This document shows, piece after piece, positions 1-55,773 of a stretch of DNA of 55,773 nucleotides. The DNA lies in NCBI RefSeq assembly GCF_016586165.1, contig NZ_BCPR01000029.1, positions 1 through 55,773 of the forward strand, in the 5' to 3' direction. Origin of the DNA: Dyella sp. EPa41 (GTDB lineage: Bacteria > Pseudomonadota > Gammaproteobacteria > Xanthomonadales > Rhodanobacteraceae). The position numbers and the translations under genes were made by a program. Position 1 is the stretch's first letter. Each line of letters starts with the position of its first letter. The notes below the pieces were generated by a model that was given only the letters and a program-made list of their open reading frames with translations, was not told the origin of the DNA and did no database searches.

Positions 1-932
1 GCCACCGCGTGCTGGCCGCGGCGATGAGCACACTGCATGACCGCGCCGTGCTCGATGGCAATGACATCCGCAATGCCTTGCCCGACAACGATCTCGCCGA
101 TCAGATCGAGCGGGTGCGTTTCACGCCGTTGCCGCAGAGCGTGGACGATATCTCCAAACTGTGGACGGCGTTCCAGACCAACTACCGCGTGTCGTCGGCC
201 TACGAGGCGACGGTGGTGTTGATCGACAGCCAGGCGCCGGCGCGGGCCAGCCTGCCGGTGCTCAAGCGCGGCGCGCAGGGCCGCGGTGTCATCGATGTGC
301 CGTCCACGGCACCCACCTTGTCCTCGCTCGCGCTGCCGCACCAGCAGTCCGCGGCGCGGCTGGGTGATGACCTGGTGCTGGGCGGCAGCCAGCTCACCGC
401 CGTTAACGCGGTGGTCCGCTTTGAAAGCCTGCGGCTGGACGCGCCGGTCGACGTGGCGCCGGTAACGGGCGATGCGGCCGGCACGCTGCGGGTGCATCTT
501 GCCGATCCGACGCAGGATGCCGACGCCCCCACGCGCTGGGCGCCAGGCATCTACACGCTTTCGCTGCTGGTGCAGTCGCCGGACCTGCCCGCGCTGATCA
601 GCAACGAGGTGCCGCTGGCCCTGGCGCCCGTCATCACGGTGAGCCCGTTGACGGCGGCCGTGGGCACGGTCGATCTCACGGTGACGTGCATGCCGCGGTT
701 GCGCGATGGGCAGCGCGTGTTTCTCGTGTTCGGCGACCAGTTGGTGGTGCCGGCGACCATCACCCAGCCGGGTGACCTGCATCAGCCCACCTCGCTTGCC
801 TTCAAGGTGACCGGCGTCGCCAAGGGCACGTACACCGTGCGCCTTCGCGTGGATGGCGCGGACAGCATCCCGGTCGACTTCAGCAGCGGCGTGCCGGCGT
901 TCGACGCCAACCAGCAGGTGGTGGTGTCATGA
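1..932 (+). CDS. DUF4255 (Pvc16-like) eCIS cap/sheath-terminator protein, 5' partial
   Basis: The reading frame is already open at base 3, and the first visible residues (HRVLAAAM) read as the interior of a DUF4255 domain, so the true start is upstream of the window. The stretch around residues 50–70 (YRVSSAYEATVVLI) is typical of the family. In PVC and Afp particles the DUF4255 protein (Pvc16/Afp16) ends the tube and sheath at the distal end. The C-terminal third, rich in V/T/G with regular strands, looks like an Ig/IPT-type beta domain, which many DUF4255 proteins carry. The stop overlaps the ATPase start by four bases (ATGA), implying translational coupling. Family assignment is by pattern recognition; the cap role is taken from PVC/Afp. 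Confidence 0.8.
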   Translation, partial: HRVLAAAMSTLHDRAVLDGNDIRNALPDNDLADQIERVRFTPLPQSVDDISKLWTAFQTNYRVSSAYEATVVLIDSQAPARASLPVLKRGAQGRGVIDVPSTAPTLSSLALPHQQSAARLGDDLVLGGSQLTAVNAVVRFESLRLDAPVDVAPVTGDAAGTLRVHLADPTQDADAPTRWAPGIYTLSLLVQSPDLPALISNEVPLALAPVITVSPLTAAVGTVDLTVTCMPRLRDGQRVFLVFGDQLVVPATITQPGDLHQPTSLAFKVTGVAKGTYTVRLRVDGADSIPVDFSSGVPAFDANQQVVVS

Positions 933-3112
933 GCGACTACGCCGGGTGGCTGAGCGCGAACGACCAATACCTCGCCACCGCGCTGGCCGAGATACGGCAG
1001 CGGCTGCAACGTGCGGCCGCATCGCAGAAAGCGTCGCCGTCGGAGGCGCGCAGCGTGGACGCCTCGGCGCCGGTGGCCATGTCGCCGCCGGTGGCTGCGC
1101 CCGCCGCCACTCGGCATGCGGGCTGGTTGTCGCGCGTGTTCGGGGAGCATGTGCCGGAAGCGGTTGCGCCCGCGCCCATACCGGCGTCGGCGGCGCAGGA
1201 CGGGCCACCCGAGCAGTCGTCCATGTCGTTCGAGGTGCCCGAGGAGACCCCGGCACCCGACGCGGCGCCTGCGGCATCGCCATTGCCGAATCAGCCGATC
1301 TCCGCGCTGCAGGTATTGGCGCAGCAACTGGGCCTGTCCGACTTTGAACGCAGCGTGCTGCTGCTTTGCATCGGCATGGAGCTGGACACGCGGATGCCGG
1401 ACTTGTGCGCGCAGGCCCAGCACGATGCGAACAAGCCGTGGCCCACCTTTGCGCTGGCGTTTGCCGTGCTCGACCAGCCGAGCTGGGACGCGTTGTCTCC
1501 CGAGCGGCCGTTGCGCTACTGGCGCCTGCTCGACATCCACCAGCCGGGGCCGCAGCCACTGATCGGCGCGGCCTTGAGCGCGGACGAGCGCATCGTCAAT
1601 TTCGTCAAGGGCATGAACTACCTGGACGATCGCCTGGCACCCTTGCTCACGCCGCTGGCTCCGATGTCACTGCCGCCATCGCAACAGGCGGTGGCCGATC
1701 GCATCATCGATGGCCTGCGCCATGTCCCGCCAGGCGACGTGTTGCCCGTGGTGCAACTGGTTGGCGCCGACAGTGCGAGCAAGCAGGCCATTGCGCAGGT
1801 GGTGTCCATGGCGTTCGGCGCGCAAGCCTTCCGGTTGTCGGCCGAGCTCTTGCCCACGGCGCTGGCCGAGCAGGAAAACCTGATACGACTGTGGCAGCGC
1901 GAGTGCCGGCTGATGCCGGTGGCGCTGTATGTCGATGCCGCCGACATCGACCACGCCGATGCGGGCTCGGCCGCGGTGAAACGGTTCATGGCGCGTGCGG
2001 GCGGGCTCACTTTCATCGATACGCGCGAGCCGTGGAGCAGCAACGCCGCGCCGATGGTCAGCGCCGACATCGCCAAGCCAACGCCGATGGAACAGCGCTC
2101 GATATGGCAGCGCCTGCTGGGCGAAGGGTCCGAGCAGCATGCGCAGCAGCTGGCGGGGCATTTCGATTTCAATCTCGGCAAGATCGGGCAGGTGGCGCAT
2201 GCGGCGCTTGCCGCCACGGAAAAGGATGCGACGGCGCTGGGCGACACGCTCTGGCATGGCGCGTTGGCGCGCACGCGCCCATCCCTCGATCAACTGGCCC
2301 AGCGCATCGTGCCCAAGGCGAGCTGGGACGACCTCAAGCTGCCCGAGGTCGAAAAGAACCTGCTGCACCAGATCGCCGACCAGGTATCGCAACGCGGCAC
2401 GGTCTACGACGACTGGGGCTTTCGGGAGCGCATGAACCGGGGGTTGTCGATCACGGCGTTGTTCGCCGGCGAAAGCGGCACGGGCAAGACCATGGCGGCT
2501 GAGGTCATCGCCAATGCGCTTGGCCTGTCGCTGTACCGCATCGATCTGTCGGCGGTGGTCAGCAAGTACATCGGCGAAACGGAGAAGAACCTGCGCAAGC
2601 TGTTCGATGCAGCGGAAGAGGGCGGCTGCATCCTGTTCTTCGACGAGGCCGACGCGCTGTTCGGCCGTCGCAGCGAAGTAAAGGACAGCCACGACCGCTA
2701 CGCCAACATCGAAGTGAACTACCTGCTGCAGCGCCTGGAGAACTTCCACGGCCTGGCGATCCTCGCCACCAACATGAAGAACGCGCTCGACAGCGCCTTC
2801 CTGCGGCGCATCCGTTTCGTGGTGAATTTCCCGTTTCCCGGTTTCGCCGAACGCGAAGCCATCTGGAGCTCGGTGTTTCCCGCGAAGGCGGCGATCGGTC
2901 CGCTGGATGTCGCCCTGCTCGCCAAGCTCGCGCTTACCGGCGGCAGCATCCAGGGCATCGCGCTGAACGCCGCCTTCCTGGCTGCCAAGGCGGGCGTGCA
3001 GATCACCATGCCGTTGATTCTCGACGCGGCACGCGCGGAGTTTCGCAAGCTGGACAAGCCCGTCAACGAGGCTGACTTCCGTTGGCTGGAAACGGCGGGA
3101 GGGAAGTCGTGA
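929..3112 (+). CDS. AAA+ ATPase of eCIS locus (Pvc15-like)
   Basis: 727 residues. The first ~100 residues after a short head are low-complexity Ala/Pro-rich linker. Residues ~120–480 form a poorly conserved N-terminal region, and the C-terminal third is a classical AAA+ module. Walker A is GESGTGKT at residues 514–521, Walker B ends in FFDEAD near residue 572, and a sensor/arginine-finger region with FLRRIRF follows. This split (long variable front, single good AAA+ core at the back) is the usual shape of the ATPase found in nearly all eCIS loci; its precise job in assembly or cargo loading is not settled. ATGA overlap with the DUF4255 gene and GTGA overlap with the next gene place it in one operon. 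No transmembrane segment is visible. Confidence 0.9.
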   Translation: MSDYAGWLSANDQYLATALAEIRQRLQRAAASQKASPSEARSVDASAPVAMSPPVAAPAATRHAGWLSRVFGEHVPEAVAPAPIPASAAQDGPPEQSSMSFEVPEETPAPDAAPAASPLPNQPISALQVLAQQLGLSDFERSVLLLCIGMELDTRMPDLCAQAQHDANKPWPTFALAFAVLDQPSWDALSPERPLRYWRLLDIHQPGPQPLIGAALSADERIVNFVKGMNYLDDRLAPLLTPLAPMSLPPSQQAVADRIIDGLRHVPPGDVLPVVQLVGADSASKQAIAQVVSMAFGAQAFRLSAELLPTALAEQENLIRLWQRECRLMPVALYVDAADIDHADAGSAAVKRFMARAGGLTFIDTREPWSSNAAPMVSADIAKPTPMEQRSIWQRLLGEGSEQHAQQLAGHFDFNLGKIGQVAHAALAATEKDATALGDTLWHGALARTRPSLDQLAQRIVPKASWDDLKLPEVEKNLLHQIADQVSQRGTVYDDWGFRERMNRGLSITALFAGESGTGKTMAAEVIANALGLSLYRIDLSAVVSKYIGETEKNLRKLFDAAEEGGCILFFDEADALFGRRSEVKDSHDRYANIEVNYLLQRLENFHGLAILATNMKNALDSAFLRRIRFVVNFPFPGFAEREAIWSSVFPAKAAIGPLDVALLAKLALTGGSIQGIALNAAFLAAKAGVQITMPLILDAARAEFRKLDKPVNEADFRWLETAGGKS

Positions 3113-3417
3113 GCATCGTGCTGCGCATCGAACGGCTGGTGATCGACGAGGCGGTATTGGGCGGCGATCGGGCAAGCAGCGTGCGCATGGCGTTGGAGCG
3201 CGAACTTGCGCTGGCGCTGGCGCATCCCGACGCCATCCGTGCGTTGTCGGGTATCGGCGCAGTGATGTCCCTGCCTGCATGCGCAATGCCTGATGCGAAA
3301 CATTCGCGCGCCGGTCTTGGCGGGCGCATCGCTGCCGCGGTTGGGGAAGGGCTCGGCATGGGGCCTGTGGAACCGATGCGCGGTGGCGCCACACGGCCGA
3401 GAGGGCGTCATGGCTGA
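3109..3417 (+). CDS. small conserved eCIS-associated protein
   Basis: 102 residues starting at GTG 3109, which overlaps the TGA of the ATPase gene (GTGA). The N-terminus (SIVLRIERLVIDEAVL) resembles a short protein I recall as common directly in front of DUF4157 genes in proteobacterial eCIS loci. An amphipathic helix (residues ~20–40, RMALERELALALA) follows, and the C-terminus is Gly/Arg-rich and probably disordered. It overlaps the following DUF4157 gene by eight bases. Its position between the ATPase and the cargo candidates is compatible with an adaptor or cargo-chaperone role, but that is inference; no function is known to me. Confidence 0.65.
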   Translation: MSIVLRIERLVIDEAVLGGDRASSVRMALERELALALAHPDAIRALSGIGAVMSLPACAMPDAKHSRAGLGGRIAAAVGEGLGMGPVEPMRGGATRPRGRHG

Positions 3418-4879
3418 GCGCACGGCGAGCTTCGAGCGTGCCGCCCGGTCGCCCCTCGTGACGGCGGCCAGGATGCTGCAGCGCAGGTGCCGTTGCGGCA
3501 CCCACAGTCATGGCCATGCGGAATGCGGCGAGTGCGCAGGGAAGCGGGGTGGCCTGCAACGCAAGCTGGCCATCGGCGCGAGCCATGACCCGCTCGAGGC
3601 GGAGGCGGATCGCGTGGCCGACCAGGTGATGACAGGGGCGCCGCCGATGGGGATCGGGGCAGCCGGACCGCGAATCCAGCGTGCCGGCGGTGATGGCGGC
3701 GCCGGCCCGGATGCGCCCGGCAGCGTCGACGAGGCGCTTTCTTCCCCGGGCGCCCCCTTGCAGCCCGATTTGCGCCGCGACATGGAATCGCGTTTCAGGC
3801 ACGACTTCAGCGGCGTGCGCCTGCATACCGGGGGAGCGGCGGCGCGGTCGGCCCGCGACATCGATGCCAGTGCCTATACCGCAGGCAGCCACATCGTGCT
3901 GGGTTCGGGCGCGCCCTCATTGCAGACGCCGTCGGGCCGCCTGCTGTTGGCGCACGAGTTGACCCACGTTGTGCAGCAATCGGCGGCCAATGTCATCCGG
4001 CGTTGCATCAACCCCAAGAAGAACGACCCCATCTACGACTCGGTCGCCAACTCCATCCGGAACACGGCTGACTACAAGGCGTTGGATCCGCCGGACAAGG
4101 CCGAGGCCGACGGCATCATCACGGATGCGAAGAAGAAGGCGGGTTGCCTGTACTACATCGGCGAGCTGTTTGCGCTGTTCACCACCAAGGACAAGCCGCC
4201 CGCGCAGATTGCCAAGGAAACGCAGGCGGCTACCGTGGCGGCCGCGAGCACGGAAAAGGCGCGCGTCGCCAAGCCGGCGGAAGCCAAGAACCTCAACGTG
4301 GAAGAAAAGGCCTCGGGCGATCCCTTGCGGAAGTACGTGAAGATCAAGGGCAAGTTCGGTGGCGGAACGTATGAGGTCGACAACCGCGACCCGAAGAACA
4401 TCGTCGTCCGGGCCAAGGTATTCCTGAAGGCGACCGGGAGCGGCACGGCGGCCGACGTGGCCAACATCACCTCGATGGAGGACGCAATCGAAAAGGCCGC
4501 GTCGCGTCCCGGGTTCATCGTGGACATCAGCTTCGTCAATGCACCCGACGCCGACACGTTCACCGCCGAGGTGGATCCATCGAGGTGGGAGGTTGCGACG
4601 AACTGGTCCGGCGGCGACCCGACCGGATTCGCCCACGAGCTGCTGCACATGTTCGCCTATGAGCTCGATCGCTACGACTACATCCAGTCCCATGCGCGAA
4701 ACGCGTCGATGCTGGTGAAAGAGCGCGTCCATTGGTTCGCCATGCAGCTGAGCAAGCCGGCCGGGTTCGACAACCCCGCGTCCCTGATGGGTGAAGGACA
4801 GCACCCGCTGAACGACGACGCATGCCGCGTAGCGGGCCTGGATGTCGCCACCTGCGTTGCCGCGCGCCAAAAGCCATGA
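3410..4879 (+). CDS. DUF4157 protein with C-terminal HExxH metalloprotease-like domain (eCIS cargo candidate)
   Basis: 489 residues from ATG 3410, inside the end of the previous gene. Order of parts: Cys-rich head (CRCGTHSHGHAECGEC, residues ~25–40); the block EAEADRVADQVM; the DUF4157 core (RHDFSGVRLHTG ... AHELTH, with H182/E183/H186); a Lys/Ala-rich middle; and a C-terminal domain with a second zinc motif, AHELLH (H409/E410/H413), followed by LDRYDY and, further on, SLMGEG. That tail resembles zincin proteases of the HEFGHxxGLxDEY ... SIMxxG kind. DUF4157 is strongly enriched among eCIS-associated toxins. I therefore infer an injected or particle-linked protease; substrate unknown. The domain call is firm, the effector role is not. 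Confidence 0.8.
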   Translation: MAERTASFERAARSPLVTAARMLQRRCRCGTHSHGHAECGECAGKRGGLQRKLAIGASHDPLEAEADRVADQVMTGAPPMGIGAAGPRIQRAGGDGGAGPDAPGSVDEALSSPGAPLQPDLRRDMESRFRHDFSGVRLHTGGAAARSARDIDASAYTAGSHIVLGSGAPSLQTPSGRLLLAHELTHVVQQSAANVIRRCINPKKNDPIYDSVANSIRNTADYKALDPPDKAEADGIITDAKKKAGCLYYIGELFALFTTKDKPPAQIAKETQAATVAAASTEKARVAKPAEAKNLNVEEKASGDPLRKYVKIKGKFGGGTYEVDNRDPKNIVVRAKVFLKATGSGTAADVANITSMEDAIEKAASRPGFIVDISFVNAPDADTFTAEVDPSRWEVATNWSGGDPTGFAHELLHMFAYELDRYDYIQSHARNASMLVKERVHWFAMQLSKPAGFDNPASLMGEGQHPLNDDACRVAGLDVATCVAARQKP

Positions 4880-4908
4880 AACCGGCCACGAATGCCATGT
4901 GAGGAATC

Positions 4909-7026
4909 GTGCAAAAGCAGACCGCCCGCAACCTGATGCCTGTCGCGCCGCCGACCGCCGGCCACGTGCTGCGGCGCAAGTGCGCGTGCGGAAACCATGC
5001 GCCGGGCGGCGGCGAGTGCGAGCAGTGCAAGAAGCGGGTGCAGCGCAAGGGTGACGGCGCAGCGGCGCCCGCCGTGGCGCCGGGCATCGTGGGCGATGTG
5101 CTGGCGGGTGCCGGCCGGGCGCTCGACGGAACCACCCGTGGATGGATGGAGCAGCGCTTTGGCCACGACTTCAGTGGCGTGCGCATACACGCCGACGCGC
5201 AGGCCGCGCGCTCCGCCCAGGCAGTGGGCGCTCTTGCGTATACCGTAGGGCAGCACATCGTGTTCGGCGAAGGGCGATTTGCGCCGCAGTCGGGCGCGGG
5301 CCAACACCTTCTCGCCCATGAGCTGACCCATACCATCCAGCAACGCACGGCGCCTGCATCGCTGAGTCCACGGTTGAGCATCGGGGCAAGCGACGCCGCG
5401 GAAGAGGTCGAGGCCGATCGCGTGGCTGACCACGTGATGGCGGGCAGAAAGATCCCGGCCATTGGCGCAGGCGCCATGCCGTTGCTGCAGCGCCAGCCGC
5501 TTCCCGATGGTGGTGGCGACGCCGATACCAAGCCCGAGCCTGATTTCAGCCTGCCGCAGAAGCGCGGTGCGCAAGGACGGGCGGCATCGGTCGATGCCGG
5601 CAAGCGTGGCGAGGATGAGGTCAAGATCCGCATCATCCGTTACCTGTGCGCCTGCAGGGGGCGCAATGTCACCCGCACCAGTGCATCGGCCCGGCTCCAG
5701 CCCAATCCCGGCGTGACGCTGGAAATCTGCAACGGGCAAGTGACTGCCCGAGTGACGGGAGACATCGTGCCCAGCAGTGCGACAACTGGCACGGCGACGC
5801 TGGGCGTGGACGTCAACGTTGCTGGCAAGGCGAATGTCGGTGCCCATGCGCAGATTCAGAACACGGGTAATGAACCGCAGGTAGGCGGCGGAGGGGACTT
5901 GCGGGTCAAACTGCCAAACGGAGGGCAGATAGGGGCGAGTGGCGGTGTACTGAAAGGCACGCAGTCAGGCCGATTGGGTGGCCAGGGCGGTATTGGCTAT
6001 CAAACGCCTGATGGCACGACCTACGGTGGACAGGTCTCGGCTCAACAAGGAGGGCCTGTCGTCGTCACGGGCGGCGTCAATATACCTCTCGGCGGCCAGA
6101 ACGTCAGCAACAAGACCTGCCGCGAGTGTTATTGCCCGCTCTCGTATCAATGCTACGAAGACATCGTGCCGCGCGATTACGACACGCCGACCACATACGA
6201 CGTCGAGCAGCGCGGCCGGCTCCGCTATTACTTCAGCCTCGACAAGGCCGACGACACCACGGATCCGACGCTCAAGGGCGAATCGACCAGGACGCTGGAC
6301 GACGTGGCGAAACAGGTGGCGGCGGGGGCCAAGATTCGATCGATCACGGGCTATGCCTCGCCGGAGGACAACCGCGAGAAGCCCGAGCCGAACCAGAAGC
6401 TGTCCATGGACCGTGCGCGGCGCCTGCACGATCTGCTCGGTGCCCGCCTCGGCGCCGGCGCTTCGCTTCCTGCCCCCGCTGCCGGTGGCGAACTGCTGGG
6501 CCGTGCGCCCACGATCGCGCCAGGCAGCAGCCTGGCCCAGGCCATGCTCGACGCAGGCTTCGGTGATCCGGAAGACGTCACGCAATTCCTCGTTGGCAGC
6601 GATATCCCCAATCCCAAGCTGGCCGACCAGTTCCTGGGGTTGCTCGATCGTGTCACCGAGCCTGCCGACAGGCTGAAGCTCTTCGGCGTGAGCACTGATT
6701 CACCGGCGGCGCCAAAACTGCTGGCCGCCATCGAGCTGTTCCGCAAGAACCGCGGGCGAGGGCGCAGGCCGTGGGAGGGCATCTTCGGCTTCCTGCGCTA
6801 CGCGACGGTGGAGCTCAGCACCACCCGCAAGGAGCCGGGGACGGAACACCACCGCACGACGGGTTCATTGACGCCGATGGCCGAAGCCGCGTGCAAGCCC
6901 TACGCGAGCAAGGCGGAGGCGGCAATGAGCTTTGGCCCCGCCGAGCGCGAGCCCGACAAGGACGTCGACTGTCCGAGCGAGCCCGCCAACCAACCCCAGA
7001 CGGACAAACAATGCCATTACGACTGA
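4909..7026 (+). CDS. DUF4157 protein with Gly-rich repeat region and OmpA-like domain (eCIS cargo candidate)
   Basis: 705 residues from GTG 4909; no better start is visible. Parts in order: Cys-rich head (CACGNHAPGGGECEQC, residues ~24–40); DUF4157 core (GHDFSGVRIHAD ... AHELTH, H137/E138/H141); the EVEADRVADHVM block, here after the core; a Gly/Gln-rich stretch at residues ~277–405 with repeating GG-x-G pattern; a Cys pair region (CRECYCPLSYQC); and an OmpA-like peptidoglycan-associating segment at ~430–530 (ITGYASPEDN ... MDRARRLHDLL). The tail is unrecognised. The Gly-rich part has visibly more A/T third positions than its surroundings, suggesting module exchange. Likely an eCIS cargo or a particle–envelope tether; both are inferences from locus context. 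Confidence 0.78.
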   Translation: MQKQTARNLMPVAPPTAGHVLRRKCACGNHAPGGGECEQCKKRVQRKGDGAAAPAVAPGIVGDVLAGAGRALDGTTRGWMEQRFGHDFSGVRIHADAQAARSAQAVGALAYTVGQHIVFGEGRFAPQSGAGQHLLAHELTHTIQQRTAPASLSPRLSIGASDAAEEVEADRVADHVMAGRKIPAIGAGAMPLLQRQPLPDGGGDADTKPEPDFSLPQKRGAQGRAASVDAGKRGEDEVKIRIIRYLCACRGRNVTRTSASARLQPNPGVTLEICNGQVTARVTGDIVPSSATTGTATLGVDVNVAGKANVGAHAQIQNTGNEPQVGGGGDLRVKLPNGGQIGASGGVLKGTQSGRLGGQGGIGYQTPDGTTYGGQVSAQQGGPVVVTGGVNIPLGGQNVSNKTCRECYCPLSYQCYEDIVPRDYDTPTTYDVEQRGRLRYYFSLDKADDTTDPTLKGESTRTLDDVAKQVAAGAKIRSITGYASPEDNREKPEPNQKLSMDRARRLHDLLGARLGAGASLPAPAAGGELLGRAPTIAPGSSLAQAMLDAGFGDPEDVTQFLVGSDIPNPKLADQFLGLLDRVTEPADRLKLFGVSTDSPAAPKLLAAIELFRKNRGRGRRPWEGIFGFLRYATVELSTTRKEPGTEHHRTTGSLTPMAEAACKPYASKAEAAMSFGPAEREPDKDVDCPSEPANQPQTDKQCHYD

Positions 7027-7090
7027 GCCACGATGTTCCCGTTTCGCATGGGCGAAATCATCCCCATGGCGATGCACGGCGGAGCCGGCC

Positions 7091-8017
7091 ATGAGCGCGT
7101 ACGTGCATAACCGGCCATACCGGCCATGGGCGCCGCCGGCATCGGCCCGCGCTTCCGATAAGCGGGGGTCGTGCAGCTGCGGCAAGCATGCGGGCGCTTG
7201 CCCCCGCTGTCGCGGGGGCAAGGATGCGCCTGCCGCACGGTGGGCAGGACAGCCATGGCCCGGCGCTGCCCATGGGGCGCCCCCGCATGATTTCAGCCGG
7301 CTGCCCCTGTTCGGTGCGCGCGAAGCCCTCAACGGGCAGGGCGACGACGAGGGCGCGGAATCGGTCGATGGTCCGTCACCCGTCGGCTCCGGCAGCAACG
7401 CGCAACCCGCGCCGCCGCGTCCGCGCCCCACCGGCACCAAGGTGGATACGACCACCAGCTACACGCAGGCCGCGCTGCAGGCGGGGTATCTCTCGGGCAT
7501 GGGCATCGTGGCGCGGATGCAGGTGCTGCCCGACAGCACGACATGGGATGGCAACGAAGTCGTCGAGTCGCTGCAGCAGGTGTCTTCGACGTGCCCGGAT
7601 ACGCTCACGCGGCCGGGGCCGTGCAATGGTCATTCGCACTTCCCGATCGGTGCGAAGCTGCGCGCGCGTGGCGTGCGGCCGGAGCTGCCAGCGATGAGCA
7701 GTCGCTTCTACGACATCCACACGTCGCAATCGGAGGACGTGAGCTTCCTCCACGACGCCACGCGCAACCCCAAGGGCATCGATTCGTGCGAATCGGTGTG
7801 CCGGCAGGACTACTCCTACGACGGCGTGGTGATCGGTTCGCACAGCATCCGGCGCCAGTTCCGCAAGGGGAAGATCAACAACCACGACGTCACCATCATC
7901 GATGTGACCAAGACCGACCTCGCCCCCGCGGCTGCCGGCGGCAACCCGCAGCAAGGCAAACCCGGAGGCGGCAGTGGCAGCGGATCGCCGCCGTCGGGCA
8001 GCGGGGGAAAACCATGA
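7091..8017 (+). CDS. hypothetical eCIS-locus protein with Cys-rich head, no DUF4157
   Basis: 308 residues; ATG 7091 chosen because GGAG lies ~8 bases upstream and the Cys-rich head then sits near the N-terminus, as in the two preceding genes. The head CSCGKHAGACPRC is the same pattern, but no DUF4157 core follows. Instead there is a Pro/Gly linker (~residues 70–120) and a ~160-residue domain with four scattered cysteines (STCPDTL, GPCNGHSHF, DSCESVC) and several histidines, which I do not recognise, then a Gly/Ser tail. The gene overlaps the CIS tube-adaptor gene by ATGA. Position and shared head make it a third cargo candidate. Function unknown. Confidence 0.7.
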   Translation: MSAYVHNRPYRPWAPPASARASDKRGSCSCGKHAGACPRCRGGKDAPAARWAGQPWPGAAHGAPPHDFSRLPLFGAREALNGQGDDEGAESVDGPSPVGSGSNAQPAPPRPRPTGTKVDTTTSYTQAALQAGYLSGMGIVARMQVLPDSTTWDGNEVVESLQQVSSTCPDTLTRPGPCNGHSHFPIGAKLRARGVRPELPAMSSRFYDIHTSQSEDVSFLHDATRNPKGIDSCESVCRQDYSYDGVVIGSHSIRRQFRKGKINNHDVTIIDVTKTDLAPAAAGGNPQQGKPGGGSGSGSPPSGSGGKP

Positions 8018-8670
8018 GCGGCTTCCCGGGCTCACCGCGCATCCTCAAGGGCGGCATCGTGCTGATCGATCCGGACAGTTCAGCGGTGCTGCGCGTGATC
8101 GCGCTGCAGTACAACCCCGATTCCATCACGCGCTCGCTGCAGGTGCAGGCCATGGGTGCGGGTGGCGATCGTTCGGAAGTGCTGCGGCTGAAAGGGCCGC
8201 CGGTGGAGACGATCAAGCTGGAGGCGGAGATCGATGCAGCCGACCAGCTGGAGTTTCCCGAGCGCAATCCCGTGACGACGCAATCGGGCGTGTTCGCGCA
8301 GCTCGCCGCGCTGGAGACGATGATCTATCCCACCAGTTCGCAACTGGGCGCGAACGACGCGCTGGCGCAGATAGGCACGCTCGAAATCATCCCGATGGAA
8401 ACGCCGCTGGCGTTGTTCGTATGGAGCCAGACCCGCATTCTCCCGGTGCGCGTGACCGAGCTGAGCATCACCGAGGAAGCATTCGATACCGCGCTCAACC
8501 CGATACGCGCCAAGGTGAGCCTCGGGTTGCGCGTGCTCTCGGTGGACGACGTGCCCACCGGCCATAAGGCCGCGAGCCTGTTCATGAGTTACCTGCAGCG
8601 CAAGGAACAGCTGGCGAAGACCGCGCCGGCCATGCCGCTGTCCGCGCTGGGCCTGACAGGAGTGCCGTGA
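8014..8670 (+). CDS. CIS tube / adaptor protein (Pvc7/Afp7-like, without LysM)
   Basis: 218 residues. The segment ALQYNPDSITRSLQVQ at residues ~30–45 and the later ELSITEEAFDTALNPIRAKVSLGLRV match the contractile-injection-system tube family (gp53/Afp7-like), which links the inner tube to the hub. In PVC and Afp the same polypeptide carries a LysM domain at its end. Here the protein stops before LysM, and that domain is encoded by the next, overlapping gene. Start ATG overlaps the previous TGA, and its own stop overlaps the next start (TGATG). Structural protein of the particle baseplate, expected in the cytoplasm during assembly. Confidence 0.82.
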   Translation: MSGFPGSPRILKGGIVLIDPDSSAVLRVIALQYNPDSITRSLQVQAMGAGGDRSEVLRLKGPPVETIKLEAEIDAADQLEFPERNPVTTQSGVFAQLAALETMIYPTSSQLGANDALAQIGTLEIIPMETPLALFVWSQTRILPVRVTELSITEEAFDTALNPIRAKVSLGLRVLSVDDVPTGHKAASLFMSYLQRKEQLAKTAPAMPLSALGLTGVP

Positions 8671-8990
8671 TGGCCACGAATTTTCCTCCCGCCAGCCGCT
8701 ACGCGTTGACGCCGACCTGCACCTACGTGCGCGCGGATGGCACGCCCATCACCTACCTCCGGCGGCGCATGGTGCCGCCGCCGGAGAATTTCGCGCTGCT
8801 GCAATGGCACCGTGTCGTGCAGGGCGAGCGACTGGACAACGTCACGGCGAAGTATCTCGGCGATCCGGAACAGTTCTGGCGGTTGTGCGACGCCAATCGC
8901 GCGCTGCGCCCGGAGGAGCTCACCGAGACGATAGGGCGGCGCATCGCCATCACCTTGCCCGAAGGCATTCCGGGGGTGCCGCATGCTTAA
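8670..8990 (+). CDS. LysM-domain baseplate protein
   Basis: 106 residues from ATG 8670; a GTG three bases earlier would also work, but ATG sits on the preceding TGA (TGATG). After a ~40-residue front (CTYVRADGTPITYLRRRM), residues ~48–100 form a LysM-like fold (HRVVQGERLDNVTAKYLGDPEQFWRLCDAN ... ITLPEGIP, quoted in part). LysM-bearing proteins occur beside the hub in many contractile tails. Together with the preceding gene it equals a split Pvc7/Afp7. The last eight bases overlap the hub gene. Peptidoglycan contact is possible but in contractile tails these domains may be purely structural. Confidence 0.75.
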   Translation: MATNFPPASRYALTPTCTYVRADGTPITYLRRRMVPPPENFALLQWHRVVQGERLDNVTAKYLGDPEQFWRLCDANRALRPEELTETIGRRIAITLPEGIPGVPHA

Positions 8991-10119
8991 GGGCGTGCAC
9001 CTGACGCTGATGGTCGGGCCGGTGGTGCCGATCCCGGTGCCGCAGATCGTGCTCGATGCGCTCACGCAGGTGGAGGTGGTGCAGCCCGACGAGGCGGCCG
9101 GCGCATTCACGCTGCAGTTCACGCTGAGCGTGCAGTCGCCATTGCATACGCTGTTCCTGCTGAGCGGCGGTGGCGTGGTGCCGCTGTTGCGCGTGATCCT
9201 GATCGCCACGATCAACGGCATGCCGCAGGTGCTGATCGACGGCGTGGTCAACAAGACCACGGTGGCGCCCGGGGCCGACCAGCGGCACACGAGCCTGCAC
9301 GTGATGGGCGATGACCTCACCACGGTGATGCAGAAGCTGGAATTCTCCGGCCTGCCGGGCACGCCGTATCCGGCCATGCCGGCCGAGGCGATCGTCGCGT
9401 TGCTGCTGGCCAAGTACGCGTTTCTGGGCGTGGTGCCGCTGGTTATTCCCAGCATCGCCATCGATGTGCCGATTCCCACGGATCGCATACCCACGCAGCA
9501 GGGCAGCGACCTCGAGTACATCCGCATGCTCGCCGAGCGCGTGGGTTATGTGTTCTACATCGATCCTGGCCCCGCGCCCGGCATGAGCACGGCGTACTGG
9601 GGGCCGAAGATCAAGGTGGGCGTGCCGCAACCGGCGCTCAATGCCGACATGGACGCGGGCAGCAACGTGGAAAGCCTCAGCTTCAACTACAACGGCGACG
9701 CACGCAGCCTGCCGCTGGTCTACATCCAGAACCAGCAGACGAAGGTGCCGCTGCCGCTGCCGATTCCGGACATCGGCCCGCTCAATCCGCCGCTCGGGCT
9801 GGTCGATCCGCCGCCACAACGCCTGCGGCCATTGCCCGAGACGGCAAAGTACTCCCCGACACGCGCGATGTTGCTTGGCATGGCCGAAGCGGCGAAATCG
9901 GCGGATACGGTGACAGGGCAGGGCAGCCTCGATGTCACGCGCTATGGCCGGATACTGAAGTCGCGGCAGCTCGTCGGCGTGCGTGGCGTCGGCCCGGCCT
10001 TCGATGGATTGCATTACGTGACGGAAGTGCGCCATTCCATCAAGCGCGGCGAGTACAAGCAAAGCTTCAGCCTTTCGCGCAAAGGGCTCGTCTCCACCTT
10101 GCCGCTGGTGCCGCCATGA
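8983..10119 (+). CDS. baseplate hub protein, gp27/gpD-like (Pvc8 N-terminal half)
   Basis: 378 residues. It has the hallmarks of the phage late-control D / gp27 hub family: beta-rich N-terminus, a middle section with QGSDLEYIRMLAERVGYVFYID (central to the family), and an ending in LHYVTEVRHSIKRGEYKQSFSLSR. The protein would form the trimeric hub that holds the spike below the tube. In PVC and Afp, hub and spike are one polypeptide; here the spike is a separate gene joined by an ATGA overlap. A Pro-rich loop (KVPLPLPIPDIGPLNPP) around residue 255 is a local insertion. No enzymatic motif is visible. Confidence 0.85.
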   Translation: MLKGVHLTLMVGPVVPIPVPQIVLDALTQVEVVQPDEAAGAFTLQFTLSVQSPLHTLFLLSGGGVVPLLRVILIATINGMPQVLIDGVVNKTTVAPGADQRHTSLHVMGDDLTTVMQKLEFSGLPGTPYPAMPAEAIVALLLAKYAFLGVVPLVIPSIAIDVPIPTDRIPTQQGSDLEYIRMLAERVGYVFYIDPGPAPGMSTAYWGPKIKVGVPQPALNADMDAGSNVESLSFNYNGDARSLPLVYIQNQQTKVPLPLPIPDIGPLNPPLGLVDPPPQRLRPLPETAKYSPTRAMLLGMAEAAKSADTVTGQGSLDVTRYGRILKSRQLVGVRGVGPAFDGLHYVTEVRHSIKRGEYKQSFSLSRKGLVSTLPLVPP

Positions 10120-10622
10120 GCAAGTACTACGGCAAATACCGCGGCACGGTGATCCAGAACGTGGACCCGGAGCAGCTGGGACGCATCCAGGCGATGGTGC
10201 CCGATGTGTCCGGCCTGTTGCCGTCGAGCTGGGCAATGCCCTGCGTGCCCATCGCCGGCAAGCAGAGCGGCGTCTACGTGGTGCCGCAGATCGGCGCCGG
10301 CGTGTGGATCGAGTTCGAGCAGGGCGATCCGGACTACCCGATCTGGAGTGGCGGCTACTGGGGCGTGGCGGCGGAAGTGCCGGCGCTCGCGCTGGCGGGC
10401 AATCCGGCAAGCCCGAGCATCGTGCTCGGTTCCATCCTGCAGAACACGCTGTGCATCAGCGACGTGCCGGGCCCCACGGGCGGCATCATGATCAAGAGCA
10501 CCACGGGCGCGATGATCGTCGTGAACGACGTTGGCATCACCATCTCCAACGGCAAGGGCGCCACCATCGTGCTGGCCGGCCCCACCGTGACCATCAACAA
10601 CGGCGCGCTGGTCGTGACCTAG
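10116..10622 (+). CDS. baseplate spike protein, gp5/gpV-like OB-fold
   Basis: 168 residues. The N-terminus (YYGKYRGTVIQNVDPEQLGRIQ, shown in part) and the GAGVWIEFEQGDPDYPIWSGG core are the phage baseplate assembly protein V / gp5 OB-fold signature found in contractile tails and VgrG. The C-terminal ~60 residues (MIKSTTGAMIVVNDVGITISNGKGATIVLAG) show the short repeating strands of a spike beta-prism. It trimerises under the hub and carries the PAAR-like tip encoded by the next gene. Starts inside the hub stop (ATGA). A 14-base gap with AGGGAG leads to the PAAR gene. Confidence 0.88.
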   Translation: MSKYYGKYRGTVIQNVDPEQLGRIQAMVPDVSGLLPSSWAMPCVPIAGKQSGVYVVPQIGAGVWIEFEQGDPDYPIWSGGYWGVAAEVPALALAGNPASPSIVLGSILQNTLCISDVPGPTGGIMIKSTTGAMIVVNDVGITISNGKGATIVLAGPTVTINNGALVVT

Positions 10623-10633
10623 GGAGATCGCCG

Positions 10634-10957
10634 ATGCCTGGATTCCTTCTTCATGTCGGCGCGACGGTCCTGTGCTCCCACGCGGGGCAGGCCCAGGCGA
10701 TGACGCCCAATCCACGGGTGATGGTAAGCGGGCAACCCACGGTCACCATCGCCGGGCCCTGGGTCGTGGCCGGGTGCGCACTGCCACCACCACCAGCGGC
10801 GAACGGGCCCTGCGTGACTGCGCAGTTCGTGACCGCGGCCACGAGGGTCACGTCGAACGGACAGCCGTTGCTCTGTTTCGACAGCCAGGCCACCTGCGTG
10901 CCCACCGGCACGCCGCTGCTCATCGTCGCCAGCCAGATGCGCGCCAGCGCCATGTGA
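10634..10957 (+). CDS. PAAR-like spike tip protein
   Basis: 107 residues from ATG 10634, preceded by AGGGAG at 10621–10626. The sequence has the PAAR-like rhythm: a short HVGATVLCSHAG front, PRVMVSGQPTVTIAG in the middle, and CVPTGTPLLIVASQ at the end, with three Cys and a His that could bind the tip metal. Such proteins (Pvc10-like) sharpen the spike. Located between spike and gp25 genes, as expected. Its small size indicates a bare tip without a fused toxin. Confidence 0.78.
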   Translation: MPGFLLHVGATVLCSHAGQAQAMTPNPRVMVSGQPTVTIAGPWVVAGCALPPPPAANGPCVTAQFVTAATRVTSNGQPLLCFDSQATCVPTGTPLLIVASQMRASAM

Positions 10958-10964
10958 GGATGCC

Positions 10965-11336
10965 ATGGACCCCGCGATCAACATCGACTTTCCCTATCAC
11001 TTCGATCACTCCGGTCGCACGGCATCGCCGGGCGATGACGACCATGTGCGTGACCTGATCGAGCAGTTGCTGTTCACCAGCCCCGGCGAGCGGGTGAACC
11101 GCCCCGATTTTGGCAGCGGCCTCCTGCAGATGGTGTTTGCGCCGAATAGCCCGGAGGTCGCGGCCGCCCTTCAATTCACCTTGCAGGCGGCGCTCCAGCG
11201 CTACCTGGGCGATGTCATCGGCGTCAACGCGCTGGAGGTCACCGCCGTCGATTCCACGCTGGCCGTGGACCTGAGCTACGTGGTGCTCGCCACGGGCGAG
11301 GCGCGCACGGACAGCTTCAGCCGGAGCGCGCCATGA
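10965..11336 (+). CDS. baseplate wedge protein, GPW/gp25 family (Pvc9-like)
   Basis: 123 residues with GAGGA just before the ATG. The family core is clear: HVRDLIEQLLFTSPGERVNRPDFGSGL near residues 25–50, then AALQFTLQAALQRYLGDV. gp25 proteins initiate sheath polymerisation by contacting the first sheath ring and carry a conserved EPR/PGER-type motif, visible here as SPGERVNRP. The final bases overlap the first large baseplate gene (ATGA). Highly diagnostic for a contractile system. Confidence 0.92.
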   Translation: MDPAINIDFPYHFDHSGRTASPGDDDHVRDLIEQLLFTSPGERVNRPDFGSGLLQMVFAPNSPEVAAALQFTLQAALQRYLGDVIGVNALEVTAVDSTLAVDLSYVVLATGEARTDSFSRSAP

Positions 11337-14122
11337 GCACCTTGGATGCTGCGCCTGGCCCGATCGGCATCAGCTGCCAGCTTCTGCCTGCCTGCAGCGA
11401 TGACATGCGGCGCGAAAAGGTGCGCCTGGAGGGCAGGCTCAATGGCATCGATTTCGTCGAAGTGGGAGACGACGGCATCACGTTGTGCGTTCACCTGTTC
11501 GGCGACGTGCCCCCGGACATCGCGCCAGCCAACGTGCGCATCAGCGGTGGCGATCGCATCACCGGCCTGCGCGCGCTGGGTGTCAGCGAGGAGAGCGAGC
11601 CGGACATGCACGACGACGTCTGCCTGCGCGTCGTGCTGGATCGCGAAGGCGATCATTCCGCGTATTGCCTGTGCCTGGTCGATGCGTCATCGGGCGACGA
11701 TCCTGCCGCCTGGCGGGCGTATCCCGGGTTCGATCCGCGGTATGCGTGCGCGCCGATCCGGTTTCGGCTCGATTGCGCCAAGGATGTCGACTGCGCGGCG
11801 ACCGCGCCATGCGTGAAGCCGGCGCCGGCCCTGCCGGACATCAACTATCTCGCCAAGGACTACACGAGCTTCCGGCAGCTGTTCTTCGACCGCCTGGCGA
11901 TCACCGTGCCCGGATGGCAGGAGCGCCACGTGCCGGATATCGGGGTGGCGCTGGTTGAAGTGATGGCTTATGTCGCCGACCACCTGAGCTACTACCAGGA
12001 TGCGGTGGCCACCGAAGCCTATCTCGCCACGGCCAGGCGTCGAATCTCCGTGCGGCGGCATGCAAGGCTGGTGGACTACCGCATGCACGAAGGCTGCAAC
12101 GCACGCGCGTTCGTCACGTTGGCCCTCGCCGCGGGCGAGCAGGCGCTGCCGCTCGACCAGCTGCTGTTGCTGGTTCCCCCGCCGGGACAGACGCCGGTGA
12201 CGCCGGGCGCGATCGATGCAAAGGCGCTCGACATGGCGCGCACGCAGGGCGCGCTGATCTTCGAGCCCATGATGCCGGATGGCGTGGACACCATCACTGT
12301 GGTCGCCGCGCAGAGCGCCATCCGCATCTATACCTGGGGCAACGAGCGGTGCTGCCTGCCACGCGGCAGCACGCAGGCCGTACTGCTGGATGAGCCACTG
12401 CCGGTGCCGCCTCCAACAGAGACCGCGCCGCCCAATGGCGACGGTGGCAGCACGCCTGCTCCGCAGCTGAAGTCGGCTGCCGTGGCTGCGCCGCAGCGTG
12501 CGTTGAAGCTGAAGCCGGGCGACTTCCTGATCTTCGAGGAAGTGCTGGGCGTGTCCACGGGCAACCCCGCGGATGCGGATCCGTCGCATCGTCACGCGGT
12601 CCGGCTCACGGATGTGCAGGAACTGGTCGACCCGCTGGACGGCAGCCTGCTGCTGCGGGTGAGCTGGGATGCGTGCGATGCGCTGCCGTTCGACCTGTGC
12701 CTGTCGGTGCGCCTGTCGTCGCCGGACTGCCGCTGGATCGATGACGTGAGCCTCGCGCGGGGAAACGTGCTGCTGGTCGATCATGGGGATCATCCGCCGG
12801 GGCAGTGCCAGTGCGATGCGCTATGCGTGCCGCCGGAGGCGATCGACGATGCCGACTATCCCGGTCTCTCCAGCGCCATGGCGTCCGTGCCGGATGCCTG
12901 CATGCGTTGCGGGTTGCTGAAGGAGGAGTGCTGGCTGGTGCCGGGCCAGGCGCAGTACGCATGCTGCGTGTGCGATGGCGCCGTGCAGGACGTGACCCGT
13001 CCCGCGGGAGACGCCGGTCATGCGTTGACGGGTTCGCCACTCACATGGGCCGAACCGCTGCCGGCCGCTTCCGGCGTGCCGGTGTGCCAGCTGTTGTCGC
13101 GCGATCCACGGCTGGCGCGACCGCAACTCGACGTCTACGGCGGCCGCCTGGATGAGGTATTGGTCAACGGCACGCCCCATGCAGGCTGCCAGTGGACCGC
13201 GCAGTACGACCTGCTGGAAAGCGGCCCGAACGATCGTCATTTCGTGGTGGAAGTGGATGATGACGGCGTTGCCCATCTGCGTTTCGGTGACGGTGTCCTC
13301 GGCCAGCAGCCGCAGGCGGGCGACTTCTTCCGTGCCCTGCCGCGCATCGGCAACGGCAGCGCGGGCAACGTGGGCTGCGACAGCATCGTGTGGCTGGCCG
13401 CAAGGGCCGGCGTGCCGCCGGACGGCATCGTGCCGCGCAATCCGATGGCGGCCACCGGTGGTACCGATGCGGAGAGCCTGGCCGAGGTGAAGCGGTATGC
13501 GCCCGGCGCATTTCGCGCGAATGCGTTGCGTGCGATCACCGCGGACGACTACGCCATGTTCGCCGCCCGCGAAGCGGCCTTGCAGGGCGCGTCGTGCCGG
13601 CTCGCATGGACCGGCAGCTGGTATGAGGCCGACGTCGTGGTCGATCCGCGCGGTGCGGAGAGCCTCGCCCCGGCGTTGGCCGCCAAGGTGAAGCACGACT
13701 TGTGGCCTTATCGGCGCATGGGTCACGACCTGGCCGTGCTGGCCGCGTGTTACGTGCCGTTGCTCATCGAGCTGCGCGTCTGCGTGCTGCCGGACTTCCT
13801 TGTGGCGCATGTCAGATCCGGTTTGGTGGATCGTTTCACCGCCGGCTTGCGCAGCGATGGCCAACCGGGCTTCTTCCATCCGGATCGCCTGCTGCTCGGC
13901 TCGCCGGTCCATGCCAGCGCGGTGATCGCCGAGGCCCAGGCCGTGGCCGGCGTGGCGCATGTCGAGCTGCTTACGCTTGCCCGCGCCGAGGGTGCCGTGC
14001 CGGGTGACGTGCCCGCGGATGGCGTGCTGCATCTGGCATCGGTGGAGATCGCGCAGGTCGACAGCAGCCCCGATCATCCCGATCGCGGCTCCATCACGTT
14101 CGTCATGGGAGGTGGCCGATGA
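11333..14122 (+). CDS. large baseplate assembly protein, gpJ-like (Pvc11-like)
   Basis: 929 residues. Key family segments: DINYLAKDYTSFRQLFFDRL (residues ~165–185), then VPDIGVALVEVMAYVADHLSYYQDAVATEAYL (quoted in parts), which recur in all eCIS 'putative baseplate assembly proteins'. The C-terminal half has the gpJ domain (FGDGVLGQQPQAGDFFRA, then GTDAESLAEVKRYAPGAFRA and ITADDYAMFA). A Cys-rich insert at residues ~480–550 (CQCDALC, CMRCG, CCVCDG) looks like a metal-binding ribbon. It would form the wedge ring around the hub. The gene is coupled by ATGA at both ends. Confidence 0.88.
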   Translation: MSTLDAAPGPIGISCQLLPACSDDMRREKVRLEGRLNGIDFVEVGDDGITLCVHLFGDVPPDIAPANVRISGGDRITGLRALGVSEESEPDMHDDVCLRVVLDREGDHSAYCLCLVDASSGDDPAAWRAYPGFDPRYACAPIRFRLDCAKDVDCAATAPCVKPAPALPDINYLAKDYTSFRQLFFDRLAITVPGWQERHVPDIGVALVEVMAYVADHLSYYQDAVATEAYLATARRRISVRRHARLVDYRMHEGCNARAFVTLALAAGEQALPLDQLLLLVPPPGQTPVTPGAIDAKALDMARTQGALIFEPMMPDGVDTITVVAAQSAIRIYTWGNERCCLPRGSTQAVLLDEPLPVPPPTETAPPNGDGGSTPAPQLKSAAVAAPQRALKLKPGDFLIFEEVLGVSTGNPADADPSHRHAVRLTDVQELVDPLDGSLLLRVSWDACDALPFDLCLSVRLSSPDCRWIDDVSLARGNVLLVDHGDHPPGQCQCDALCVPPEAIDDADYPGLSSAMASVPDACMRCGLLKEECWLVPGQAQYACCVCDGAVQDVTRPAGDAGHALTGSPLTWAEPLPAASGVPVCQLLSRDPRLARPQLDVYGGRLDEVLVNGTPHAGCQWTAQYDLLESGPNDRHFVVEVDDDGVAHLRFGDGVLGQQPQAGDFFRALPRIGNGSAGNVGCDSIVWLAARAGVPPDGIVPRNPMAATGGTDAESLAEVKRYAPGAFRANALRAITADDYAMFAAREAALQGASCRLAWTGSWYEADVVVDPRGAESLAPALAAKVKHDLWPYRRMGHDLAVLAACYVPLLIELRVCVLPDFLVAHVRSGLVDRFTAGLRSDGQPGFFHPDRLLLGSPVHASAVIAEAQAVAGVAHVELLTLARAEGAVPGDVPADGVLHLASVEIAQVDSSPDHPDRGSITFVMGGGR

Positions 14123-17100
14123 GCTGCTGCAGCGCCTGTGGCCAGCACGCCTGCGCCTGCGGATGCGGCGCCAGCGAGCGTACGCCGCTTCCTCTCGCCA
14201 ACCGGCCGGGGTTGTCCAGCCTCGCGTATCGCGTGGGCACCTACGCGGAATTCTTCGCCACCATGCAGATGGACCTGAGCTCGTCCGCGCTGCCGGCCCT
14301 GACCGGGCTGCGCACGCGTGAACTCGACGACCCATCCATGGCGCTGGTCGATGCATGGGCCATCGGCGCCGACGTGTTGAGTTTCTACCAGGAGCGCATC
14401 GCCAACGAAGGCTACCTGCGCACGGCGACCGAGCGCTGCTCGGTGCTGCAGCTGGGGCGGTTGGTCGACTATCGTCTTCGTCCCGGCGTCGCCGCGAGCG
14501 TCTACCTGGCCTACACGATCGACGACAACTCGCCGCCGGTGACGATACCGGCGGGCGCCAAGGCCCAATCGGTGCCCGCGCCGGGCGAACAGATGCAGAC
14601 CTTCGAGACGGCCGAGCCGCTGGATGCGCGCCACGAATGGAACACCTTGCGTCCGCGGCAGACGCAACCGCAGAACATCACGCTGGATACGATCGCATCG
14701 CTGCAGGAGGTGTGGCTGGCGGGTGGCAGCACGCAGCTCAGGCACGGCGACAGGCTGCTGTTCCAGTTCGGCGAACTGGCGACCGGCACCAGCGTGTTGC
14801 GCAGGGTGGAGTCGGTGGATGTCCAGCAGACCGATCCCGCCACCGGCGCCATGCTGCAGCCTGCCGATCAGAGCAGCCGCGTCCGCCTGCAAGCGCTGGG
14901 CGCGGTGACGGTGGCGATTGTGGCGGCAGCCAATCGTGCGGTTGCTGCCCTGGCGTCGGGCGATGCGCGCTGGTTCAACGCATTGCTGGGCGTGCGCCAG
15001 CAATTGCTGCTGGGCGTCGACGACGGCGGTTCCGCCAAGATGTTTTCGACGGTGTTCATGCGCTACCTGGAAGGTTGGCAAAGCGGGCCGGCGCCAGTGC
15101 AGGACTTCATGAAGGCCGTCGACGAGGCCTTTGGCGGCCCGCCCGCGGCACCGCCGCCGGCGGCGGGCTTTGGCGCCTTGTTCGACGCGTTGATCCTGCC
15201 GCGTACGCTGCAACCCGCGAACAGCTTGCGGCTCCAGCGCGGGATCGCCACCGTGCTCGCGCCGGCGAGCGACGCGCGACCGCAGCTGCTGCTCAACTTT
15301 GCCACGCCGCTGCTCGATACCTTCTACCGCGCATGGACGGCCATTGCGCACGGCAACCCCTCGCCGGACCTGCTGGGGGTGTTCGCACTGCGCGTGAAAG
15401 CGCCGCTGTTCGGCTACAACGCGCCGGCGCCCATGACGGTCAACCAGAAATGGGATGGCTCGCAATGGGTGTCGACCATGGTGCCTGGCTCGCTGGACAC
15501 CAGCAACGAAGTGGCCGGAACCGTCTGGCTCGATAACGCCTATGACGATGTGGAGGACGGCAGCTACGCGGTGATATGGCCGCCAGGGAACCATCCCGTC
15601 ACGGTGCGCCTGTCGCATGCCACCACCGCGCCGCACTCGATGTACACGATGAGCGGCAAGAGCACGCGCCTGGATATCGATCCGAACCAGGGTGATCACA
15701 GCTGGAGCATCGGCGGCGAATCGGACGTGCGTGGCACGCAGGTGTACGCACAGAGCGAGCCACTGACCCTGGCTGCCACCCATATCCTCGACCAGGCGGG
15801 CAATGCCACGGTGAGCAGCGCGGGTGTGGCACAGGACGGTGCCACGCGCATGACGCTTGATCAGCCGGTCGATGGGCTCAAGCCAGGGCGCTGGGTGGTG
15901 GTGCAGGGGCAACGGGCCGACGTACCCGGCACCGATGCCGTGAACGCCTCGGAGGCGGTCATGCTGCTGGCTGTCGAACAGGCGGCATCGAGCCTGCCCG
16001 GGGACACCATCCACAGCACGCTGGTCTTCGCCGGCAAGGGGCTGGCGTACGCGTACGTTCGCGGCAGCGTGTCGGTCTATGCCAACGTCGTGCGCGCCAC
16101 CCACGGCGAGACGCGCAACGAGGTACTGGGAAACGGCAATGGCGCGACGGCCATGCCCACGTACGCGCTGAAGCAGTCGCCGCTCACCTACGTTTCCGCG
16201 CCCACGGTGGATGGCGTGCAGAGCACGCTGGTGGTGTCCGTCAACGGCATGCAGTGGCATGAGGCGCGCAACCTCGCGTTTGTCGGCGTGACGAGCCGCA
16301 GCTACGCGACGTCGATCGACGACAGCGGCAAGGTGAGCGTGCTGTTCGGCAATGGCGTGCATGGCGCCCGCGTACCTACCGGCATCGAGAACATCACCGC
16401 GGTCTATCGGCAAGGCATTGGCACGCCCGGCAATGTGCAGGCAGGGCAGATCAGCCTCGCGGCCACGCGCCCACTCGGCGTCAAGCAGGTGGTCAACCCC
16501 TTGCGCGCCTCGGGCGGCGCCGACCCCGAAACGCGCGATCAGGCGCGCGTCAACGTGCCGCTGGCCGTGCTCGCGCTGGATCGTCTCGTGTCCATCACCG
16601 ACTACGCCGACTTCTCGCGCACCTATGGCGGCGTGGGCAAGGCTTGCGCGATCAAGCTGGGTTCACAGGTACTGGTGACCATCGCCGGCGCCGGCGATGC
16701 GCCCATCGACGACACCTCCGACCTCTATGGCAACCTGCTGCAGTCGCTGCAGCAGTTCGGCGATCCATCGCTGCCGGTCACGCTGATGGTGCGCCAGCTC
16801 GTTGCGCTGACCTTGAGCGCCAGGGTCGGCCTGGCGCCGGATGTCACATGGGAAACCGTGGAGCCGGTGATACGCGCCGCGTTGCTGGACCGTTACGGCT
16901 TCGAGAACGCGGGGCTGGCGAAGCCGGTCTACCTGAGCGGTGTCGTGTCCTGCATCCAGGCCGTGCGCGGCGTGGCCTGGGTCGACGTGGATGCCTTCGG
17001 CAGCCTCGACGAGGCCGCGCTGCTGCTCGGCTTTGGCGTCGGAAGCAACGGTGGCGGCGACGATGGCGCGGTGCTGGCGCGGGGCCCAGCACAGGCGGCG

Positions 17101-17235
17101 GACCCCGCCACACCGCAGCGGATCACCGTGCTTGATGCGCGCCTGGACAGCCAGGGCAACCCACTCCCGGCGCAGATCGCGTATTTCCTCCCGGCGGTTC
17201 CGGACACCCTCTTGCTGCAGCAGGCCACGCCATGA
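14119..17235 (+). CDS. second large baseplate assembly protein, gpJ-like, with Cys-rich N-terminus
   Basis: 1038 residues. A head with eight cysteines in the first ~20 residues (CCSACGQHACACGCG) precedes a typical baseplate start (LAYRVGTYAEFFATM ... LVDAWAIGADVLSFYQERIANEGYL). The centre (residues ~250–420) is less conserved, and the C-terminus again shows the gpJ pattern: SVLFGNGVHGARVPTG, then ADPETRDQARVNVPL and SITDYADFSRTYGGVGKA. Paralogous to the preceding 929-aa protein in its conserved parts. Two such proteins in tandem are usual for eCIS of this kind and probably correspond to Pvc11/Pvc12-type wedge parts. The assignment to a single PVC number is uncertain. Confidence 0.85.
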   Translation: MSCCSACGQHACACGCGASERTPLPLANRPGLSSLAYRVGTYAEFFATMQMDLSSSALPALTGLRTRELDDPSMALVDAWAIGADVLSFYQERIANEGYLRTATERCSVLQLGRLVDYRLRPGVAASVYLAYTIDDNSPPVTIPAGAKAQSVPAPGEQMQTFETAEPLDARHEWNTLRPRQTQPQNITLDTIASLQEVWLAGGSTQLRHGDRLLFQFGELATGTSVLRRVESVDVQQTDPATGAMLQPADQSSRVRLQALGAVTVAIVAAANRAVAALASGDARWFNALLGVRQQLLLGVDDGGSAKMFSTVFMRYLEGWQSGPAPVQDFMKAVDEAFGGPPAAPPPAAGFGALFDALILPRTLQPANSLRLQRGIATVLAPASDARPQLLLNFATPLLDTFYRAWTAIAHGNPSPDLLGVFALRVKAPLFGYNAPAPMTVNQKWDGSQWVSTMVPGSLDTSNEVAGTVWLDNAYDDVEDGSYAVIWPPGNHPVTVRLSHATTAPHSMYTMSGKSTRLDIDPNQGDHSWSIGGESDVRGTQVYAQSEPLTLAATHILDQAGNATVSSAGVAQDGATRMTLDQPVDGLKPGRWVVVQGQRADVPGTDAVNASEAVMLLAVEQAASSLPGDTIHSTLVFAGKGLAYAYVRGSVSVYANVVRATHGETRNEVLGNGNGATAMPTYALKQSPLTYVSAPTVDGVQSTLVVSVNGMQWHEARNLAFVGVTSRSYATSIDDSGKVSVLFGNGVHGARVPTGIENITAVYRQGIGTPGNVQAGQISLAATRPLGVKQVVNPLRASGGADPETRDQARVNVPLAVLALDRLVSITDYADFSRTYGGVGKACAIKLGSQVLVTIAGAGDAPIDDTSDLYGNLLQSLQQFGDPSLPVTLMVRQLVALTLSARVGLAPDVTWETVEPVIRAALLDRYGFENAGLAKPVYLSGVVSCIQAVRGVAWVDVDAFGSLDEAALLLGFGVGSNGGGDDGAVLARGPAQAADPATPQRITVLDARLDSQGNPLPAQIAYFLPAVPDTLLLQQATP

Positions 17236-19481
17236 ACAGCCAGCCGGATCGTCTCTACGCCCTGATGCCGGTGGTCTACCGCATGCGGGACGCGGACCAG
17301 GGTTATCCGTTGCGTGACTTCCTGCGCGTGCTCTCGGCGCAGGCGGACGTGCTGGAGCAGGACATCACGCGGCTCTATGACAACTGGTTCATCGAGACCT
17401 GCGACGACTGGGTCGTGCCGTACATCGGCGACCTGCTCGGGTACACGCTGTTGCCCGAAGCGGCCACCTTGTCCGCCGATGGCTGCGCGTCTGCCGGGCT
17501 GGGTCGCGTGCTTGCGCCGCGTGCCGACGTGGCCAACCTGATCGACGCGCGTCGCCGCAAGGGCACGCTGTCGTTGCTGGAAGATCTCGCGCGCGATGCG
17601 GCGGACTGGCCGGCCCGGGCGGTGGAGTTCTATCCGTTGCTGGGCTGGACGCAGCATCTCGATCACCAGCACGCCTGGCGGGGTGGTGCGGCCGACCTTC
17701 GACAACCCGGTCGGCTCGAATGCCTGGCGTGGGAGGACGGTGCATTCGATCGCCTGGCGCACAGCGTGGACATCCGCCGCATCGACAGCGCGCATCGCCG
17801 CGGACGTTTCGCCATCCCTAACGTGGGCCTGTTCGTGTTTCGCCTGCGCAGCTATCCCGTGACGTGCACGCCGGCTTATTGCGTGGAAGAGCAAGGCGCG
17901 CAGTGCTACAGCTTCAGCGTGCTCGGCCAGGACACGCCGTTGTTCCAGCGACCGGTCGCCGAAGCCGCGCCCACGCATATCGCACAGGAAGAAAACCTCC
18001 CGGTACCGTTGCGGCGTTATCGCTTCGCCGAGCGTGGCGCCGCCGCGGATTACGCGACGGTTTCGGCCAGCCTCTACGGCGAAGGCAAGAGCGTGCAGAT
18101 CTTTGCGCCCGACTGGCCGGCGAAAGGCCAGGGTTTGCCGGTGCCCATCGAGCTGCTGATGCCGGCCGACCTCGACGACTGGAAATACCAGGTGCCCCGC
18201 GGGCGCGTGGCCATCGATCCGGAGCGCGGCCGCCTGTTGTTTCCCGCGGGGCAGCGCCCCAAGCGTGGCGTGTGGGTGAACTACCAGTACGGCTTTGCGG
18301 CGGATATCGGCGGCGGCGAATACGCGCGGGTGACGCCGGAGCTGGAGAACGCGACGCGCTACACCGTGCACGCGGCCCGGCCCGACAGCGATCCGGCCAA
18401 GACCGCCTTGCCCGATCGTCATTTCGCCAGCATCGCGGCGGCATTGGAGGCATGGGCGAAGGCGAAAGCGGCCGCGCCCGCCTTGCGTGCGCTGATCATC
18501 GAACTCGCGGAAAGCGGCGTCTACGAGGGCGGCATCGATGTGCAGCTGGATCCCGGCGAAGCCATCCAGATCCGTGCGGCCGATCGCACGCGCCCGGTGC
18601 TTCGCCTGCTCGATGTGCGCGCCAGCCAGCCCGATGCGCTGTCCGTGGGTGGTGGACCGGGCAGCCGTTTCGTCATGGACGGCCTGCTCGTCTCGGGACG
18701 CGGCATCGAGGTGCACGGACCGCAGGATGACGGTGATGCCACGGCGTTGCCCGCCGAGGACCTGTGCGAACTGGTGATACGGCACTGCACGCTGGTGCCG
18801 GGATGGTCGCTGCAATGCGATTGCGATCCCAGGCGCCCGGGCGAGCCGAGCATCACCCTCGACGGCACGCGGGCGTCATTGCGCGTGGAATGCAGCATCC
18901 TCGGAGGCATCAGCGTGGTATCGCCGGCCAGGCGTGGCGAGCCGCCATCGATCACGCTGCGCGACAGCGTGCTGGACGCTACCGGACCGCAACGGCTGGC
19001 CATCGCGTCGCCGGACGAGGCGGTGGCCTATGCCAATGCCAGCTTCGTCCGCTGCACGGTGGTCGGCCAAGTGCAGGTGCATGGCGTGCCACTGGCCGAG
19101 AATTCGATATTCGCCAGCCCGCTGCGCGTGTTGCGCCGACAGGCGGGATGCGTGCGCTTCTGTTTCGTGCCGTCGGGATCGCGCACGCCCCAGCGCTTCC
19201 ACTGCCAGCCGGATCTTGCCGTGGCCGCCGTGGACAGTGCCGATGCGGCGCAGGTACGGCTGCGTGTCGTGCCGTTGTTCCGCAGTCGTCGCTACGGATC
19301 GCCGCACTACATGAGGTTGGCCGATGCCTGTTGCGAAGAGATTCGCGGCGGCGCCTCGGACGAGTCTTCGATGGGCGTGTACCACGACCTGTACGAGCCG
19401 CAGCGGCAGGCGAATCTCGCGTTGCGTCTCGAAGCATACGTGCCGGCGGGAGCTGCTCCCGGCATGTTCTTCGCGAGTTAG
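17232..19481 (+). CDS. gpI-like tail/baseplate protein with beta-helix-like C-terminal region
   Basis: 749 residues. The N-terminal ~230 residues are phage tail protein I-like (YALMPVVYRMRDADQGYPLRDFL ... DWVVPYIGDLLGY, in parts), the wedge partner of gpJ proteins. Residues ~400–700 show repeated short strands and turns with recurring I/V and small residues (EAIQIRAADRTRPVLRL, SRFVMDGLLVSGRGIEV, SITLDGTRASLRVECS), like a right-handed parallel beta-helix, a fold common in receptor-binding or glycan-cleaving tail proteins. That would make it a fusion of a wedge part and a surface-binding part; the beta-helix is inferred from pattern only. Ends in TAG overlapped by the RBS of the next gene. Confidence 0.75.
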   Translation: MNSQPDRLYALMPVVYRMRDADQGYPLRDFLRVLSAQADVLEQDITRLYDNWFIETCDDWVVPYIGDLLGYTLLPEAATLSADGCASAGLGRVLAPRADVANLIDARRRKGTLSLLEDLARDAADWPARAVEFYPLLGWTQHLDHQHAWRGGAADLRQPGRLECLAWEDGAFDRLAHSVDIRRIDSAHRRGRFAIPNVGLFVFRLRSYPVTCTPAYCVEEQGAQCYSFSVLGQDTPLFQRPVAEAAPTHIAQEENLPVPLRRYRFAERGAAADYATVSASLYGEGKSVQIFAPDWPAKGQGLPVPIELLMPADLDDWKYQVPRGRVAIDPERGRLLFPAGQRPKRGVWVNYQYGFAADIGGGEYARVTPELENATRYTVHAARPDSDPAKTALPDRHFASIAAALEAWAKAKAAAPALRALIIELAESGVYEGGIDVQLDPGEAIQIRAADRTRPVLRLLDVRASQPDALSVGGGPGSRFVMDGLLVSGRGIEVHGPQDDGDATALPAEDLCELVIRHCTLVPGWSLQCDCDPRRPGEPSITLDGTRASLRVECSILGGISVVSPARRGEPPSITLRDSVLDATGPQRLAIASPDEAVAYANASFVRCTVVGQVQVHGVPLAENSIFASPLRVLRRQAGCVRFCFVPSGSRTPQRFHCQPDLAVAAVDSADAAQVRLRVVPLFRSRRYGSPHYMRLADACCEEIRGGASDESSMGVYHDLYEPQRQANLALRLEAYVPAGAAPGMFFAS

Positions 19482-19491
19482 GAGATCGATC

Positions 19492-21072
19492 ATGAAAGGC
19501 GACTTTGCGCGTGTCACCTTCGACTCGACGCTGCACTACAGCCAGGTCTTCCAGCAGCAGGGGCGCGTCACGCTGGAGGCCGACTGGAACGAGCAGGTCA
19601 GCATCCAGCTGAACCTCCTGCGCGCGCTGGCCAGTGACCTGGTGGGTCCGTGCTGGGCCGCCGGCAGCGGCTTCCTGTTCACGGCCGCGCCCAGGTTGCC
19701 CGATGGGTCGCTGACGCCCGGGCATTTCTATGTCGACGGCATCCTCTGCATCAATGAAAGCGCCTGCACGTTCGGGACGCAGCCCAACCTGCCGACGCCC
19801 GACACGATCACCGGCAACGACGGTTCGTCGGGCCAGCCGGCGAGCTTTGCGTTGTGGCTCGACGTATGGGAGCGGCACCTGTGCGCGGTGGAAGCACCGG
19901 CCATCGCCGATACGGCGCTCAACGGCATCGACACGGCGTCACGTGCGCAGGTGATCTGGCAGGCGCGCATGCTTGACCTCGATCCCGAGCGATCGACGGC
20001 TTCGCTGGCCAATGTGCGCGCGGCGCTGGGATTGCGCAAAGACCTGGATGCGGCGACGCTCAAGCAGGACCTGGCCAATCTCGATGCCCTGGCGAATGCG
20101 TTGAACGGGCAGGGAGCGGCAAACACCACGCGCTGCGACGCGCTGCGCCAGCTGGTCGGCGTGCGCGCCACCTACGCGTGGCCGCGGATGCGCGCGCAGC
20201 TGGGCCCCGTCGACACCGACAGCGACCCGTGCGTGATCGCGGCCGATGCGCGTTACCGGGGTTGCGAAAACCAGCTGTACCGCGTCGAGATCCATCGCGG
20301 TGGACTGGCCAGCACGGATGCGGCGCCGACCACCACCAGCTTCAAGTGGTCGCGCGAGAACGGATCGGTGGTGTTTCCTGCAGCGAGCAACGTGATCGGC
20401 CAGGCGGACGACGGCAGCGCTATCATGACCGTCACGCTGGCAAGCCTGGGGCGCGACCAGCGATTGGGCCTGGCGACGGGCGACTGGGTCGAATTGGTGG
20501 ATGACGACTACACCCTGGCGCAGCTGGCTTATCCGCTGCTGCAGGTGAAGGCGGTCGACGTCATGCGACGCACCGTGCAACTGGCCTTGGCGGCGGGAGC
20601 GACGCCCTATCAGCTGAGCAACGACGCGCGAAAGCATCCTTTGCTGCGCCGCTGGGATCAGCATGACGGCGTGGCGGTGGGCGGCGACGTGGTGCTGGTG
20701 GAAGGTGAACCGGTCACGCTCGAGAATGGCATCCAGGTGCGCTTCGAGCCGGGAGGCCTGTATGCCACCGGTGACTACTGGCTGATTCCCGCGCGCGTTT
20801 CGGGGCAGGGCATGATCGAATGGCCGCAGGTGGCCGGCACGCCCGCACCGCTGCCATCGCGTGGCATGCATCATGCAGCGGTGCTGGGCACGTACACGGC
20901 GGCAGCGGGCTATGTGGAATGCTGCTGCCGCTTCGACTCGCTCTGCACGCTGCTTCGCAACAGCGCGACCCGCAAGCCGCTGGATACCGCGACGGGCGCC
21001 GTGGCGAAGAACGCCGCCGTCGCCAAGGCGACACCGGCGGTAAAGAAGACCACCCGGAAGAAGCACGGCTGA
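19492..21072 (+). CDS. DUF6519 domain protein, last gene of the eCIS operon
   Basis: 526 residues from ATG 19492, with AGGAG overlapping the previous stop. The opening (KGDFARVTFDSTLHYSQVFQQQGRVTLEADWNEQ, in parts) is the characteristic start of DUF6519 proteins, which sit at the end of eCIS baseplate operons. Later sections (TTSFKWSRENGSVVFP, WVELVDDDYTL) are beta-rich. The C-terminal 30 residues are Lys/Ala-rich (AKNAAVAKATPAVKKTTRKKHG) and basic. It may be a fibre, a baseplate-attached plug or an assembly factor; the family has no established function that I know of. Confidence 0.75.
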   Translation: MKGDFARVTFDSTLHYSQVFQQQGRVTLEADWNEQVSIQLNLLRALASDLVGPCWAAGSGFLFTAAPRLPDGSLTPGHFYVDGILCINESACTFGTQPNLPTPDTITGNDGSSGQPASFALWLDVWERHLCAVEAPAIADTALNGIDTASRAQVIWQARMLDLDPERSTASLANVRAALGLRKDLDAATLKQDLANLDALANALNGQGAANTTRCDALRQLVGVRATYAWPRMRAQLGPVDTDSDPCVIAADARYRGCENQLYRVEIHRGGLASTDAAPTTTSFKWSRENGSVVFPAASNVIGQADDGSAIMTVTLASLGRDQRLGLATGDWVELVDDDYTLAQLAYPLLQVKAVDVMRRTVQLALAAGATPYQLSNDARKHPLLRRWDQHDGVAVGGDVVLVEGEPVTLENGIQVRFEPGGLYATGDYWLIPARVSGQGMIEWPQVAGTPAPLPSRGMHHAAVLGTYTAAAGYVECCCRFDSLCTLLRNSATRKPLDTATGAVAKNAAVAKATPAVKKTTRKKHG

Positions 21073-21154
21073 CGTTCGGCTCAGCGTGAGACTACGTGAC
21101 GTCCTGCCACAGGCCTGGCTCGCTGTCAGGCACGGGCCGGACGTGAGAAGATGT

Positions 21155-21170
21155 CTTGAGCCTACTCAAG
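21155..21170. promoter_or_regulatory. inverted repeat upstream of DUF2946 gene
   Basis: CTTGAG–CCTA–CTCAAG, perfect 6-base arms with a 4-base spacer, about 20 bases upstream of the chosen GTG start. The spacing would suit an operator, for example for a metal-responsive regulator of the following two genes. The regulator is unknown and the arms are short. Confidence 0.3.
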
Positions 21171-21191
21171 GCTTGTTCGGTCGGGGACGCG

Positions 21192-21560
21192 GTGATTCGT
21201 AGAAGGACGGCACATCGATGGGTCGCATGGCTGGCAATCGCCGCCGTGTGGCTGCTGGTGGCTGCACCTACGGTATCCCGTTCGCTGGCTGCCACCGGCG
21301 CCTGGCCGGAGCTTGGTGCCTGGTGCACGGGGCATGGGCTCGAGCAGCACCACCCTGGGGCCCCGGATGCACCGGTACTGCATACCGATGAATGCGGATA
21401 CTGCGCGCTGCTCGGTCATAGCCCGGCGCTGACGGGACTTGCCACGGCCGCGCCGGCGGCCGCCATGCTGCCGGCCATCGCACCGATCCATGAAGCCGCC
21501 TGGCATGGGCATCCGCTGCCGCTGCTGAGCGCGAGTCCCCGCGGGCCGCCCCAGGCCTGA
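21192..21560 (+). CDS. DUF2946 family protein
   Basis: 122 residues from GTG 21192. A TTG at 21156 in frame was rejected because it lies inside an inverted repeat and family members start with a short basic RRR-type head as here. One hydrophobic segment (WVAWLAIAAVWLLVAAP, residues ~10–27) acts as a signal or anchor. A His/Cys cluster follows (HTDECGYC and GHSP), the pattern by which DUF2946 proteins are recognised. They are often encoded next to TonB receptors, some copper-linked, and one follows here 182 bases downstream. A periplasmic metal-binding role is likely but not proven. Confidence 0.7.
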   Translation: MIRRRTAHRWVAWLAIAAVWLLVAAPTVSRSLAATGAWPELGAWCTGHGLEQHHPGAPDAPVLHTDECGYCALLGHSPALTGLATAAPAAAMLPAIAPIHEAAWHGHPLPLLSASPRGPPQA

Positions 21561-21742
21561 CTGCCTGTCGCCAACGCGGGATGACGCGCCCAGTGCGCAA
21601 GGTCGGTCCCGCATCGGAAGGCCGTTCGTGAACGATGGCAGGCGCCGCGCAAGCAGCGCGCCGCTTGCTGCCGTGCGTCCATGACGGCTTGCAGTCATCC
21701 CGGCCACGCGAGGCGAGGCCGGTGAACCAAGGATGTCCTGTC

Positions 21743-24034
21743 ATGCGTTCCTCTTTTTTGCGCAGTGCGCTGCTCGGCTTGCCGCTGAGCGTGCTCGCGT
21801 CCTCCATGGCGCTGGCCCAGGGTGGGCCCGGCGCAGACACTCCCGACGCGGTCGACGGCCAGGTGACTAGCCTGGGTGCGGTCCGGGTGACCGCCGACAT
21901 GCCGACGCTTGCCGCTCCCGGCTTCCCGGCGAGCCTGGTCACGGTGCCGATCGAACGGGTGGAAGCCACCATCAACGCCGTCGACGTGGAAGATGCGGCC
22001 AAGTACCTGCCCAGCATCTTCATCCGCAAGCGCAACTACGGCGATACGCAGCCGGTGCTGGCGACGCGCACCTGGGGCGTGAATTCCAGCGCCCGCACGC
22101 TGGTCTATGTCGACGACATCCCGATCTCGGCACTGGTCGCCAACAACACCACCATCGGCGCGCCGCGCTGGGGCATGACGTCACCCGATGCCATCGATCA
22201 TATCGACATGCTGTACGGGCCTTTTTCGGCGGCGTACGCGGGCAACTCGATGGGCGGCGTGATGCGCATCGTCACCCGCATGCCGGAAAAGACCGAGGTC
22301 ACCGTAAAACAGACCGAGGCGGTGCAGTCGTTCGATCTCTACGGCACGCACGGCAACTACAGCACCAGCCAGACCACGCTCACCGCGGGCGGCCGCCAAG
22401 GCGATCTCGGCTGGTTCTTCGGAGCCAATGCCGCCAACAGCTTCAGCCAGCCGCTGTCCCTCATCACGGGACCTTCCACGCCGGCGGGCACCAGCGGCAC
22501 CATCCCCGCGCTGAACAAGCAGGGGCAGGCGGCGAACGTGTACGGCGCGGGCGGGCTGCTGCACACGCGCATGCTCGATCTCAACGGCAAGCTCATCTAC
22601 GACATCACCCCGCAGTGGCGCGCGACCTACCTGGTCGGCTACTGGAGCCATCATGGCCAGTCGGACGTGGACAGCTATCTGGCCAATGCGGCGGGCGAAA
22701 CGACCCACGGCAGGATGGCCGGCTTCGCGAGCAACACCTATCACCTGAGCGCGCATCACCTGATGCAGGCGCTGTCGTTCAAGTCCGACACCAGGGGTAG
22801 CTACGACGGCTCGTTCGTCATCACCCACTACGACTTCCTGAAGGACAACCAGTGGTCGCCGGCCGGCGTCACCGCCGGCACGGATGTCACCGGCAACGGC
22901 AGGCTGGCAAGCTATGGCGGCACGCAATGGACGACGGTCGACGCCACCGGCTTCTGGCGCCCGCAGGGTTACGGCGGCGCGCATGAGGTATCCGTGGGTG
23001 TGCACGGCGATCGCTACGAGCTCAACAACCCGACCAGCAATCTTGCCGACTGGCAGGATCCTTCCAGCACCACCACGCTGTACTCGGCGGGTCGAGGCAA
23101 GACCCGGACCGAGGCGCTCTGGATACAGGATGCATGGCAGCTTTCTCCCTCGTGGCTGCTGACGCTCGGCGGGCGCTACGAATGGTGGAAGGCCAGCGAC
23201 GGCTACAACGACAGCGGCAAGACCGCCGTGAACCAGCCGGTGGAGAAGGCCGACGCGTTCTCGCCGAAGGCCACCCTGCAATGGAGCGTGAACCCGGGGT
23301 GGCGCGTGACGGGTTCGCTGGCCAGGGCGGTGCGTTTTCCAACCGTGGGCGAGCTGTATCAATTGGTATCCACGGGGTCGACCTACAGCGTGCCCAACCC
23401 CGACCTGAAGCCGGAAACCATGCGCAGCGGCGAGCTCGCGATCGAGCATGGCATCGACCAGGGCCTGCTGCGGCTGTCGCTGTTCCAGGAGAACACGCGG
23501 AAGGCGTTGATCTCGCAGACATCGACGCTGCCGAACGTGGCCGTGCCGGTGACCTACGTGATGAACGTGGGCGAGCTGCGCAATCGTGGCGTGGAGCTGG
23601 TGGCGCAGAAGGACAACGTGCTTGTGCGCGGGCTGGATCTGTCCGGCAGCATCACCTTCGTCGACTCCACCATCCTGTCCAACGACAGCTTCGTCAGCAG
23701 CGCGGGCACGACCTCGCAGGGCAAGCACGCACCGTACGTGCCGCGTTGGCGCACCACGGTGGTGGCAACCTACCGGCCCGATGAGGCCTGGGCGTTCACC
23801 CTGGCCGGGCGCTACAGCGGCAAGCAGTACTCCACGCTCGACAACACGGACAACACCTCGCACGTGTTCGGTGCGTTCGACAGTTTCCGGGTATTCGACC
23901 TGCGTGCGCACTACCAGGTCAACGGCCATCTGGCGGCTTCGTTCGGCGTGGACAACTTCACCAACGAGAAATACTTCCTGTACCACCCGTTTCCGCAGCG
24001 GACGTATGTGGCCGATCTGAAGTTGAGTCTTTGA
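21743..24034 (+). CDS. TonB-dependent outer membrane receptor
   Basis: 763 residues from ATG 21743, giving a signal peptide (RSSFLRSALLGLPLSVLAS ... ALAQ, cleavage near residue 27). The plug follows (SLVTVPIERVEATINAVDVEDAAKYLPSIFIRKRNYGD ... IDMLYGPFSAAYAGNSMGGVMRI, in parts), then a long beta-barrel ending in YVADLKLSL. No FecA-type signalling extension. The substrate cannot be read from sequence. The upstream DUF2946 gene and the receptor's general resemblance to copper-linked receptors of the OprC/NosA kind suggest copper, at low certainty. A strong hairpin at 24047–24081 ends the transcript. Confidence 0.85.
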   Translation: MRSSFLRSALLGLPLSVLASSMALAQGGPGADTPDAVDGQVTSLGAVRVTADMPTLAAPGFPASLVTVPIERVEATINAVDVEDAAKYLPSIFIRKRNYGDTQPVLATRTWGVNSSARTLVYVDDIPISALVANNTTIGAPRWGMTSPDAIDHIDMLYGPFSAAYAGNSMGGVMRIVTRMPEKTEVTVKQTEAVQSFDLYGTHGNYSTSQTTLTAGGRQGDLGWFFGANAANSFSQPLSLITGPSTPAGTSGTIPALNKQGQAANVYGAGGLLHTRMLDLNGKLIYDITPQWRATYLVGYWSHHGQSDVDSYLANAAGETTHGRMAGFASNTYHLSAHHLMQALSFKSDTRGSYDGSFVITHYDFLKDNQWSPAGVTAGTDVTGNGRLASYGGTQWTTVDATGFWRPQGYGGAHEVSVGVHGDRYELNNPTSNLADWQDPSSTTTLYSAGRGKTRTEALWIQDAWQLSPSWLLTLGGRYEWWKASDGYNDSGKTAVNQPVEKADAFSPKATLQWSVNPGWRVTGSLARAVRFPTVGELYQLVSTGSTYSVPNPDLKPETMRSGELAIEHGIDQGLLRLSLFQENTRKALISQTSTLPNVAVPVTYVMNVGELRNRGVELVAQKDNVLVRGLDLSGSITFVDSTILSNDSFVSSAGTTSQGKHAPYVPRWRTTVVATYRPDEAWAFTLAGRYSGKQYSTLDNTDNTSHVFGAFDSFRVFDLRAHYQVNGHLAASFGVDNFTNEKYFLYHPFPQRTYVADLKLSL

Positions 24035-24046
24035 GCTGCATGCCTG

Positions 24047-24081
24047 CCCGGTGCGTGGCCGCGTGGTGGCCACGCACCGGG
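24047..24081. terminator. perfect 14-bp hairpin between convergent genes
   Basis: CCCGGTGCGTGGCC, loop GCGTGGT, GGCCACGCACCGGG: 14 uninterrupted pairs. It begins 12 bases after the TonB receptor stop and ends 28 bases before the stop of the convergent metallo-hydrolase gene. There is no T-run on either side, so it is a non-canonical or bidirectional terminator, or an mRNA 3'-end stabiliser. Confidence 0.7.
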
Positions 24082-24109
24082 CGTGCCCTCGCATCGGCGC
24101 GGCCGGGTG

Positions 24110-25513
24110 TCAGTCGAGCAGGATGGGCTCGTGTTTGCCGGGCAGGCGTACCGGGAAGCCCTTTCCGGCGAGGCAGGTTTCCAATGCCTGCATGCCGCGC
24201 TCGTATTCGCCATGGACGAGGAATACGCCGCGGCGAGGGTGCTGGCCCAGCCACCCCACCAGCTCGTCACGGCCGGCGTGTGCGGAAAACCCGTTGATGG
24301 TCCAGATCTTCGCGTTGACGGCAATGTCCTCGCCGAAGATCTGCACGCGCCGCGCGCCGTTGACGATGCGCCGCGCGAGCGTTCCTTCCGCGGCGTAGCC
24401 GACGAAGACGATGCTGCTCTTTTCACGCCACAGGTTGTGGCGCAGGTGGTGGCGGATGCGTCCGCCATTGCACATGCCGGAGCCGGCCATGATGATCGCG
24501 CCGCCTTCGATGCGATTGATCGCCATTGAGTCGGTGCTGTCATGCGAGAAACGAAGATTCGGCATCGCAAACGGATCTTCGCTGCGCAGCACGGTCATGA
24601 ACTCGTCGTCGAAGCACTCCGGATGGCGGCGGAAGATTTCCGTGGCGGAGATCGCCATCGGCGAATCCAGGAAGACGGGTGCGCGCGGTGGAATGCGTTG
24701 CCGGCGCATGCCCTGGTGCAGGTAGTACAGCACCTCCTGCGCACGTTCCAGCGCGAAGGTGGGGATGACGACGTTGCCGCCACGAGTCAGCGTGGAATTC
24801 ACCGCTTCGTAGAGTTCGTCCACGGAGTCGGGCAGGGCGCGGTGATCGCGGTCACCGTAGGTGCTTTCCATCACCACGAAATCGGCGGGCGGGGCCGGTA
24901 CGGGGTCGCGCAGGATGGGACGGCCGGGGCTGCCCAGGTCGCCGGAAAACAGGATGCTGCGCGTCTGGCCGCCGTTCTCGAGGTTCAAGAGGATGCTGGC
25001 CGAACCAAGGATGTGGCCGGCATCAAGGAACGTGGCCTGGACGCCTGCTGCGACCGTAACGGTTTCGCCATAGCCCACCGGATCCGAAAAGCGCTCGAGC
25101 GCGTTGAAGGCGTCGTCCAGCGTGAAGAGTGGCGGTTGGACAGGTTCATCGCGCCGCCGACTGCTGCGTTCGGCCCGCGCGGCATCCTCTTCCTGCAGGC
25201 GTGCGGCGTCCAGTAGGACGATACGCGCCAGGTCGCGGGTGGCGGAAGTGGCAAGGATGCGGCCGCGGAATCCTTCGCGTACCAGGCGGGGAATGCGCCC
25301 GGCATGGTCCAGGTGCGCATGGGTGAGCAGCAAGGCATCGATCTGGCGGGGATCGAAACCGAAGGGGGCGGCGTTCGCCTGCTCCTCTTCGCGGGAGCCC
25401 TGGAACATGCCGCAGTCGATCAATACCTGGACGTCACCGCAACGCACCAGGTGGCACGAGCCCGTGACCTGTTTGGCGGCGCCGTGGCAGCTGTAGAACA
25501 TGGCCGGATGCAT
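24110..25513 (-). CDS. beta-CASP metallo-beta-lactamase-fold hydrolase (RNase-like)
   Basis: 467 residues; the start at 25513 has AGGAAC eight bases upstream. The metal site THAHLDHAG lies at residues 64–71 (H65, H67, D69, H70). Further family marks are FLDAGHILGSAS, LFSGDLG, the beta-CASP segment (VIPTFALERAQEVLYYL, FLDSPMA), SGMCNGGRI and the C-terminal FSAHAGRDELVGWL ... FLVHGE (RMMBL domain). These are features of ribonucleases related to CPSF73 and archaeal/bacterial RNA-processing nucleases. Cytoplasmic, two zinc ions expected. It follows the stress-protein group on the same strand with a 72-base gap. RNA as substrate is by family, not demonstrated. Confidence 0.88.
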   Translation of the reverse strand: MHPAMFYSCHGAAKQVTGSCHLVRCGDVQVLIDCGMFQGSREEEQANAAPFGFDPRQIDALLLTHAHLDHAGRIPRLVREGFRGRILATSATRDLARIVLLDAARLQEEDAARAERSSRRRDEPVQPPLFTLDDAFNALERFSDPVGYGETVTVAAGVQATFLDAGHILGSASILLNLENGGQTRSILFSGDLGSPGRPILRDPVPAPPADFVVMESTYGDRDHRALPDSVDELYEAVNSTLTRGGNVVIPTFALERAQEVLYYLHQGMRRQRIPPRAPVFLDSPMAISATEIFRRHPECFDDEFMTVLRSEDPFAMPNLRFSHDSTDSMAINRIEGGAIIMAGSGMCNGGRIRHHLRHNLWREKSSIVFVGYAAEGTLARRIVNGARRVQIFGEDIAVNAKIWTINGFSAHAGRDELVGWLGQHPRRGVFLVHGEYERGMQALETCLAGKGFPVRLPGKHEPILLD

Positions 25514-25585
25514 GCGTCGTGTTCCTGGTGGAATAGGGATGGCGCGGGTTGTTCATCGGTGCTTGACGCCGCCGCATGTTGCCGG

Positions 25586-26434
25586 TCAATGCTGCATCAG
25601 GATCGGTACGTTGACGTGCTGCAGGATATGCCTCGTGGCGCCCCCGAGCACTCGCTCGCGCACGCGCGAATGGCCATACGCGCCCATGACCAGCAGGTCC
25701 GACCTGGCCCCTTCGATTTCCCGCAGCAATGCGGCACCGGCTTCGGCGGACGTGGCATGCACGCGCCGCACGCGTGTCTTGATGTCGTGGTTGGCAAGGT
25801 AGCTGGCGGGATCGAAGCGAGGCGCGCGTTGCTGGTCGTCGTCATACGCAGGCGCTTCGCCATCGAGCAGCAGCACCTCGTTCGCGTTGCGCGCGAACGG
25901 CAGGGCGGCATGGATGGCACGAACCGATTCGATGCTGCCGTTCCATGCCAGCGCCACGCGCTCGGCTCGCACCGGGCCATGCCAGGACGGAGGAAGCAGC
26001 AGGCAAGGCGTGCGGCAGGTGAGCAGGGCTTCGCCGAGCACGTCGAAGGCGATGGTTTCGTCGACCATGTCGCGCTCGATCACGATCAGGTCGTGCCAGG
26101 CCCCGAGTTGTCGTGTCGTCTGCGCGATGCCGGCACGGGTCACCATCCACGAGGCGCGGTGCACGCCCGATTCCCTCGCCATGGTGACGAACGCCACGCG
26201 GTCTTCGGGCTGCTCGTGCGGCGGGTCGATCAACAACGCCAACACCGACGGATCCGGCTCCCCGCCATGCAGCATGCGCAGGCCGGGATCGATATAGCAG
26301 CCTGTCAGCCGGGCATCGAAGGCGGCGGCGAGTGACGCGCCGGCGATGGCGGCGGGGCTCCATGGGGACGTGGCGGTCACCAGGGCCAGCACGTCCGTTG
26401 GTGCGCCGAGGGGTGGGGTGGAAGGCATGTTCAT
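25586..26434 (-). CDS. universal stress protein, two-domain
   Basis: 282 residues. The start ATG 26434 overlaps the stop of the upstream acetyltransferase gene (ATGA), giving translational coupling. The first Usp domain (residues ~1–145) is degenerate; the second carries the usual VALAWNGSIESVRAIHAALPF opening and ends in DLLVMGAYGHSRVRERVLGGATRHIL, a GxxGx9GxT-type ATP-binding loop (G-AYG ... GGAT, slightly altered). The tandem form is typical of proteobacterial Usp proteins acting in stress survival and stasis. Cytoplasmic. Confidence 0.85.
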   Translation of the reverse strand: MNMPSTPPLGAPTDVLALVTATSPWSPAAIAGASLAAAFDARLTGCYIDPGLRMLHGGEPDPSVLALLIDPPHEQPEDRVAFVTMARESGVHRASWMVTRAGIAQTTRQLGAWHDLIVIERDMVDETIAFDVLGEALLTCRTPCLLLPPSWHGPVRAERVALAWNGSIESVRAIHAALPFARNANEVLLLDGEAPAYDDDQQRAPRFDPASYLANHDIKTRVRRVHATSAEAGAALLREIEGARSDLLVMGAYGHSRVRERVLGGATRHILQHVNVPILMQH

Positions 26435-27027
26435 GATGGCCAGGCCGGGAGGTCGATGCTGTGGATGACCTGCGACGGGTCGTCCGGGTCGAGCCGGCGC
26501 TGGAAGCCCAGTGACCGTGCCAATCCGCCCATGGCATGGTTGTTCGCCGCATCGATGGAGATCATCCGCCCGAAACCGTGCGAACGCGCTCCGTCCATCA
26601 GGCGTCGCATCAACAGGGTGCCCAGGCCGCAATGTTGCCACGCATCGGCGACGGTGACCGCGCATTCGCAGGTGTCGTCATCCCCGGTGGCGCAATAGCG
26701 AGCCACGCCGACTTCCCTGGGCGTGCCTTCGACCAGCGCCACGGCGATAAGCGCCTCGCGCCGGTCATGGTCGACATCCATCATCTGGTCGATCAACGCG
26801 TCGCTGGGCTGCTTGAAGTCGCACAGGAAGCGCTGGCGGCGCGAATGGGGCGAAAGCTGGCGGATGAAGTCGGTTTCCAGCTGGCGATCGTCCGCGCGCA
26901 GCGAGCGGATCAGCACGGCCGTACCGTCGGCCAGGGTCTCGTGGTGCTCCATGCCCGGATCGACCTGGCCTGGCATGTCATGTCGCGAAGGCGGGCCGGC
27001 GTGGGTGGTTTGAGTGACGGCTGACAT
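26431..27027 (-). CDS. GNAT-family N-acetyltransferase
   Basis: 198 residues. ATG 27027 was chosen because a strong AAGGAGG lies seven bases upstream. The fold is a GNAT: LADGTAVLIRSLRADD at the start, FIRQLSPHSRRQRFL, then the acetyl-CoA loop as WQHCGLGTLLMRRLMDGARSHGF (Q/RxxGxG/A as QHCGLG) and ANNHAMGGLARSLGF near the end. The beginning resembles the acetyltransferase domains of Pat-type protein acetylases and of small GNATs found beside Usp genes. Coupled to the tandem Usp gene downstream, so a stress-linked protein or metabolite acetylase is plausible; the substrate is unknown. Confidence 0.82.
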   Translation of the reverse strand: MSAVTQTTHAGPPSRHDMPGQVDPGMEHHETLADGTAVLIRSLRADDRQLETDFIRQLSPHSRRQRFLCDFKQPSDALIDQMMDVDHDRREALIAVALVEGTPREVGVARYCATGDDDTCECAVTVADAWQHCGLGTLLMRRLMDGARSHGFGRMISIDAANNHAMGGLARSLGFQRRLDPDDPSQVIHSIDLPAWPS

Positions 27028-27117
27028 AAAACCTCCTTGAGGGTCTGGACCCGCCGGGGCGGCTTCCCTGTCCCGGCGATGATGACTGGGGCTGCCGGTA
27101 CATCCCGCCCGGGGCAA

Positions 27118-27555
27118 TCAGTTGCACACCAGCACCGGGATGTTGCTGCCCAGCAGGACCTTTTGCGTTTCGCTGCCCAGCAGCAGGCGAGTCATGCCGC
27201 GGCGGCCATGCGAACCCATCACGATCAGGTCGCATTGCCTGGCCTTCGCCACGGCGAGAATGGTTTCGTTGGGTTGTTCGCCAAAGCCGGCCTCGCCCTC
27301 GAACGCAACGCCCGCGGCTTCGGCCATCGCGCGGATCTCCGCCAGGTACTGCTCTCCATCGGTCTTGGCCTGTTCGTTATAGGCGAACTCGGTGGCGGCG
27401 AGCAGGGCGCCCATGTAGGCAATGGTCTGGAACGGCGGAATGACGTGCAGGACGGTGATTTTGCCCTGGCACAATTTGGCCAGCTCGATGCCTTTCGCCG
27501 CCGCGCGCCTGGAGAGCTCGGAACCGTCGATCGGGATAAGGATGTGCTTGAACAT
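27118..27555 (-). CDS. universal stress protein, single domain
   Basis: 145 residues of standard UspA fold: FKHILIPIDGSELSRRAAAKGIELAK at the start and DLIVMGSHGRRGMTRLLLGSETQKVL near the end. The nucleotide loop GSHG-x9-GS is intact, so it should belong to the ATP-binding class. It is 90 bases upstream of the acetyltransferase gene on the same strand and divergent from another Usp gene at 27787; the 231-base space between them must hold both promoters. Role: stress or energy-limitation response; partner unknown. Confidence 0.92.
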   Translation of the reverse strand: MFKHILIPIDGSELSRRAAAKGIELAKLCQGKITVLHVIPPFQTIAYMGALLAATEFAYNEQAKTDGEQYLAEIRAMAEAAGVAFEGEAGFGEQPNETILAVAKARQCDLIVMGSHGRRGMTRLLLGSETQKVLLGSNIPVLVCN

Positions 27556-27786
27556 GGATGCCTCGCTGCAAGCCGCGCAAGCGGCAAAAGGGGTGACATC
27601 TGACGTCGCTTATACCCTACGCAACGCCGGTTGTGACGATGCCTGTTGTCAGCGTAGACCGGTGGCAAGTCGGCGGAGCGGCCTGGCGTCAATCTGCCGC
27701 ACGATTCCCGCATGATCGCCCGCCAGCCCTGCACGCCGCGCAAACAATCGCTGATTACACTGGGAACCAAGGAAGGGGGTAAGGCC

Positions 27787-28221
27787 ATGTACCAGAGCAT
27801 CCTTTTACCCGTCGATGGGTCCGAACGCGCCCTCAAGGCGGTGGATACGGGCATTGAGCTGGCGAAGCGGCTGCAGGCAAAGGTGTACGGCATCCATGTG
27901 GTGCCTCCGTTGCCGGCCATTTCCTACGTGGCCGAATTGATCCAGTCACGCGATTCCTACACGGATCTCGCCAAGGATCGCGCCAAGAGCTGCCTGGACG
28001 ACATCTGCCGGCGCGCTGCCGCGGCCGGCGTGCCGTGCGAAACGGAATTCGTGTTCGACCTGCGCCCCTACGTTGCGATCGTTGCCGCGGCGGCCAAGCA
28101 TCACTGCGACCTGATCGTGATGGCGTCGCGCGGGCACCACGGGTTCGAGCGGGTATTGCTGGGCAGCGTGACGCACAAGGTGATGATCAGCTGCGACGTG
28201 CCCGTGCTGGTGTGCCACTGA
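27787..28221 (+). CDS. universal stress protein, single domain
   Basis: 144 residues with AAGGGGG ahead of the ATG. Starts YQSILLPVDGSERALKAVDTGIELAK; ATP loop reads ASRGHHGFERVLLGSVTHKVM, in which the first Gly of GxxG is replaced by Ala. It shares the 'FDLRPYVAIVAAAAK' central segment with the Usp at 48516, so those two are closer to each other than to the divergent neighbour at 27118. Cytoplasmic stress protein; regulation probably through the shared intergenic space with 27118–27555. Confidence 0.92.
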   Translation: MYQSILLPVDGSERALKAVDTGIELAKRLQAKVYGIHVVPPLPAISYVAELIQSRDSYTDLAKDRAKSCLDDICRRAAAAGVPCETEFVFDLRPYVAIVAAAAKHHCDLIVMASRGHHGFERVLLGSVTHKVMISCDVPVLVCH

Positions 28222-28282
28222 CGGCAGGACCGGGCCCGCGTCGCCCGCCGCGGATCCATGCTGCGCCGCAATGAACCGGCGA

Positions 28283-28510
28283 TCAGATCTGGTCGGCCGG
28301 GGGTACCAAGTGGTGCTTCACCTGGATGGCGTCCAGCCGTTCGCAGACCCATCCGTGATCGTCCGGCCCGGCGTTTTCCTGGATCGCCTGGGCCAGCTTG
28401 TTGAAGGCGTCCCAGAAGTCGGCGGCATGCGGCTTGCTGCTCTCCAGGCCGGGCACGAAGCTGTCCAGCGCGTCGAGCATCTCGTCGAGTTCCGCGCGTG
28501 ATTTGGCCAT
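28283..28510 (-). CDS. hypothetical small protein
   Basis: 75 residues from ATG 28510; an upstream ATG at 28537 would add nine residues but has no better RBS. Mostly helical and acidic (SRAELDEMLDALDSFVPGL, AFNKLAQAIQEN) with one Cys. I do not recognise a family. It converges with the Usp gene (61-base gap) and diverges from the small coiled-coil gene at 28633, leaving ~120 bases for promoters. Confidence 0.6.
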   Translation of the reverse strand: MAKSRAELDEMLDALDSFVPGLESSKPHAADFWDAFNKLAQAIQENAGPDDHGWVCERLDAIQVKHHLVPPADQI

Positions 28511-28632
28511 GCGTCCGAGCCTACACCCAGAGCCCATGAATGAGGCGCGAAAGCCTTATCCAAAGGGTCACGGTCGCTTAACGGCCGCGCAGGCAGCTTA
28601 AATATCCCCTCTGGCGACCATGCGGTGCGTGT

Positions 28633-28863
28633 ATGGAACAGGACCGCGAAAACGACCTCCTCTCCCGAGCGTGCGATGAACTGCTCGAGCAGAATGCCTT
28701 GCTGCAACAGGAGATCGAACTGCTGTGCGCCCAGCTGCGCCGGCATCCCGCCGGGGAGTTGCAGATCCGCGAAGCACGTCGTCAGATGGAAGAACTCACC
28801 GAGGCTACGCGGGGTTGCACGCCATTCCCGTCGATGGCCACGTTGGAAGCGGGCGCCTACTAG
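28633..28863 (+). CDS. small coiled-coil hypothetical protein
   Basis: 76 residues. The first ~60 residues form a likely coiled coil with heptad Leu/Ile spacing (LLSRACDELLEQNALLQQEI, IELLCAQLRR). Not recognised. Its TAG stop shares the tetranucleotide CTAG (28860–28863) with the stop of the convergent quinone oxidoreductase gene. Codon use is like the neighbours, and the helix pattern supports a real protein, but no homologue is known to me. Confidence 0.5.
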   Translation: MEQDRENDLLSRACDELLEQNALLQQEIELLCAQLRRHPAGELQIREARRQMEELTEATRGCTPFPSMATLEAGAY

Positions 28864-29867
28864 GCCACTTCCAGCACGATCTTTCCGATGTGCTGGCGCG
28901 ATTCCAGCTCGCGATGCGCGTCCGCCGCGCGCTCCAGCGGATAGATGGCGTGGATGACGGGCAGGCAGCGCCCTTCGGCTAGCACAGGCCAGACATGTTT
29001 GCGTAGAGCCTCCGCGATGGAGGCTTTTTCCTGCGTGGTCCGGGTGCGCAGGGTGGAGCCGGTCACGATGGCGCGTTTCACGGCGATCTTCTGCAGGTTG
29101 ACGCGCTCGGCGACCGGGCCGCCCAGGAAGCCGATCAGCAGCAAGCGGCCATCGCGCGCCAGCGTCGCGAGGTTGTCGTCGAAATAGCTGGCGCCCATGA
29201 TGTCCAGGATGATGTCGGCGCCGTGATGCTCGGTCTTCGCCAGCACCACTTCGGCGAATGCCTCCTGGCGGTAATTGATGGGTTCGCCGCCCAGTTCGCG
29301 GATCACCGCGCACTTTTCGGCCCCGCCGGCCGTGGCGAACGCGCAGATGCCGAACTCCCGGCAGAGCATCAGGGCGGTGGTGCCGATGCCGCTGGTGCCG
29401 CCATGGATGAGCGCGATGTCGCCGCGGCGCGCGTGGCCGATCTCGAACAGATTGGCCCATACCGTGAAGAACGTTTCCGGAACCGCCGCCGCCTGGATCA
29501 TGGACAGGCCGCGAGGAACAGGCAGCGCTTGTCCGGCGGGAACCACGCAGTACTGCGCATAGCCGCCGCCATTGGTCAGCGCGCAGACCGTGTCGCCAAC
29601 GATGGCGCTGGAAACGCCTTCGCCGAGCGCAACCACGGTGCCGGCCACTTCCAGCCCGGGCACCGGATTGGCGCCAGGCGGTGGCGGATAGTGTCCTGCG
29701 CGTTGCAGGACATCGGGCCGATTGACGCCTGCCGCCATCACGCGCAGCAGAAGTTCACCCGGTGCCGGCGTGGGCAGCGGCACCGTGCGTGGCTGCAGCA
29801 CTTCCGGGCCACCATGTCCGGCAATGGCGACCTCGATCATGGTGGCTGGAAGCGATGCGGTATTCAT
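28860..29867 (-). CDS. NAD(P)H:quinone oxidoreductase, PIG3-type zinc-free MDR
   Basis: 335 residues. Medium-chain dehydrogenase fold without the structural zinc cysteines: VMAAGVNRPDVLQRAGHYPPPPGANPVPGLEVAG (in parts) is the PIG3/quinone-oxidoreductase signature, and GDIALIHGGTSGIGTTALML is the nucleotide-binding loop. The ending KIVLEVA is typical. It should reduce quinones or similar carbonyl-conjugated compounds with NADPH in the cytoplasm. The start MNTASLPATM follows a region (29868–30746) of decayed sequence. Monocistronic. Confidence 0.92.
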   Translation of the reverse strand: MNTASLPATMIEVAIAGHGGPEVLQPRTVPLPTPAPGELLLRVMAAGVNRPDVLQRAGHYPPPPGANPVPGLEVAGTVVALGEGVSSAIVGDTVCALTNGGGYAQYCVVPAGQALPVPRGLSMIQAAAVPETFFTVWANLFEIGHARRGDIALIHGGTSGIGTTALMLCREFGICAFATAGGAEKCAVIRELGGEPINYRQEAFAEVVLAKTEHHGADIILDIMGASYFDDNLATLARDGRLLLIGFLGGPVAERVNLQKIAVKRAIVTGSTLRTRTTQEKASIAEALRKHVWPVLAEGRCLPVIHAIYPLERAADAHRELESRQHIGKIVLEVA

Positions 29868-29966
29868 CGTGCGGTGCCGGGCGGTGATGTCGGCATGTCG
29901 TGCGAAGGCCTCGACATGCCTACTGCATCACCATCATGAAGCAGGAGCACGTCGACTCCGCGTGAT

Positions 29967-30158
29967 TCAACGCGGCGCGGCGGGCCGGCTCGACTGTGTT
30001 GGCGGTGCATCCCGGCTGGCGCCTTGCGGACCAAGCCGCGCGGCAATGGATGCATCATCGATGCGCAACGCCAGGCCGCTGCAGGCGTTGAACTGGCGCG
30101 CCACCTCCGCCACCGTGGCGCGCCTGAAACGGATGTCGTTCGGCGACCACGCCGTGCT
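29967..30158 (-). pseudogene. possible remnant of a FecR-like anti-sigma factor (C-terminal end)
   Basis: The minus strand reads AWSPNDIRFRRATVAEVARQ, then FNACSGLALRIDDASIAARLGPQG. This matches the shape of the FecR C-terminus (W..G.L.F...pL.eVv..fNrys...l.I.Dp.la). Nothing resembling the N-terminal FecR domain or the FecR barrel precedes it. It lies just downstream, on the same strand, of a sigma-factor-like fragment at 30303–30443, the order expected for fecI–fecR. I interpret the pair as leftovers after deletion. Evidence is similarity by eye over ~45 residues. Confidence 0.35.
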
Positions 30159-30302
30159 TCGTCCGATGTCGGTGATGGTCGACAAGATCCGAGCCATCGC
30201 GATGCACGCTGGCCAGTTGCCCGGCGTCGAGGTCCGCGATGAGCTGATGGCCGACTGCGCGGTTCGCAAGCGACCATGCATCCTGCGTGTGCGGCCATGC
30301 CT

Positions 30303-30443
30303 TCACCCGGTGCGCAGTCGCCGCAGATACCACTCCTGCGTCGGGTCCCGGGTGTTCCACGCGCACGCGGTGTGCTTCAGGAAATAACCATGGAGCATCG
30401 GCTGCCGTTCTTCGAACAGTGGAGCGAGCCCGGGCACGAAGTC
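30303..30443 (-). pseudogene. possible remnant of a FecI-like ECF sigma factor (region 2)
   Basis: The minus strand reads DFVPGLAPLFEERQPMLHGY, then FLKHTACAWNTRDPTQEWYLRRLRTG and a TGA stop at 30303. The pattern LxxLFxxxxxxLxxYfxxx ... a.DltQEvYLRLlR is the start of region 2 of FecI-type ECF sigma factors. The rest of the sigma factor (regions 2.3–4) is missing. Together with the FecR-like piece at 29967–30158 this suggests a collapsed iron or carbohydrate signalling operon. Needs a protein search to confirm. Confidence 0.38.
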
Positions 30444-30746
30444 GGCAGTCACGTTGACCCGTAGCCGTCGCCGGCAAAAAAGCCGATGCGGAATCACGCC
30501 ACGCGCTCGTGACGATCATGTGAAGCACATGGCGCGATGGCCGCCATGTCGTGAAGGTGTTGTGAGTGCCCATGCGTCGCGCGTAGCGAATCTGAATGTT
30601 GGCTACGTGCAGCGTTCGCGGAGGGCTTACGCGCGTGCTTTCGGGTAGGGCACAGTCCCGGGACGGCCGACGGCTTGCCGCAAGCCCCGGCTCTGGTTCG
30701 GCCCAACGTGTCTCGGAATCTCGATTTGGCTAAGGAGGGAATACAC

Positions 30747-31211
30747 ATGCAGCATGCACGCAACCGTCGTTTTGCAAGTCTCGCCGCCGCAGGATTGGCG
30801 CTGTTCGCGCTGGCGTCGACCAGTGCCATGGCGCAGCAGGGCGCATCCACCAGCGGGCTGGGCCAGGCGTGGCCCAATGCCATCGACGTCAGTGCGAGTC
30901 CGCGTTGGCATGTCTACGTTTTCGAGCGCGACGGCATCCGCTATGTGCAGATCAACGATCTGGGCGGAAAGGTGCGCGCAGCCTTCGCCAGGTCGAACGG
31001 AAGTTTCCTTGCGTTGCCGGTGGGCGTGGATGCCCAGCGGCTGGCGACGCCGCAGGAACCATTGGCGGCGACCACGCAGGCGGGCGAAATCGTCTATCGG
31101 GACGCGACCACCACGGTGCTGGTGTCGCCGCAGCCGGACGGCACGGCGCGTGTCTACGCCGCCGATGGCGATTGCAAGGATCCGATCGAGTGCAGTTCCC
31201 GCGGGCAGTGA
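30747..31211 (+). CDS. secreted hypothetical protein
   Basis: 154 residues from ATG 30747, with AAGGAGGG at 30732–30739. Residues 1–30 are a clear Sec signal peptide (NRRFASLAAAGLALFALAS ... SAMAQ) with cleavage after AMA-Q. The mature ~125 residues are beta-rich (WHVYVFERDGIRYVQINDL, GEIVYRDATTTVLVSPQ) with two Cys near the end (DCKDPIEC) that could form a disulphide. I do not recognise the family. Probably periplasmic. The downstream hairpin at 31228–31257 ends this transcript and that of the convergent kinase. Confidence 0.75.
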   Translation: MQHARNRRFASLAAAGLALFALASTSAMAQQGASTSGLGQAWPNAIDVSASPRWHVYVFERDGIRYVQINDLGGKVRAAFARSNGSFLALPVGVDAQRLATPQEPLAATTQAGEIVYRDATTTVLVSPQPDGTARVYAADGDCKDPIECSSRGQ

Positions 31212-31227
31212 CGCCGCCGTAGCCGCG

Positions 31228-31257
31228 CCAGGGCGCCTTCAGGCGGAGGCGCCCTGG
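31228..31257. terminator. bidirectional hairpin between convergent genes
   Basis: CCAGGGCGCCT, loop TCAGGCGG, AGGCGCCCTGG: a perfect 11-bp stem. The loop contains the stop codon of the minus-strand sensor kinase gene (31239–31241), and the stem starts 17 bases after the stop of the plus-strand gene. No T-run. Likely a shared transcription end. Confidence 0.65.
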
Positions 31258-32885
31258 TGGATCGGCATCGAGCGCAACGAATCGTGCAGCAACAGCGTTA
31301 TGCCGAGTCCGCGCTGCGACTCGCGCACGTGGACCACGCCACCATAGATATGGGCGCGATCGCGGATCGTGTTCATGCCAAGCCCGCTGGCCCCGAGCAG
31401 GGTCATGGCCTGCTTCCATGAGTCGTTCCCGGGTCTCGATGGGTTGCCATCGCCGGTGTCGACGGGGGCCGCCAAATGACCCACGAGGCGCATGACCACC
31501 CATCGCCTGCCGCTGGTGTAGCCACCGCGAAGCTGCAGGTGCACGTGCTGCATCGGCGCGCGCGAAAGCACGTAGACCAGCACTTCGCAGGCAAGGCGAT
31601 ACAGCGTGAGGTGTACATCGGGGGCCAGTTGGCTCAGGCCGCGCCCCGACAGGTCGCACTGGTAGGTGGCGCCGGTCAGGTGGATGGCCTGGGCAAACGG
31701 GCCTTCACGCAGGGTGGCCGGCACGCCACGCTCGCGCCAGCCGCGCGGATGCAGCGCATTGGCCAGCCGATGCATCTCATGCTGCGCAAGCACCACGTGG
31801 CGGGAGTAGATGTGCTCTTCGTTGGCCGGCAGCACGTGCCGCAGGCGATCGAGCAGGCGATTGTGGTTCTCGCGGATGCTCTGGCCGATGTGCTCCAGTG
31901 CATCGGCCGCCTGGCGCATGCGCAGTTCTTCCAGGTACAGGCCTTGCTGGGCGAGCTGGAAGCCGCGCAAGGTGTCGAGCCGCTCTTCGTGGGTGGCATG
32001 CGTCTGGTGCGCGATGCGCGACCCGAGCAGCAGCAGGGTGGTGACGGCAAACGCGATCAAGGCCTGCGCCTGGATCACGCCGGGGTCGCGCACCATGGTC
32101 GAGGTCATCGTCACGGCGAAACCGGCGAGCGTGCCGCCGATCGCGGCGCCCTGCCAGCCGTAGCGCGACGTGAGCCATGCCACGGGCAGGAACATGGCGA
32201 TACGGAACACCTGCATGCTGTCGCCCTGGCTGCTGAATACCAGGCCGACCAGCACGAACAGCGGAAGCAGCACGCCGATCAGGCAATCGCGGGTGAGATG
32301 GCCATACCAACGCGAGGCGCTTTGCGTGAGGCGCGCGCCTCGCGAGAGCGCGAGCCGCATCGCGAGGATGCTGGGCACGATGGCGATGGCCCCGAGATAG
32401 TTGCCGAGGAAGTAGCCGAAGAGGATCTGGCTGGTGATGGTTGGCGGGGTATCACCCGACGGCAGTTGCGTGGCGGCGAGCGTAAGCGCATTGCCCAGGG
32501 TCGTCAGTATCGCGCCGGCGAGTATGACGCCCAGCAGCATCGCCATGTTGACCTGGCGAGTGCCCAGCATCAGGCGCGCATGACGCTTCGCCCACGCAAC
32601 GGCGACCGATAGCGGGAGGATCGGCGGAATGGCGGCGAGGGCGGCCCAGTGCGAGCCGAACTGGCCGCGGCAATCCCAGGCGTGATATCCCACCGGCAGC
32701 AACTCGCCGATGAACAGTGCCGGCCAGTAGCGATAAGGGAGCAAGAGCAGGCAGGCAACACGCAACCCGGCGGGAAGATTCCAGTGCGAAACGGAGATGT
32801 CGCGGAGCAGCACGTAACTGAGTGCATATCCTGCGCAGACCGCCAGATGGCGACCCCACTCCCGCGGCACACTCGATTCCCCCAT
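31239..32885 (-). CDS. MASE1-domain sensor histidine kinase, possibly degenerate
   Basis: 548 residues, with GGGAGGA ahead of the ATG. Residues ~10–300 hold about eight hydrophobic segments of a MASE1 sensor (YALSYVLLRDISVSHWNLPAGLR, WPALFIGELLPVGY, ILFGYFLGNYLGAIAIVPSIL, in parts). The cytoplasmic part has a DHp-like helix with LANALHPRGW, then an ATPase-like region: LYRLACEVLVYVLSRAP where the N-box Asn would be, and GLGMNTIRDRAHIYGGVVHV as G-box. The usual Asn of the N-box is not visible, so catalysis may be weak or lost. No response regulator gene is adjacent. Ligand unknown. Confidence 0.8.
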   Translation of the reverse strand: MGESSVPREWGRHLAVCAGYALSYVLLRDISVSHWNLPAGLRVACLLLLPYRYWPALFIGELLPVGYHAWDCRGQFGSHWAALAAIPPILPLSVAVAWAKRHARLMLGTRQVNMAMLLGVILAGAILTTLGNALTLAATQLPSGDTPPTITSQILFGYFLGNYLGAIAIVPSILAMRLALSRGARLTQSASRWYGHLTRDCLIGVLLPLFVLVGLVFSSQGDSMQVFRIAMFLPVAWLTSRYGWQGAAIGGTLAGFAVTMTSTMVRDPGVIQAQALIAFAVTTLLLLGSRIAHQTHATHEERLDTLRGFQLAQQGLYLEELRMRQAADALEHIGQSIRENHNRLLDRLRHVLPANEEHIYSRHVVLAQHEMHRLANALHPRGWRERGVPATLREGPFAQAIHLTGATYQCDLSGRGLSQLAPDVHLTLYRLACEVLVYVLSRAPMQHVHLQLRGGYTSGRRWVVMRLVGHLAAPVDTGDGNPSRPGNDSWKQAMTLLGASGLGMNTIRDRAHIYGGVVHVRESQRGLGITLLLHDSLRSMPIHQGASA

Positions 32886-33198
32886 GACTTCCTCCCATGT
32901 CTACCGCTGTCCGCCGGTTCGATGGACCGTCGGTCTTGTGATCGGCCGGGCCTGTGCCGAAGCCGGTCTTGCATTGGAGCGCTGCCCCTCGCGCCGCCGT
33001 GCTCAACCGACGGCGCATGATGCCAAAGCGGATTTCGTCACATCTTGCGATCGCCAGGGCGGCACACAGAACTTTCCACAGCGCACTTTGCCATGCCCAA
33101 GAGTGACGTTACGGTGAAACTACGTACCGCAGCAGTGTCATCACGCCATGCGTGGCTGTGCTTGTGCAGTCGATCACATTGCCAACGTTCCTTCGGGA
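32886..33198. other. 313-base gap upstream of the sensor kinase
   Basis: No gene is visible. It separates the OsmC stop from the kinase start (both minus strand) and must contain the kinase promoter. Its first ~100 bases are GC-rich; 33090–33180 is richer in A/T and includes a CRP-like half-site pair at 33163–33178 (listed separately). Confidence 0.6.
33163..33178. promoter_or_regulatory. possible CRP/Clp-type site
   Basis: TGTGC-AGTCGA-TCACA, one base away from the CRP consensus TGTGA-N6-TCACA, which the xanthomonad homologue Clp also uses. It lies 20 bases beyond the OsmC stop and about 280 bases upstream of the kinase start, rather distant for direct control. Confidence 0.25.
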
Positions 33199-33615
33199 TC
33201 AATCCGTTGCGTTGGCATGGCCTCTCACGCTGGTGATATCGACGCCTTCACGCATGGCCTTGGTGACCGGCGTGTTGGCCACGATCTCGAGCAGGCGCTG
33301 CCATTGCTCGTCGCTCAAGGCGCCGCTGGCGTGAAGCGTGCGGCGTACGTGCAGCGTGCCGTCATCGTCTCGCTGCATGTCCAGTTCCGCACGAAACTCT
33401 CCCAGGTCCCACCCCTTGCGCTGCGCGTACATGCGCAACGTGATCGCGGTGCACGCGGCAAGCGACGCGAGGTAATAGTCGAAAGGCGCGGGTGCAGCAC
33501 CCTGGCCACCGAGCTTGAGTGGTTCATCCGTATTCATGGCGTAATGACCAGCCTGAATGTGATGCAGGTAGTTGCTGTCGGTGGACACGATGGTGGCGGA
33601 CGAAACGCGTGACAT
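33199..33615 (-). CDS. OsmC/YhfA-like family protein
   Basis: 138 residues from ATG 33615. Opens with a short strand region, then GGQGAAPAPFDYYLASLAACTAITLRMYAQRKG (in parts), the OsmC signature with the first cysteine (LAACT). At the position of the second cysteine of classical OsmC/Ohr peroxidases the sequence reads NTPVTKAMREG, so the catalytic pair is not complete. This TPVT variant recurs in a subgroup of OsmC-like proteins whose activity is unclear. Cytoplasmic dimer expected. Divergent from the outer membrane lipoprotein gene with a 296-base space. Confidence 0.88.
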   Translation of the reverse strand: MSRVSSATIVSTDSNYLHHIQAGHYAMNTDEPLKLGGQGAAPAPFDYYLASLAACTAITLRMYAQRKGWDLGEFRAELDMQRDDDGTLHVRRTLHASGALSDEQWQRLLEIVANTPVTKAMREGVDITSVRGHANATD

Positions 33616-33781
33616 GGTCTGGGTTTCCTGGTGGATGGCTGCGCGTGTTTGAAGTTGGCCGGGACGGACGCATGCGCCAAGCGACGCCGTGGCGCCCATC
33701 CCGATGGCCATTGGACCATGGTAGTAGGCGTTTTCCCGCTTCGCAGGCCCGGGTGGCGATGCGATGGCGTTGTCGCGACGA

Positions 33782-33787
33782 TATAAT
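33782..33787 (+). promoter_or_regulatory. TATAAT -10-like hexamer in the divergent OsmC / NodT spacer
   Basis: An exact TATAAT stands out in GC-rich sequence, 125 bases upstream of the NodT-type gene. The -35 position (17-base spacing) reads ATGCGA and is not convincing, so only the -10 element is supported. Confidence 0.3.
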
Positions 33788-33911
33788 TTGCTGCATGTGC
33801 ATATGCCGCCGGCCGGGCCGGGCCTGGCCTTGCCGGGCCCTCCGCACACGGACCGCCATCGCGCCGTGACAGGCGCTTCGCGGCACCCACCGCTTCAGGA
33901 TGATCTTCGCC

Positions 33912-35393
33912 ATGCGTTCCTTCGCACTTCCCGCCGCCATTGCGCTCTGTCTCGCCATGACGGGCTGCGTCACCAGTCGCGGCCTGCATACCACCGGCAC
34001 CATGACCGGTGCCGGCAAGCTGGCCGCCGAGCGCAGCCTGGCCGAGGTGCAGCTCAGCCCTACGGCATGGCCGTCGCAGGACTGGTGGGTTGCCTATGGA
34101 GACCCGCAACTCTCGTCGCTGATCGAAGAAGCGCTCAAGACCAATCCAAGCCTGGAGCAGGCGCAGGCGCGCGCCCGGCAGGCGCAGGCGGTGGCCGACA
34201 ATGCCAACGCGGGGCGCATGCCGCAGGCCAAGCTCGATGCCTCGATCACCGGCGCGTACCTGTCCAAGAAAAACCCGATCTATCCGCCGTACGTGCTGGG
34301 CACGTTCGCGTGGAGCAAGTCCATCCTTGGCGAGTTCTCGTGGGATCTGGACCTGTGGGGCGGCAAGCGGGCGGAGTGGGAGGCTGCGCTTGGCCATGGT
34401 CGTGCCGCGCAGATCGACGCCTATGCCGCGCGCATCGAATTATCGGTGAACGTGGCTCGCGCCTACGTGCGGCTGGGTTATGCCTTTGCGCAGCAGGACG
34501 TGGCCGAGGCCGAACTGAAGCGCGCCAGCCAATCGCTCGATGTCACGCGCAAGCTCGTGGCAGGTGGCCTGGATACACCGCAGCAGGAGCACCTGGCCGA
34601 TTCGCAGCTGGCCAGCGCCGAGCAGCAGAAGGTGGCGGCCGATCGCGCCATCGATGCCGCGCGCAGCAGCCTTTCGGTACTGCTGGGGCAGGGGCCGGAT
34701 CGTGGCCTCGCCATCGAGCGCCCGCACATGCTGGACCGCGGTCCGGCGGTGTTGCCCGACAAGCTGCCGGTGGATCTGGTCGGCCGTCGCGCCGACCTCG
34801 TGGCGGCGCGCTGGGAGATCGAGGCGGCCAACAAGGACATCAAGGCGGCCAAGGCGGAGTTCCTGCCCAATATCAGCCTCAGCGCCCTGGCCGGCTTCAT
34901 CGCGGTCGGCGGCAGCACCAATGTGCTGCAGCTGCCGGCGCGCCAGTACGCATTCGGTCCTGCGCTGAGCCTGCCGATCTTCGACGGCGGCCATCGCCGG
35001 GCGCGTCTTGCCGTGGCGGACGCGGAATACGACGCGATGGTGGCTCGCTACAACGGACTGGTGGTCAGTGCGCTGAACGATGTCTCCGACCAGGTTTCCG
35101 CGTTGGCCTCGGTGCGCCAGCAGATCACGCTGGAAAAACGCGCCGTCGATGACGCGCAGAAGAGCTGGGACGATGCCATGACCGCGTACAAGGGCGGCCT
35201 CAAGGGACCGCTCACGCCGCTCACCAGCCGCCAGCAGTTGCTGGCCGCACAGCAGCGTCTCGCTGCGCTGGAGAGCGAGCAGGTCGACATCTCGGTTCGC
35301 CTGGTCGAAGCGCTGGGCGGTGGTTTCGACGGCACGGCGGAAGTGGCGGATATCGATGCGGCCAAGGCCCGGCAGGCGTCGACGACCCGTTGA
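33912..35393 (+). CDS. NodT/TolC-family outer membrane efflux lipoprotein
   Basis: 493 residues from ATG 33912; ATG 33900 is an alternative four residues upstream. Lipoprotein signal peptide with lipobox MTGC (Cys ~19). The mature protein has the two OEP repeats: WWVAYGDPQLSSLIEEALKTNPSL at the front, long alpha-helical stretches, ADNANAGRMPQ, GEFSWDLDLWGGKRAEWEAA, and FDGGHRRARLAVADAEYDAMVARYN in the second repeat. It would trimerise as the outer channel of a tripartite efflux pump. No adaptor or pump gene is next to it, so it is an orphan channel; the RND genes at 51.9 kb are too far to be one operon. Confidence 0.88.
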   Translation: MRSFALPAAIALCLAMTGCVTSRGLHTTGTMTGAGKLAAERSLAEVQLSPTAWPSQDWWVAYGDPQLSSLIEEALKTNPSLEQAQARARQAQAVADNANAGRMPQAKLDASITGAYLSKKNPIYPPYVLGTFAWSKSILGEFSWDLDLWGGKRAEWEAALGHGRAAQIDAYAARIELSVNVARAYVRLGYAFAQQDVAEAELKRASQSLDVTRKLVAGGLDTPQQEHLADSQLASAEQQKVAADRAIDAARSSLSVLLGQGPDRGLAIERPHMLDRGPAVLPDKLPVDLVGRRADLVAARWEIEAANKDIKAAKAEFLPNISLSALAGFIAVGGSTNVLQLPARQYAFGPALSLPIFDGGHRRARLAVADAEYDAMVARYNGLVVSALNDVSDQVSALASVRQQITLEKRAVDDAQKSWDDAMTAYKGGLKGPLTPLTSRQQLLAAQQRLAALESEQVDISVRLVEALGGGFDGTAEVADIDAAKARQASTTR

Positions 35394-35557
35394 AGGGCCT
35401 TGCCGCGGGCGCTTGCTGAACGCACGCGGGCACCGCGCGTGAAAATCGCGCCCGGCATCCCTATATTGGAACGATGCCGCCACGCCGATATGCACATGGC
35501 GTGGCGTTCGTTGCGCCGTGGCGGGCGCATCGCCACTGCACTTCGGGAGGCGACCCC

Positions 35558-35824
35558 ATGGCGACTGGCTGGGCCGGCGACGGCGCCGTACAGGATCAGA
35601 TCGACGCGACCGTGGAAGACGCGGTGAAGCGCGCGCGCAGCCGCATGCAGAAAGGCCCCGGCCTGGCGCGCTGCGAGGAATGCGATGCACCGATTCCGGA
35701 AGCACGGCGCATTGCCGTGCCTGGCGTTCGCCTGTGCGTGGCCTGCCAGGAAGCCCATGACCGCGACGAGGCCGCATTCAGCGGCTACAACCGCCGCGGC
35801 AGCAAGGACAGCCAGTTGCGCTGA
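35558..35824 (+). CDS. DksA/TraR-type C4 zinc-finger protein
   Basis: 88 residues from ATG 35558 with GGGAGG seven bases upstream. The C-terminal half has the four-Cys zinc finger CEEC-x17-CVAC (ARCEECDAPIPEARRIAVPG then VRLCVACQE). Length and layout are those of short YbiI-like relatives of DksA that lack its long coiled coil. Such proteins may bind RNA polymerase, but the family's short members are poorly studied. The N-terminal ~30 residues form a helix (DQIDATVEDAVKRARSRMQ). Confidence 0.85.
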   Translation: MATGWAGDGAVQDQIDATVEDAVKRARSRMQKGPGLARCEECDAPIPEARRIAVPGVRLCVACQEAHDRDEAAFSGYNRRGSKDSQLR

Positions 35825-35826
35825 GC

Positions 35827-35855
35827 TTGACACTGCCGCGTGCGGCGTTGGTCAA
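35827..35855 (+). promoter_or_regulatory. TTGAC...GTCAA imperfect palindrome upstream of phosphoglucomutase
   Basis: Starts three bases after the zinc-finger gene stop: TTGAC, then CCGC-GT-GCGG in the middle, then GTCAA. The left end is also a perfect -35 hexamer (TTGACA), but no good -10 follows at 17 bases. It could be a weak terminator of the upstream gene or an operator/promoter for the gene at 35951. Confidence 0.3.
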
Positions 35856-35950
35856 TACGGGACTTACGCGTACTCGAGAGTGTCCGATCACATGATGATG
35901 TCGTTCCGCGCCGCGCCGGTGCCTGCTTCGATGACCCTTCGGGTGCAGCC

Positions 35951-37603
35951 ATGAGCGGCCGCCTGAGCCCGCTGGCCGGAAAGCCGGCGCCGGAAACCCT
36001 GCTGGTGGATATCGAGCGGCTGCGCGATGCGTATGTGGATCTGCGCCCCGATCCCGCCGTGCCGTCGCAGCGCGTGGCCTTCGGCACCTCGGGCCATCGT
36101 GGCACCTCGTTCGACCGCAGCTTCAACGAGTGGCACGTGCTGGCGATCACCCAGGCGATCTGCGAGTACCGCAAGGAAAAAGGCATCGACGGGCCGCTGT
36201 ACATCGGCATCGATACGCATGCGCTGTCGCAGCCCGCGTTCGAGAGCGCGCTCGAAGTGCTCGCCGCCAATGGCGTGCAGGCGATGATCGCCAAGGGCGG
36301 CGAATACACGCCCACGCCGGCGATCTCGCATGCCATCCTCACCTACAACCGCGGCCGCACGCACGGGCTTGCCGACGGCATCGTGGTGACGCCTTCGCAC
36401 AACCCGCCCGACGGTGGCGGCTTCAAGTACAACCCGCCCAACGGCGGTCCGGCCGATACGGATGTCACTGGCTGGATGCAGAAGCGCGCGAATGCCTTGA
36501 TCGAGGGTGGCCTGCGCGAGGTGCGCCGCGTGCCGTTCAACCAGGCGAAGCACGCCTCGACCACGCACGAGCACGATTTCATCGCCGCCTACGTGGGTGA
36601 CCTCGGCAACGTGATCGATTTCGATGCGATCCGTGGCAGCGGCGTGCACCTGGGTGTCGATCCGCTGGGCGGTTCGGGCGTGCACTACTGGGCGCCGATC
36701 GCCGAGCGTTACGGCATCGACCTCACCGTGGTCAGCGATGCCGTCGACCTGACGTTCCGCTTCATGAGCGTGGATTGGGACGGCAAGATCCGCATGGATC
36801 CTTCGTCTTCGTACGCCATGCAACGCCTGATCGAGCTGAGGGGCAGCTATGACGTGGCGTTCGCCTGCGATACCGACCATGACCGCCACGGCATCGTGAC
36901 CCGCAGCAGCGGCCTGTTGCTGCCCAATCACTATCTGTCCGTGCTGATCGACTACCTGTTCCGCCACCGGCCGGAATGGCGCGGCGATGCCGCCGTGGGC
37001 AAGACCCTGGTGAGCACGGCGCTGATCGATCGTGTGGCCAGGCGCCTTGGTCGTCGCCTCCATGAGGTGCCGGTCGGCTTCAAATGGTTCGTCGACGGCC
37101 TGTTCGACGGCTCGCTCGGCTTCGGTGGCGAAGAGAGCGCCGGCGCTTCCTTCCTGCGCCGCGACGGCTCGGTGTGGAGCACGGACAAGGACGGCATCGC
37201 TGCCGCGCTGATGTCCGCTGAAATCGCGGCGCGTGCCGACCGCGATCCGGGCGAGCTTTATGCGCAGATGACGGCGGAGCTGGGGCGGCCGCTGTCGCAG
37301 CGCGTGGATGCGCCGGCCAATGTCGAGCAGAAGGCGCGGCTTTCCAGGCTTTCGCCCGAACAGGTGAAGAGCACGAGCCTGGCGGGCGAGAAGATCGAGC
37401 ACGTGCTGGATCGCGCGCCGGGCAACGGCGCTTCGATCGGCGGCATCAAGGTGACCTCCGCCAATGGCTGGTTCGCCGCGCGCCCGTCGGGCACCGAGGA
37501 CATCTACAAGATCTACGCCGAGAGCTTCAAGGACGAGGCGCACCTGCAGCGCTTGCTCGAAGAGGCGCAGGCCATGGTCGATGGGGCGTTGGGCGCGGGC
37601 TGA
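35951..37603 (+). CDS. pgm: phosphoglucomutase (alpha-D-glucose-specific)
   Basis: 550 residues from ATG 35951, matching the usual ~546 of the E. coli Pgm type. Opens SPLAGKPAPETLLVDIERL, then FGTSGHRGTSFDRSFNEWHV. The phosphoserine loop TPSHNPPDGGGFKYNPPNGG (Ser149) and the metal loop CDTDHDRHG are intact; FGGEESAGASFLRRDG provides sugar binding and ARPSGTEDIYKIYAE the phosphate site. Interconverts glucose 1-phosphate and glucose 6-phosphate for glycogen and cell-envelope sugar synthesis. Followed by tandem terminators. Confidence 0.95.
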   Translation: MSGRLSPLAGKPAPETLLVDIERLRDAYVDLRPDPAVPSQRVAFGTSGHRGTSFDRSFNEWHVLAITQAICEYRKEKGIDGPLYIGIDTHALSQPAFESALEVLAANGVQAMIAKGGEYTPTPAISHAILTYNRGRTHGLADGIVVTPSHNPPDGGGFKYNPPNGGPADTDVTGWMQKRANALIEGGLREVRRVPFNQAKHASTTHEHDFIAAYVGDLGNVIDFDAIRGSGVHLGVDPLGGSGVHYWAPIAERYGIDLTVVSDAVDLTFRFMSVDWDGKIRMDPSSSYAMQRLIELRGSYDVAFACDTDHDRHGIVTRSSGLLLPNHYLSVLIDYLFRHRPEWRGDAAVGKTLVSTALIDRVARRLGRRLHEVPVGFKWFVDGLFDGSLGFGGEESAGASFLRRDGSVWSTDKDGIAAALMSAEIAARADRDPGELYAQMTAELGRPLSQRVDAPANVEQKARLSRLSPEQVKSTSLAGEKIEHVLDRAPGNGASIGGIKVTSANGWFAARPSGTEDIYKIYAESFKDEAHLQRLLEEAQAMVDGALGAG

Positions 37604-37620
37604 TGCGCGCCGCGCTTTTT
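37593..37620 (+). terminator. intrinsic terminator of phosphoglucomutase gene
   Basis: GCGCGG (37593–37598), a loop holding the gene's own stop codon, CCGCGC (37610–37615) and TTTTT (37616–37620). The stem is short but the T-run is clean. Confidence 0.5.
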
Positions 37621-37628
37621 GTTGTTCG

Positions 37629-37655
37629 CGCCTGGCCCTGACGGCCGGCGTTTTT
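37629..37655 (+). terminator. second intrinsic terminator downstream of phosphoglucomutase
   Basis: CGCC(T)GGCC, loop CTGAC, GGCCGGCG, then TTTTT at 37651–37655: an eight-pair stem with one bulged T. It follows the first terminator by nine bases, giving a tandem arrangement. Confidence 0.6.
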
Positions 37656-37675
37656 CCGCTTTGCAGGTGACCGTT

Positions 37676-37709
37676 CCGCTCGCCATTCTCTTTGGAGAGT
37701 GGCGAGCGG
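37676..37709. terminator. hairpin terminating the convergent aldo/keto reductase gene
   Basis: CCGCTCGCCATTCTC, loop TTTG, GAGAGTGGCGAGCGG: 15 positions with one G·T-type mismatch. It ends 15 bases before the reductase stop (minus strand), so minus-strand transcripts meet it directly. Confidence 0.6.
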
Positions 37710-37724
37710 ACGCTCCTTGCAGCC

Positions 37725-38750
37725 TCAGACCGGCGGCGGATTGCGCTCGGCGAAACCGCGCTGATGCCAGTACGGATAGGCCGGCGTCAGTTCGCTCGCC
37801 GCATCGAGCTTGGCGACTTGCTCCCTGGTGAGGCTCCAGCCCACGGCGCCGAGGTTCTGCTTGAGCTGTTCCTCGTTGCGCGCGCCGATCACCACGGTCG
37901 ACACCGTGGGGCGCTGCAGCAGCCAGTTCAAGGCGATCTGCGGCACGCTCTTGCCGGTTTCGGCCGCCACTTCGTCCAGTGCATCGACCACGCGATACAG
38001 ATACTCGTCGTCCACTTGCGGACCGACATCGCCCGTCTTGTGCAGGCGACTGACGGCGGGCAGGGCGGCACCGCGACGCAGCTTGCCGGTAAGGCGCCCC
38101 CAGCCCAGCGGACTCCACACCACGGCGCCCACGCCCTGGTCCAGACCCAGCGGCATCAGTTCCCACTCGTAGTCGCGGCCGATCAACGAGTAATAGGTCT
38201 GGTTGGCAACGTAGCGTGGATAGCCGTGGCGATCGGCGGCGGCGAGCGACTTCATCAAATGCCAGCCGGAGAAGTTGGACACGCCCACGTAGCGGATCTT
38301 GCCGGCGCGCACCAGGTCGTCCAGCGTCGAGAGGGTTTCCTCCACCGGCGTCATGGCGTCGAACCCGTGCAGCTGGAACAGGTCGATGTAGTCCGTGCCC
38401 AGGCGCTTGAGCGCCGCGTCGCAGGCCCTGAGCAGGTGGTAGCGCGACGAGCCGACGTCGTTCGGATCCTCGCCCGAACGGAACGTCGCCTTGGTGGAGA
38501 TGAGCACGCGATCGCGGCGACCCTTGATGGCGCCGCCCAGCACCGATTCGGCGGCGCCGTCGGAATAGATGTCGGCGCTGTCGAACATGGTGAGCCCGGC
38601 ATCGAGGCAGATGTCCACCAGACGCTTCGCTTCAGCGACATCCGTGTTGCCCCAGGCGCCGAAGAATTCGCCCTTGCCGCCGAACGTGCCCGTGCCGAAG
38701 CTCAGCACCGGGACCTTGAAGCCCGATGCGCCTAGTTGACGAAATTCCAT
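37725..38750 (-). CDS. aldo/keto reductase
   Basis: 341 residues from ATG 38750 (AGGTC just upstream). TIM-barrel AKR with the catalytic tetrad in place: DSADIYSDG (Asp, Tyr), ISTKATF (Lys) and DLFQLHGFD (His). The NADPH site reads GARNEEQLKQNLGAVGW. Substrate range cannot be read from sequence; the LSFGTGTFGG start and YPYWHQRGFAERNPPPV end match the 'aldo/keto reductase, YajO-like/AKR13-like' cytosolic enzymes. Its upstream region carries a two-part RNA hairpin (38810–38852). Confidence 0.9.
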   Translation of the reverse strand: MEFRQLGASGFKVPVLSFGTGTFGGKGEFFGAWGNTDVAEAKRLVDICLDAGLTMFDSADIYSDGAAESVLGGAIKGRRDRVLISTKATFRSGEDPNDVGSSRYHLLRACDAALKRLGTDYIDLFQLHGFDAMTPVEETLSTLDDLVRAGKIRYVGVSNFSGWHLMKSLAAADRHGYPRYVANQTYYSLIGRDYEWELMPLGLDQGVGAVVWSPLGWGRLTGKLRRGAALPAVSRLHKTGDVGPQVDDEYLYRVVDALDEVAAETGKSVPQIALNWLLQRPTVSTVVIGARNEEQLKQNLGAVGWSLTREQVAKLDAASELTPAYPYWHQRGFAERNPPPV

Positions 38751-38809
38751 GGGATGACCTCTTGGTGGTGGTGACCTGTCGATGGGGACGGGCACGGGCA
38801 ATCCAAGGA

Positions 38810-38852
38810 CGTGCGGCTGCAGATGAATTTTTCTTCATCTCGTTGCCGCACG
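38810..38852. other. two-tier hairpin between the racemase and aldo/keto reductase genes
   Basis: Outer stem CGTGCGGC / GCCGCACG (8 perfect pairs, 38810–38817 with 38845–38852), an asymmetric internal loop (TGC / CGTT), inner stem AGATGAA / TTCATCT (7 perfect pairs), loop TTTTTC. On the minus strand it lies 127 bases beyond the racemase stop and 60 bases before the reductase start. It may be a terminator/processing site or a 5'-leader element. No T-run follows. Confidence 0.5.
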
Positions 38853-38978
38853 CCGGTTCGTGCCACGCCGTCATGCTTTGGAAACAGGCTGCAGGTGCGA
38901 GCCGCTTGCGCCGATTATCGCCGGCGCGCGTCACGTCGATGTGGATGGCGTGACGGTGAGGGCACGCCGGCCCGGGTG

Positions 38979-39683
38979 TCATGCCATCGCCATGTCGGCA
39001 ATGGCCTCGGCATGGATGGTGGTGGTATCGAACAGGGGAAGCGGCGAGTCCTCGCTGCTCACCAGCAGCATGATTTCGGTGCAGCCCAGGATGATCGCCT
39101 CCGCGCCGCGCGTGGCGAGATCCTGCATGGCGGCACGGAAGACATCGCGCGATGCCGGTTCGACCCGGCCCAGTACGAGCTCCTGGTAGATGATGCGGTG
39201 AATGGCGCCACGATCCTGGTCGCCGGGCACCAGTACCTCCAGGCCGTGCATCTGCCGCAGCCGCTCCTTGTAGAACGCCTGTTCCATGGTGAAGGCGGTG
39301 CCGAGCAGGCCGATGCGCCGGTAGCCGGCGTCCCTGATGCGCTGCGCGGTGGGGTCCACGATGTGCAGCAAGGGAAGATCGACGGCCGACTGGATCTCAT
39401 CGGCCATCCGGTGCATCGTGTTGGTGCAGATCGCCATGAAATCGGCCCCGCCGCGTTCGAGTCGCCGGGCGGCTTCGATCATGCGTTCGGTGGCGCTCGT
39501 CCAGTCACCGGCCTGTTGCAAGGCTTCGATCTGCGCGAAGTCGAACGACCACATCAGGCAGCGCGCGGAGTGCAGGCCACCCAGGCGCGCCCGAACCCGC
39601 TCGTTGATGATGCGGTAGTACTCGGCGGAACTTTCCCAGCTCATGCCTCCCAGGAGGCCGATCACTTTCATCGGGATGTTCAT
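38979..39683 (-). CDS. aspartate/glutamate racemase family protein
   Basis: 234 residues from ATG 39683; a second ATG at 39671 gives the textbook MKVIGLLGGMSWESS start but has no RBS. Both catalytic cysteines are present, in MAICTNTMH and ILGCTEIML, and the phosphate-type loop HIVDPTAQRI is conserved. The closest recognised type is the YgeA / broad-specificity amino-acid racemase group. Cytoplasmic; the physiological amino acid is unknown. It is followed on the same strand by the reductase gene after 228 bases. Confidence 0.9.
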   Translation of the reverse strand: MNIPMKVIGLLGGMSWESSAEYYRIINERVRARLGGLHSARCLMWSFDFAQIEALQQAGDWTSATERMIEAARRLERGGADFMAICTNTMHRMADEIQSAVDLPLLHIVDPTAQRIRDAGYRRIGLLGTAFTMEQAFYKERLRQMHGLEVLVPGDQDRGAIHRIIYQELVLGRVEPASRDVFRAAMQDLATRGAEAIILGCTEIMLLVSSEDSPLPLFDTTTIHAEAIADMAMA

Positions 39684-39845
39684 TCGCGGCTCTCTTGCGT
39701 CGTCGTCATTGCATAGGCGTACCAGCATATCCAGCATTTATGGCTTCCGTCGTATTGAGCGGTGGCGTCGAGCGGCGTTGAATCGCTCACTGTTGTCGCG
39801 CCCGCGCATGCGGTGGGCGACCAGCCCGCCACCGGGAGGTGGACC

Positions 39846-41414
39846 ATGACAGATGGAACGAAGGTCAAGGCGCGCTATCCCATCATCTACGTTCGTGGCT
39901 ATGCCATGACGGGCAGCGAAAAGGACGAGACGGCTGCCGACCCCTTCTGCGGGTTCAATGCCGGCTCCACCGTCTACCGGGCGGTGTCGGACCGCAACAA
40001 GCCTGCCCAGCGCTTCGTGTTCGAGTCGCCCGTGGTGCGGCTGATGAAGGACTTCGGATACAGCAACATCTACGACAATGGACTGGACCTTCCCGACCCC
40101 GGTTTCCAGGGGCTGCTGTCGCCGCAGTCCATCATCATCTATCGGTACTACGACGATACCGCGCCCTTGCTGGGCGGCCAGCAGGATGCATCGATCGAGC
40201 GTTTCGCCAGGGGCTTGTCCGACCTGATCCTCCGGGTTCGCGACCATGTGTGCGGCAACGCCACGAACTGCATGTCGCCCGACGGTTTTCGCTGCTACCT
40301 GGTGGCGCACTCGATGGGCGGCCTGATCTGCCGGGCGTTCCTGCAGAACCCGGCGCTGGGCGATCCCGTTGCGCGGGCCGCGGTGGACAAGTTCTTTACC
40401 TACGCCACGCCGCACAACGGCATCGACATGGCGGGCGTCAACGTGCCGAAGTGGCTGAGCCTCTTCGACATGAGCAATTTCAATCGCGGCTATCTCGCGG
40501 GCCTGTTCGGCTATGACGCCAACCTGTGCGGCAAGGGCAGGTCGGATTACCTGCGTGCCGGCAAGGATCTCGACATCCGCCGCTGCTTTTGCATGATCGG
40601 TTCCAATCGCAGCGACTACGAAGTCGCCCAGGGCCTTTCGCGGACCTTTTCCGGCCATGGCAGCGACGGGCTCGTGCGCATCGAGAACGCCGCGCTGTGC
40701 AGCATCGACGATGCCGGCAACGAGGTGCCGGTCGCCACGGCCTACGCGTATCGCTCCCATTCGGGATACTTCGGCATCGTCAACAGCGAAGAGGCCTACC
40801 AGAACCTCACGCGGTTCCTGTTCGGCGACGTCCGCATCGACGTTTCCGTCGAGGTGGCGGCCGTCACGCTTCCGCCGGCGATCAAGGACAGGAAGGTCGA
40901 TGCGCTTTACCAGTTCGAGGTATTGGCATCGCCGCGCGGCAAGCCGTGGTTCTTGACGCGCCGAACCTCGGAAGAGGACTCCGTGGCTTGCCGCAGCCAT
41001 GACGAGTTGACCGATCCGTCGACGAGCGCACGCCGAAAGGTCTATCTCTCGAGCGTGTTCCTGGCGGACATATCGCGCGTCAATCCGCAGGACCCCTCGC
41101 TTTCCTACAGCCTGACGCTCGGCGTGCGCGTGCCCGACTACAAGGTCGACCAGATCCTGTGGTTCGACCAGCACTACGAAGGCGCCTATCTGTTTCGCGA
41201 CACGTTGATCGTCGAAATCCTGCCGCCTGCGCGCGGCGACGGCTGGAAAGTGCGCTACCGCTGGCAGAGCGAGGCGGCGGCGCCGACGCCCGGCGATTAC
41301 CAGCCCATTCCATTCTCGGGCGACAGGGCGAAGCTGACCGTGGCTTTCGCCAGTGCCAGCGCGCCGGGCATCAGCGGAAACCTGGTCTTCGATATCAGTG
41401 CCTGGAATGCCTGA
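39846..41414 (+). CDS. alpha/beta-hydrolase (lipase/esterase-like), no signal peptide
   Basis: 522 residues from ATG 39846 with GGGAGG upstream. N-terminal ~330 residues are an alpha/beta-hydrolase: YPIIYVRGYAMTG (strand and oxyanion region), LVAHSMGGLICRAFL with nucleophile Ser156, FTYATPHNGIDMAG, and SHSGYFGIV with a candidate His305. The C-terminal ~190 residues (VDALYQFEVLASPRG ... LTLGVRVPDYKVDQILWFD) are a beta-rich domain I do not recognise. No signal peptide or membrane segment. Followed 48 bases later by a GH46-like gene with its own RBS; together they look like an envelope-attacking pair, either secreted by an unknown route or acting on internal substrate. Confidence 0.8.
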   Translation: MTDGTKVKARYPIIYVRGYAMTGSEKDETAADPFCGFNAGSTVYRAVSDRNKPAQRFVFESPVVRLMKDFGYSNIYDNGLDLPDPGFQGLLSPQSIIIYRYYDDTAPLLGGQQDASIERFARGLSDLILRVRDHVCGNATNCMSPDGFRCYLVAHSMGGLICRAFLQNPALGDPVARAAVDKFFTYATPHNGIDMAGVNVPKWLSLFDMSNFNRGYLAGLFGYDANLCGKGRSDYLRAGKDLDIRRCFCMIGSNRSDYEVAQGLSRTFSGHGSDGLVRIENAALCSIDDAGNEVPVATAYAYRSHSGYFGIVNSEEAYQNLTRFLFGDVRIDVSVEVAAVTLPPAIKDRKVDALYQFEVLASPRGKPWFLTRRTSEEDSVACRSHDELTDPSTSARRKVYLSSVFLADISRVNPQDPSLSYSLTLGVRVPDYKVDQILWFDQHYEGAYLFRDTLIVEILPPARGDGWKVRYRWQSEAAAPTPGDYQPIPFSGDRAKLTVAFASASAPGISGNLVFDISAWNA

Positions 41415-41462
41415 GTGGCTGCATCGCCCATCCAGGCCAGGGCGGACCTGACGGAGGGAAAC

Positions 41463-42395
41463 ATGATCACTGCCACCCAAAAGCGTGCCGCGGAAGCCAT
41501 CGTCAACATCTTCGAAACGGGCTCGGTGCGCGGCGACTACAGCAATGTCACCCTTATCGCGGGAGACACCGGGCATTTGACGTTCGGGCGTTCGCAGACC
41601 ACGTTGAGTTCGGGCAATCTCGCGACGCTGGTCCAGCGCTACTGCGCCAATGCGGCGGCCCGCTTCGCGTCGGCATTGAATGCCTACATCCAGCCACTGG
41701 TGGATTGCGACGTCGGCCTGGACGACGACAAGTACCTGCACAATGTGTTGCGTGCAACGGCGGACGACCCGGTCATGCGCGATACGCAGGACCAGTTCTT
41801 CGATGATGTGTACTGGGCGCCGGCCCAGCGCGCCGCCGCCAAGCTGGGCATTGCGTTGCCGCTGGGCATGGCCGTGGTCTACGACAGCACGGTGCACGGC
41901 TCCTGGCCCAGGCTTCGCGACAGCACGACGCAACAGGCCGGCGATATCCAGGCCCTGGGCGAGAAGGCGTGGATTTCCGCCTATGTCGACATACGCCGGG
42001 CATGGCTGGCCAACAATTCCAATTCGGCGCTTCGCCCCACGGTCTACCGCATGGACGCATTGAAGCGACTGATCGAGCTGGGCCAGTGGGGGCTGGAGCT
42101 GCCGCTGGTCGTTCGCGGGTTCGAGATATCGGTGGCCACGATGAATGCCACGCCGGCCGGCTGCTTCGACGGGCCCGCGTCCGGAAGCCGTTCGCTGAGC
42201 CTCGCCACGCCCTTGGTGAGGGGCATGGACGTGCGGCTGGTCCAGCTCAACCTGTCGCGCGACCAGCCCGACATCAAGGCGGATGGCATTTTCGGCAGGG
42301 GCACGGCGGATGGCATCAAGGCGTACCAGGCCAGGAACCAGTTGCCGGCGACAGGGGTTGCGGACACCGCGCTGATCGCGAAGCTCATCGCCTGA
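41463..42395 (+). CDS. GH46-like (chitosanase-type) glycan hydrolase with C-terminal peptidoglycan-binding domain
   Basis: 310 residues with GGAGGG upstream. Residues ~1–215 follow the GH46 layout: IVNIFETG with a candidate catalytic Glu (~17), then GDYSNVTLIAGDTGHLTFG with the Asp of the second catalytic position, and a helical back half (FFDDVYWAPAQRAAAKLGI, MAVVYDSTVHGSW). Residues ~240–310 are a peptidoglycan-binding type-1 domain (VRGMDVRLVQLNLS ... DGIFGRGTADGIKAYQARNQL). No signal peptide. Chitosanase fold plus peptidoglycan binding suggests a cell-wall hydrolase. Partner of the hydrolase gene upstream; export route unknown. Confidence 0.72.
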   Translation: MITATQKRAAEAIVNIFETGSVRGDYSNVTLIAGDTGHLTFGRSQTTLSSGNLATLVQRYCANAAARFASALNAYIQPLVDCDVGLDDDKYLHNVLRATADDPVMRDTQDQFFDDVYWAPAQRAAAKLGIALPLGMAVVYDSTVHGSWPRLRDSTTQQAGDIQALGEKAWISAYVDIRRAWLANNSNSALRPTVYRMDALKRLIELGQWGLELPLVVRGFEISVATMNATPAGCFDGPASGSRSLSLATPLVRGMDVRLVQLNLSRDQPDIKADGIFGRGTADGIKAYQARNQLPATGVADTALIAKLIA

Positions 42396-42477
42396 CCAAA
42401 GGGTTGGAGGTCGCGGTTTCCGGCGGGGTGCTCCATCGCCCGGAGCTCCGTATCTCAAGCGGTGAGAGTGGCTCCGT

Positions 42478-42512
42478 GCTATCTTGATTATCGTCCCGGT
42501 AATCAAGATAGC
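42478..42512. promoter_or_regulatory. perfect 13-bp-arm palindrome before the LexA/UmuD-like gene
   Basis: GCTATCTTGATTA, nine-base spacer TCGTCCCGG, TAATCAAGATAGC. The right arm ends three bases before ATG 42516, so it covers the place where a ribosome-binding site would be. It is a strong candidate for the operator through which the first protein, or a LexA relative, represses the cassette. As RNA it would be a 13-pair hairpin at the start codon. Confidence 0.7.
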
Positions 42513-42515
42513 GCT

Positions 42516-43085
42516 ATGCCCCCTGCCGAACATGGTGGACGCCGCCCAGGCGCCGGTCGTCCGGCTGGCGAGCCCAGCCAGCGCATACGCGTGCCTGAAA
42601 GCCAGGTGCCTGCGGTGCTGGCCTATCTGGATGCCTATCGCGAACCGACATCCCTGGACGCGCCGCGGCCGTTATCGCTGATGCCCTCGACGGTGGCGCT
42701 GACCGCCTTCCTCAGCCGCGTGCCCGCCGGCGTGCCCTCGCTAGCGGAGGACGATGTCGACGAGGTGGTCGACCTCAACGAGCACCTGGTGTTGCCGGGG
42801 CATGAGCCCAGCACCTTCATCATCCGCGTCTCCGGCTGGTCGATGATCGGCGCGGGCATTTTCGATGGCGACGAAGTGCTGGTGGACCGCGCCCTGGCCC
42901 CGCGCCAGGGCGACATCGTGGTGGCCGCGGTCAACAACGAGTTGACCATCAAACGCCTGGGCAAGCTGGATGGGCATGTGGCCCTGTTGCCCGAGAACGC
43001 GCACTTCAAGCCCATCGTGTTCCGCGAAGGCGAGACGCTGAGCGTCTGGGGCGTTGTCACCCGTTGCCTGCGCACCCTGCGCTGA
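42516..43085 (+). CDS. LexA/UmuD-like autoproteolytic protein heading the mutagenesis cassette
   Basis: 189 residues from ATG 42516. The N-terminus (GGRRPGAGRPAGEPSQRIRVPESQV) is the GGxRxGAGRP head found on LexA2/UmuD-like proteins. The C-terminal S24 peptidase domain is intact: VSGWSMIGAGIFDGDEVLVD with Ser109, and NNELTIKRL with Lys146, a spacing of 37 as in UmuD. A cleavage site A71–G72 (VPAGVPS) lies 38 residues before the Ser. RecA-stimulated self-cleavage is expected. It is followed seven bases later by imuA. It may regulate the cassette, act like UmuD, or both; the sequence alone cannot decide. Confidence 0.85.
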   Translation: MPPAEHGGRRPGAGRPAGEPSQRIRVPESQVPAVLAYLDAYREPTSLDAPRPLSLMPSTVALTAFLSRVPAGVPSLAEDDVDEVVDLNEHLVLPGHEPSTFIIRVSGWSMIGAGIFDGDEVLVDRALAPRQGDIVVAAVNNELTIKRLGKLDGHVALLPENAHFKPIVFREGETLSVWGVVTRCLRTLR

Positions 43086-43092
43086 GGCGGCC

Positions 43093-43716
43093 ATGGGCCA
43101 GGTCGTCGCGCTCGATTCGCTGTTCCACAGTCGCCAGGTCTGGCATGGCCGGGCGGCGCCCTTGCCGGGCAGCAGCGAGCCGACCGGCTGGCCGATGCTG
43201 GATGCGGTCCTGCCCACGGGCGGCTGGCCCGAGCATGCGATGACCGAAATCCTCCTGCCCGCCGACGGCGTGGGCGAACTGCAACTGGTGTTGCCCACGC
43301 TGGCACGCATGACGCAAGCGCAGCGGCACGTGATGGTGGTCGCGCCGCCCTACGTGCCCTGTGTCGCCGGATGGGAAGCGCGCGGCGTGGTGATGGCGCA
43401 GGTGGATATCGTGCAGGCGGCCGATCGCGACGTGCTGTGGGCTGCCGAGCAATGCCTGCGCTCCGGCAGCTGTGCCGCCGTACTGGCCTGGCCGATGCAG
43501 GCGGACGATCGTGCGCTGCGCCGCCTGCAGGTGGCGGCCGACACGGGCAAGGCGCTGGCCTTCGTTTTTCGCGATCGTCGCCATGCCGCGCACGCTTCGC
43601 CTGCCGCCCTGCGGCTGGAGCTGGAAAGCGAGCCGGCGCCGCGCGTGCACGTGCGCAAATGCCGTGGCGGCAATCCGCCGGCGCAGGCGGTGGCGCTGGC
43701 CGCCGGCTGGTCGTGA
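43093..43716 (+). CDS. imuA: translesion synthesis-associated protein ImuA
   Basis: 207 residues. RecA-like remnant fold: HSRQVWHGRAAPLPGSSEPTGWPMLDAVLPTGGWPEHAMTEILL (in parts) near the start, and the AADTGKALAFVFRDRRHAAHASPAALRLELE segment typical of ImuA (also called SulA2/ImuA'). In imuA-imuB-dnaE2 cassettes it links RecA to the mutasome. A 12-base gap separates it from imuB. Identification rests on both sequence and the invariant gene order. Confidence 0.9.
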   Translation: MGQVVALDSLFHSRQVWHGRAAPLPGSSEPTGWPMLDAVLPTGGWPEHAMTEILLPADGVGELQLVLPTLARMTQAQRHVMVVAPPYVPCVAGWEARGVVMAQVDIVQAADRDVLWAAEQCLRSGSCAAVLAWPMQADDRALRRLQVAADTGKALAFVFRDRRHAAHASPAALRLELESEPAPRVHVRKCRGGNPPAQAVALAAGWS

Positions 43717-43728
43717 CGAGGCGCCGGC

Positions 43729-45141
43729 ATGCTGTGGGCCTGCGTATTGCTGCCGCAACTGGCGCTGGATGGTGTCCTTCGCCGCCGCCCGCCATCGGAC
43801 GAGCCATTGGTGCTGGTGAGCGGCCCGGCGCAGGGGCGCATCGTGCATGCGGCCAATGCCTCCGCGCGTGCGGCGGGTCTCTATCGCGGGCAGCGGCTGA
43901 CCGCGGCGCAGGCGCTGCTGCCGTCATTCGTCATGATCGAACACAGCGCAGGCGACGAGATGCATTGGCACCGCCTGCTCGCCGCCTGGGCGTATCGCTA
44001 TAGCGGCGACGTAGGGTTGCTGCCGCATGCGGTGGTGCTGGAGGTCAGCCGCAGCCTCAACCTGTTCGGTCCATGGCCGCATTTCGAATCGCTGCTGCGC
44101 GAGGATCTCGTCGGCCTGGGTTTTCGCCATCGCATCGCGCTGGCGCCGACGCCGCAGGCTGCCTACGTGCTGGCCGGCGTGGAAGACGGCATGGCGGTGC
44201 TGGATGCGCCGAAGCTGCGGGGCGCGTTGTCGTTCATCGACGTGGCGCGTGCGCGGCTTCCCGACGGCGCGGCGGCGTCGTTGCAGTCGATGGGCATCCG
44301 TACGCTGGGACAAATGCTGGCCTTGCCGCGCGCGGGCCTGCAACGGCGCTTCGGCGGCGACCTGGTGGCACACATCGATCGCCTGCTCGGCGACGAACCC
44401 TCCCCGATGGAAAGCTATCGGCCACCCGACACGTTCGACCAGCGCATGGAGTGGACGCACGAGATCGAGCACGTCGAGGCGCTGGTGTTTCCGCTGCGCC
44501 GGCTCACGGGCGACCTGTCTGCCTATCTCGCCGGTCGCGACGGCGGCGTGCAACGGTTCGAGCTGCTGCTGGAACATCGCGATGTGCCGCCGACGCGCGT
44601 GAGCGTGGGCATGCTGGCCGCGGCGCGCGAAGCCTCGCTGCTGTTCGATTGCGCGCGGGGCCGGCTGGAGCGCGTGGCGTTGCCGCAGCCGGTGGTGGCG
44701 ATGCAATTGCTCGCGCCGGACCTGCCGCCTTTCGTGCCGGCGGGCCGCGACCTGTTCGATGCACGGCCCGCGAATGCGATGCCGCTCGACCAGCTGCGCG
44801 AACGCCTGCGTTCGCGCCTGGGCGAGCAATCCATCCAGCACCTGCGACGCACGGTCGACCCGCGCCCCGAGCGTGCGCAGACCGCGGAGCCTGGCACGAA
44901 AGAAATGCCTCGGCGGGAAGGCTTGCCTCGTCCCGCCTGGCTGCTGGGTACGCCACGCCCATGGCGAGGCCCGCCACCGGAGCTGCTGGCCGGGCCCGAG
45001 CGTATCGAAACCGGCTGGTGGGACGGCGGCGAGATCCGGCGCGATTACTACGTGGCGCGCACCGCGCAAGGCCAGTACGCCTGGATCTATGGCGCGCCGG
45101 GCGAGCAGGGCGCGTGGATGCTGCACGGGTGGTTCGCATGA
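43729..45141 (+). CDS. imuB: ImuB, catalytically inactive Y-family polymerase-like protein
   Basis: 470 residues. Y-family fold with the catalytic acidic residues replaced: the first motif reads [16 protein letters not shown] instead of a D-x-D-x-FFA motif, and the second reads [11 protein letters not shown] instead of S-x-DE. Helix-hairpin region ([23 protein letters not shown]) and little-finger region are present. The C-terminus ([26 protein letters not shown], in parts) is the typical ImuB end. Acts as the hub binding the sliding clamp, ImuA and DnaE2. The stop overlaps dnaE2 by ATGA. Confidence 0.93.
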
Positions 45142-48100
45142 ACGACTACGCCGAACTGCATTGCCTGTCGAACTTCTCCTTCCAGCGCGGCGCATCGAGC
45201 GCGCTGGAGTTGTTCGAGCGGGCGAGGGATTGCGGCTATCGCGCGCTGGCGATCACCGACGAGTGTTCGTTGGCGGGCATCGTGCGCGCACTGGAGGCAT
45301 CGCGTGAAACCGGCGTCCCGTTGATCGTCGGGGCCGAGTTCCAGATCGAGGATGGCCCCAGGCTGGTGCTGCTGTGCGAGAACCTGGAAGGCTACCAGTC
45401 GATGTGCGCGCTCATCACGCGCGGACGCCGCGTTGCCGAGAAAGGCTCGTATCGCGTGACGCGCGAGGATTTCGCCGACGGCCTGCCTGGCACGCTGGCC
45501 TTGTGGATACCCGCCAACGAACCGCGGCACGAGGACGGCGCATGGGTGCGTTCGTTGTTCGCCGGCCGCGCCTGGATCGCCGTGGAGCTGCATCGCGGCC
45601 CTGATGACTCGCGACGGCTGCAGGCCCTCGAGGAACTCGGCCAGTCGCTGGGCCTGCCGCTGGTGGCCACCGGCGACGTGCACATGCACGTGCGCCGCCG
45701 CCGCGCCCTGCAGGACGTGCTTACCGCCACGCGCCATCGCTGCACGGTGGCCGAGGCGGGTGCGCTGCTGTTTCCCAATGGCGAGCGCCACCTGCGCAGG
45801 CGCGAGACGCTGTCGGCGATCTATCCGCGTGCGCTGATGGAAGAAAGCGTGCGCATCGCCAAACGCTGCACCTTCCAGCTCACCGAGTTGAAGTATCGCT
45901 ACCCGGCCGAGCTGGTGCCGGAAGGGCATACGGCTTTCAGCTGGTTGTGCCACCTTACGGAAGAAGGCGTGCGCTGGCGCTGGCCGCAGGGCGTGACACC
46001 GAAGGCGCGCCGGCTGATCGACGGCGAACTGGCGCTGATCGAATTCCGCAAGTACGAGTCCTTCTTCCTCACCGTGAAGGACATCGTGGATTACGCGCGC
46101 AGCCAGGGCATTCTCTGCCAGGGTCGCGGTTCGGCGGCGAACTCGGCGGTCTGCTTTGCGCTGGGCGTCACCGAGGTCAGCCCGGATACGCACGAGCTGC
46201 TGCTGGAGCGCTTCATCTCCGTCGAGCGCGACGAGGCGCCCGACATCGACATCGATTTCGAGCACGAGCGCCGCGAGGAAGTCATCCAGTACATCTACCG
46301 CAAGTACGGACGCGAACGCGCCGCGCTGGCCGCGACCGTGATCTGCTACCGCGGCAAGAGCGCCGTGCGCGACGTGGCTCGTGCGCTCGGCCTGCCCATG
46401 GACCAGGTCGACCTGCTGGCCAAGGTGTTTGGCTGGGATCGCGAGAACGTGCTGGAGGACAACCTGCGCGAGCATGGGCTCGATCCGGACAACCCGCTGA
46501 TCCAGCGCATCTGCCGGCTCGCCTTCGAATTGCTGGATTTTCCGCGCCACCTGTCGCAGCACGTGGGTGGCTTCGTCATTTTCGACCAGCCCTTGTCGCG
46601 CCTGGTGCCGGTGGAGAACGCGGCGATGCCCGATCGCACCATCATCCAGTGGGACAAGGATGATCTGGAGACCATGAACCTGCTCAAGGTCGACTGCCTG
46701 GCGCTGGGCATGCTGACTTGCGTGCGCAAGTGCCTGGACCTGCTGCGCTCGCACCATGGCCGCGACCTCAGCATGGCGAAGATCGGCCAGGACGAGGCCA
46801 ACGATGAGAAGACCTACGAGATGATCCGGAACGCCGACACCATCGGCGTGTTCCAGATCGAAAGCCGTGCGCAGATGGCCATGCTGCCGCGGCACCGGCC
46901 GGAGAAGTTCTACGACCTGGTGATCCAGGTGGCCATCGTGCGACCCGGGCCCATCCAGGGCGACATGGTGCATCCGTATCTGCGGCGCAAGCGCGGAGAA
47001 GAAGAGGTCACTTATCCCTCCGATGAACTGAAGGATGTCTTCGAACGCACGCTGGGCGTGCCGTTGTTCCAGGAACAGGTGATGAAGCTGGCCATGGTGG
47101 CCGCGAAATACACCGGCGGCGAAGCCGACGAACTGCGCCGCGCCATGGCTGCGTGGAAGCGGCACGGCGGCCTGGAAAAGCATCGGGACAAATTGATCGG
47201 CCGCATGCTGGAAAGAAATTACACGCGCGAGTTCGCCGAGCGCATCTTCGAGCAGATCAAGGGTTTCGGCTCCTACGGCTTCCCCGAGAGCCACGCGGCC
47301 AGTTTCGCGCAGATCGCCTATGTGAGCAGCTGGCTCAAGTGTCATTACCCCGGCGCCTTCCTGTGCGCACTGCTCAATGCGCAGCCCATGGGTTTCTATG
47401 CGCCGTCGCAGCTGGTGCAGGATGCGCAGCGCCACCATGTGCGCGTCCGCCCGGTCGACGTGCGGTCCAGCCATTGGGACAACAGGCTGGAACCCGACGC
47501 CACCTCCGCGGGTGGCTTTGCGATACGCCTGGGTTTTCGCCAGGTGCGCGGCTGCCGCGAAGACGTGGCTCTCCGCCTGGCGTCGGCACGCGAGCGGATG
47601 CCATTTGCCGATGTGGCCGACCTGTGCGCGCGTGCCGGACTGGATTCGCGCCATCAGGAGGCGCTGGCCGAGGCGGGCGCCTTGCGTGGCCTTGCGGGCC
47701 ATCGTCATCGCGCGCGTTGGGCGATGGCCGGCGTCGAGCCGCAACTTCCGCTGTTCGGCCACGCCAGCCCCGAAGAAGAGGCCGTCGCGCTGCCGCCGCC
47801 GACCCAGGCGCAGAACACGCTGGCCGACTATGCCCGCACCGGGCTGAGCCTGGGTCCGCATCCCATGCGGCAGATACGCGCCCGGCTGAGCGCCGCACGC
47901 TGCGTGGATTCGCGCACGCTGCAGAACCGGCCGCACGCCAGTCGCGTGCGTGCAGCCGGCCTGGTCACGCAACGCCAGCGCCCACAGACGGCCAGCGGCG
48001 TCACCTTCATCACGCTCGAAGACGAATTTGGACCGATCAATGTGGTGGTGTGGAGCCATGTGGCCGCGCGCCAGCGCCGGATCTATCTTGAGGCGCGCCT

Positions 48101-48221
48101 GATGGGCGTGGATGGACGTTGGGAGCAGGTGGACGGCGTCAGCCATCTCATTGCACATCGCCTGATCGACTTCAGTCCCTTCCTTGGCTCGCTGGACAGC
48201 CGTTCCCGCGACTTCCACTGA
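45138..48221 (+). CDS. dnaE2: error-prone DNA polymerase DnaE2
   Basis: 1027 residues from ATG 45138 (family ~1020–1080). N-terminal PHP domain ([57 protein letters not shown]). Polymerase active site [18 protein letters not shown] with Asp369 and Asp371; upstream [19 protein letters not shown], downstream [17 protein letters not shown] and [23 protein letters not shown]-terminal OB-fold ([14 protein letters not shown] ... [13 protein letters not shown]) closes the protein. Mutagenic translesion polymerase of the damage response, using ImuB for clamp access. Frame stays open far upstream inside imuB, but the true start is fixed by the ATGA overlap and family start. Confidence 0.95.
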
Positions 48222-48227
48222 ATGGCG

Positions 48228-48248
48228 CGGCCTGCCGATGGCAGGCCG
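48228..48248 (+). terminator. hairpin ending the dnaE2 cassette
   Basis: CGGCCTGCC, loop GAT, GGCAGGCCG: a perfect nine-pair stem starting six bases after the dnaE2 stop. No T-run, so it may need a factor or act as a 3'-end stabiliser. Confidence 0.6.
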
Positions 48249-48515
48249 TCCCGGCAGCGGGTTGCCCGCCGGTGTGCCAACCCTGAAACATCATTGCCGA
48301 TGCCTGGCTGCATGCATGATCTTCGCAAATGGACTGGCATGATCCTGCGTGCGGCGCGCCATGAACGTTCGATTCTGCGGAGTGGGGCGGATCGATTCGT
48401 ACGAAGCCGCGATCGCAACCCGCTGCCTGGCGACCGTTCACGCGGCGGTTCGGCTTTCCTTGACGGGCAGGCGGGTTTCCGGGGACCGATGTCTTGCTGA
48501 CCTATGGTGAGCGAC

Positions 48516-48953
48516 ATGTTCAAGCATATCCTGCTGCCTACGGACGGCTCCGAACTCTCCCTGCGGGCCGTGGACATGGGAATCGGCATTGCCGTCAGGC
48601 ATGGCGCCAGCGTGTTTGCGCTCCACGTGATCAAGCCGCCTCCGGGCGTGCAGCATCTTTCGGACATGCTCGTGCTTCCGGAAGACGAGCGCACCCTGAA
48701 GATCACGCGCAAGGCCACCTCCTATCTCGATGAGGTGCGCCAGCGCGCCGAGGCAGCCCGGGTGGAATGCCATAGCGCCTACGAATTCGACCTGCGGCCT
48801 TACATGGCCATCGTTGCCGCCGCCCGCAAGCAGCAATGCGATCTCATCGTCATGGGGTCGCACGGGCGAACCGGCCTGGACAGGCTTCGACTGGGAAGCC
48901 AGGCAAGCAAGCTGCTGGTGAGCACGGATGTCCCCGTGCTCATCTGTCGCTGA
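48516..48953 (+). CDS. universal stress protein, single domain
   Basis: 145 residues from ATG 48516, with GGTGA just upstream; ATG 48504 would add four residues. Starts FKHILLPTDGSELSLRAVDMGIGIAV and has an intact ATP loop, GSHGRTGLDRLRLGSQASKLL. Shares the FDLRPYMAIVAAARKQ segment with the Usp at 27787. Fourth Usp gene of the window, standing alone after the dnaE2 terminator with a 250-base space that must hold its promoter. Confidence 0.92.
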   Translation: MFKHILLPTDGSELSLRAVDMGIGIAVRHGASVFALHVIKPPPGVQHLSDMLVLPEDERTLKITRKATSYLDEVRQRAEAARVECHSAYEFDLRPYMAIVAAARKQQCDLIVMGSHGRTGLDRLRLGSQASKLLVSTDVPVLICR

Positions 48954-49406
48954 GCGCTCGCCGTCTCCGCCTCGAGGCGGCGCGTCGCGCCCGTCGCTCA
49001 TGTCAAATGGGCGTCTAAACGCGCCTTCGCCAAGGCGGCGCCTGATGGGTCGTCGGCGCAACGGAAAGACTTTCTTCGTTCTGTCTACCGTGAAATTACT
49101 TAAGTATTTTTCTCGCCGGTAATCCTTTAAAAGTTCGAGCGAAAAGCCCTGGAAAGAAGGGCCGGAAACGACTCGGAAGGCTGCTCGTTGCGTGCACTAA
49201 ACACCGTAAATTTACGGTGTTTTTCGCAAAAAACGATTCACGCCGCTTTGATCATGGCGCGACCATTCTTTGCCTCGGGTGCAATACCCGTTGGGGTTGG
49301 GGCGAAAGCTTTTTCTTGATGATGAGTGTCAGTCGTTTGGTCGGCTGGTTGCGCATGCACGCGCCGCCATCCGCTCAGGCTCCGGATCAATGCACTGGAG
49401 GCACTG
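48954..49406. other. 453-base leader region upstream of the PotE-type gene
   Basis: No gene is visible. Unlike the rest of the window, 49080–49250 is rich in A/T. It holds a TACTTAAGTA palindrome with A/T flanks (49093–49110), a 24-base perfect palindrome with a T-run (49199–49222) and a small hairpin CGGGT-GCAAT-ACCCG (49276–49290). The long leader and multiple structures are compatible with regulated transcription of the antiporter gene. Confidence 0.6.
49199..49224. terminator. 24-base perfect palindrome with T-run
   Basis: Left half AAACACCGTAAA, right half TTTACGGTGTTT, with no spacer; T continues to 49224. As RNA it gives a 10-pair stem with an AATT loop and a U-run, i.e. a good intrinsic terminator on both strands. 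It may end the Usp transcript, attenuate transcription into the antiporter gene 185 bases downstream, or be a protein operator. Confidence 0.6.
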
Positions 49407-50738
49407 ATGGACGGCACGAAGAAGATGAGCATGATGCAGCTGACCGTGCTGGTGGCGGTCAACATGATGGGGTCGGGCATCATTATGCTGCCGGCGAACA
49501 TGGCAAAGGTCGGCGCGATATCGCTCCTTTCATGGATCGTGACGGCGCTTGGTTCCATGGCGATCGCCTACGGGTTCGCGCAGGCTGGCCTGCTCAACCA
49601 GCGAACCGGCGGCATGGCGGCCTACGCCGAGGATGCGTACGGAAAGGGCGGTTACTTCCTCACGTTCTTCCTGTATTTCCTGTCGCTGGCGATCGGCAAT
49701 GTCGCCATCGCGATTTCGGCGGTGGGTTATCTCGCGGCGTTTTTCCCCTGGCTGTCGTCCTCGCCGATGGCGACATGCGTCGGCGTGATCCTGCTCATCT
49801 GGCTCACTACGGCGGCGAACTTCGGCGGTCCCCGCATCACCGGCCGCATCGGCGCCATTACCGTCTGGGGCGTGATCGTTCCGGTGGCTGGCCTGTCGCT
49901 CATCGGCTGGTTCTGGTTCAAGAGTTCCACCTTCGCGGAAGCCTGGAATCCCCAGGGCTTGAGCCTGATGAAGGGCATGGATTCGAGCATTGCGCTCACC
50001 TTGTGGGCGTTTCTTGGCATGGAGTCGGCGGCGCAGAACTCCGACGCCGTGGAAAACCCCAAGCGCGATGTGCCCATGGCCTGCATGCTCGGCACGCTCG
50101 GCGCGGCGGTGATCTACGTGCTGTCCACCACCGTGATCCAGGGCATCGTGCCAAACAAGGAGCTGGCCGAGTCCACCGGGCCGTTTGCCTTGGCCTACTC
50201 GCAGATGTTCAACCCCGCCGTGGGCTCGGTGATCCGCGCGCTGGCCATCCTGGCCTGCCTGGGTTCATTGCTCGGATGGCAGTTCACCATCGCGCAGACC
50301 GCGAAGACAGCGGCCGAGGACCACCTGTTCCCGCGCTTCTTCGCCAAGGTCAACAAGATGACCGCGCCGGTGGTGGGCATGATCGTCATGGGCGTGGTGC
50401 AGACCCTGCTGGCGTTTTCCACGGCATCGCCTAGCCTGGGCGAACAGTTCGCGGTGCTGGTCAATCTTGCGGTGGTCACCAATGTCATCCCCTACATCAT
50501 CGCGCTCTCCGCCTTGATGGTGATGATGCGCAGGGCAGGCGTCCCCGACGGCACCTACAAGCTCAACACGTTCGTGGCGACGGTGGCGATGCTCTACAGC
50601 ACCTACGCCATCTACGCCTCGGGCATGGAGGCCGTGCTGGGCGGCACCATCGTCCTGGCGCTCACCATCCTGATCTACGGTTTCCTGGCTCCGCGGTTCC
50701 CTTCGCCGGTGGTTGCTACCCAGCCGGTACGCAGTTAG
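49407..50738 (+). CDS. potE: putrescine/ornithine antiporter-type APC transporter
   Basis: 443 residues from ATG 49407 with GGAGG upstream. About 12 membrane segments. Strong likeness to E. coli PotE along the whole length: QLTVLVAVNMMGSGIIMLPANMAKVG, ANFGGPRITGRIGAITVWGVI, TLWAFLGMESAAQNSDAVENPKRDVP, CLGSLLGWQFTIAQTAK, QFAVLVNLAVVTNVIPYII (in parts). Expected to exchange putrescine and ornithine across the inner membrane. No ornithine decarboxylase gene is adjacent, so it may serve uptake or a related diamine/amino acid. Next gene, a solute-binding protein, is 38 bases downstream. Confidence 0.85.
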   Translation: MDGTKKMSMMQLTVLVAVNMMGSGIIMLPANMAKVGAISLLSWIVTALGSMAIAYGFAQAGLLNQRTGGMAAYAEDAYGKGGYFLTFFLYFLSLAIGNVAIAISAVGYLAAFFPWLSSSPMATCVGVILLIWLTTAANFGGPRITGRIGAITVWGVIVPVAGLSLIGWFWFKSSTFAEAWNPQGLSLMKGMDSSIALTLWAFLGMESAAQNSDAVENPKRDVPMACMLGTLGAAVIYVLSTTVIQGIVPNKELAESTGPFALAYSQMFNPAVGSVIRALAILACLGSLLGWQFTIAQTAKTAAEDHLFPRFFAKVNKMTAPVVGMIVMGVVQTLLAFSTASPSLGEQFAVLVNLAVVTNVIPYIIALSALMVMMRRAGVPDGTYKLNTFVATVAMLYSTYAIYASGMEAVLGGTIVLALTILIYGFLAPRFPSPVVATQPVRS

Positions 50739-50775
50739 ACCACCCGGGCGAAGCCTTGGCCTCAGGAGAGAAGAC

Positions 50776-51714
50776 ATGTCACGCATGAAGGATGTCGCAA
50801 TGCGAAACCACCTCCTTCGCTGGGTGATCCTGGCGTTGCTCCTCGTGTCCGTGCCCGCCGCGCTGGCGCAAGCGCAGACGGGCACGCTCGATCGCATACG
50901 CACGAACGGGAAGATGACGCTGGGCTACTACAACGAAGCGCAGCCGTTCACCTACCAGGGATCGTCGGGAACCCCGGATGGCTACGCGATCGCGCTGTGC
51001 CGCGCCATCGCCAGCGCCATACAGGAGGAGCTGAAGCTGCAGAACCTTTCGACGCAGTTCGTCGCCGTCGATGCGTCGGAGCGCTTCGATGCCGTCAAGG
51101 ACGGCCGCATCGACCTGCTTTGCGGGCCGTCCGTTCCCACCTTGAGCAATCGCGCGGAGGTGAGCTTTTCCATTCCCATCCTCGGCAGCGGCACCGGCGT
51201 GATGGTGCGAAGGGATGCGCCGGTCGCTTTTCGCGAATTGCTGGAAACCGGGCAAACGGCGGGCCATCCGATCTGGCGCGGCTCGCCGATGCTGACCGCG
51301 TTGCAGCAGCGCACGTTCTCGGTGATTTCGGGTTCGCTGCAGGAGCAGCTGCTCAAGAACCGGCGCGAGGAGCTCAACGTCAACAGCGTGATCTCGCTGG
51401 TGCCGGACCTCGCCACGGGCCTCAAGCAATTGCAGGACGGCAAGTCCGATGCGTTCGTCGCCGAGCGCAGCGTGCTGCTCGATCTCGCCAAGCGCGACAC
51501 GTCCGGCAACCTCGTCGTGCTCAATAGGGTCTTCGACTACGAGCCGCTGGCGCTGGCGCTGAGTCGCGACGACTCGGATTTTCGCCTAGTGGTCGATCGC
51601 ACCCTGAGCCAGCTGTATCGCTCGGGCAAGGTCAACGCGATCTACGAGCAGTATCTCGGCAAGCCGGACAAGGCGGCGCAGGACTGGTTCCGCAGGACGG
51701 CCGTGCCCCAGTAG
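50776..51714 (+). CDS. family-3 amino acid-type solute-binding protein
   Basis: 312 residues from ATG 50776 with AGGAGAG upstream. Signal peptide at residues ~8–33 (NHLLRWVILALLLVSVPAALA). Mature part: TLDRIRTNGKMTLGYYNEAQPFTYQG, DGYAIALCRAIASAIQEEL, then VDASERFDAVKDGRIDLLCGPSVPTLSNRAEVSFSIPIL, all typical of SBP_bac_3 (polar amino acid binding). No ABC permease or ATPase gene is adjacent; it sits behind the antiporter in a probable two-gene unit. It may be an orphan binding protein, a sensor input or serve a distant transporter. Confidence 0.85.
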   Translation: MSRMKDVAMRNHLLRWVILALLLVSVPAALAQAQTGTLDRIRTNGKMTLGYYNEAQPFTYQGSSGTPDGYAIALCRAIASAIQEELKLQNLSTQFVAVDASERFDAVKDGRIDLLCGPSVPTLSNRAEVSFSIPILGSGTGVMVRRDAPVAFRELLETGQTAGHPIWRGSPMLTALQQRTFSVISGSLQEQLLKNRREELNVNSVISLVPDLATGLKQLQDGKSDAFVAERSVLLDLAKRDTSGNLVVLNRVFDYEPLALALSRDDSDFRLVVDRTLSQLYRSGKVNAIYEQYLGKPDKAAQDWFRRTAVPQ

Positions 51715-51878
51715 GGGAGCCGGGCGCGCGCTGCGTGTGCAAACGGCGGGGCGGGGCTTCCCGCCTCCAATGGCGCAAGGGGCGCGACGCCAGGTGGGCA
51801 GTCATTTCCACCGATGCGGCGAGCAGCGTGGACCCCAAGCGCGACTGTCAAGCCAACCCGGCATGGGAGGAGGGCAGC

Positions 51879-53048
51879 GTGAAGGCGGGATACTTGGGTG
51901 TTGGCTTCAGCTGTGTCCTGGCGCTGGGCGTGCTGGCGGCGTGCAAGGGCGACAAGGCGGCGCCCGCCGCGGCAACGGCGTTGCCGGTGGGTGTCATCAC
52001 CGTCAGCAAGGCGGACGTGCCGGTGGTGTTCGAGTTCGTGGGCCAGACGCAGAGTTCGCAGGAGGTCGAGATCCGCGCGCGCGTCAATGGCTTCCTCGAA
52101 CACCGGGTATACCGGGAAGGCGCGATGGTGCATGCGGGCGACGTGTTGTTCCGCATGGACGCCAAGCCTTTCAAGGCGGCGCTGGATGCGGCGCAGGCCG
52201 AATATCGTCAACAGAAGGCCCGGCTGGACACGGCGCAGTCCAACTTGAATCGCGTGAAGCCGCTGGCGGCCAAGAATGCGTTGAGCCAGAAGGACCTCGA
52301 TGACGCCACGGGCCAGCAACAGGCCGCGGCGGCCGCCGTGGAGCAGGCGCGTGCCGACGTGACCACCGCGGAACTCAATCTCAGCTACACCACGATCACC
52401 TCCCCCGTGGATGGCCTCTCCAGCTTCGCCAAGAAGCAGGATGGCTCGTACATCGACGCCAGCAACAGCCTGCTCACCTACGTGGCGAAGCTGGACCCGA
52501 TGTGGGTGAACTTCAGCCTGTCGGAAAACGAGTTCCTGCATTTTCGCGCGCAGTCGCAGTCCGGCCAGTTGAAGATGCCCAAGGAAGGCGGGCTGGAGAT
52601 CGACATCGTGCTGGCCGATGGAAGCCAGTACGGCAAGCACGGCCGCATCTCGTTCTCGGATGCGGCGCTCAACAACGAGACGGGCACCTACCTCGTCCGT
52701 GCCGAATTCGCCAACCCCGACGATGTGCTGCGCCCGGGTCAGTTCGTGCGTGTCAAGGTGCGCGGCGCCAGCTTGTCGAGCACGCTGGCCGTGCCGCAGG
52801 ACGCGGTGCAGCAGGGCGATCGCGGCGCCTTCGTGTGGACCGTCGACGAACAAGGCAAGGCCAAGCAGCGCGCCGTGGAAACCGGCGGCTGGAATGGCAA
52901 CGAGTGGGTGATCAATTCGGGCCTGCGGCCCGGTGACCGCGTCATCGTGGAGAACATCGTCAAGCTGGCACCGGACATGCCGGTGAACCCACACCCATTC
53001 ACGCCCACCGCTGCGCCCGCCAAGGCGGCCAACGGAGGCGCGCAATGA
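51879..53048 (+). CDS. RND efflux periplasmic adaptor (membrane fusion lipoprotein)
   Basis: 389 residues from GTG 51879, with GGGAGGAGGG upstream; the frame is open earlier but the lipoprotein signal begins here. Lipobox LAAC gives Cys ~24 of the precursor. Barrel-sandwich halves: FEFVGQTQSSQEVEIRARVNGFLEHRVYREGAMVHAGDVLFRMD and LSYTTITSPVDGLSSFAKKQDGSYID, separated by a coiled-coil hairpin (EYRQQKARLDTAQSNLNRVKPLAAKNALSQKDLDDA). AcrA/MexA type; links the inner-membrane pump to an outer channel. ATGA overlap with the pump gene. (Sequences quoted in fragments.). Confidence 0.93.
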   Translation: MKAGYLGVGFSCVLALGVLAACKGDKAAPAAATALPVGVITVSKADVPVVFEFVGQTQSSQEVEIRARVNGFLEHRVYREGAMVHAGDVLFRMDAKPFKAALDAAQAEYRQQKARLDTAQSNLNRVKPLAAKNALSQKDLDDATGQQQAAAAAVEQARADVTTAELNLSYTTITSPVDGLSSFAKKQDGSYIDASNSLLTYVAKLDPMWVNFSLSENEFLHFRAQSQSGQLKMPKEGGLEIDIVLADGSQYGKHGRISFSDAALNNETGTYLVRAEFANPDDVLRPGQFVRVKVRGASLSSTLAVPQDAVQQGDRGAFVWTVDEQGKAKQRAVETGGWNGNEWVINSGLRPGDRVIVENIVKLAPDMPVNPHPFTPTAAPAKAANGGAQ

Positions 53049-55773
53049 GCATGTCACGGTTCTTCATTGACCGTCCCATCTTCGCCTCGGTCATCTCCAT
53101 CATCATCACCGTGGCCGGCGGGGTGGCGATGTTGAACCTGCCCATTGCCCAGTTTCCGGAAATCGCGCCGCCGCAGATCACGGTGTCGGCGACTTACCCG
53201 GGCGCCAGTTCGGACATCATCGCGCAGAACGTCGCCGCGCCCATCGAGCAGCAGGTGAACGGCGCGGACAACATGATGTACATGAACTCGACGAGTTCGT
53301 CGACCGGCAACATGACGCTCACCGTGTACTTCAACATCGGCACGGACCCGTCGCTGGCCCAGGTGGACGTGCAGAACCGCGTCAACCTGGCCTTGCCTTT
53401 CCTGCCCAGCGAAGTGACGTCGCAAGGCGTGTCGGTGCAAAAACGATCGTCGGCTTTCATGATGGTGATCGCCATCTACTCGCCCGACAACTCGCTCGAT
53501 CCGGCCTATGTGGCGAACTACGCCAACGTCTACGTGCTCGACGCGATCAAGCGCATTCCCGGCGCGAACCAGGCGTCCATCTTCGGCTCGGCGGACTATG
53601 CGATGCGCATCTGGCTCAAGCCCGACCGCATGGCCAAGCTCGGCATCACCGTGGAGGACGTCAAGCAGGCCGTGGCCAGCCAGAACCAGCAGTTTTCCGC
53701 CGGCCGCATCGGCGCGGCGCCGACGCCGGGGCCGGTGCAGCAGACCTTTCCGATCGCCACGAAAGGCCGGATGACCGAGCCTTCGGAGTTCGAGAACATC
53801 ATCCTGCGCGGCGGCACCAACGACGCGGCGGCCCTCGTGCGCGTCAAGGATGTCGGTCGCGCCGAGCTGGGCTCCAAGGAATATGCGTTGCGCGGCCGCT
53901 TCAACGGCAAGACCGCCACCCTCATGGCCGTGTACCAGCAGCCCGGCGCCAATGCGCTGGACGTGGCGACGCAGGTGAACAAGACGCTTGCCGAGCTCAA
54001 GAAGAGCTTTCCGCCCGGGCTGGAATACGAAGTGGCGCTGGATACGACCGAGTTCGTGCACGAGTCGATCAACGAAGTCGTGCATACGCTGCTGGAGGCG
54101 GTCGTCCTCGTCATCGTCGTGGTGTACATCTTCCTGCAGAGCATGCGCGCGACCCTGGTGCCCTTGCTGGCCGTGCCGGTCTCCATCATCGGCGCCTTCA
54201 TCGGCATGAGCGCGTTCGGTTTTTCCATCAACATGCTCACGCTGTTCGGCATGGTGCTCGCGATCGGCATCGTGGTGGACGACGCGATCGTGGTGATCGA
54301 GAACGTCGAGCGAAACATGACCGAGTTCGGGCTGCCACCGAAAGAGGCGGCCAAGCGGGCGATGGACGAAGTCAGCGGGCCGGTGGTGGCCATCGTGCTG
54401 GTGCTGCTCGCCGTGTTCATCCCCGTGGCCTTCCTGTCGGGCATCACCGGCCAGCTGTACAAGCAGTTTGCCGTGACCATCGCGATTTCGGTGGTGCTGT
54501 CGGGCATCGTGGCGCTGACGCTGTCGCCGGCGCTCGCCGCGATCATCCTGAAGCCCGGTAGCCACAAGAAGAACCGCTTCTTCACCTGGTTCAACACCAA
54601 GTTCGATGCGCTGACCAACGGCTACGGGCGCGGCGTCCAGTTGACGATCAAGCGGGTGACCGCATCGCTGCTGTTGATACTCGGCATGATCGTGATCACC
54701 ATCGGGCTGTTCAGGGCCATACCCACGTCGTTCCTTCCGGTGGAAGACCAGGGCTACCTGTTTGGCGCGGTGGTGCTGCCCGACTCCGCGAGCCTGGATC
54801 GCACCGGCGTGCTGTCCAAGCGCGCCGAAGACTGGTTCCTCAAGCAGCCGGGCGTGAAGTCGGTGGCGGCGCCGGTCGGCTATAGCCTCATCGACTCCCA
54901 GAACAAGACCAACGCCGGCACGCTGTTCGTCACGCTGAAGGGCTTCGCCGATCGCGGCAAGGGGCAGACCGCCGCCGACCTGATACGCGAGGGCAGCAAC
55001 GCTTTCAGGGGCTATACCGATGGCGTGGTGGTGCCGATCAATCCGCCGTCGATTCCGGGCCTGGGCACCACCGGCGGCTTCGAGTTCTGGCTGCAGAGCA
55101 CGGGCAACGCGAGCTACCAGCAGCTGGAAGGCAAGGTGCGCGAGTTTTTGGCGAAGGCTCGGCAACGCCCCGAGCTGCGTGGCGTCAACACCACCATCAA
55201 CACGCGATCGCGCCAGTTGCTGGTGGAGGTGGACCGGGAGCGCGCGGAAACGCAGGGCGTCGCCGTGCAGGACGTCTATACGGCAATGCAGACGATGTTC
55301 GGCTCGCTGTATGTCAGCCAGTTCCCCAAGAGCAGCCGCCTGTTCCAGGTGATCCTGCAGGCCGAGCCGGCCAATCGCATGAAGCCCGACGACCTGCTGG
55401 ACCTGTACGTGCGCAACAAGGCGGGTGACATGGTACCCATCAAGTCCATGATCACCACGCGTTACGTGCCGGGCGCCGATATCGTCACCCGCTTCAACAA
55501 TTTTCCTGCCGCCAAGATCACGGGCGATGCCGCCGAGGGCTACAGCTCGGGCCAGGCGCTCGCCGCGATGGAGGAAACCGCGCAGGAGGTGCTGGGCTCG
55601 GGCTACAGCTACGGCTGGAGCGGCCAGGCGTATGAGGAAAAGACCGCCGGCTCGACGGCCGCCGCGGTGTTCGGCTTCGCCATCCTCATGGTGTTCCTGA
55701 TCCTGGCGGCGCAGTACGAGAAGTGGTCGCTGCCGGTGGGCGTGATCATGGCCGTGCCGTTTGCCTTGTTCGG
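53045..55773 (+). CDS. RND multidrug efflux pump, HAE1/AcrB family, 3' partial
   Basis: About 909 codons are visible; the gene runs off the window. Start SMSRFFIDRPIFASVISIII and PIAQFPEIAPPQITVSATYPGAS are AcrB-like. The proton-relay pair is present in GIVVDDAIVVIENVERNMTE. Porter domains, LPVEDQGYLFGAVVLPD and the PINPPSIPGLGTTGGFEFWLQ drug-pocket region are all intact. The last visible segment is FGFAILMVFLILAAQYEKWSLP. The conserved Lys of TM10 would lie beyond the window. Expected outer membrane partner is either just downstream or elsewhere. Substrates unknown. Confidence 0.95.
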   Translation, partial: MSMSRFFIDRPIFASVISIIITVAGGVAMLNLPIAQFPEIAPPQITVSATYPGASSDIIAQNVAAPIEQQVNGADNMMYMNSTSSSTGNMTLTVYFNIGTDPSLAQVDVQNRVNLALPFLPSEVTSQGVSVQKRSSAFMMVIAIYSPDNSLDPAYVANYANVYVLDAIKRIPGANQASIFGSADYAMRIWLKPDRMAKLGITVEDVKQAVASQNQQFSAGRIGAAPTPGPVQQTFPIATKGRMTEPSEFENIILRGGTNDAAALVRVKDVGRAELGSKEYALRGRFNGKTATLMAVYQQPGANALDVATQVNKTLAELKKSFPPGLEYEVALDTTEFVHESINEVVHTLLEAVVLVIVVVYIFLQSMRATLVPLLAVPVSIIGAFIGMSAFGFSINMLTLFGMVLAIGIVVDDAIVVIENVERNMTEFGLPPKEAAKRAMDEVSGPVVAIVLVLLAVFIPVAFLSGITGQLYKQFAVTIAISVVLSGIVALTLSPALAAIILKPGSHKKNRFFTWFNTKFDALTNGYGRGVQLTIKRVTASLLLILGMIVITIGLFRAIPTSFLPVEDQGYLFGAVVLPDSASLDRTGVLSKRAEDWFLKQPGVKSVAAPVGYSLIDSQNKTNAGTLFVTLKGFADRGKGQTAADLIREGSNAFRGYTDGVVVPINPPSIPGLGTTGGFEFWLQSTGNASYQQLEGKVREFLAKARQRPELRGVNTTINTRSRQLLVEVDRERAETQGVAVQDVYTAMQTMFGSLYVSQFPKSSRLFQVILQAEPANRMKPDDLLDLYVRNKAGDMVPIKSMITTRYVPGADIVTRFNNFPAAKITGDAAEGYSSGQALAAMEETAQEVLGSGYSYGWSGQAYEEKTAGSTAAAVFGFAILMVFLILAAQYEKWSLPVGVIMAVPFALF

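What the first reader, a model, noticed from the sequence alone, without database searches (positions are those of the whole stretch)
1..21072. 3' part of an eCIS locus with cargo block inserted between ATPase and baseplate genes
DUF4255, AAA+ ATPase, DUF4157 proteins, tube adaptor, LysM, hub, spike, PAAR, gp25, gpJ x2, gpI-like and DUF6519 follow each other on one strand with ATGA-type overlaps. Compared with PVC/Afp order, the DUF4255 and ATPase genes come first and the cargo candidates sit before the baseplate genes. Sheath and tube genes must be upstream. The composition fits a contractile particle, not a phage or T6SS.
Basis: partly seen in the sequence, partly recalled or inferred. Interest (0 to 1): 0.75.

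Follow-up and report, generated by a model that had tools for sequence, protein, structure and literature searches.

The report
Bacterial injection machine with swappable cargo
The stretch holds most of the genes for a phage-tail-like protein syringe of a soil-type bacterium, and its likely cargo genes sit in a fixed, exchangeable slot in the middle of the operon, which makes it possible to ask how such syringes choose what they load.

Summary
Window 1-21,072 is the larger, 3' part of a contractile injection system (CIS) operon. Sheath, first tube and gp26 genes lie in the same genome on contig C125, whose end is about 170 bp from the window if the order follows relative G295. No phage head or integrase was met, and a third genome of the genus shows the site without the ~27 kb block. 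The cargo block is a conserved location: between ATPase and second-tube (tube initiator) genes, 35 of 47 non-redundant loci carry 1.4-7.4 kb with HExxH-like motifs, 11 carry 257-415 bp without. Cargo N-blocks match in 92% of pairs, C-blocks in 6%. Precedent limits novelty: Streptomyces davawensis has a DUF4157 effector in the same position, and the nearest solved sheath is that of the cytoplasmic Streptomyces coelicolor CIS. Extracellular release, loading and toxicity are untested. New variant of a known kind.

The parts
3..932 (+). DUF4255 / Pvc16_N tube terminator; 309 aa present, about 104 aa lie beyond the contig start (length of the relative in L136)
   Evidence: PF14065 3.3e-23, profile 97-179; first 48 aa readable at the left end of C125; 413 aa in L136
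929..3112 (+). AAA+ ATPase (Pvc15 position), WHD + one AAA domain matched
   Evidence: PF00004 4.2e-28, PF22977 8.4e-19
   Evidence: GTGA overlap with ATPase; alignment A2; 30 of 233 family genomes, all CIS-positive; no NCBIfam match, only DUF630 at 0.04 in Pfam, PDB best 0.017
3410..4879 (+). cargo candidate 1: Cys leader + eCIS_core + C-terminus with a second HExxH near residue 409
   Evidence: PF13699 4.4e-29; leader 3470-3559; HExxH positions; C-terminus without Pfam match
4909..7026 (+). cargo candidate 2: Cys leader + eCIS_core + C-terminus with a weak OmpA-like match
   Evidence: PF13699 1.3e-31; OmpA 0.0086, below cut-off; leader 4963-5052
7091..8017 (+). cargo candidate 3, 308 aa, Cys leader but no eCIS_core match
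   Evidence: no Pfam family; leader 7154-7234; homologues in L037, L059, L070, L137
8014..8670 (+). second tube protein (tube initiator / Pvc5 position)
   Evidence: CIS_tube 8.8e-5, below cut-off; 45 of 233 family genomes
8670..8990 (+). LysM-position small protein (label not confirmed by Pfam)
   Evidence: phrog_46 baseplate hub 5.7e-5
8983..10119 (+). baseplate hub (weak support)
   Evidence: phrog_52 0.0026; position
10116..10622 (+). spike, VgrG/gpV OB domain
   Evidence: PF04717 1e-22
10634..10957 (+). PAAR-like spike tip
   Evidence: DUF4280 0.00047, PAAR 0.0054, both below cut-off
10965..11336 (+). gp25 baseplate wedge
   Evidence: PF04965 3.2e-16
11333..14122 (+). baseplate J-like 1
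   Evidence: TIGR02243 3.8e-88
14119..17235 (+). baseplate J-like 2
   Evidence: TIGR02243 3.1e-63; PF04865 3.3e-5
17232..19481 (+). gpI-position protein, 749 aa, no profile match
   Evidence: conserved in order in relatives
19492..21072 (+). DUF6519, named eBAP5 and proposed as a tail-fibre marker in PMC12923769; the listed ORF start 19324 is probably too early
   Evidence: PF20129 6.9e-212 from residue 57 of that ORF; start by codon score; passages

Best explanation
This is the 3' part of a contractile injection system operon, close to the Streptomyces type by sheath, in a probable Dyella species. Transcription is probably switched on by sigma-54 RNA polymerase and an activator encoded just upstream; the operon then encodes sheath, tube, terminator, ATPase, small protein, cargo, tube initiator, hub, spike and baseplate in that order. 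Slot proteins are loaded into the tube by means of a shared N-terminus (Cys leader, in most cases followed by DUF4157) that docks at the tube initiator/hub with help of the ATPase and perhaps the small slot protein, and are released on contraction; their C-termini are exchangeable modules. Shown here by sequence: gene content, order, fixed slot, constant N-terminus and variable C-terminus, leader and small protein confined to CIS-positive genomes of the family, promoter sequence. Inferred from published systems: lumen loading and tube-initiator docking. Not shown: extracellular release, target, toxicity.
For: Gene content and order. Slot: of 47 non-redundant loci 35 have 1.4-7.4 kb and at least one HExxH-like motif, 11 have 257-415 bp and one 856 bp, these twelve without the motif. 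49 non-redundant leader-bearing cargos: N-blocks match in 1082 of 1176 pairs, C-blocks in 71 of 1176, 23 C-terminal groups. Leader: 56 matches at E<=1e-4 in 30 genomes, all 30 among the 45 of 233 with the second tube gene; 50 of 56 lie 0-9 kb upstream of that gene on its strand. Sigma-54 site 339-365 bp upstream of the sheath in 15 of 16 loci that show the activator gene; own rpoN present. Published, passages or sections seen: DUF4157 proteins Cgo1/Cgo2 fill the AlgoCIS tube (PMC8894135); Tme co-elutes with tip, spike and tube initiator (PMC11126660); Sle2 co-elutes with tube initiator SlpT2 (PMC13277306).
Against: No experiment. The nearest solved sheath by sequence belongs to a cytoplasmic CIS, so release from the cell may not occur. 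At phylum level the leader profile found only the own genome of 398 while 19 of 398 have Pvc16_N (only up to 20 first-look candidates per genome were scored), so the leader in this form is not general to CISs. 12 of the 35 filled slots have no strict leader match (L047, L050, L055, L073, L075, L076, L079, L086, L087, L089, L091, L129); L050 and L129 have one, and L073, L076, L079 and L086 show looser Cys motifs by eye. Several slot genes have neither leader nor core match (papain-like, CHAP, TPR membrane protein, an unmatched 274-aa protein). One activator-bearing locus lacks the promoter (L130).
Confidence: 0.82

Rival explanations
1. A defective prophage or R-type tailocin rather than an injection system with its own cargo.
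For: The first J-like protein has distant matches in 15 of 50,697 phage records.
Against: The 8 of 15 rows listed cover 20-23% of the query at 22.9-25.4% identity; DUF4255 and DUF4157 are named CIS core domains (PMC8213781); no head, terminase or integrase family among the genes scanned; no tRNA in the window; the block sits between AsnC and a TonB-receptor region.
Confidence: 0.02
2. A cell-internal (cytoplasmic) CIS like that of Streptomyces coelicolor, firing inside the producer under stress, not an extracellular weapon.
For: Best solved sheath 8bky/8bl4 = S. coelicolor CIS over residues 1-526, E 2.6e-80; cell-wall-type domains among slot proteins of relatives (CHAP with PG_binding_1, PG_binding_1; weaker M15 and OmpA) could act on the producer's own wall. 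Immunity genes were not looked for.
Against: DUF6519 is proposed as a tail-fibre marker (PMC12923769), which would suggest binding to a target. Dyella is, from general knowledge, a single-celled diderm, unlike Streptomyces.
Confidence: 0.35
3. The slot proteins are structural (tape-measure or lumen-filling) rather than effectors.
For: The slot has the position of tme, called tape-measure related (PMC11126660); I recognised no Afp14-type tape-measure gene here (not searched by profile).
Against: Slots of 257-415 bp exist in 11 of 47 loci, so the machine seems able to do without them; C-termini fall in 23 groups, unlike a structural part.
Confidence: 0.1
4. The Cys leader is only a structural part of the DUF4157 region, with no loading role of its own.
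For: In most cargos the leader comes shortly before eCIS_core; a DUF4157 protein binds the tube initiator in Streptomyces (PMC13277306).
Against: Two cargo families carry the leader without an HExxH of the core: window 7091-8017 with L037, L059, L137 homologues, and L069/L136. But the DFSRLP-like stretch after the leader may be a core remnant, and the leader of the L070 homologue is reduced.
Confidence: 0.4

Closest known systems
Streptomyces davawensis CIS with effector Tme (PMC11126660; passages)
   Same: [quoted passage not shown] interacts with tube initiator and spike; group said to be conserved across phyla
   Different: One very large tape-measure-like effector there; here none to several medium-sized cargos with unrelated C-termini, a Cys leader, a sigma-54 activator and the small slot protein, none of which the passages seen mention
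Streptomyces coelicolor / S. lividans CIS, subtype IId (PMC10066040 passages; PMC13277306 section 5)
   Same: Closest solved sheath (8bky, 8bl4); DUF4157 protein Sle2 co-elutes with tube initiator SlpT2
   Different: Effectors just upstream of the structural genes (Sle1/Sle2) or transmembrane proteins, two with ricin-like domains (Sco4256-4258); Gram-positive host
AlgoCIS with Cgo1/Cgo2 (PMC8894135 passages)
   Same: Two DUF4157 cargos with similar N-termini and different C-termini fill the tube lumen
   Different: N-terminus described as disordered, no Cys motif mentioned in the passages seen; by locus tags the cargos lie near one end of the cluster
PVC / Afp, lineage Ia (PMC11495950 passages)
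   Same: Pvc15-type ATPase, Pvc16-type terminator, gp25, J-like proteins, spike
   Different: Payloads downstream of the operon with 50-70-aa disordered signal peptides, and sheath proteins Pvc2, 3 and 4 there; one sheath hit and a mid-operon slot here

Membership tests
CIS/eCIS (core domains of PMC8213781: gp19 tube, sheath, gp25, Baseplate_J, spike/PAAR, DUF4255, AAA, DUF4157) | core domains in one locus | tested here: met
   PAAR only below cut-off; sheath and tube on C125, contiguous with the rest in G295
CIS/eCIS | no phage head, terminase, integrase; no TssJLM beside it | tested here: met
   Pfam scans of the locus, 7 frames of C125 and 20 frames downstream; a LysE-like flank gene was read by eye only; TssJLM elsewhere in the genome not searched
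CIS/eCIS | particle released from the cell | not testable with these tools
   needs electron microscopy of supernatant
Lineage I (PVC/Afp) | pvc1-16 order with payloads downstream and several sheath genes | tested here: not met
   one PF04984 match in the own genome; slot in mid-operon
Subtype IId (Streptomyces CIS) | sheath in the IId clade | tested here: inconclusive
   best PDB match 8bky 2.6e-80; no tree built against dbeCIS references
tme group (S. davawensis) | DUF4157 effector gene immediately upstream of tube initiator/baseplate genes | tested here: met
   DUF4157 genes 3410-7026 and the third slot gene lead straight into 8014
tme group (S. davawensis) | very long ORF with tape-measure homology and TM helices | tested here: not met
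   cargos of 489, 705 and 308 aa; no tape-measure family in Pfam; TM helices not tested
sigma-54-dependent operon | -24/-12 element, activator gene, rpoN in genome | tested here: met
   transcription itself not testable here

The most novel reading that the evidence does not exclude
The Cys leader (LQRKCxCGxHxxxGGxCxxC) is a separable, metal-binding loading tag for this CIS clade, distinct both from the disordered signal peptides of PVC/Afp and from DUF4157, and the small slot protein, found in 29 of the 30 leader-positive family genomes and in 1 of the other 15 CIS-positive ones, is its dedicated receptor between ATPase and tube initiator. The leader travels with genes that lie outside the slot: two orphans elsewhere in two genomes of the Rhodanobacter-type genus (L122, L123) and one at the 3' end of a locus whose slot is empty (G359; L126, L127).
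Probability: 0.25. Interest if true: 0.68.

Novelty: new variant of a known kind. Interest (0 to 1): 0.5.

Why it matters
How CISs outside the PVC/Afp lineage choose cargo is open, and the role of DUF4157 is called elusive or still to be studied in the papers seen. A clade with a fixed cargo slot, natural empty-slot loci, a shared leader present with and without DUF4157, and a predicted switchable promoter makes loading directly testable by gene removals in environmental bacteria. It also qualifies the stated trend that CIS toxins lie at the 3' end of operons (PMC8213781; PMC11297309).

Tried and rejected
Prophage/tailocin: rejected. Mobile element: no tRNA in the window and no integrase among scanned genes; the site without the block in G338 leaves gain or loss undecided. 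The J-like protein also matches 35 of 72,556 plasmid records, all under 60% identity; not followed. Rfam: nothing at gathering scores in the window. Leader as a general CIS mark: not borne out at phylum level. PDB relatives of the small protein and the leader: best E 0.017, and none.

Literature: papers holding 'extracellular contractile injection' with 'sigma54' number 3, with 'RpoN' 0; of the 3, by title two are on a gene transfer agent and on Vibrio small RNAs (listing only), and the third is a review whose passages treat the two subjects apart. The Geller main text has no sigma-54 or RpoN. For a Cys leader the listings (30 of 59, 15 of 4,957, 10 of 34 shown) gave no title to that effect; the Danov passages on 'cysteine' and 'zinc' concern other things. 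Supplements were not readable, subscription papers are missing, and the dbeCIS paper is recalled only.

The own genome's third eCIS_core match (C6:67564) is a stand-alone gene without leader, near a transposase-like gene (read by eye). One artefact row: L046_7194 is a wrong-frame match; it was under the length limit and not in the 49. L083 (Massilia H-1) has frame breaks and was left out of A2; it was not mended.

Full report
What is there. The window is contig C29 of a 165-contig genome and starts inside a DUF4255/Pvc16_N gene. From 3 to 21,072 sixteen genes follow on the + strand: DUF4255, AAA+ ATPase, a small protein, three cargo candidates, second tube protein, LysM-position protein, hub, spike, PAAR-like tip, gp25, two J-like baseplate proteins, a gpI-position protein and DUF6519. 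Seven of 15 junctions are 4-base overlaps. What follows (a DUF2946-like gene by eye, then a TonB receptor at 21,635) is outside: from about 21,100 on it aligns to genomes of the genus that lack the system at this place.

The missing 5' part. A sheath search of the own genome gives one hit, on the 6.9 kb contig C125. Read towards the window, C125 carries an AsnC-type regulator, a sigma-54 activator (4.1e-60), a short protein, sheath, tube, gp26 and a 240-aa protein without family, and ends 48 codons into DUF4255. In relative G295 the two contig ends align to one stretch with 167 bases between them; G295 proteins are 83-100% identical to these, apart from the 240-aa protein (61%). Order and adjacency are thus inferred from a relative, not assembled.

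Who. Named relatives with the closest J-like protein are Dyella, Luteibacter and Rhodanobacter. A genome of the window's genus, G336, has a contig of the same length (198,983) as a Dyella japonica record, so the window is most likely a Dyella (inference). The genus called Rhodanobacter below is inferred in the same way.

The slot. 35 have 1.4-7.4 kb with at least one HExxH-like motif in a forward frame (frames, not checked genes), 11 have 257-415 bp, one has 856 bp; none of these twelve has the motif. Filled slots occur in named Dyella, Luteibacter, Rhodanobacter, Massilia, Duganella, Nitrosomonas, Methylobacter and Desulfonema and in a bin called Methanosaeta, which may be contamination. It departs from the stated trend that CIS toxins lie at the 3' end (PMC8213781, PMC11297309; passages), but has a precedent in S. 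davawensis tme (passages).

The small protein. At 3109-3417, overlapping the ATPase by GTGA, lies a ~100-aa protein (MxIxLHIERLVLD...). It follows the ATPase in 21 of 26 loci by pattern; in the other 5 I read a similar frame by eye. Twenty were aligned (L083 dropped for frame breaks). Five loci, four of them cargo-less, have a divergent form that matches by profile comparison (probability 87, E 3.9e-6). In 233 family genomes the profile finds 30, all within the 45 that have the second tube gene; at most 22 first-look candidates per genome were scored, so misses are possible. Within the 45, it and the strong leader co-occur in 29, with one genome having only the one and one only the other; the genomes are related, so the Fisher value overstates this. 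No family in NCBIfam, Pfam (cut-off) or PDB names it.

The leader. All three window cargos carry a Cys motif near the N-terminus. A six-frame scan of 36 loci gave 40 open-frame matches, 39 of them cargo N-termini in or near the loci, one in a J-like protein. I selected them by the cysteines, so the cysteines are not evidence; the flanking L and R (90% or more) and K, not selected for, are conserved. A profile of these 39 finds 56 matches at E<=1e-4 in 30 of 233 family genomes, each with the second tube gene; 50 lie 0-9 kb upstream of that gene on its strand. Of the other six, two are in a slot split by a contig end (L136), two are orphan genes with a DUF4157-like stretch by eye (L122, L123), one is at the 3' end of a locus with an empty slot (G359), one is 157 kb away and was not followed. 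Between E 1e-4 and 0.01 five genomes without the tube gene match, where about two are expected by chance. Across the phylum only the own genome of 398 matches at E<=1e-4, while 19 have Pvc16_N (up to 20 candidates per genome scored): the leader in this form looks like a mark of this clade, not of CISs in general. Of the 35 filled slots 12 lack a strict leader match.

Exchangeable ends. In 49 non-redundant leader-bearing cargos the first 190 residues match in 1082 of 1176 pairs and the rest in 71 of 1176, with 23 groups. The largest group, 14, includes window cargo 2 with its weak OmpA-like match. Of 14 C-terminal pieces scanned, 2 had a family over its cut-off (thioredoxin, PG_binding_1), 5 only weaker matches (among them M35 just under its cut-off, M15, OmpA), 7 none at 0.05; leaderless slot genes gave papain-like C1 and CHAP with PG_binding_1. 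Function and target are unknown.

Control of expression. Of 29 loci with a visible sheath start, 16 show the activator gene; 15 of these have TGGCAYG-N4-TTGC at 339-365 bp upstream of the sheath (not L130). Of the 13 without a visible activator one has it (L136, where the stretch is too short to show the activator), and six have TGGCAT-N5-TTGC at 367-481 bp; in L055 an exact site lies further out, beyond the 700 bp scanned. In C125 the exact pattern occurs once, with 0.04 expected (7 of 200 shuffles have it). The genome has rpoN. The frame I called p153 overlaps this site, so its true start is probably downstream (inference).

Island. In G338 the parts that align to the two flanks of G295 are 154 bp apart, AsnC and the TonB receptor about 700 bp apart, and no second tube gene was found; in G295 about 27 kb lie between the same points.

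Verdict. An intact-looking CIS with the nearest solved sheath in the Streptomyces coelicolor system. Identity is near certain; the loading model rests on published relatives; mode of action is open between extracellular and cytoplasmic.

Noticed in passing
L002 (G000:C125) 4067-4081 minus; 339-365 bp upstream of the sheath in 14 relatives with the activator: Sigma-54 -24/-12 element with a dedicated activator gene that has no receiver-domain match; cargo-less loci often have a slightly different site.
   Followed up: yes
L126/L127 (G359:C11): Slot of 287 bp empty, but a leader-bearing gene lies at the 3' end of the same locus: cargo outside the slot, leader kept.
   Followed up: partly
L122 and L123 (G202:C1, G257:C1): Orphan genes with leader, DUF4157-like stretch and a second HExxH (by eye and pattern), on a contig other than the injection locus, near sigma-factor-like genes.
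   Followed up: partly
L060:5927-6679; a similar frame in the slot of L046: CHAP + PG_binding_1 protein as last slot gene before the tube initiator; could be cargo or a lysis enzyme for release.
   Followed up: no
L069:5139-5936 and similar frames in L061, L066, L068: Membrane protein with weak TPR matches and no leader, recurring at the 3' end of Rhodanobacter slots.
   Followed up: no
L082 (Nocardioides), 20102-20293; L075 (Massilia), 18929-21202: DUF4157-like matches downstream of DUF6519; in L082 the slot itself is empty.
   Followed up: no
window 24110-25510 minus: Beta-CASP metallo-beta-lactamase-fold protein (RNase-like) downstream of the TonB receptor.
   Followed up: no
window 44073-48218: DNA polymerase III alpha-type protein; PHP domain only at residue 361, so the listed start is probably too early.
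   Followed up: no
window 51735-55771: HlyD-type adaptor and AcrB-type transporter running off the window's end.
   Followed up: no
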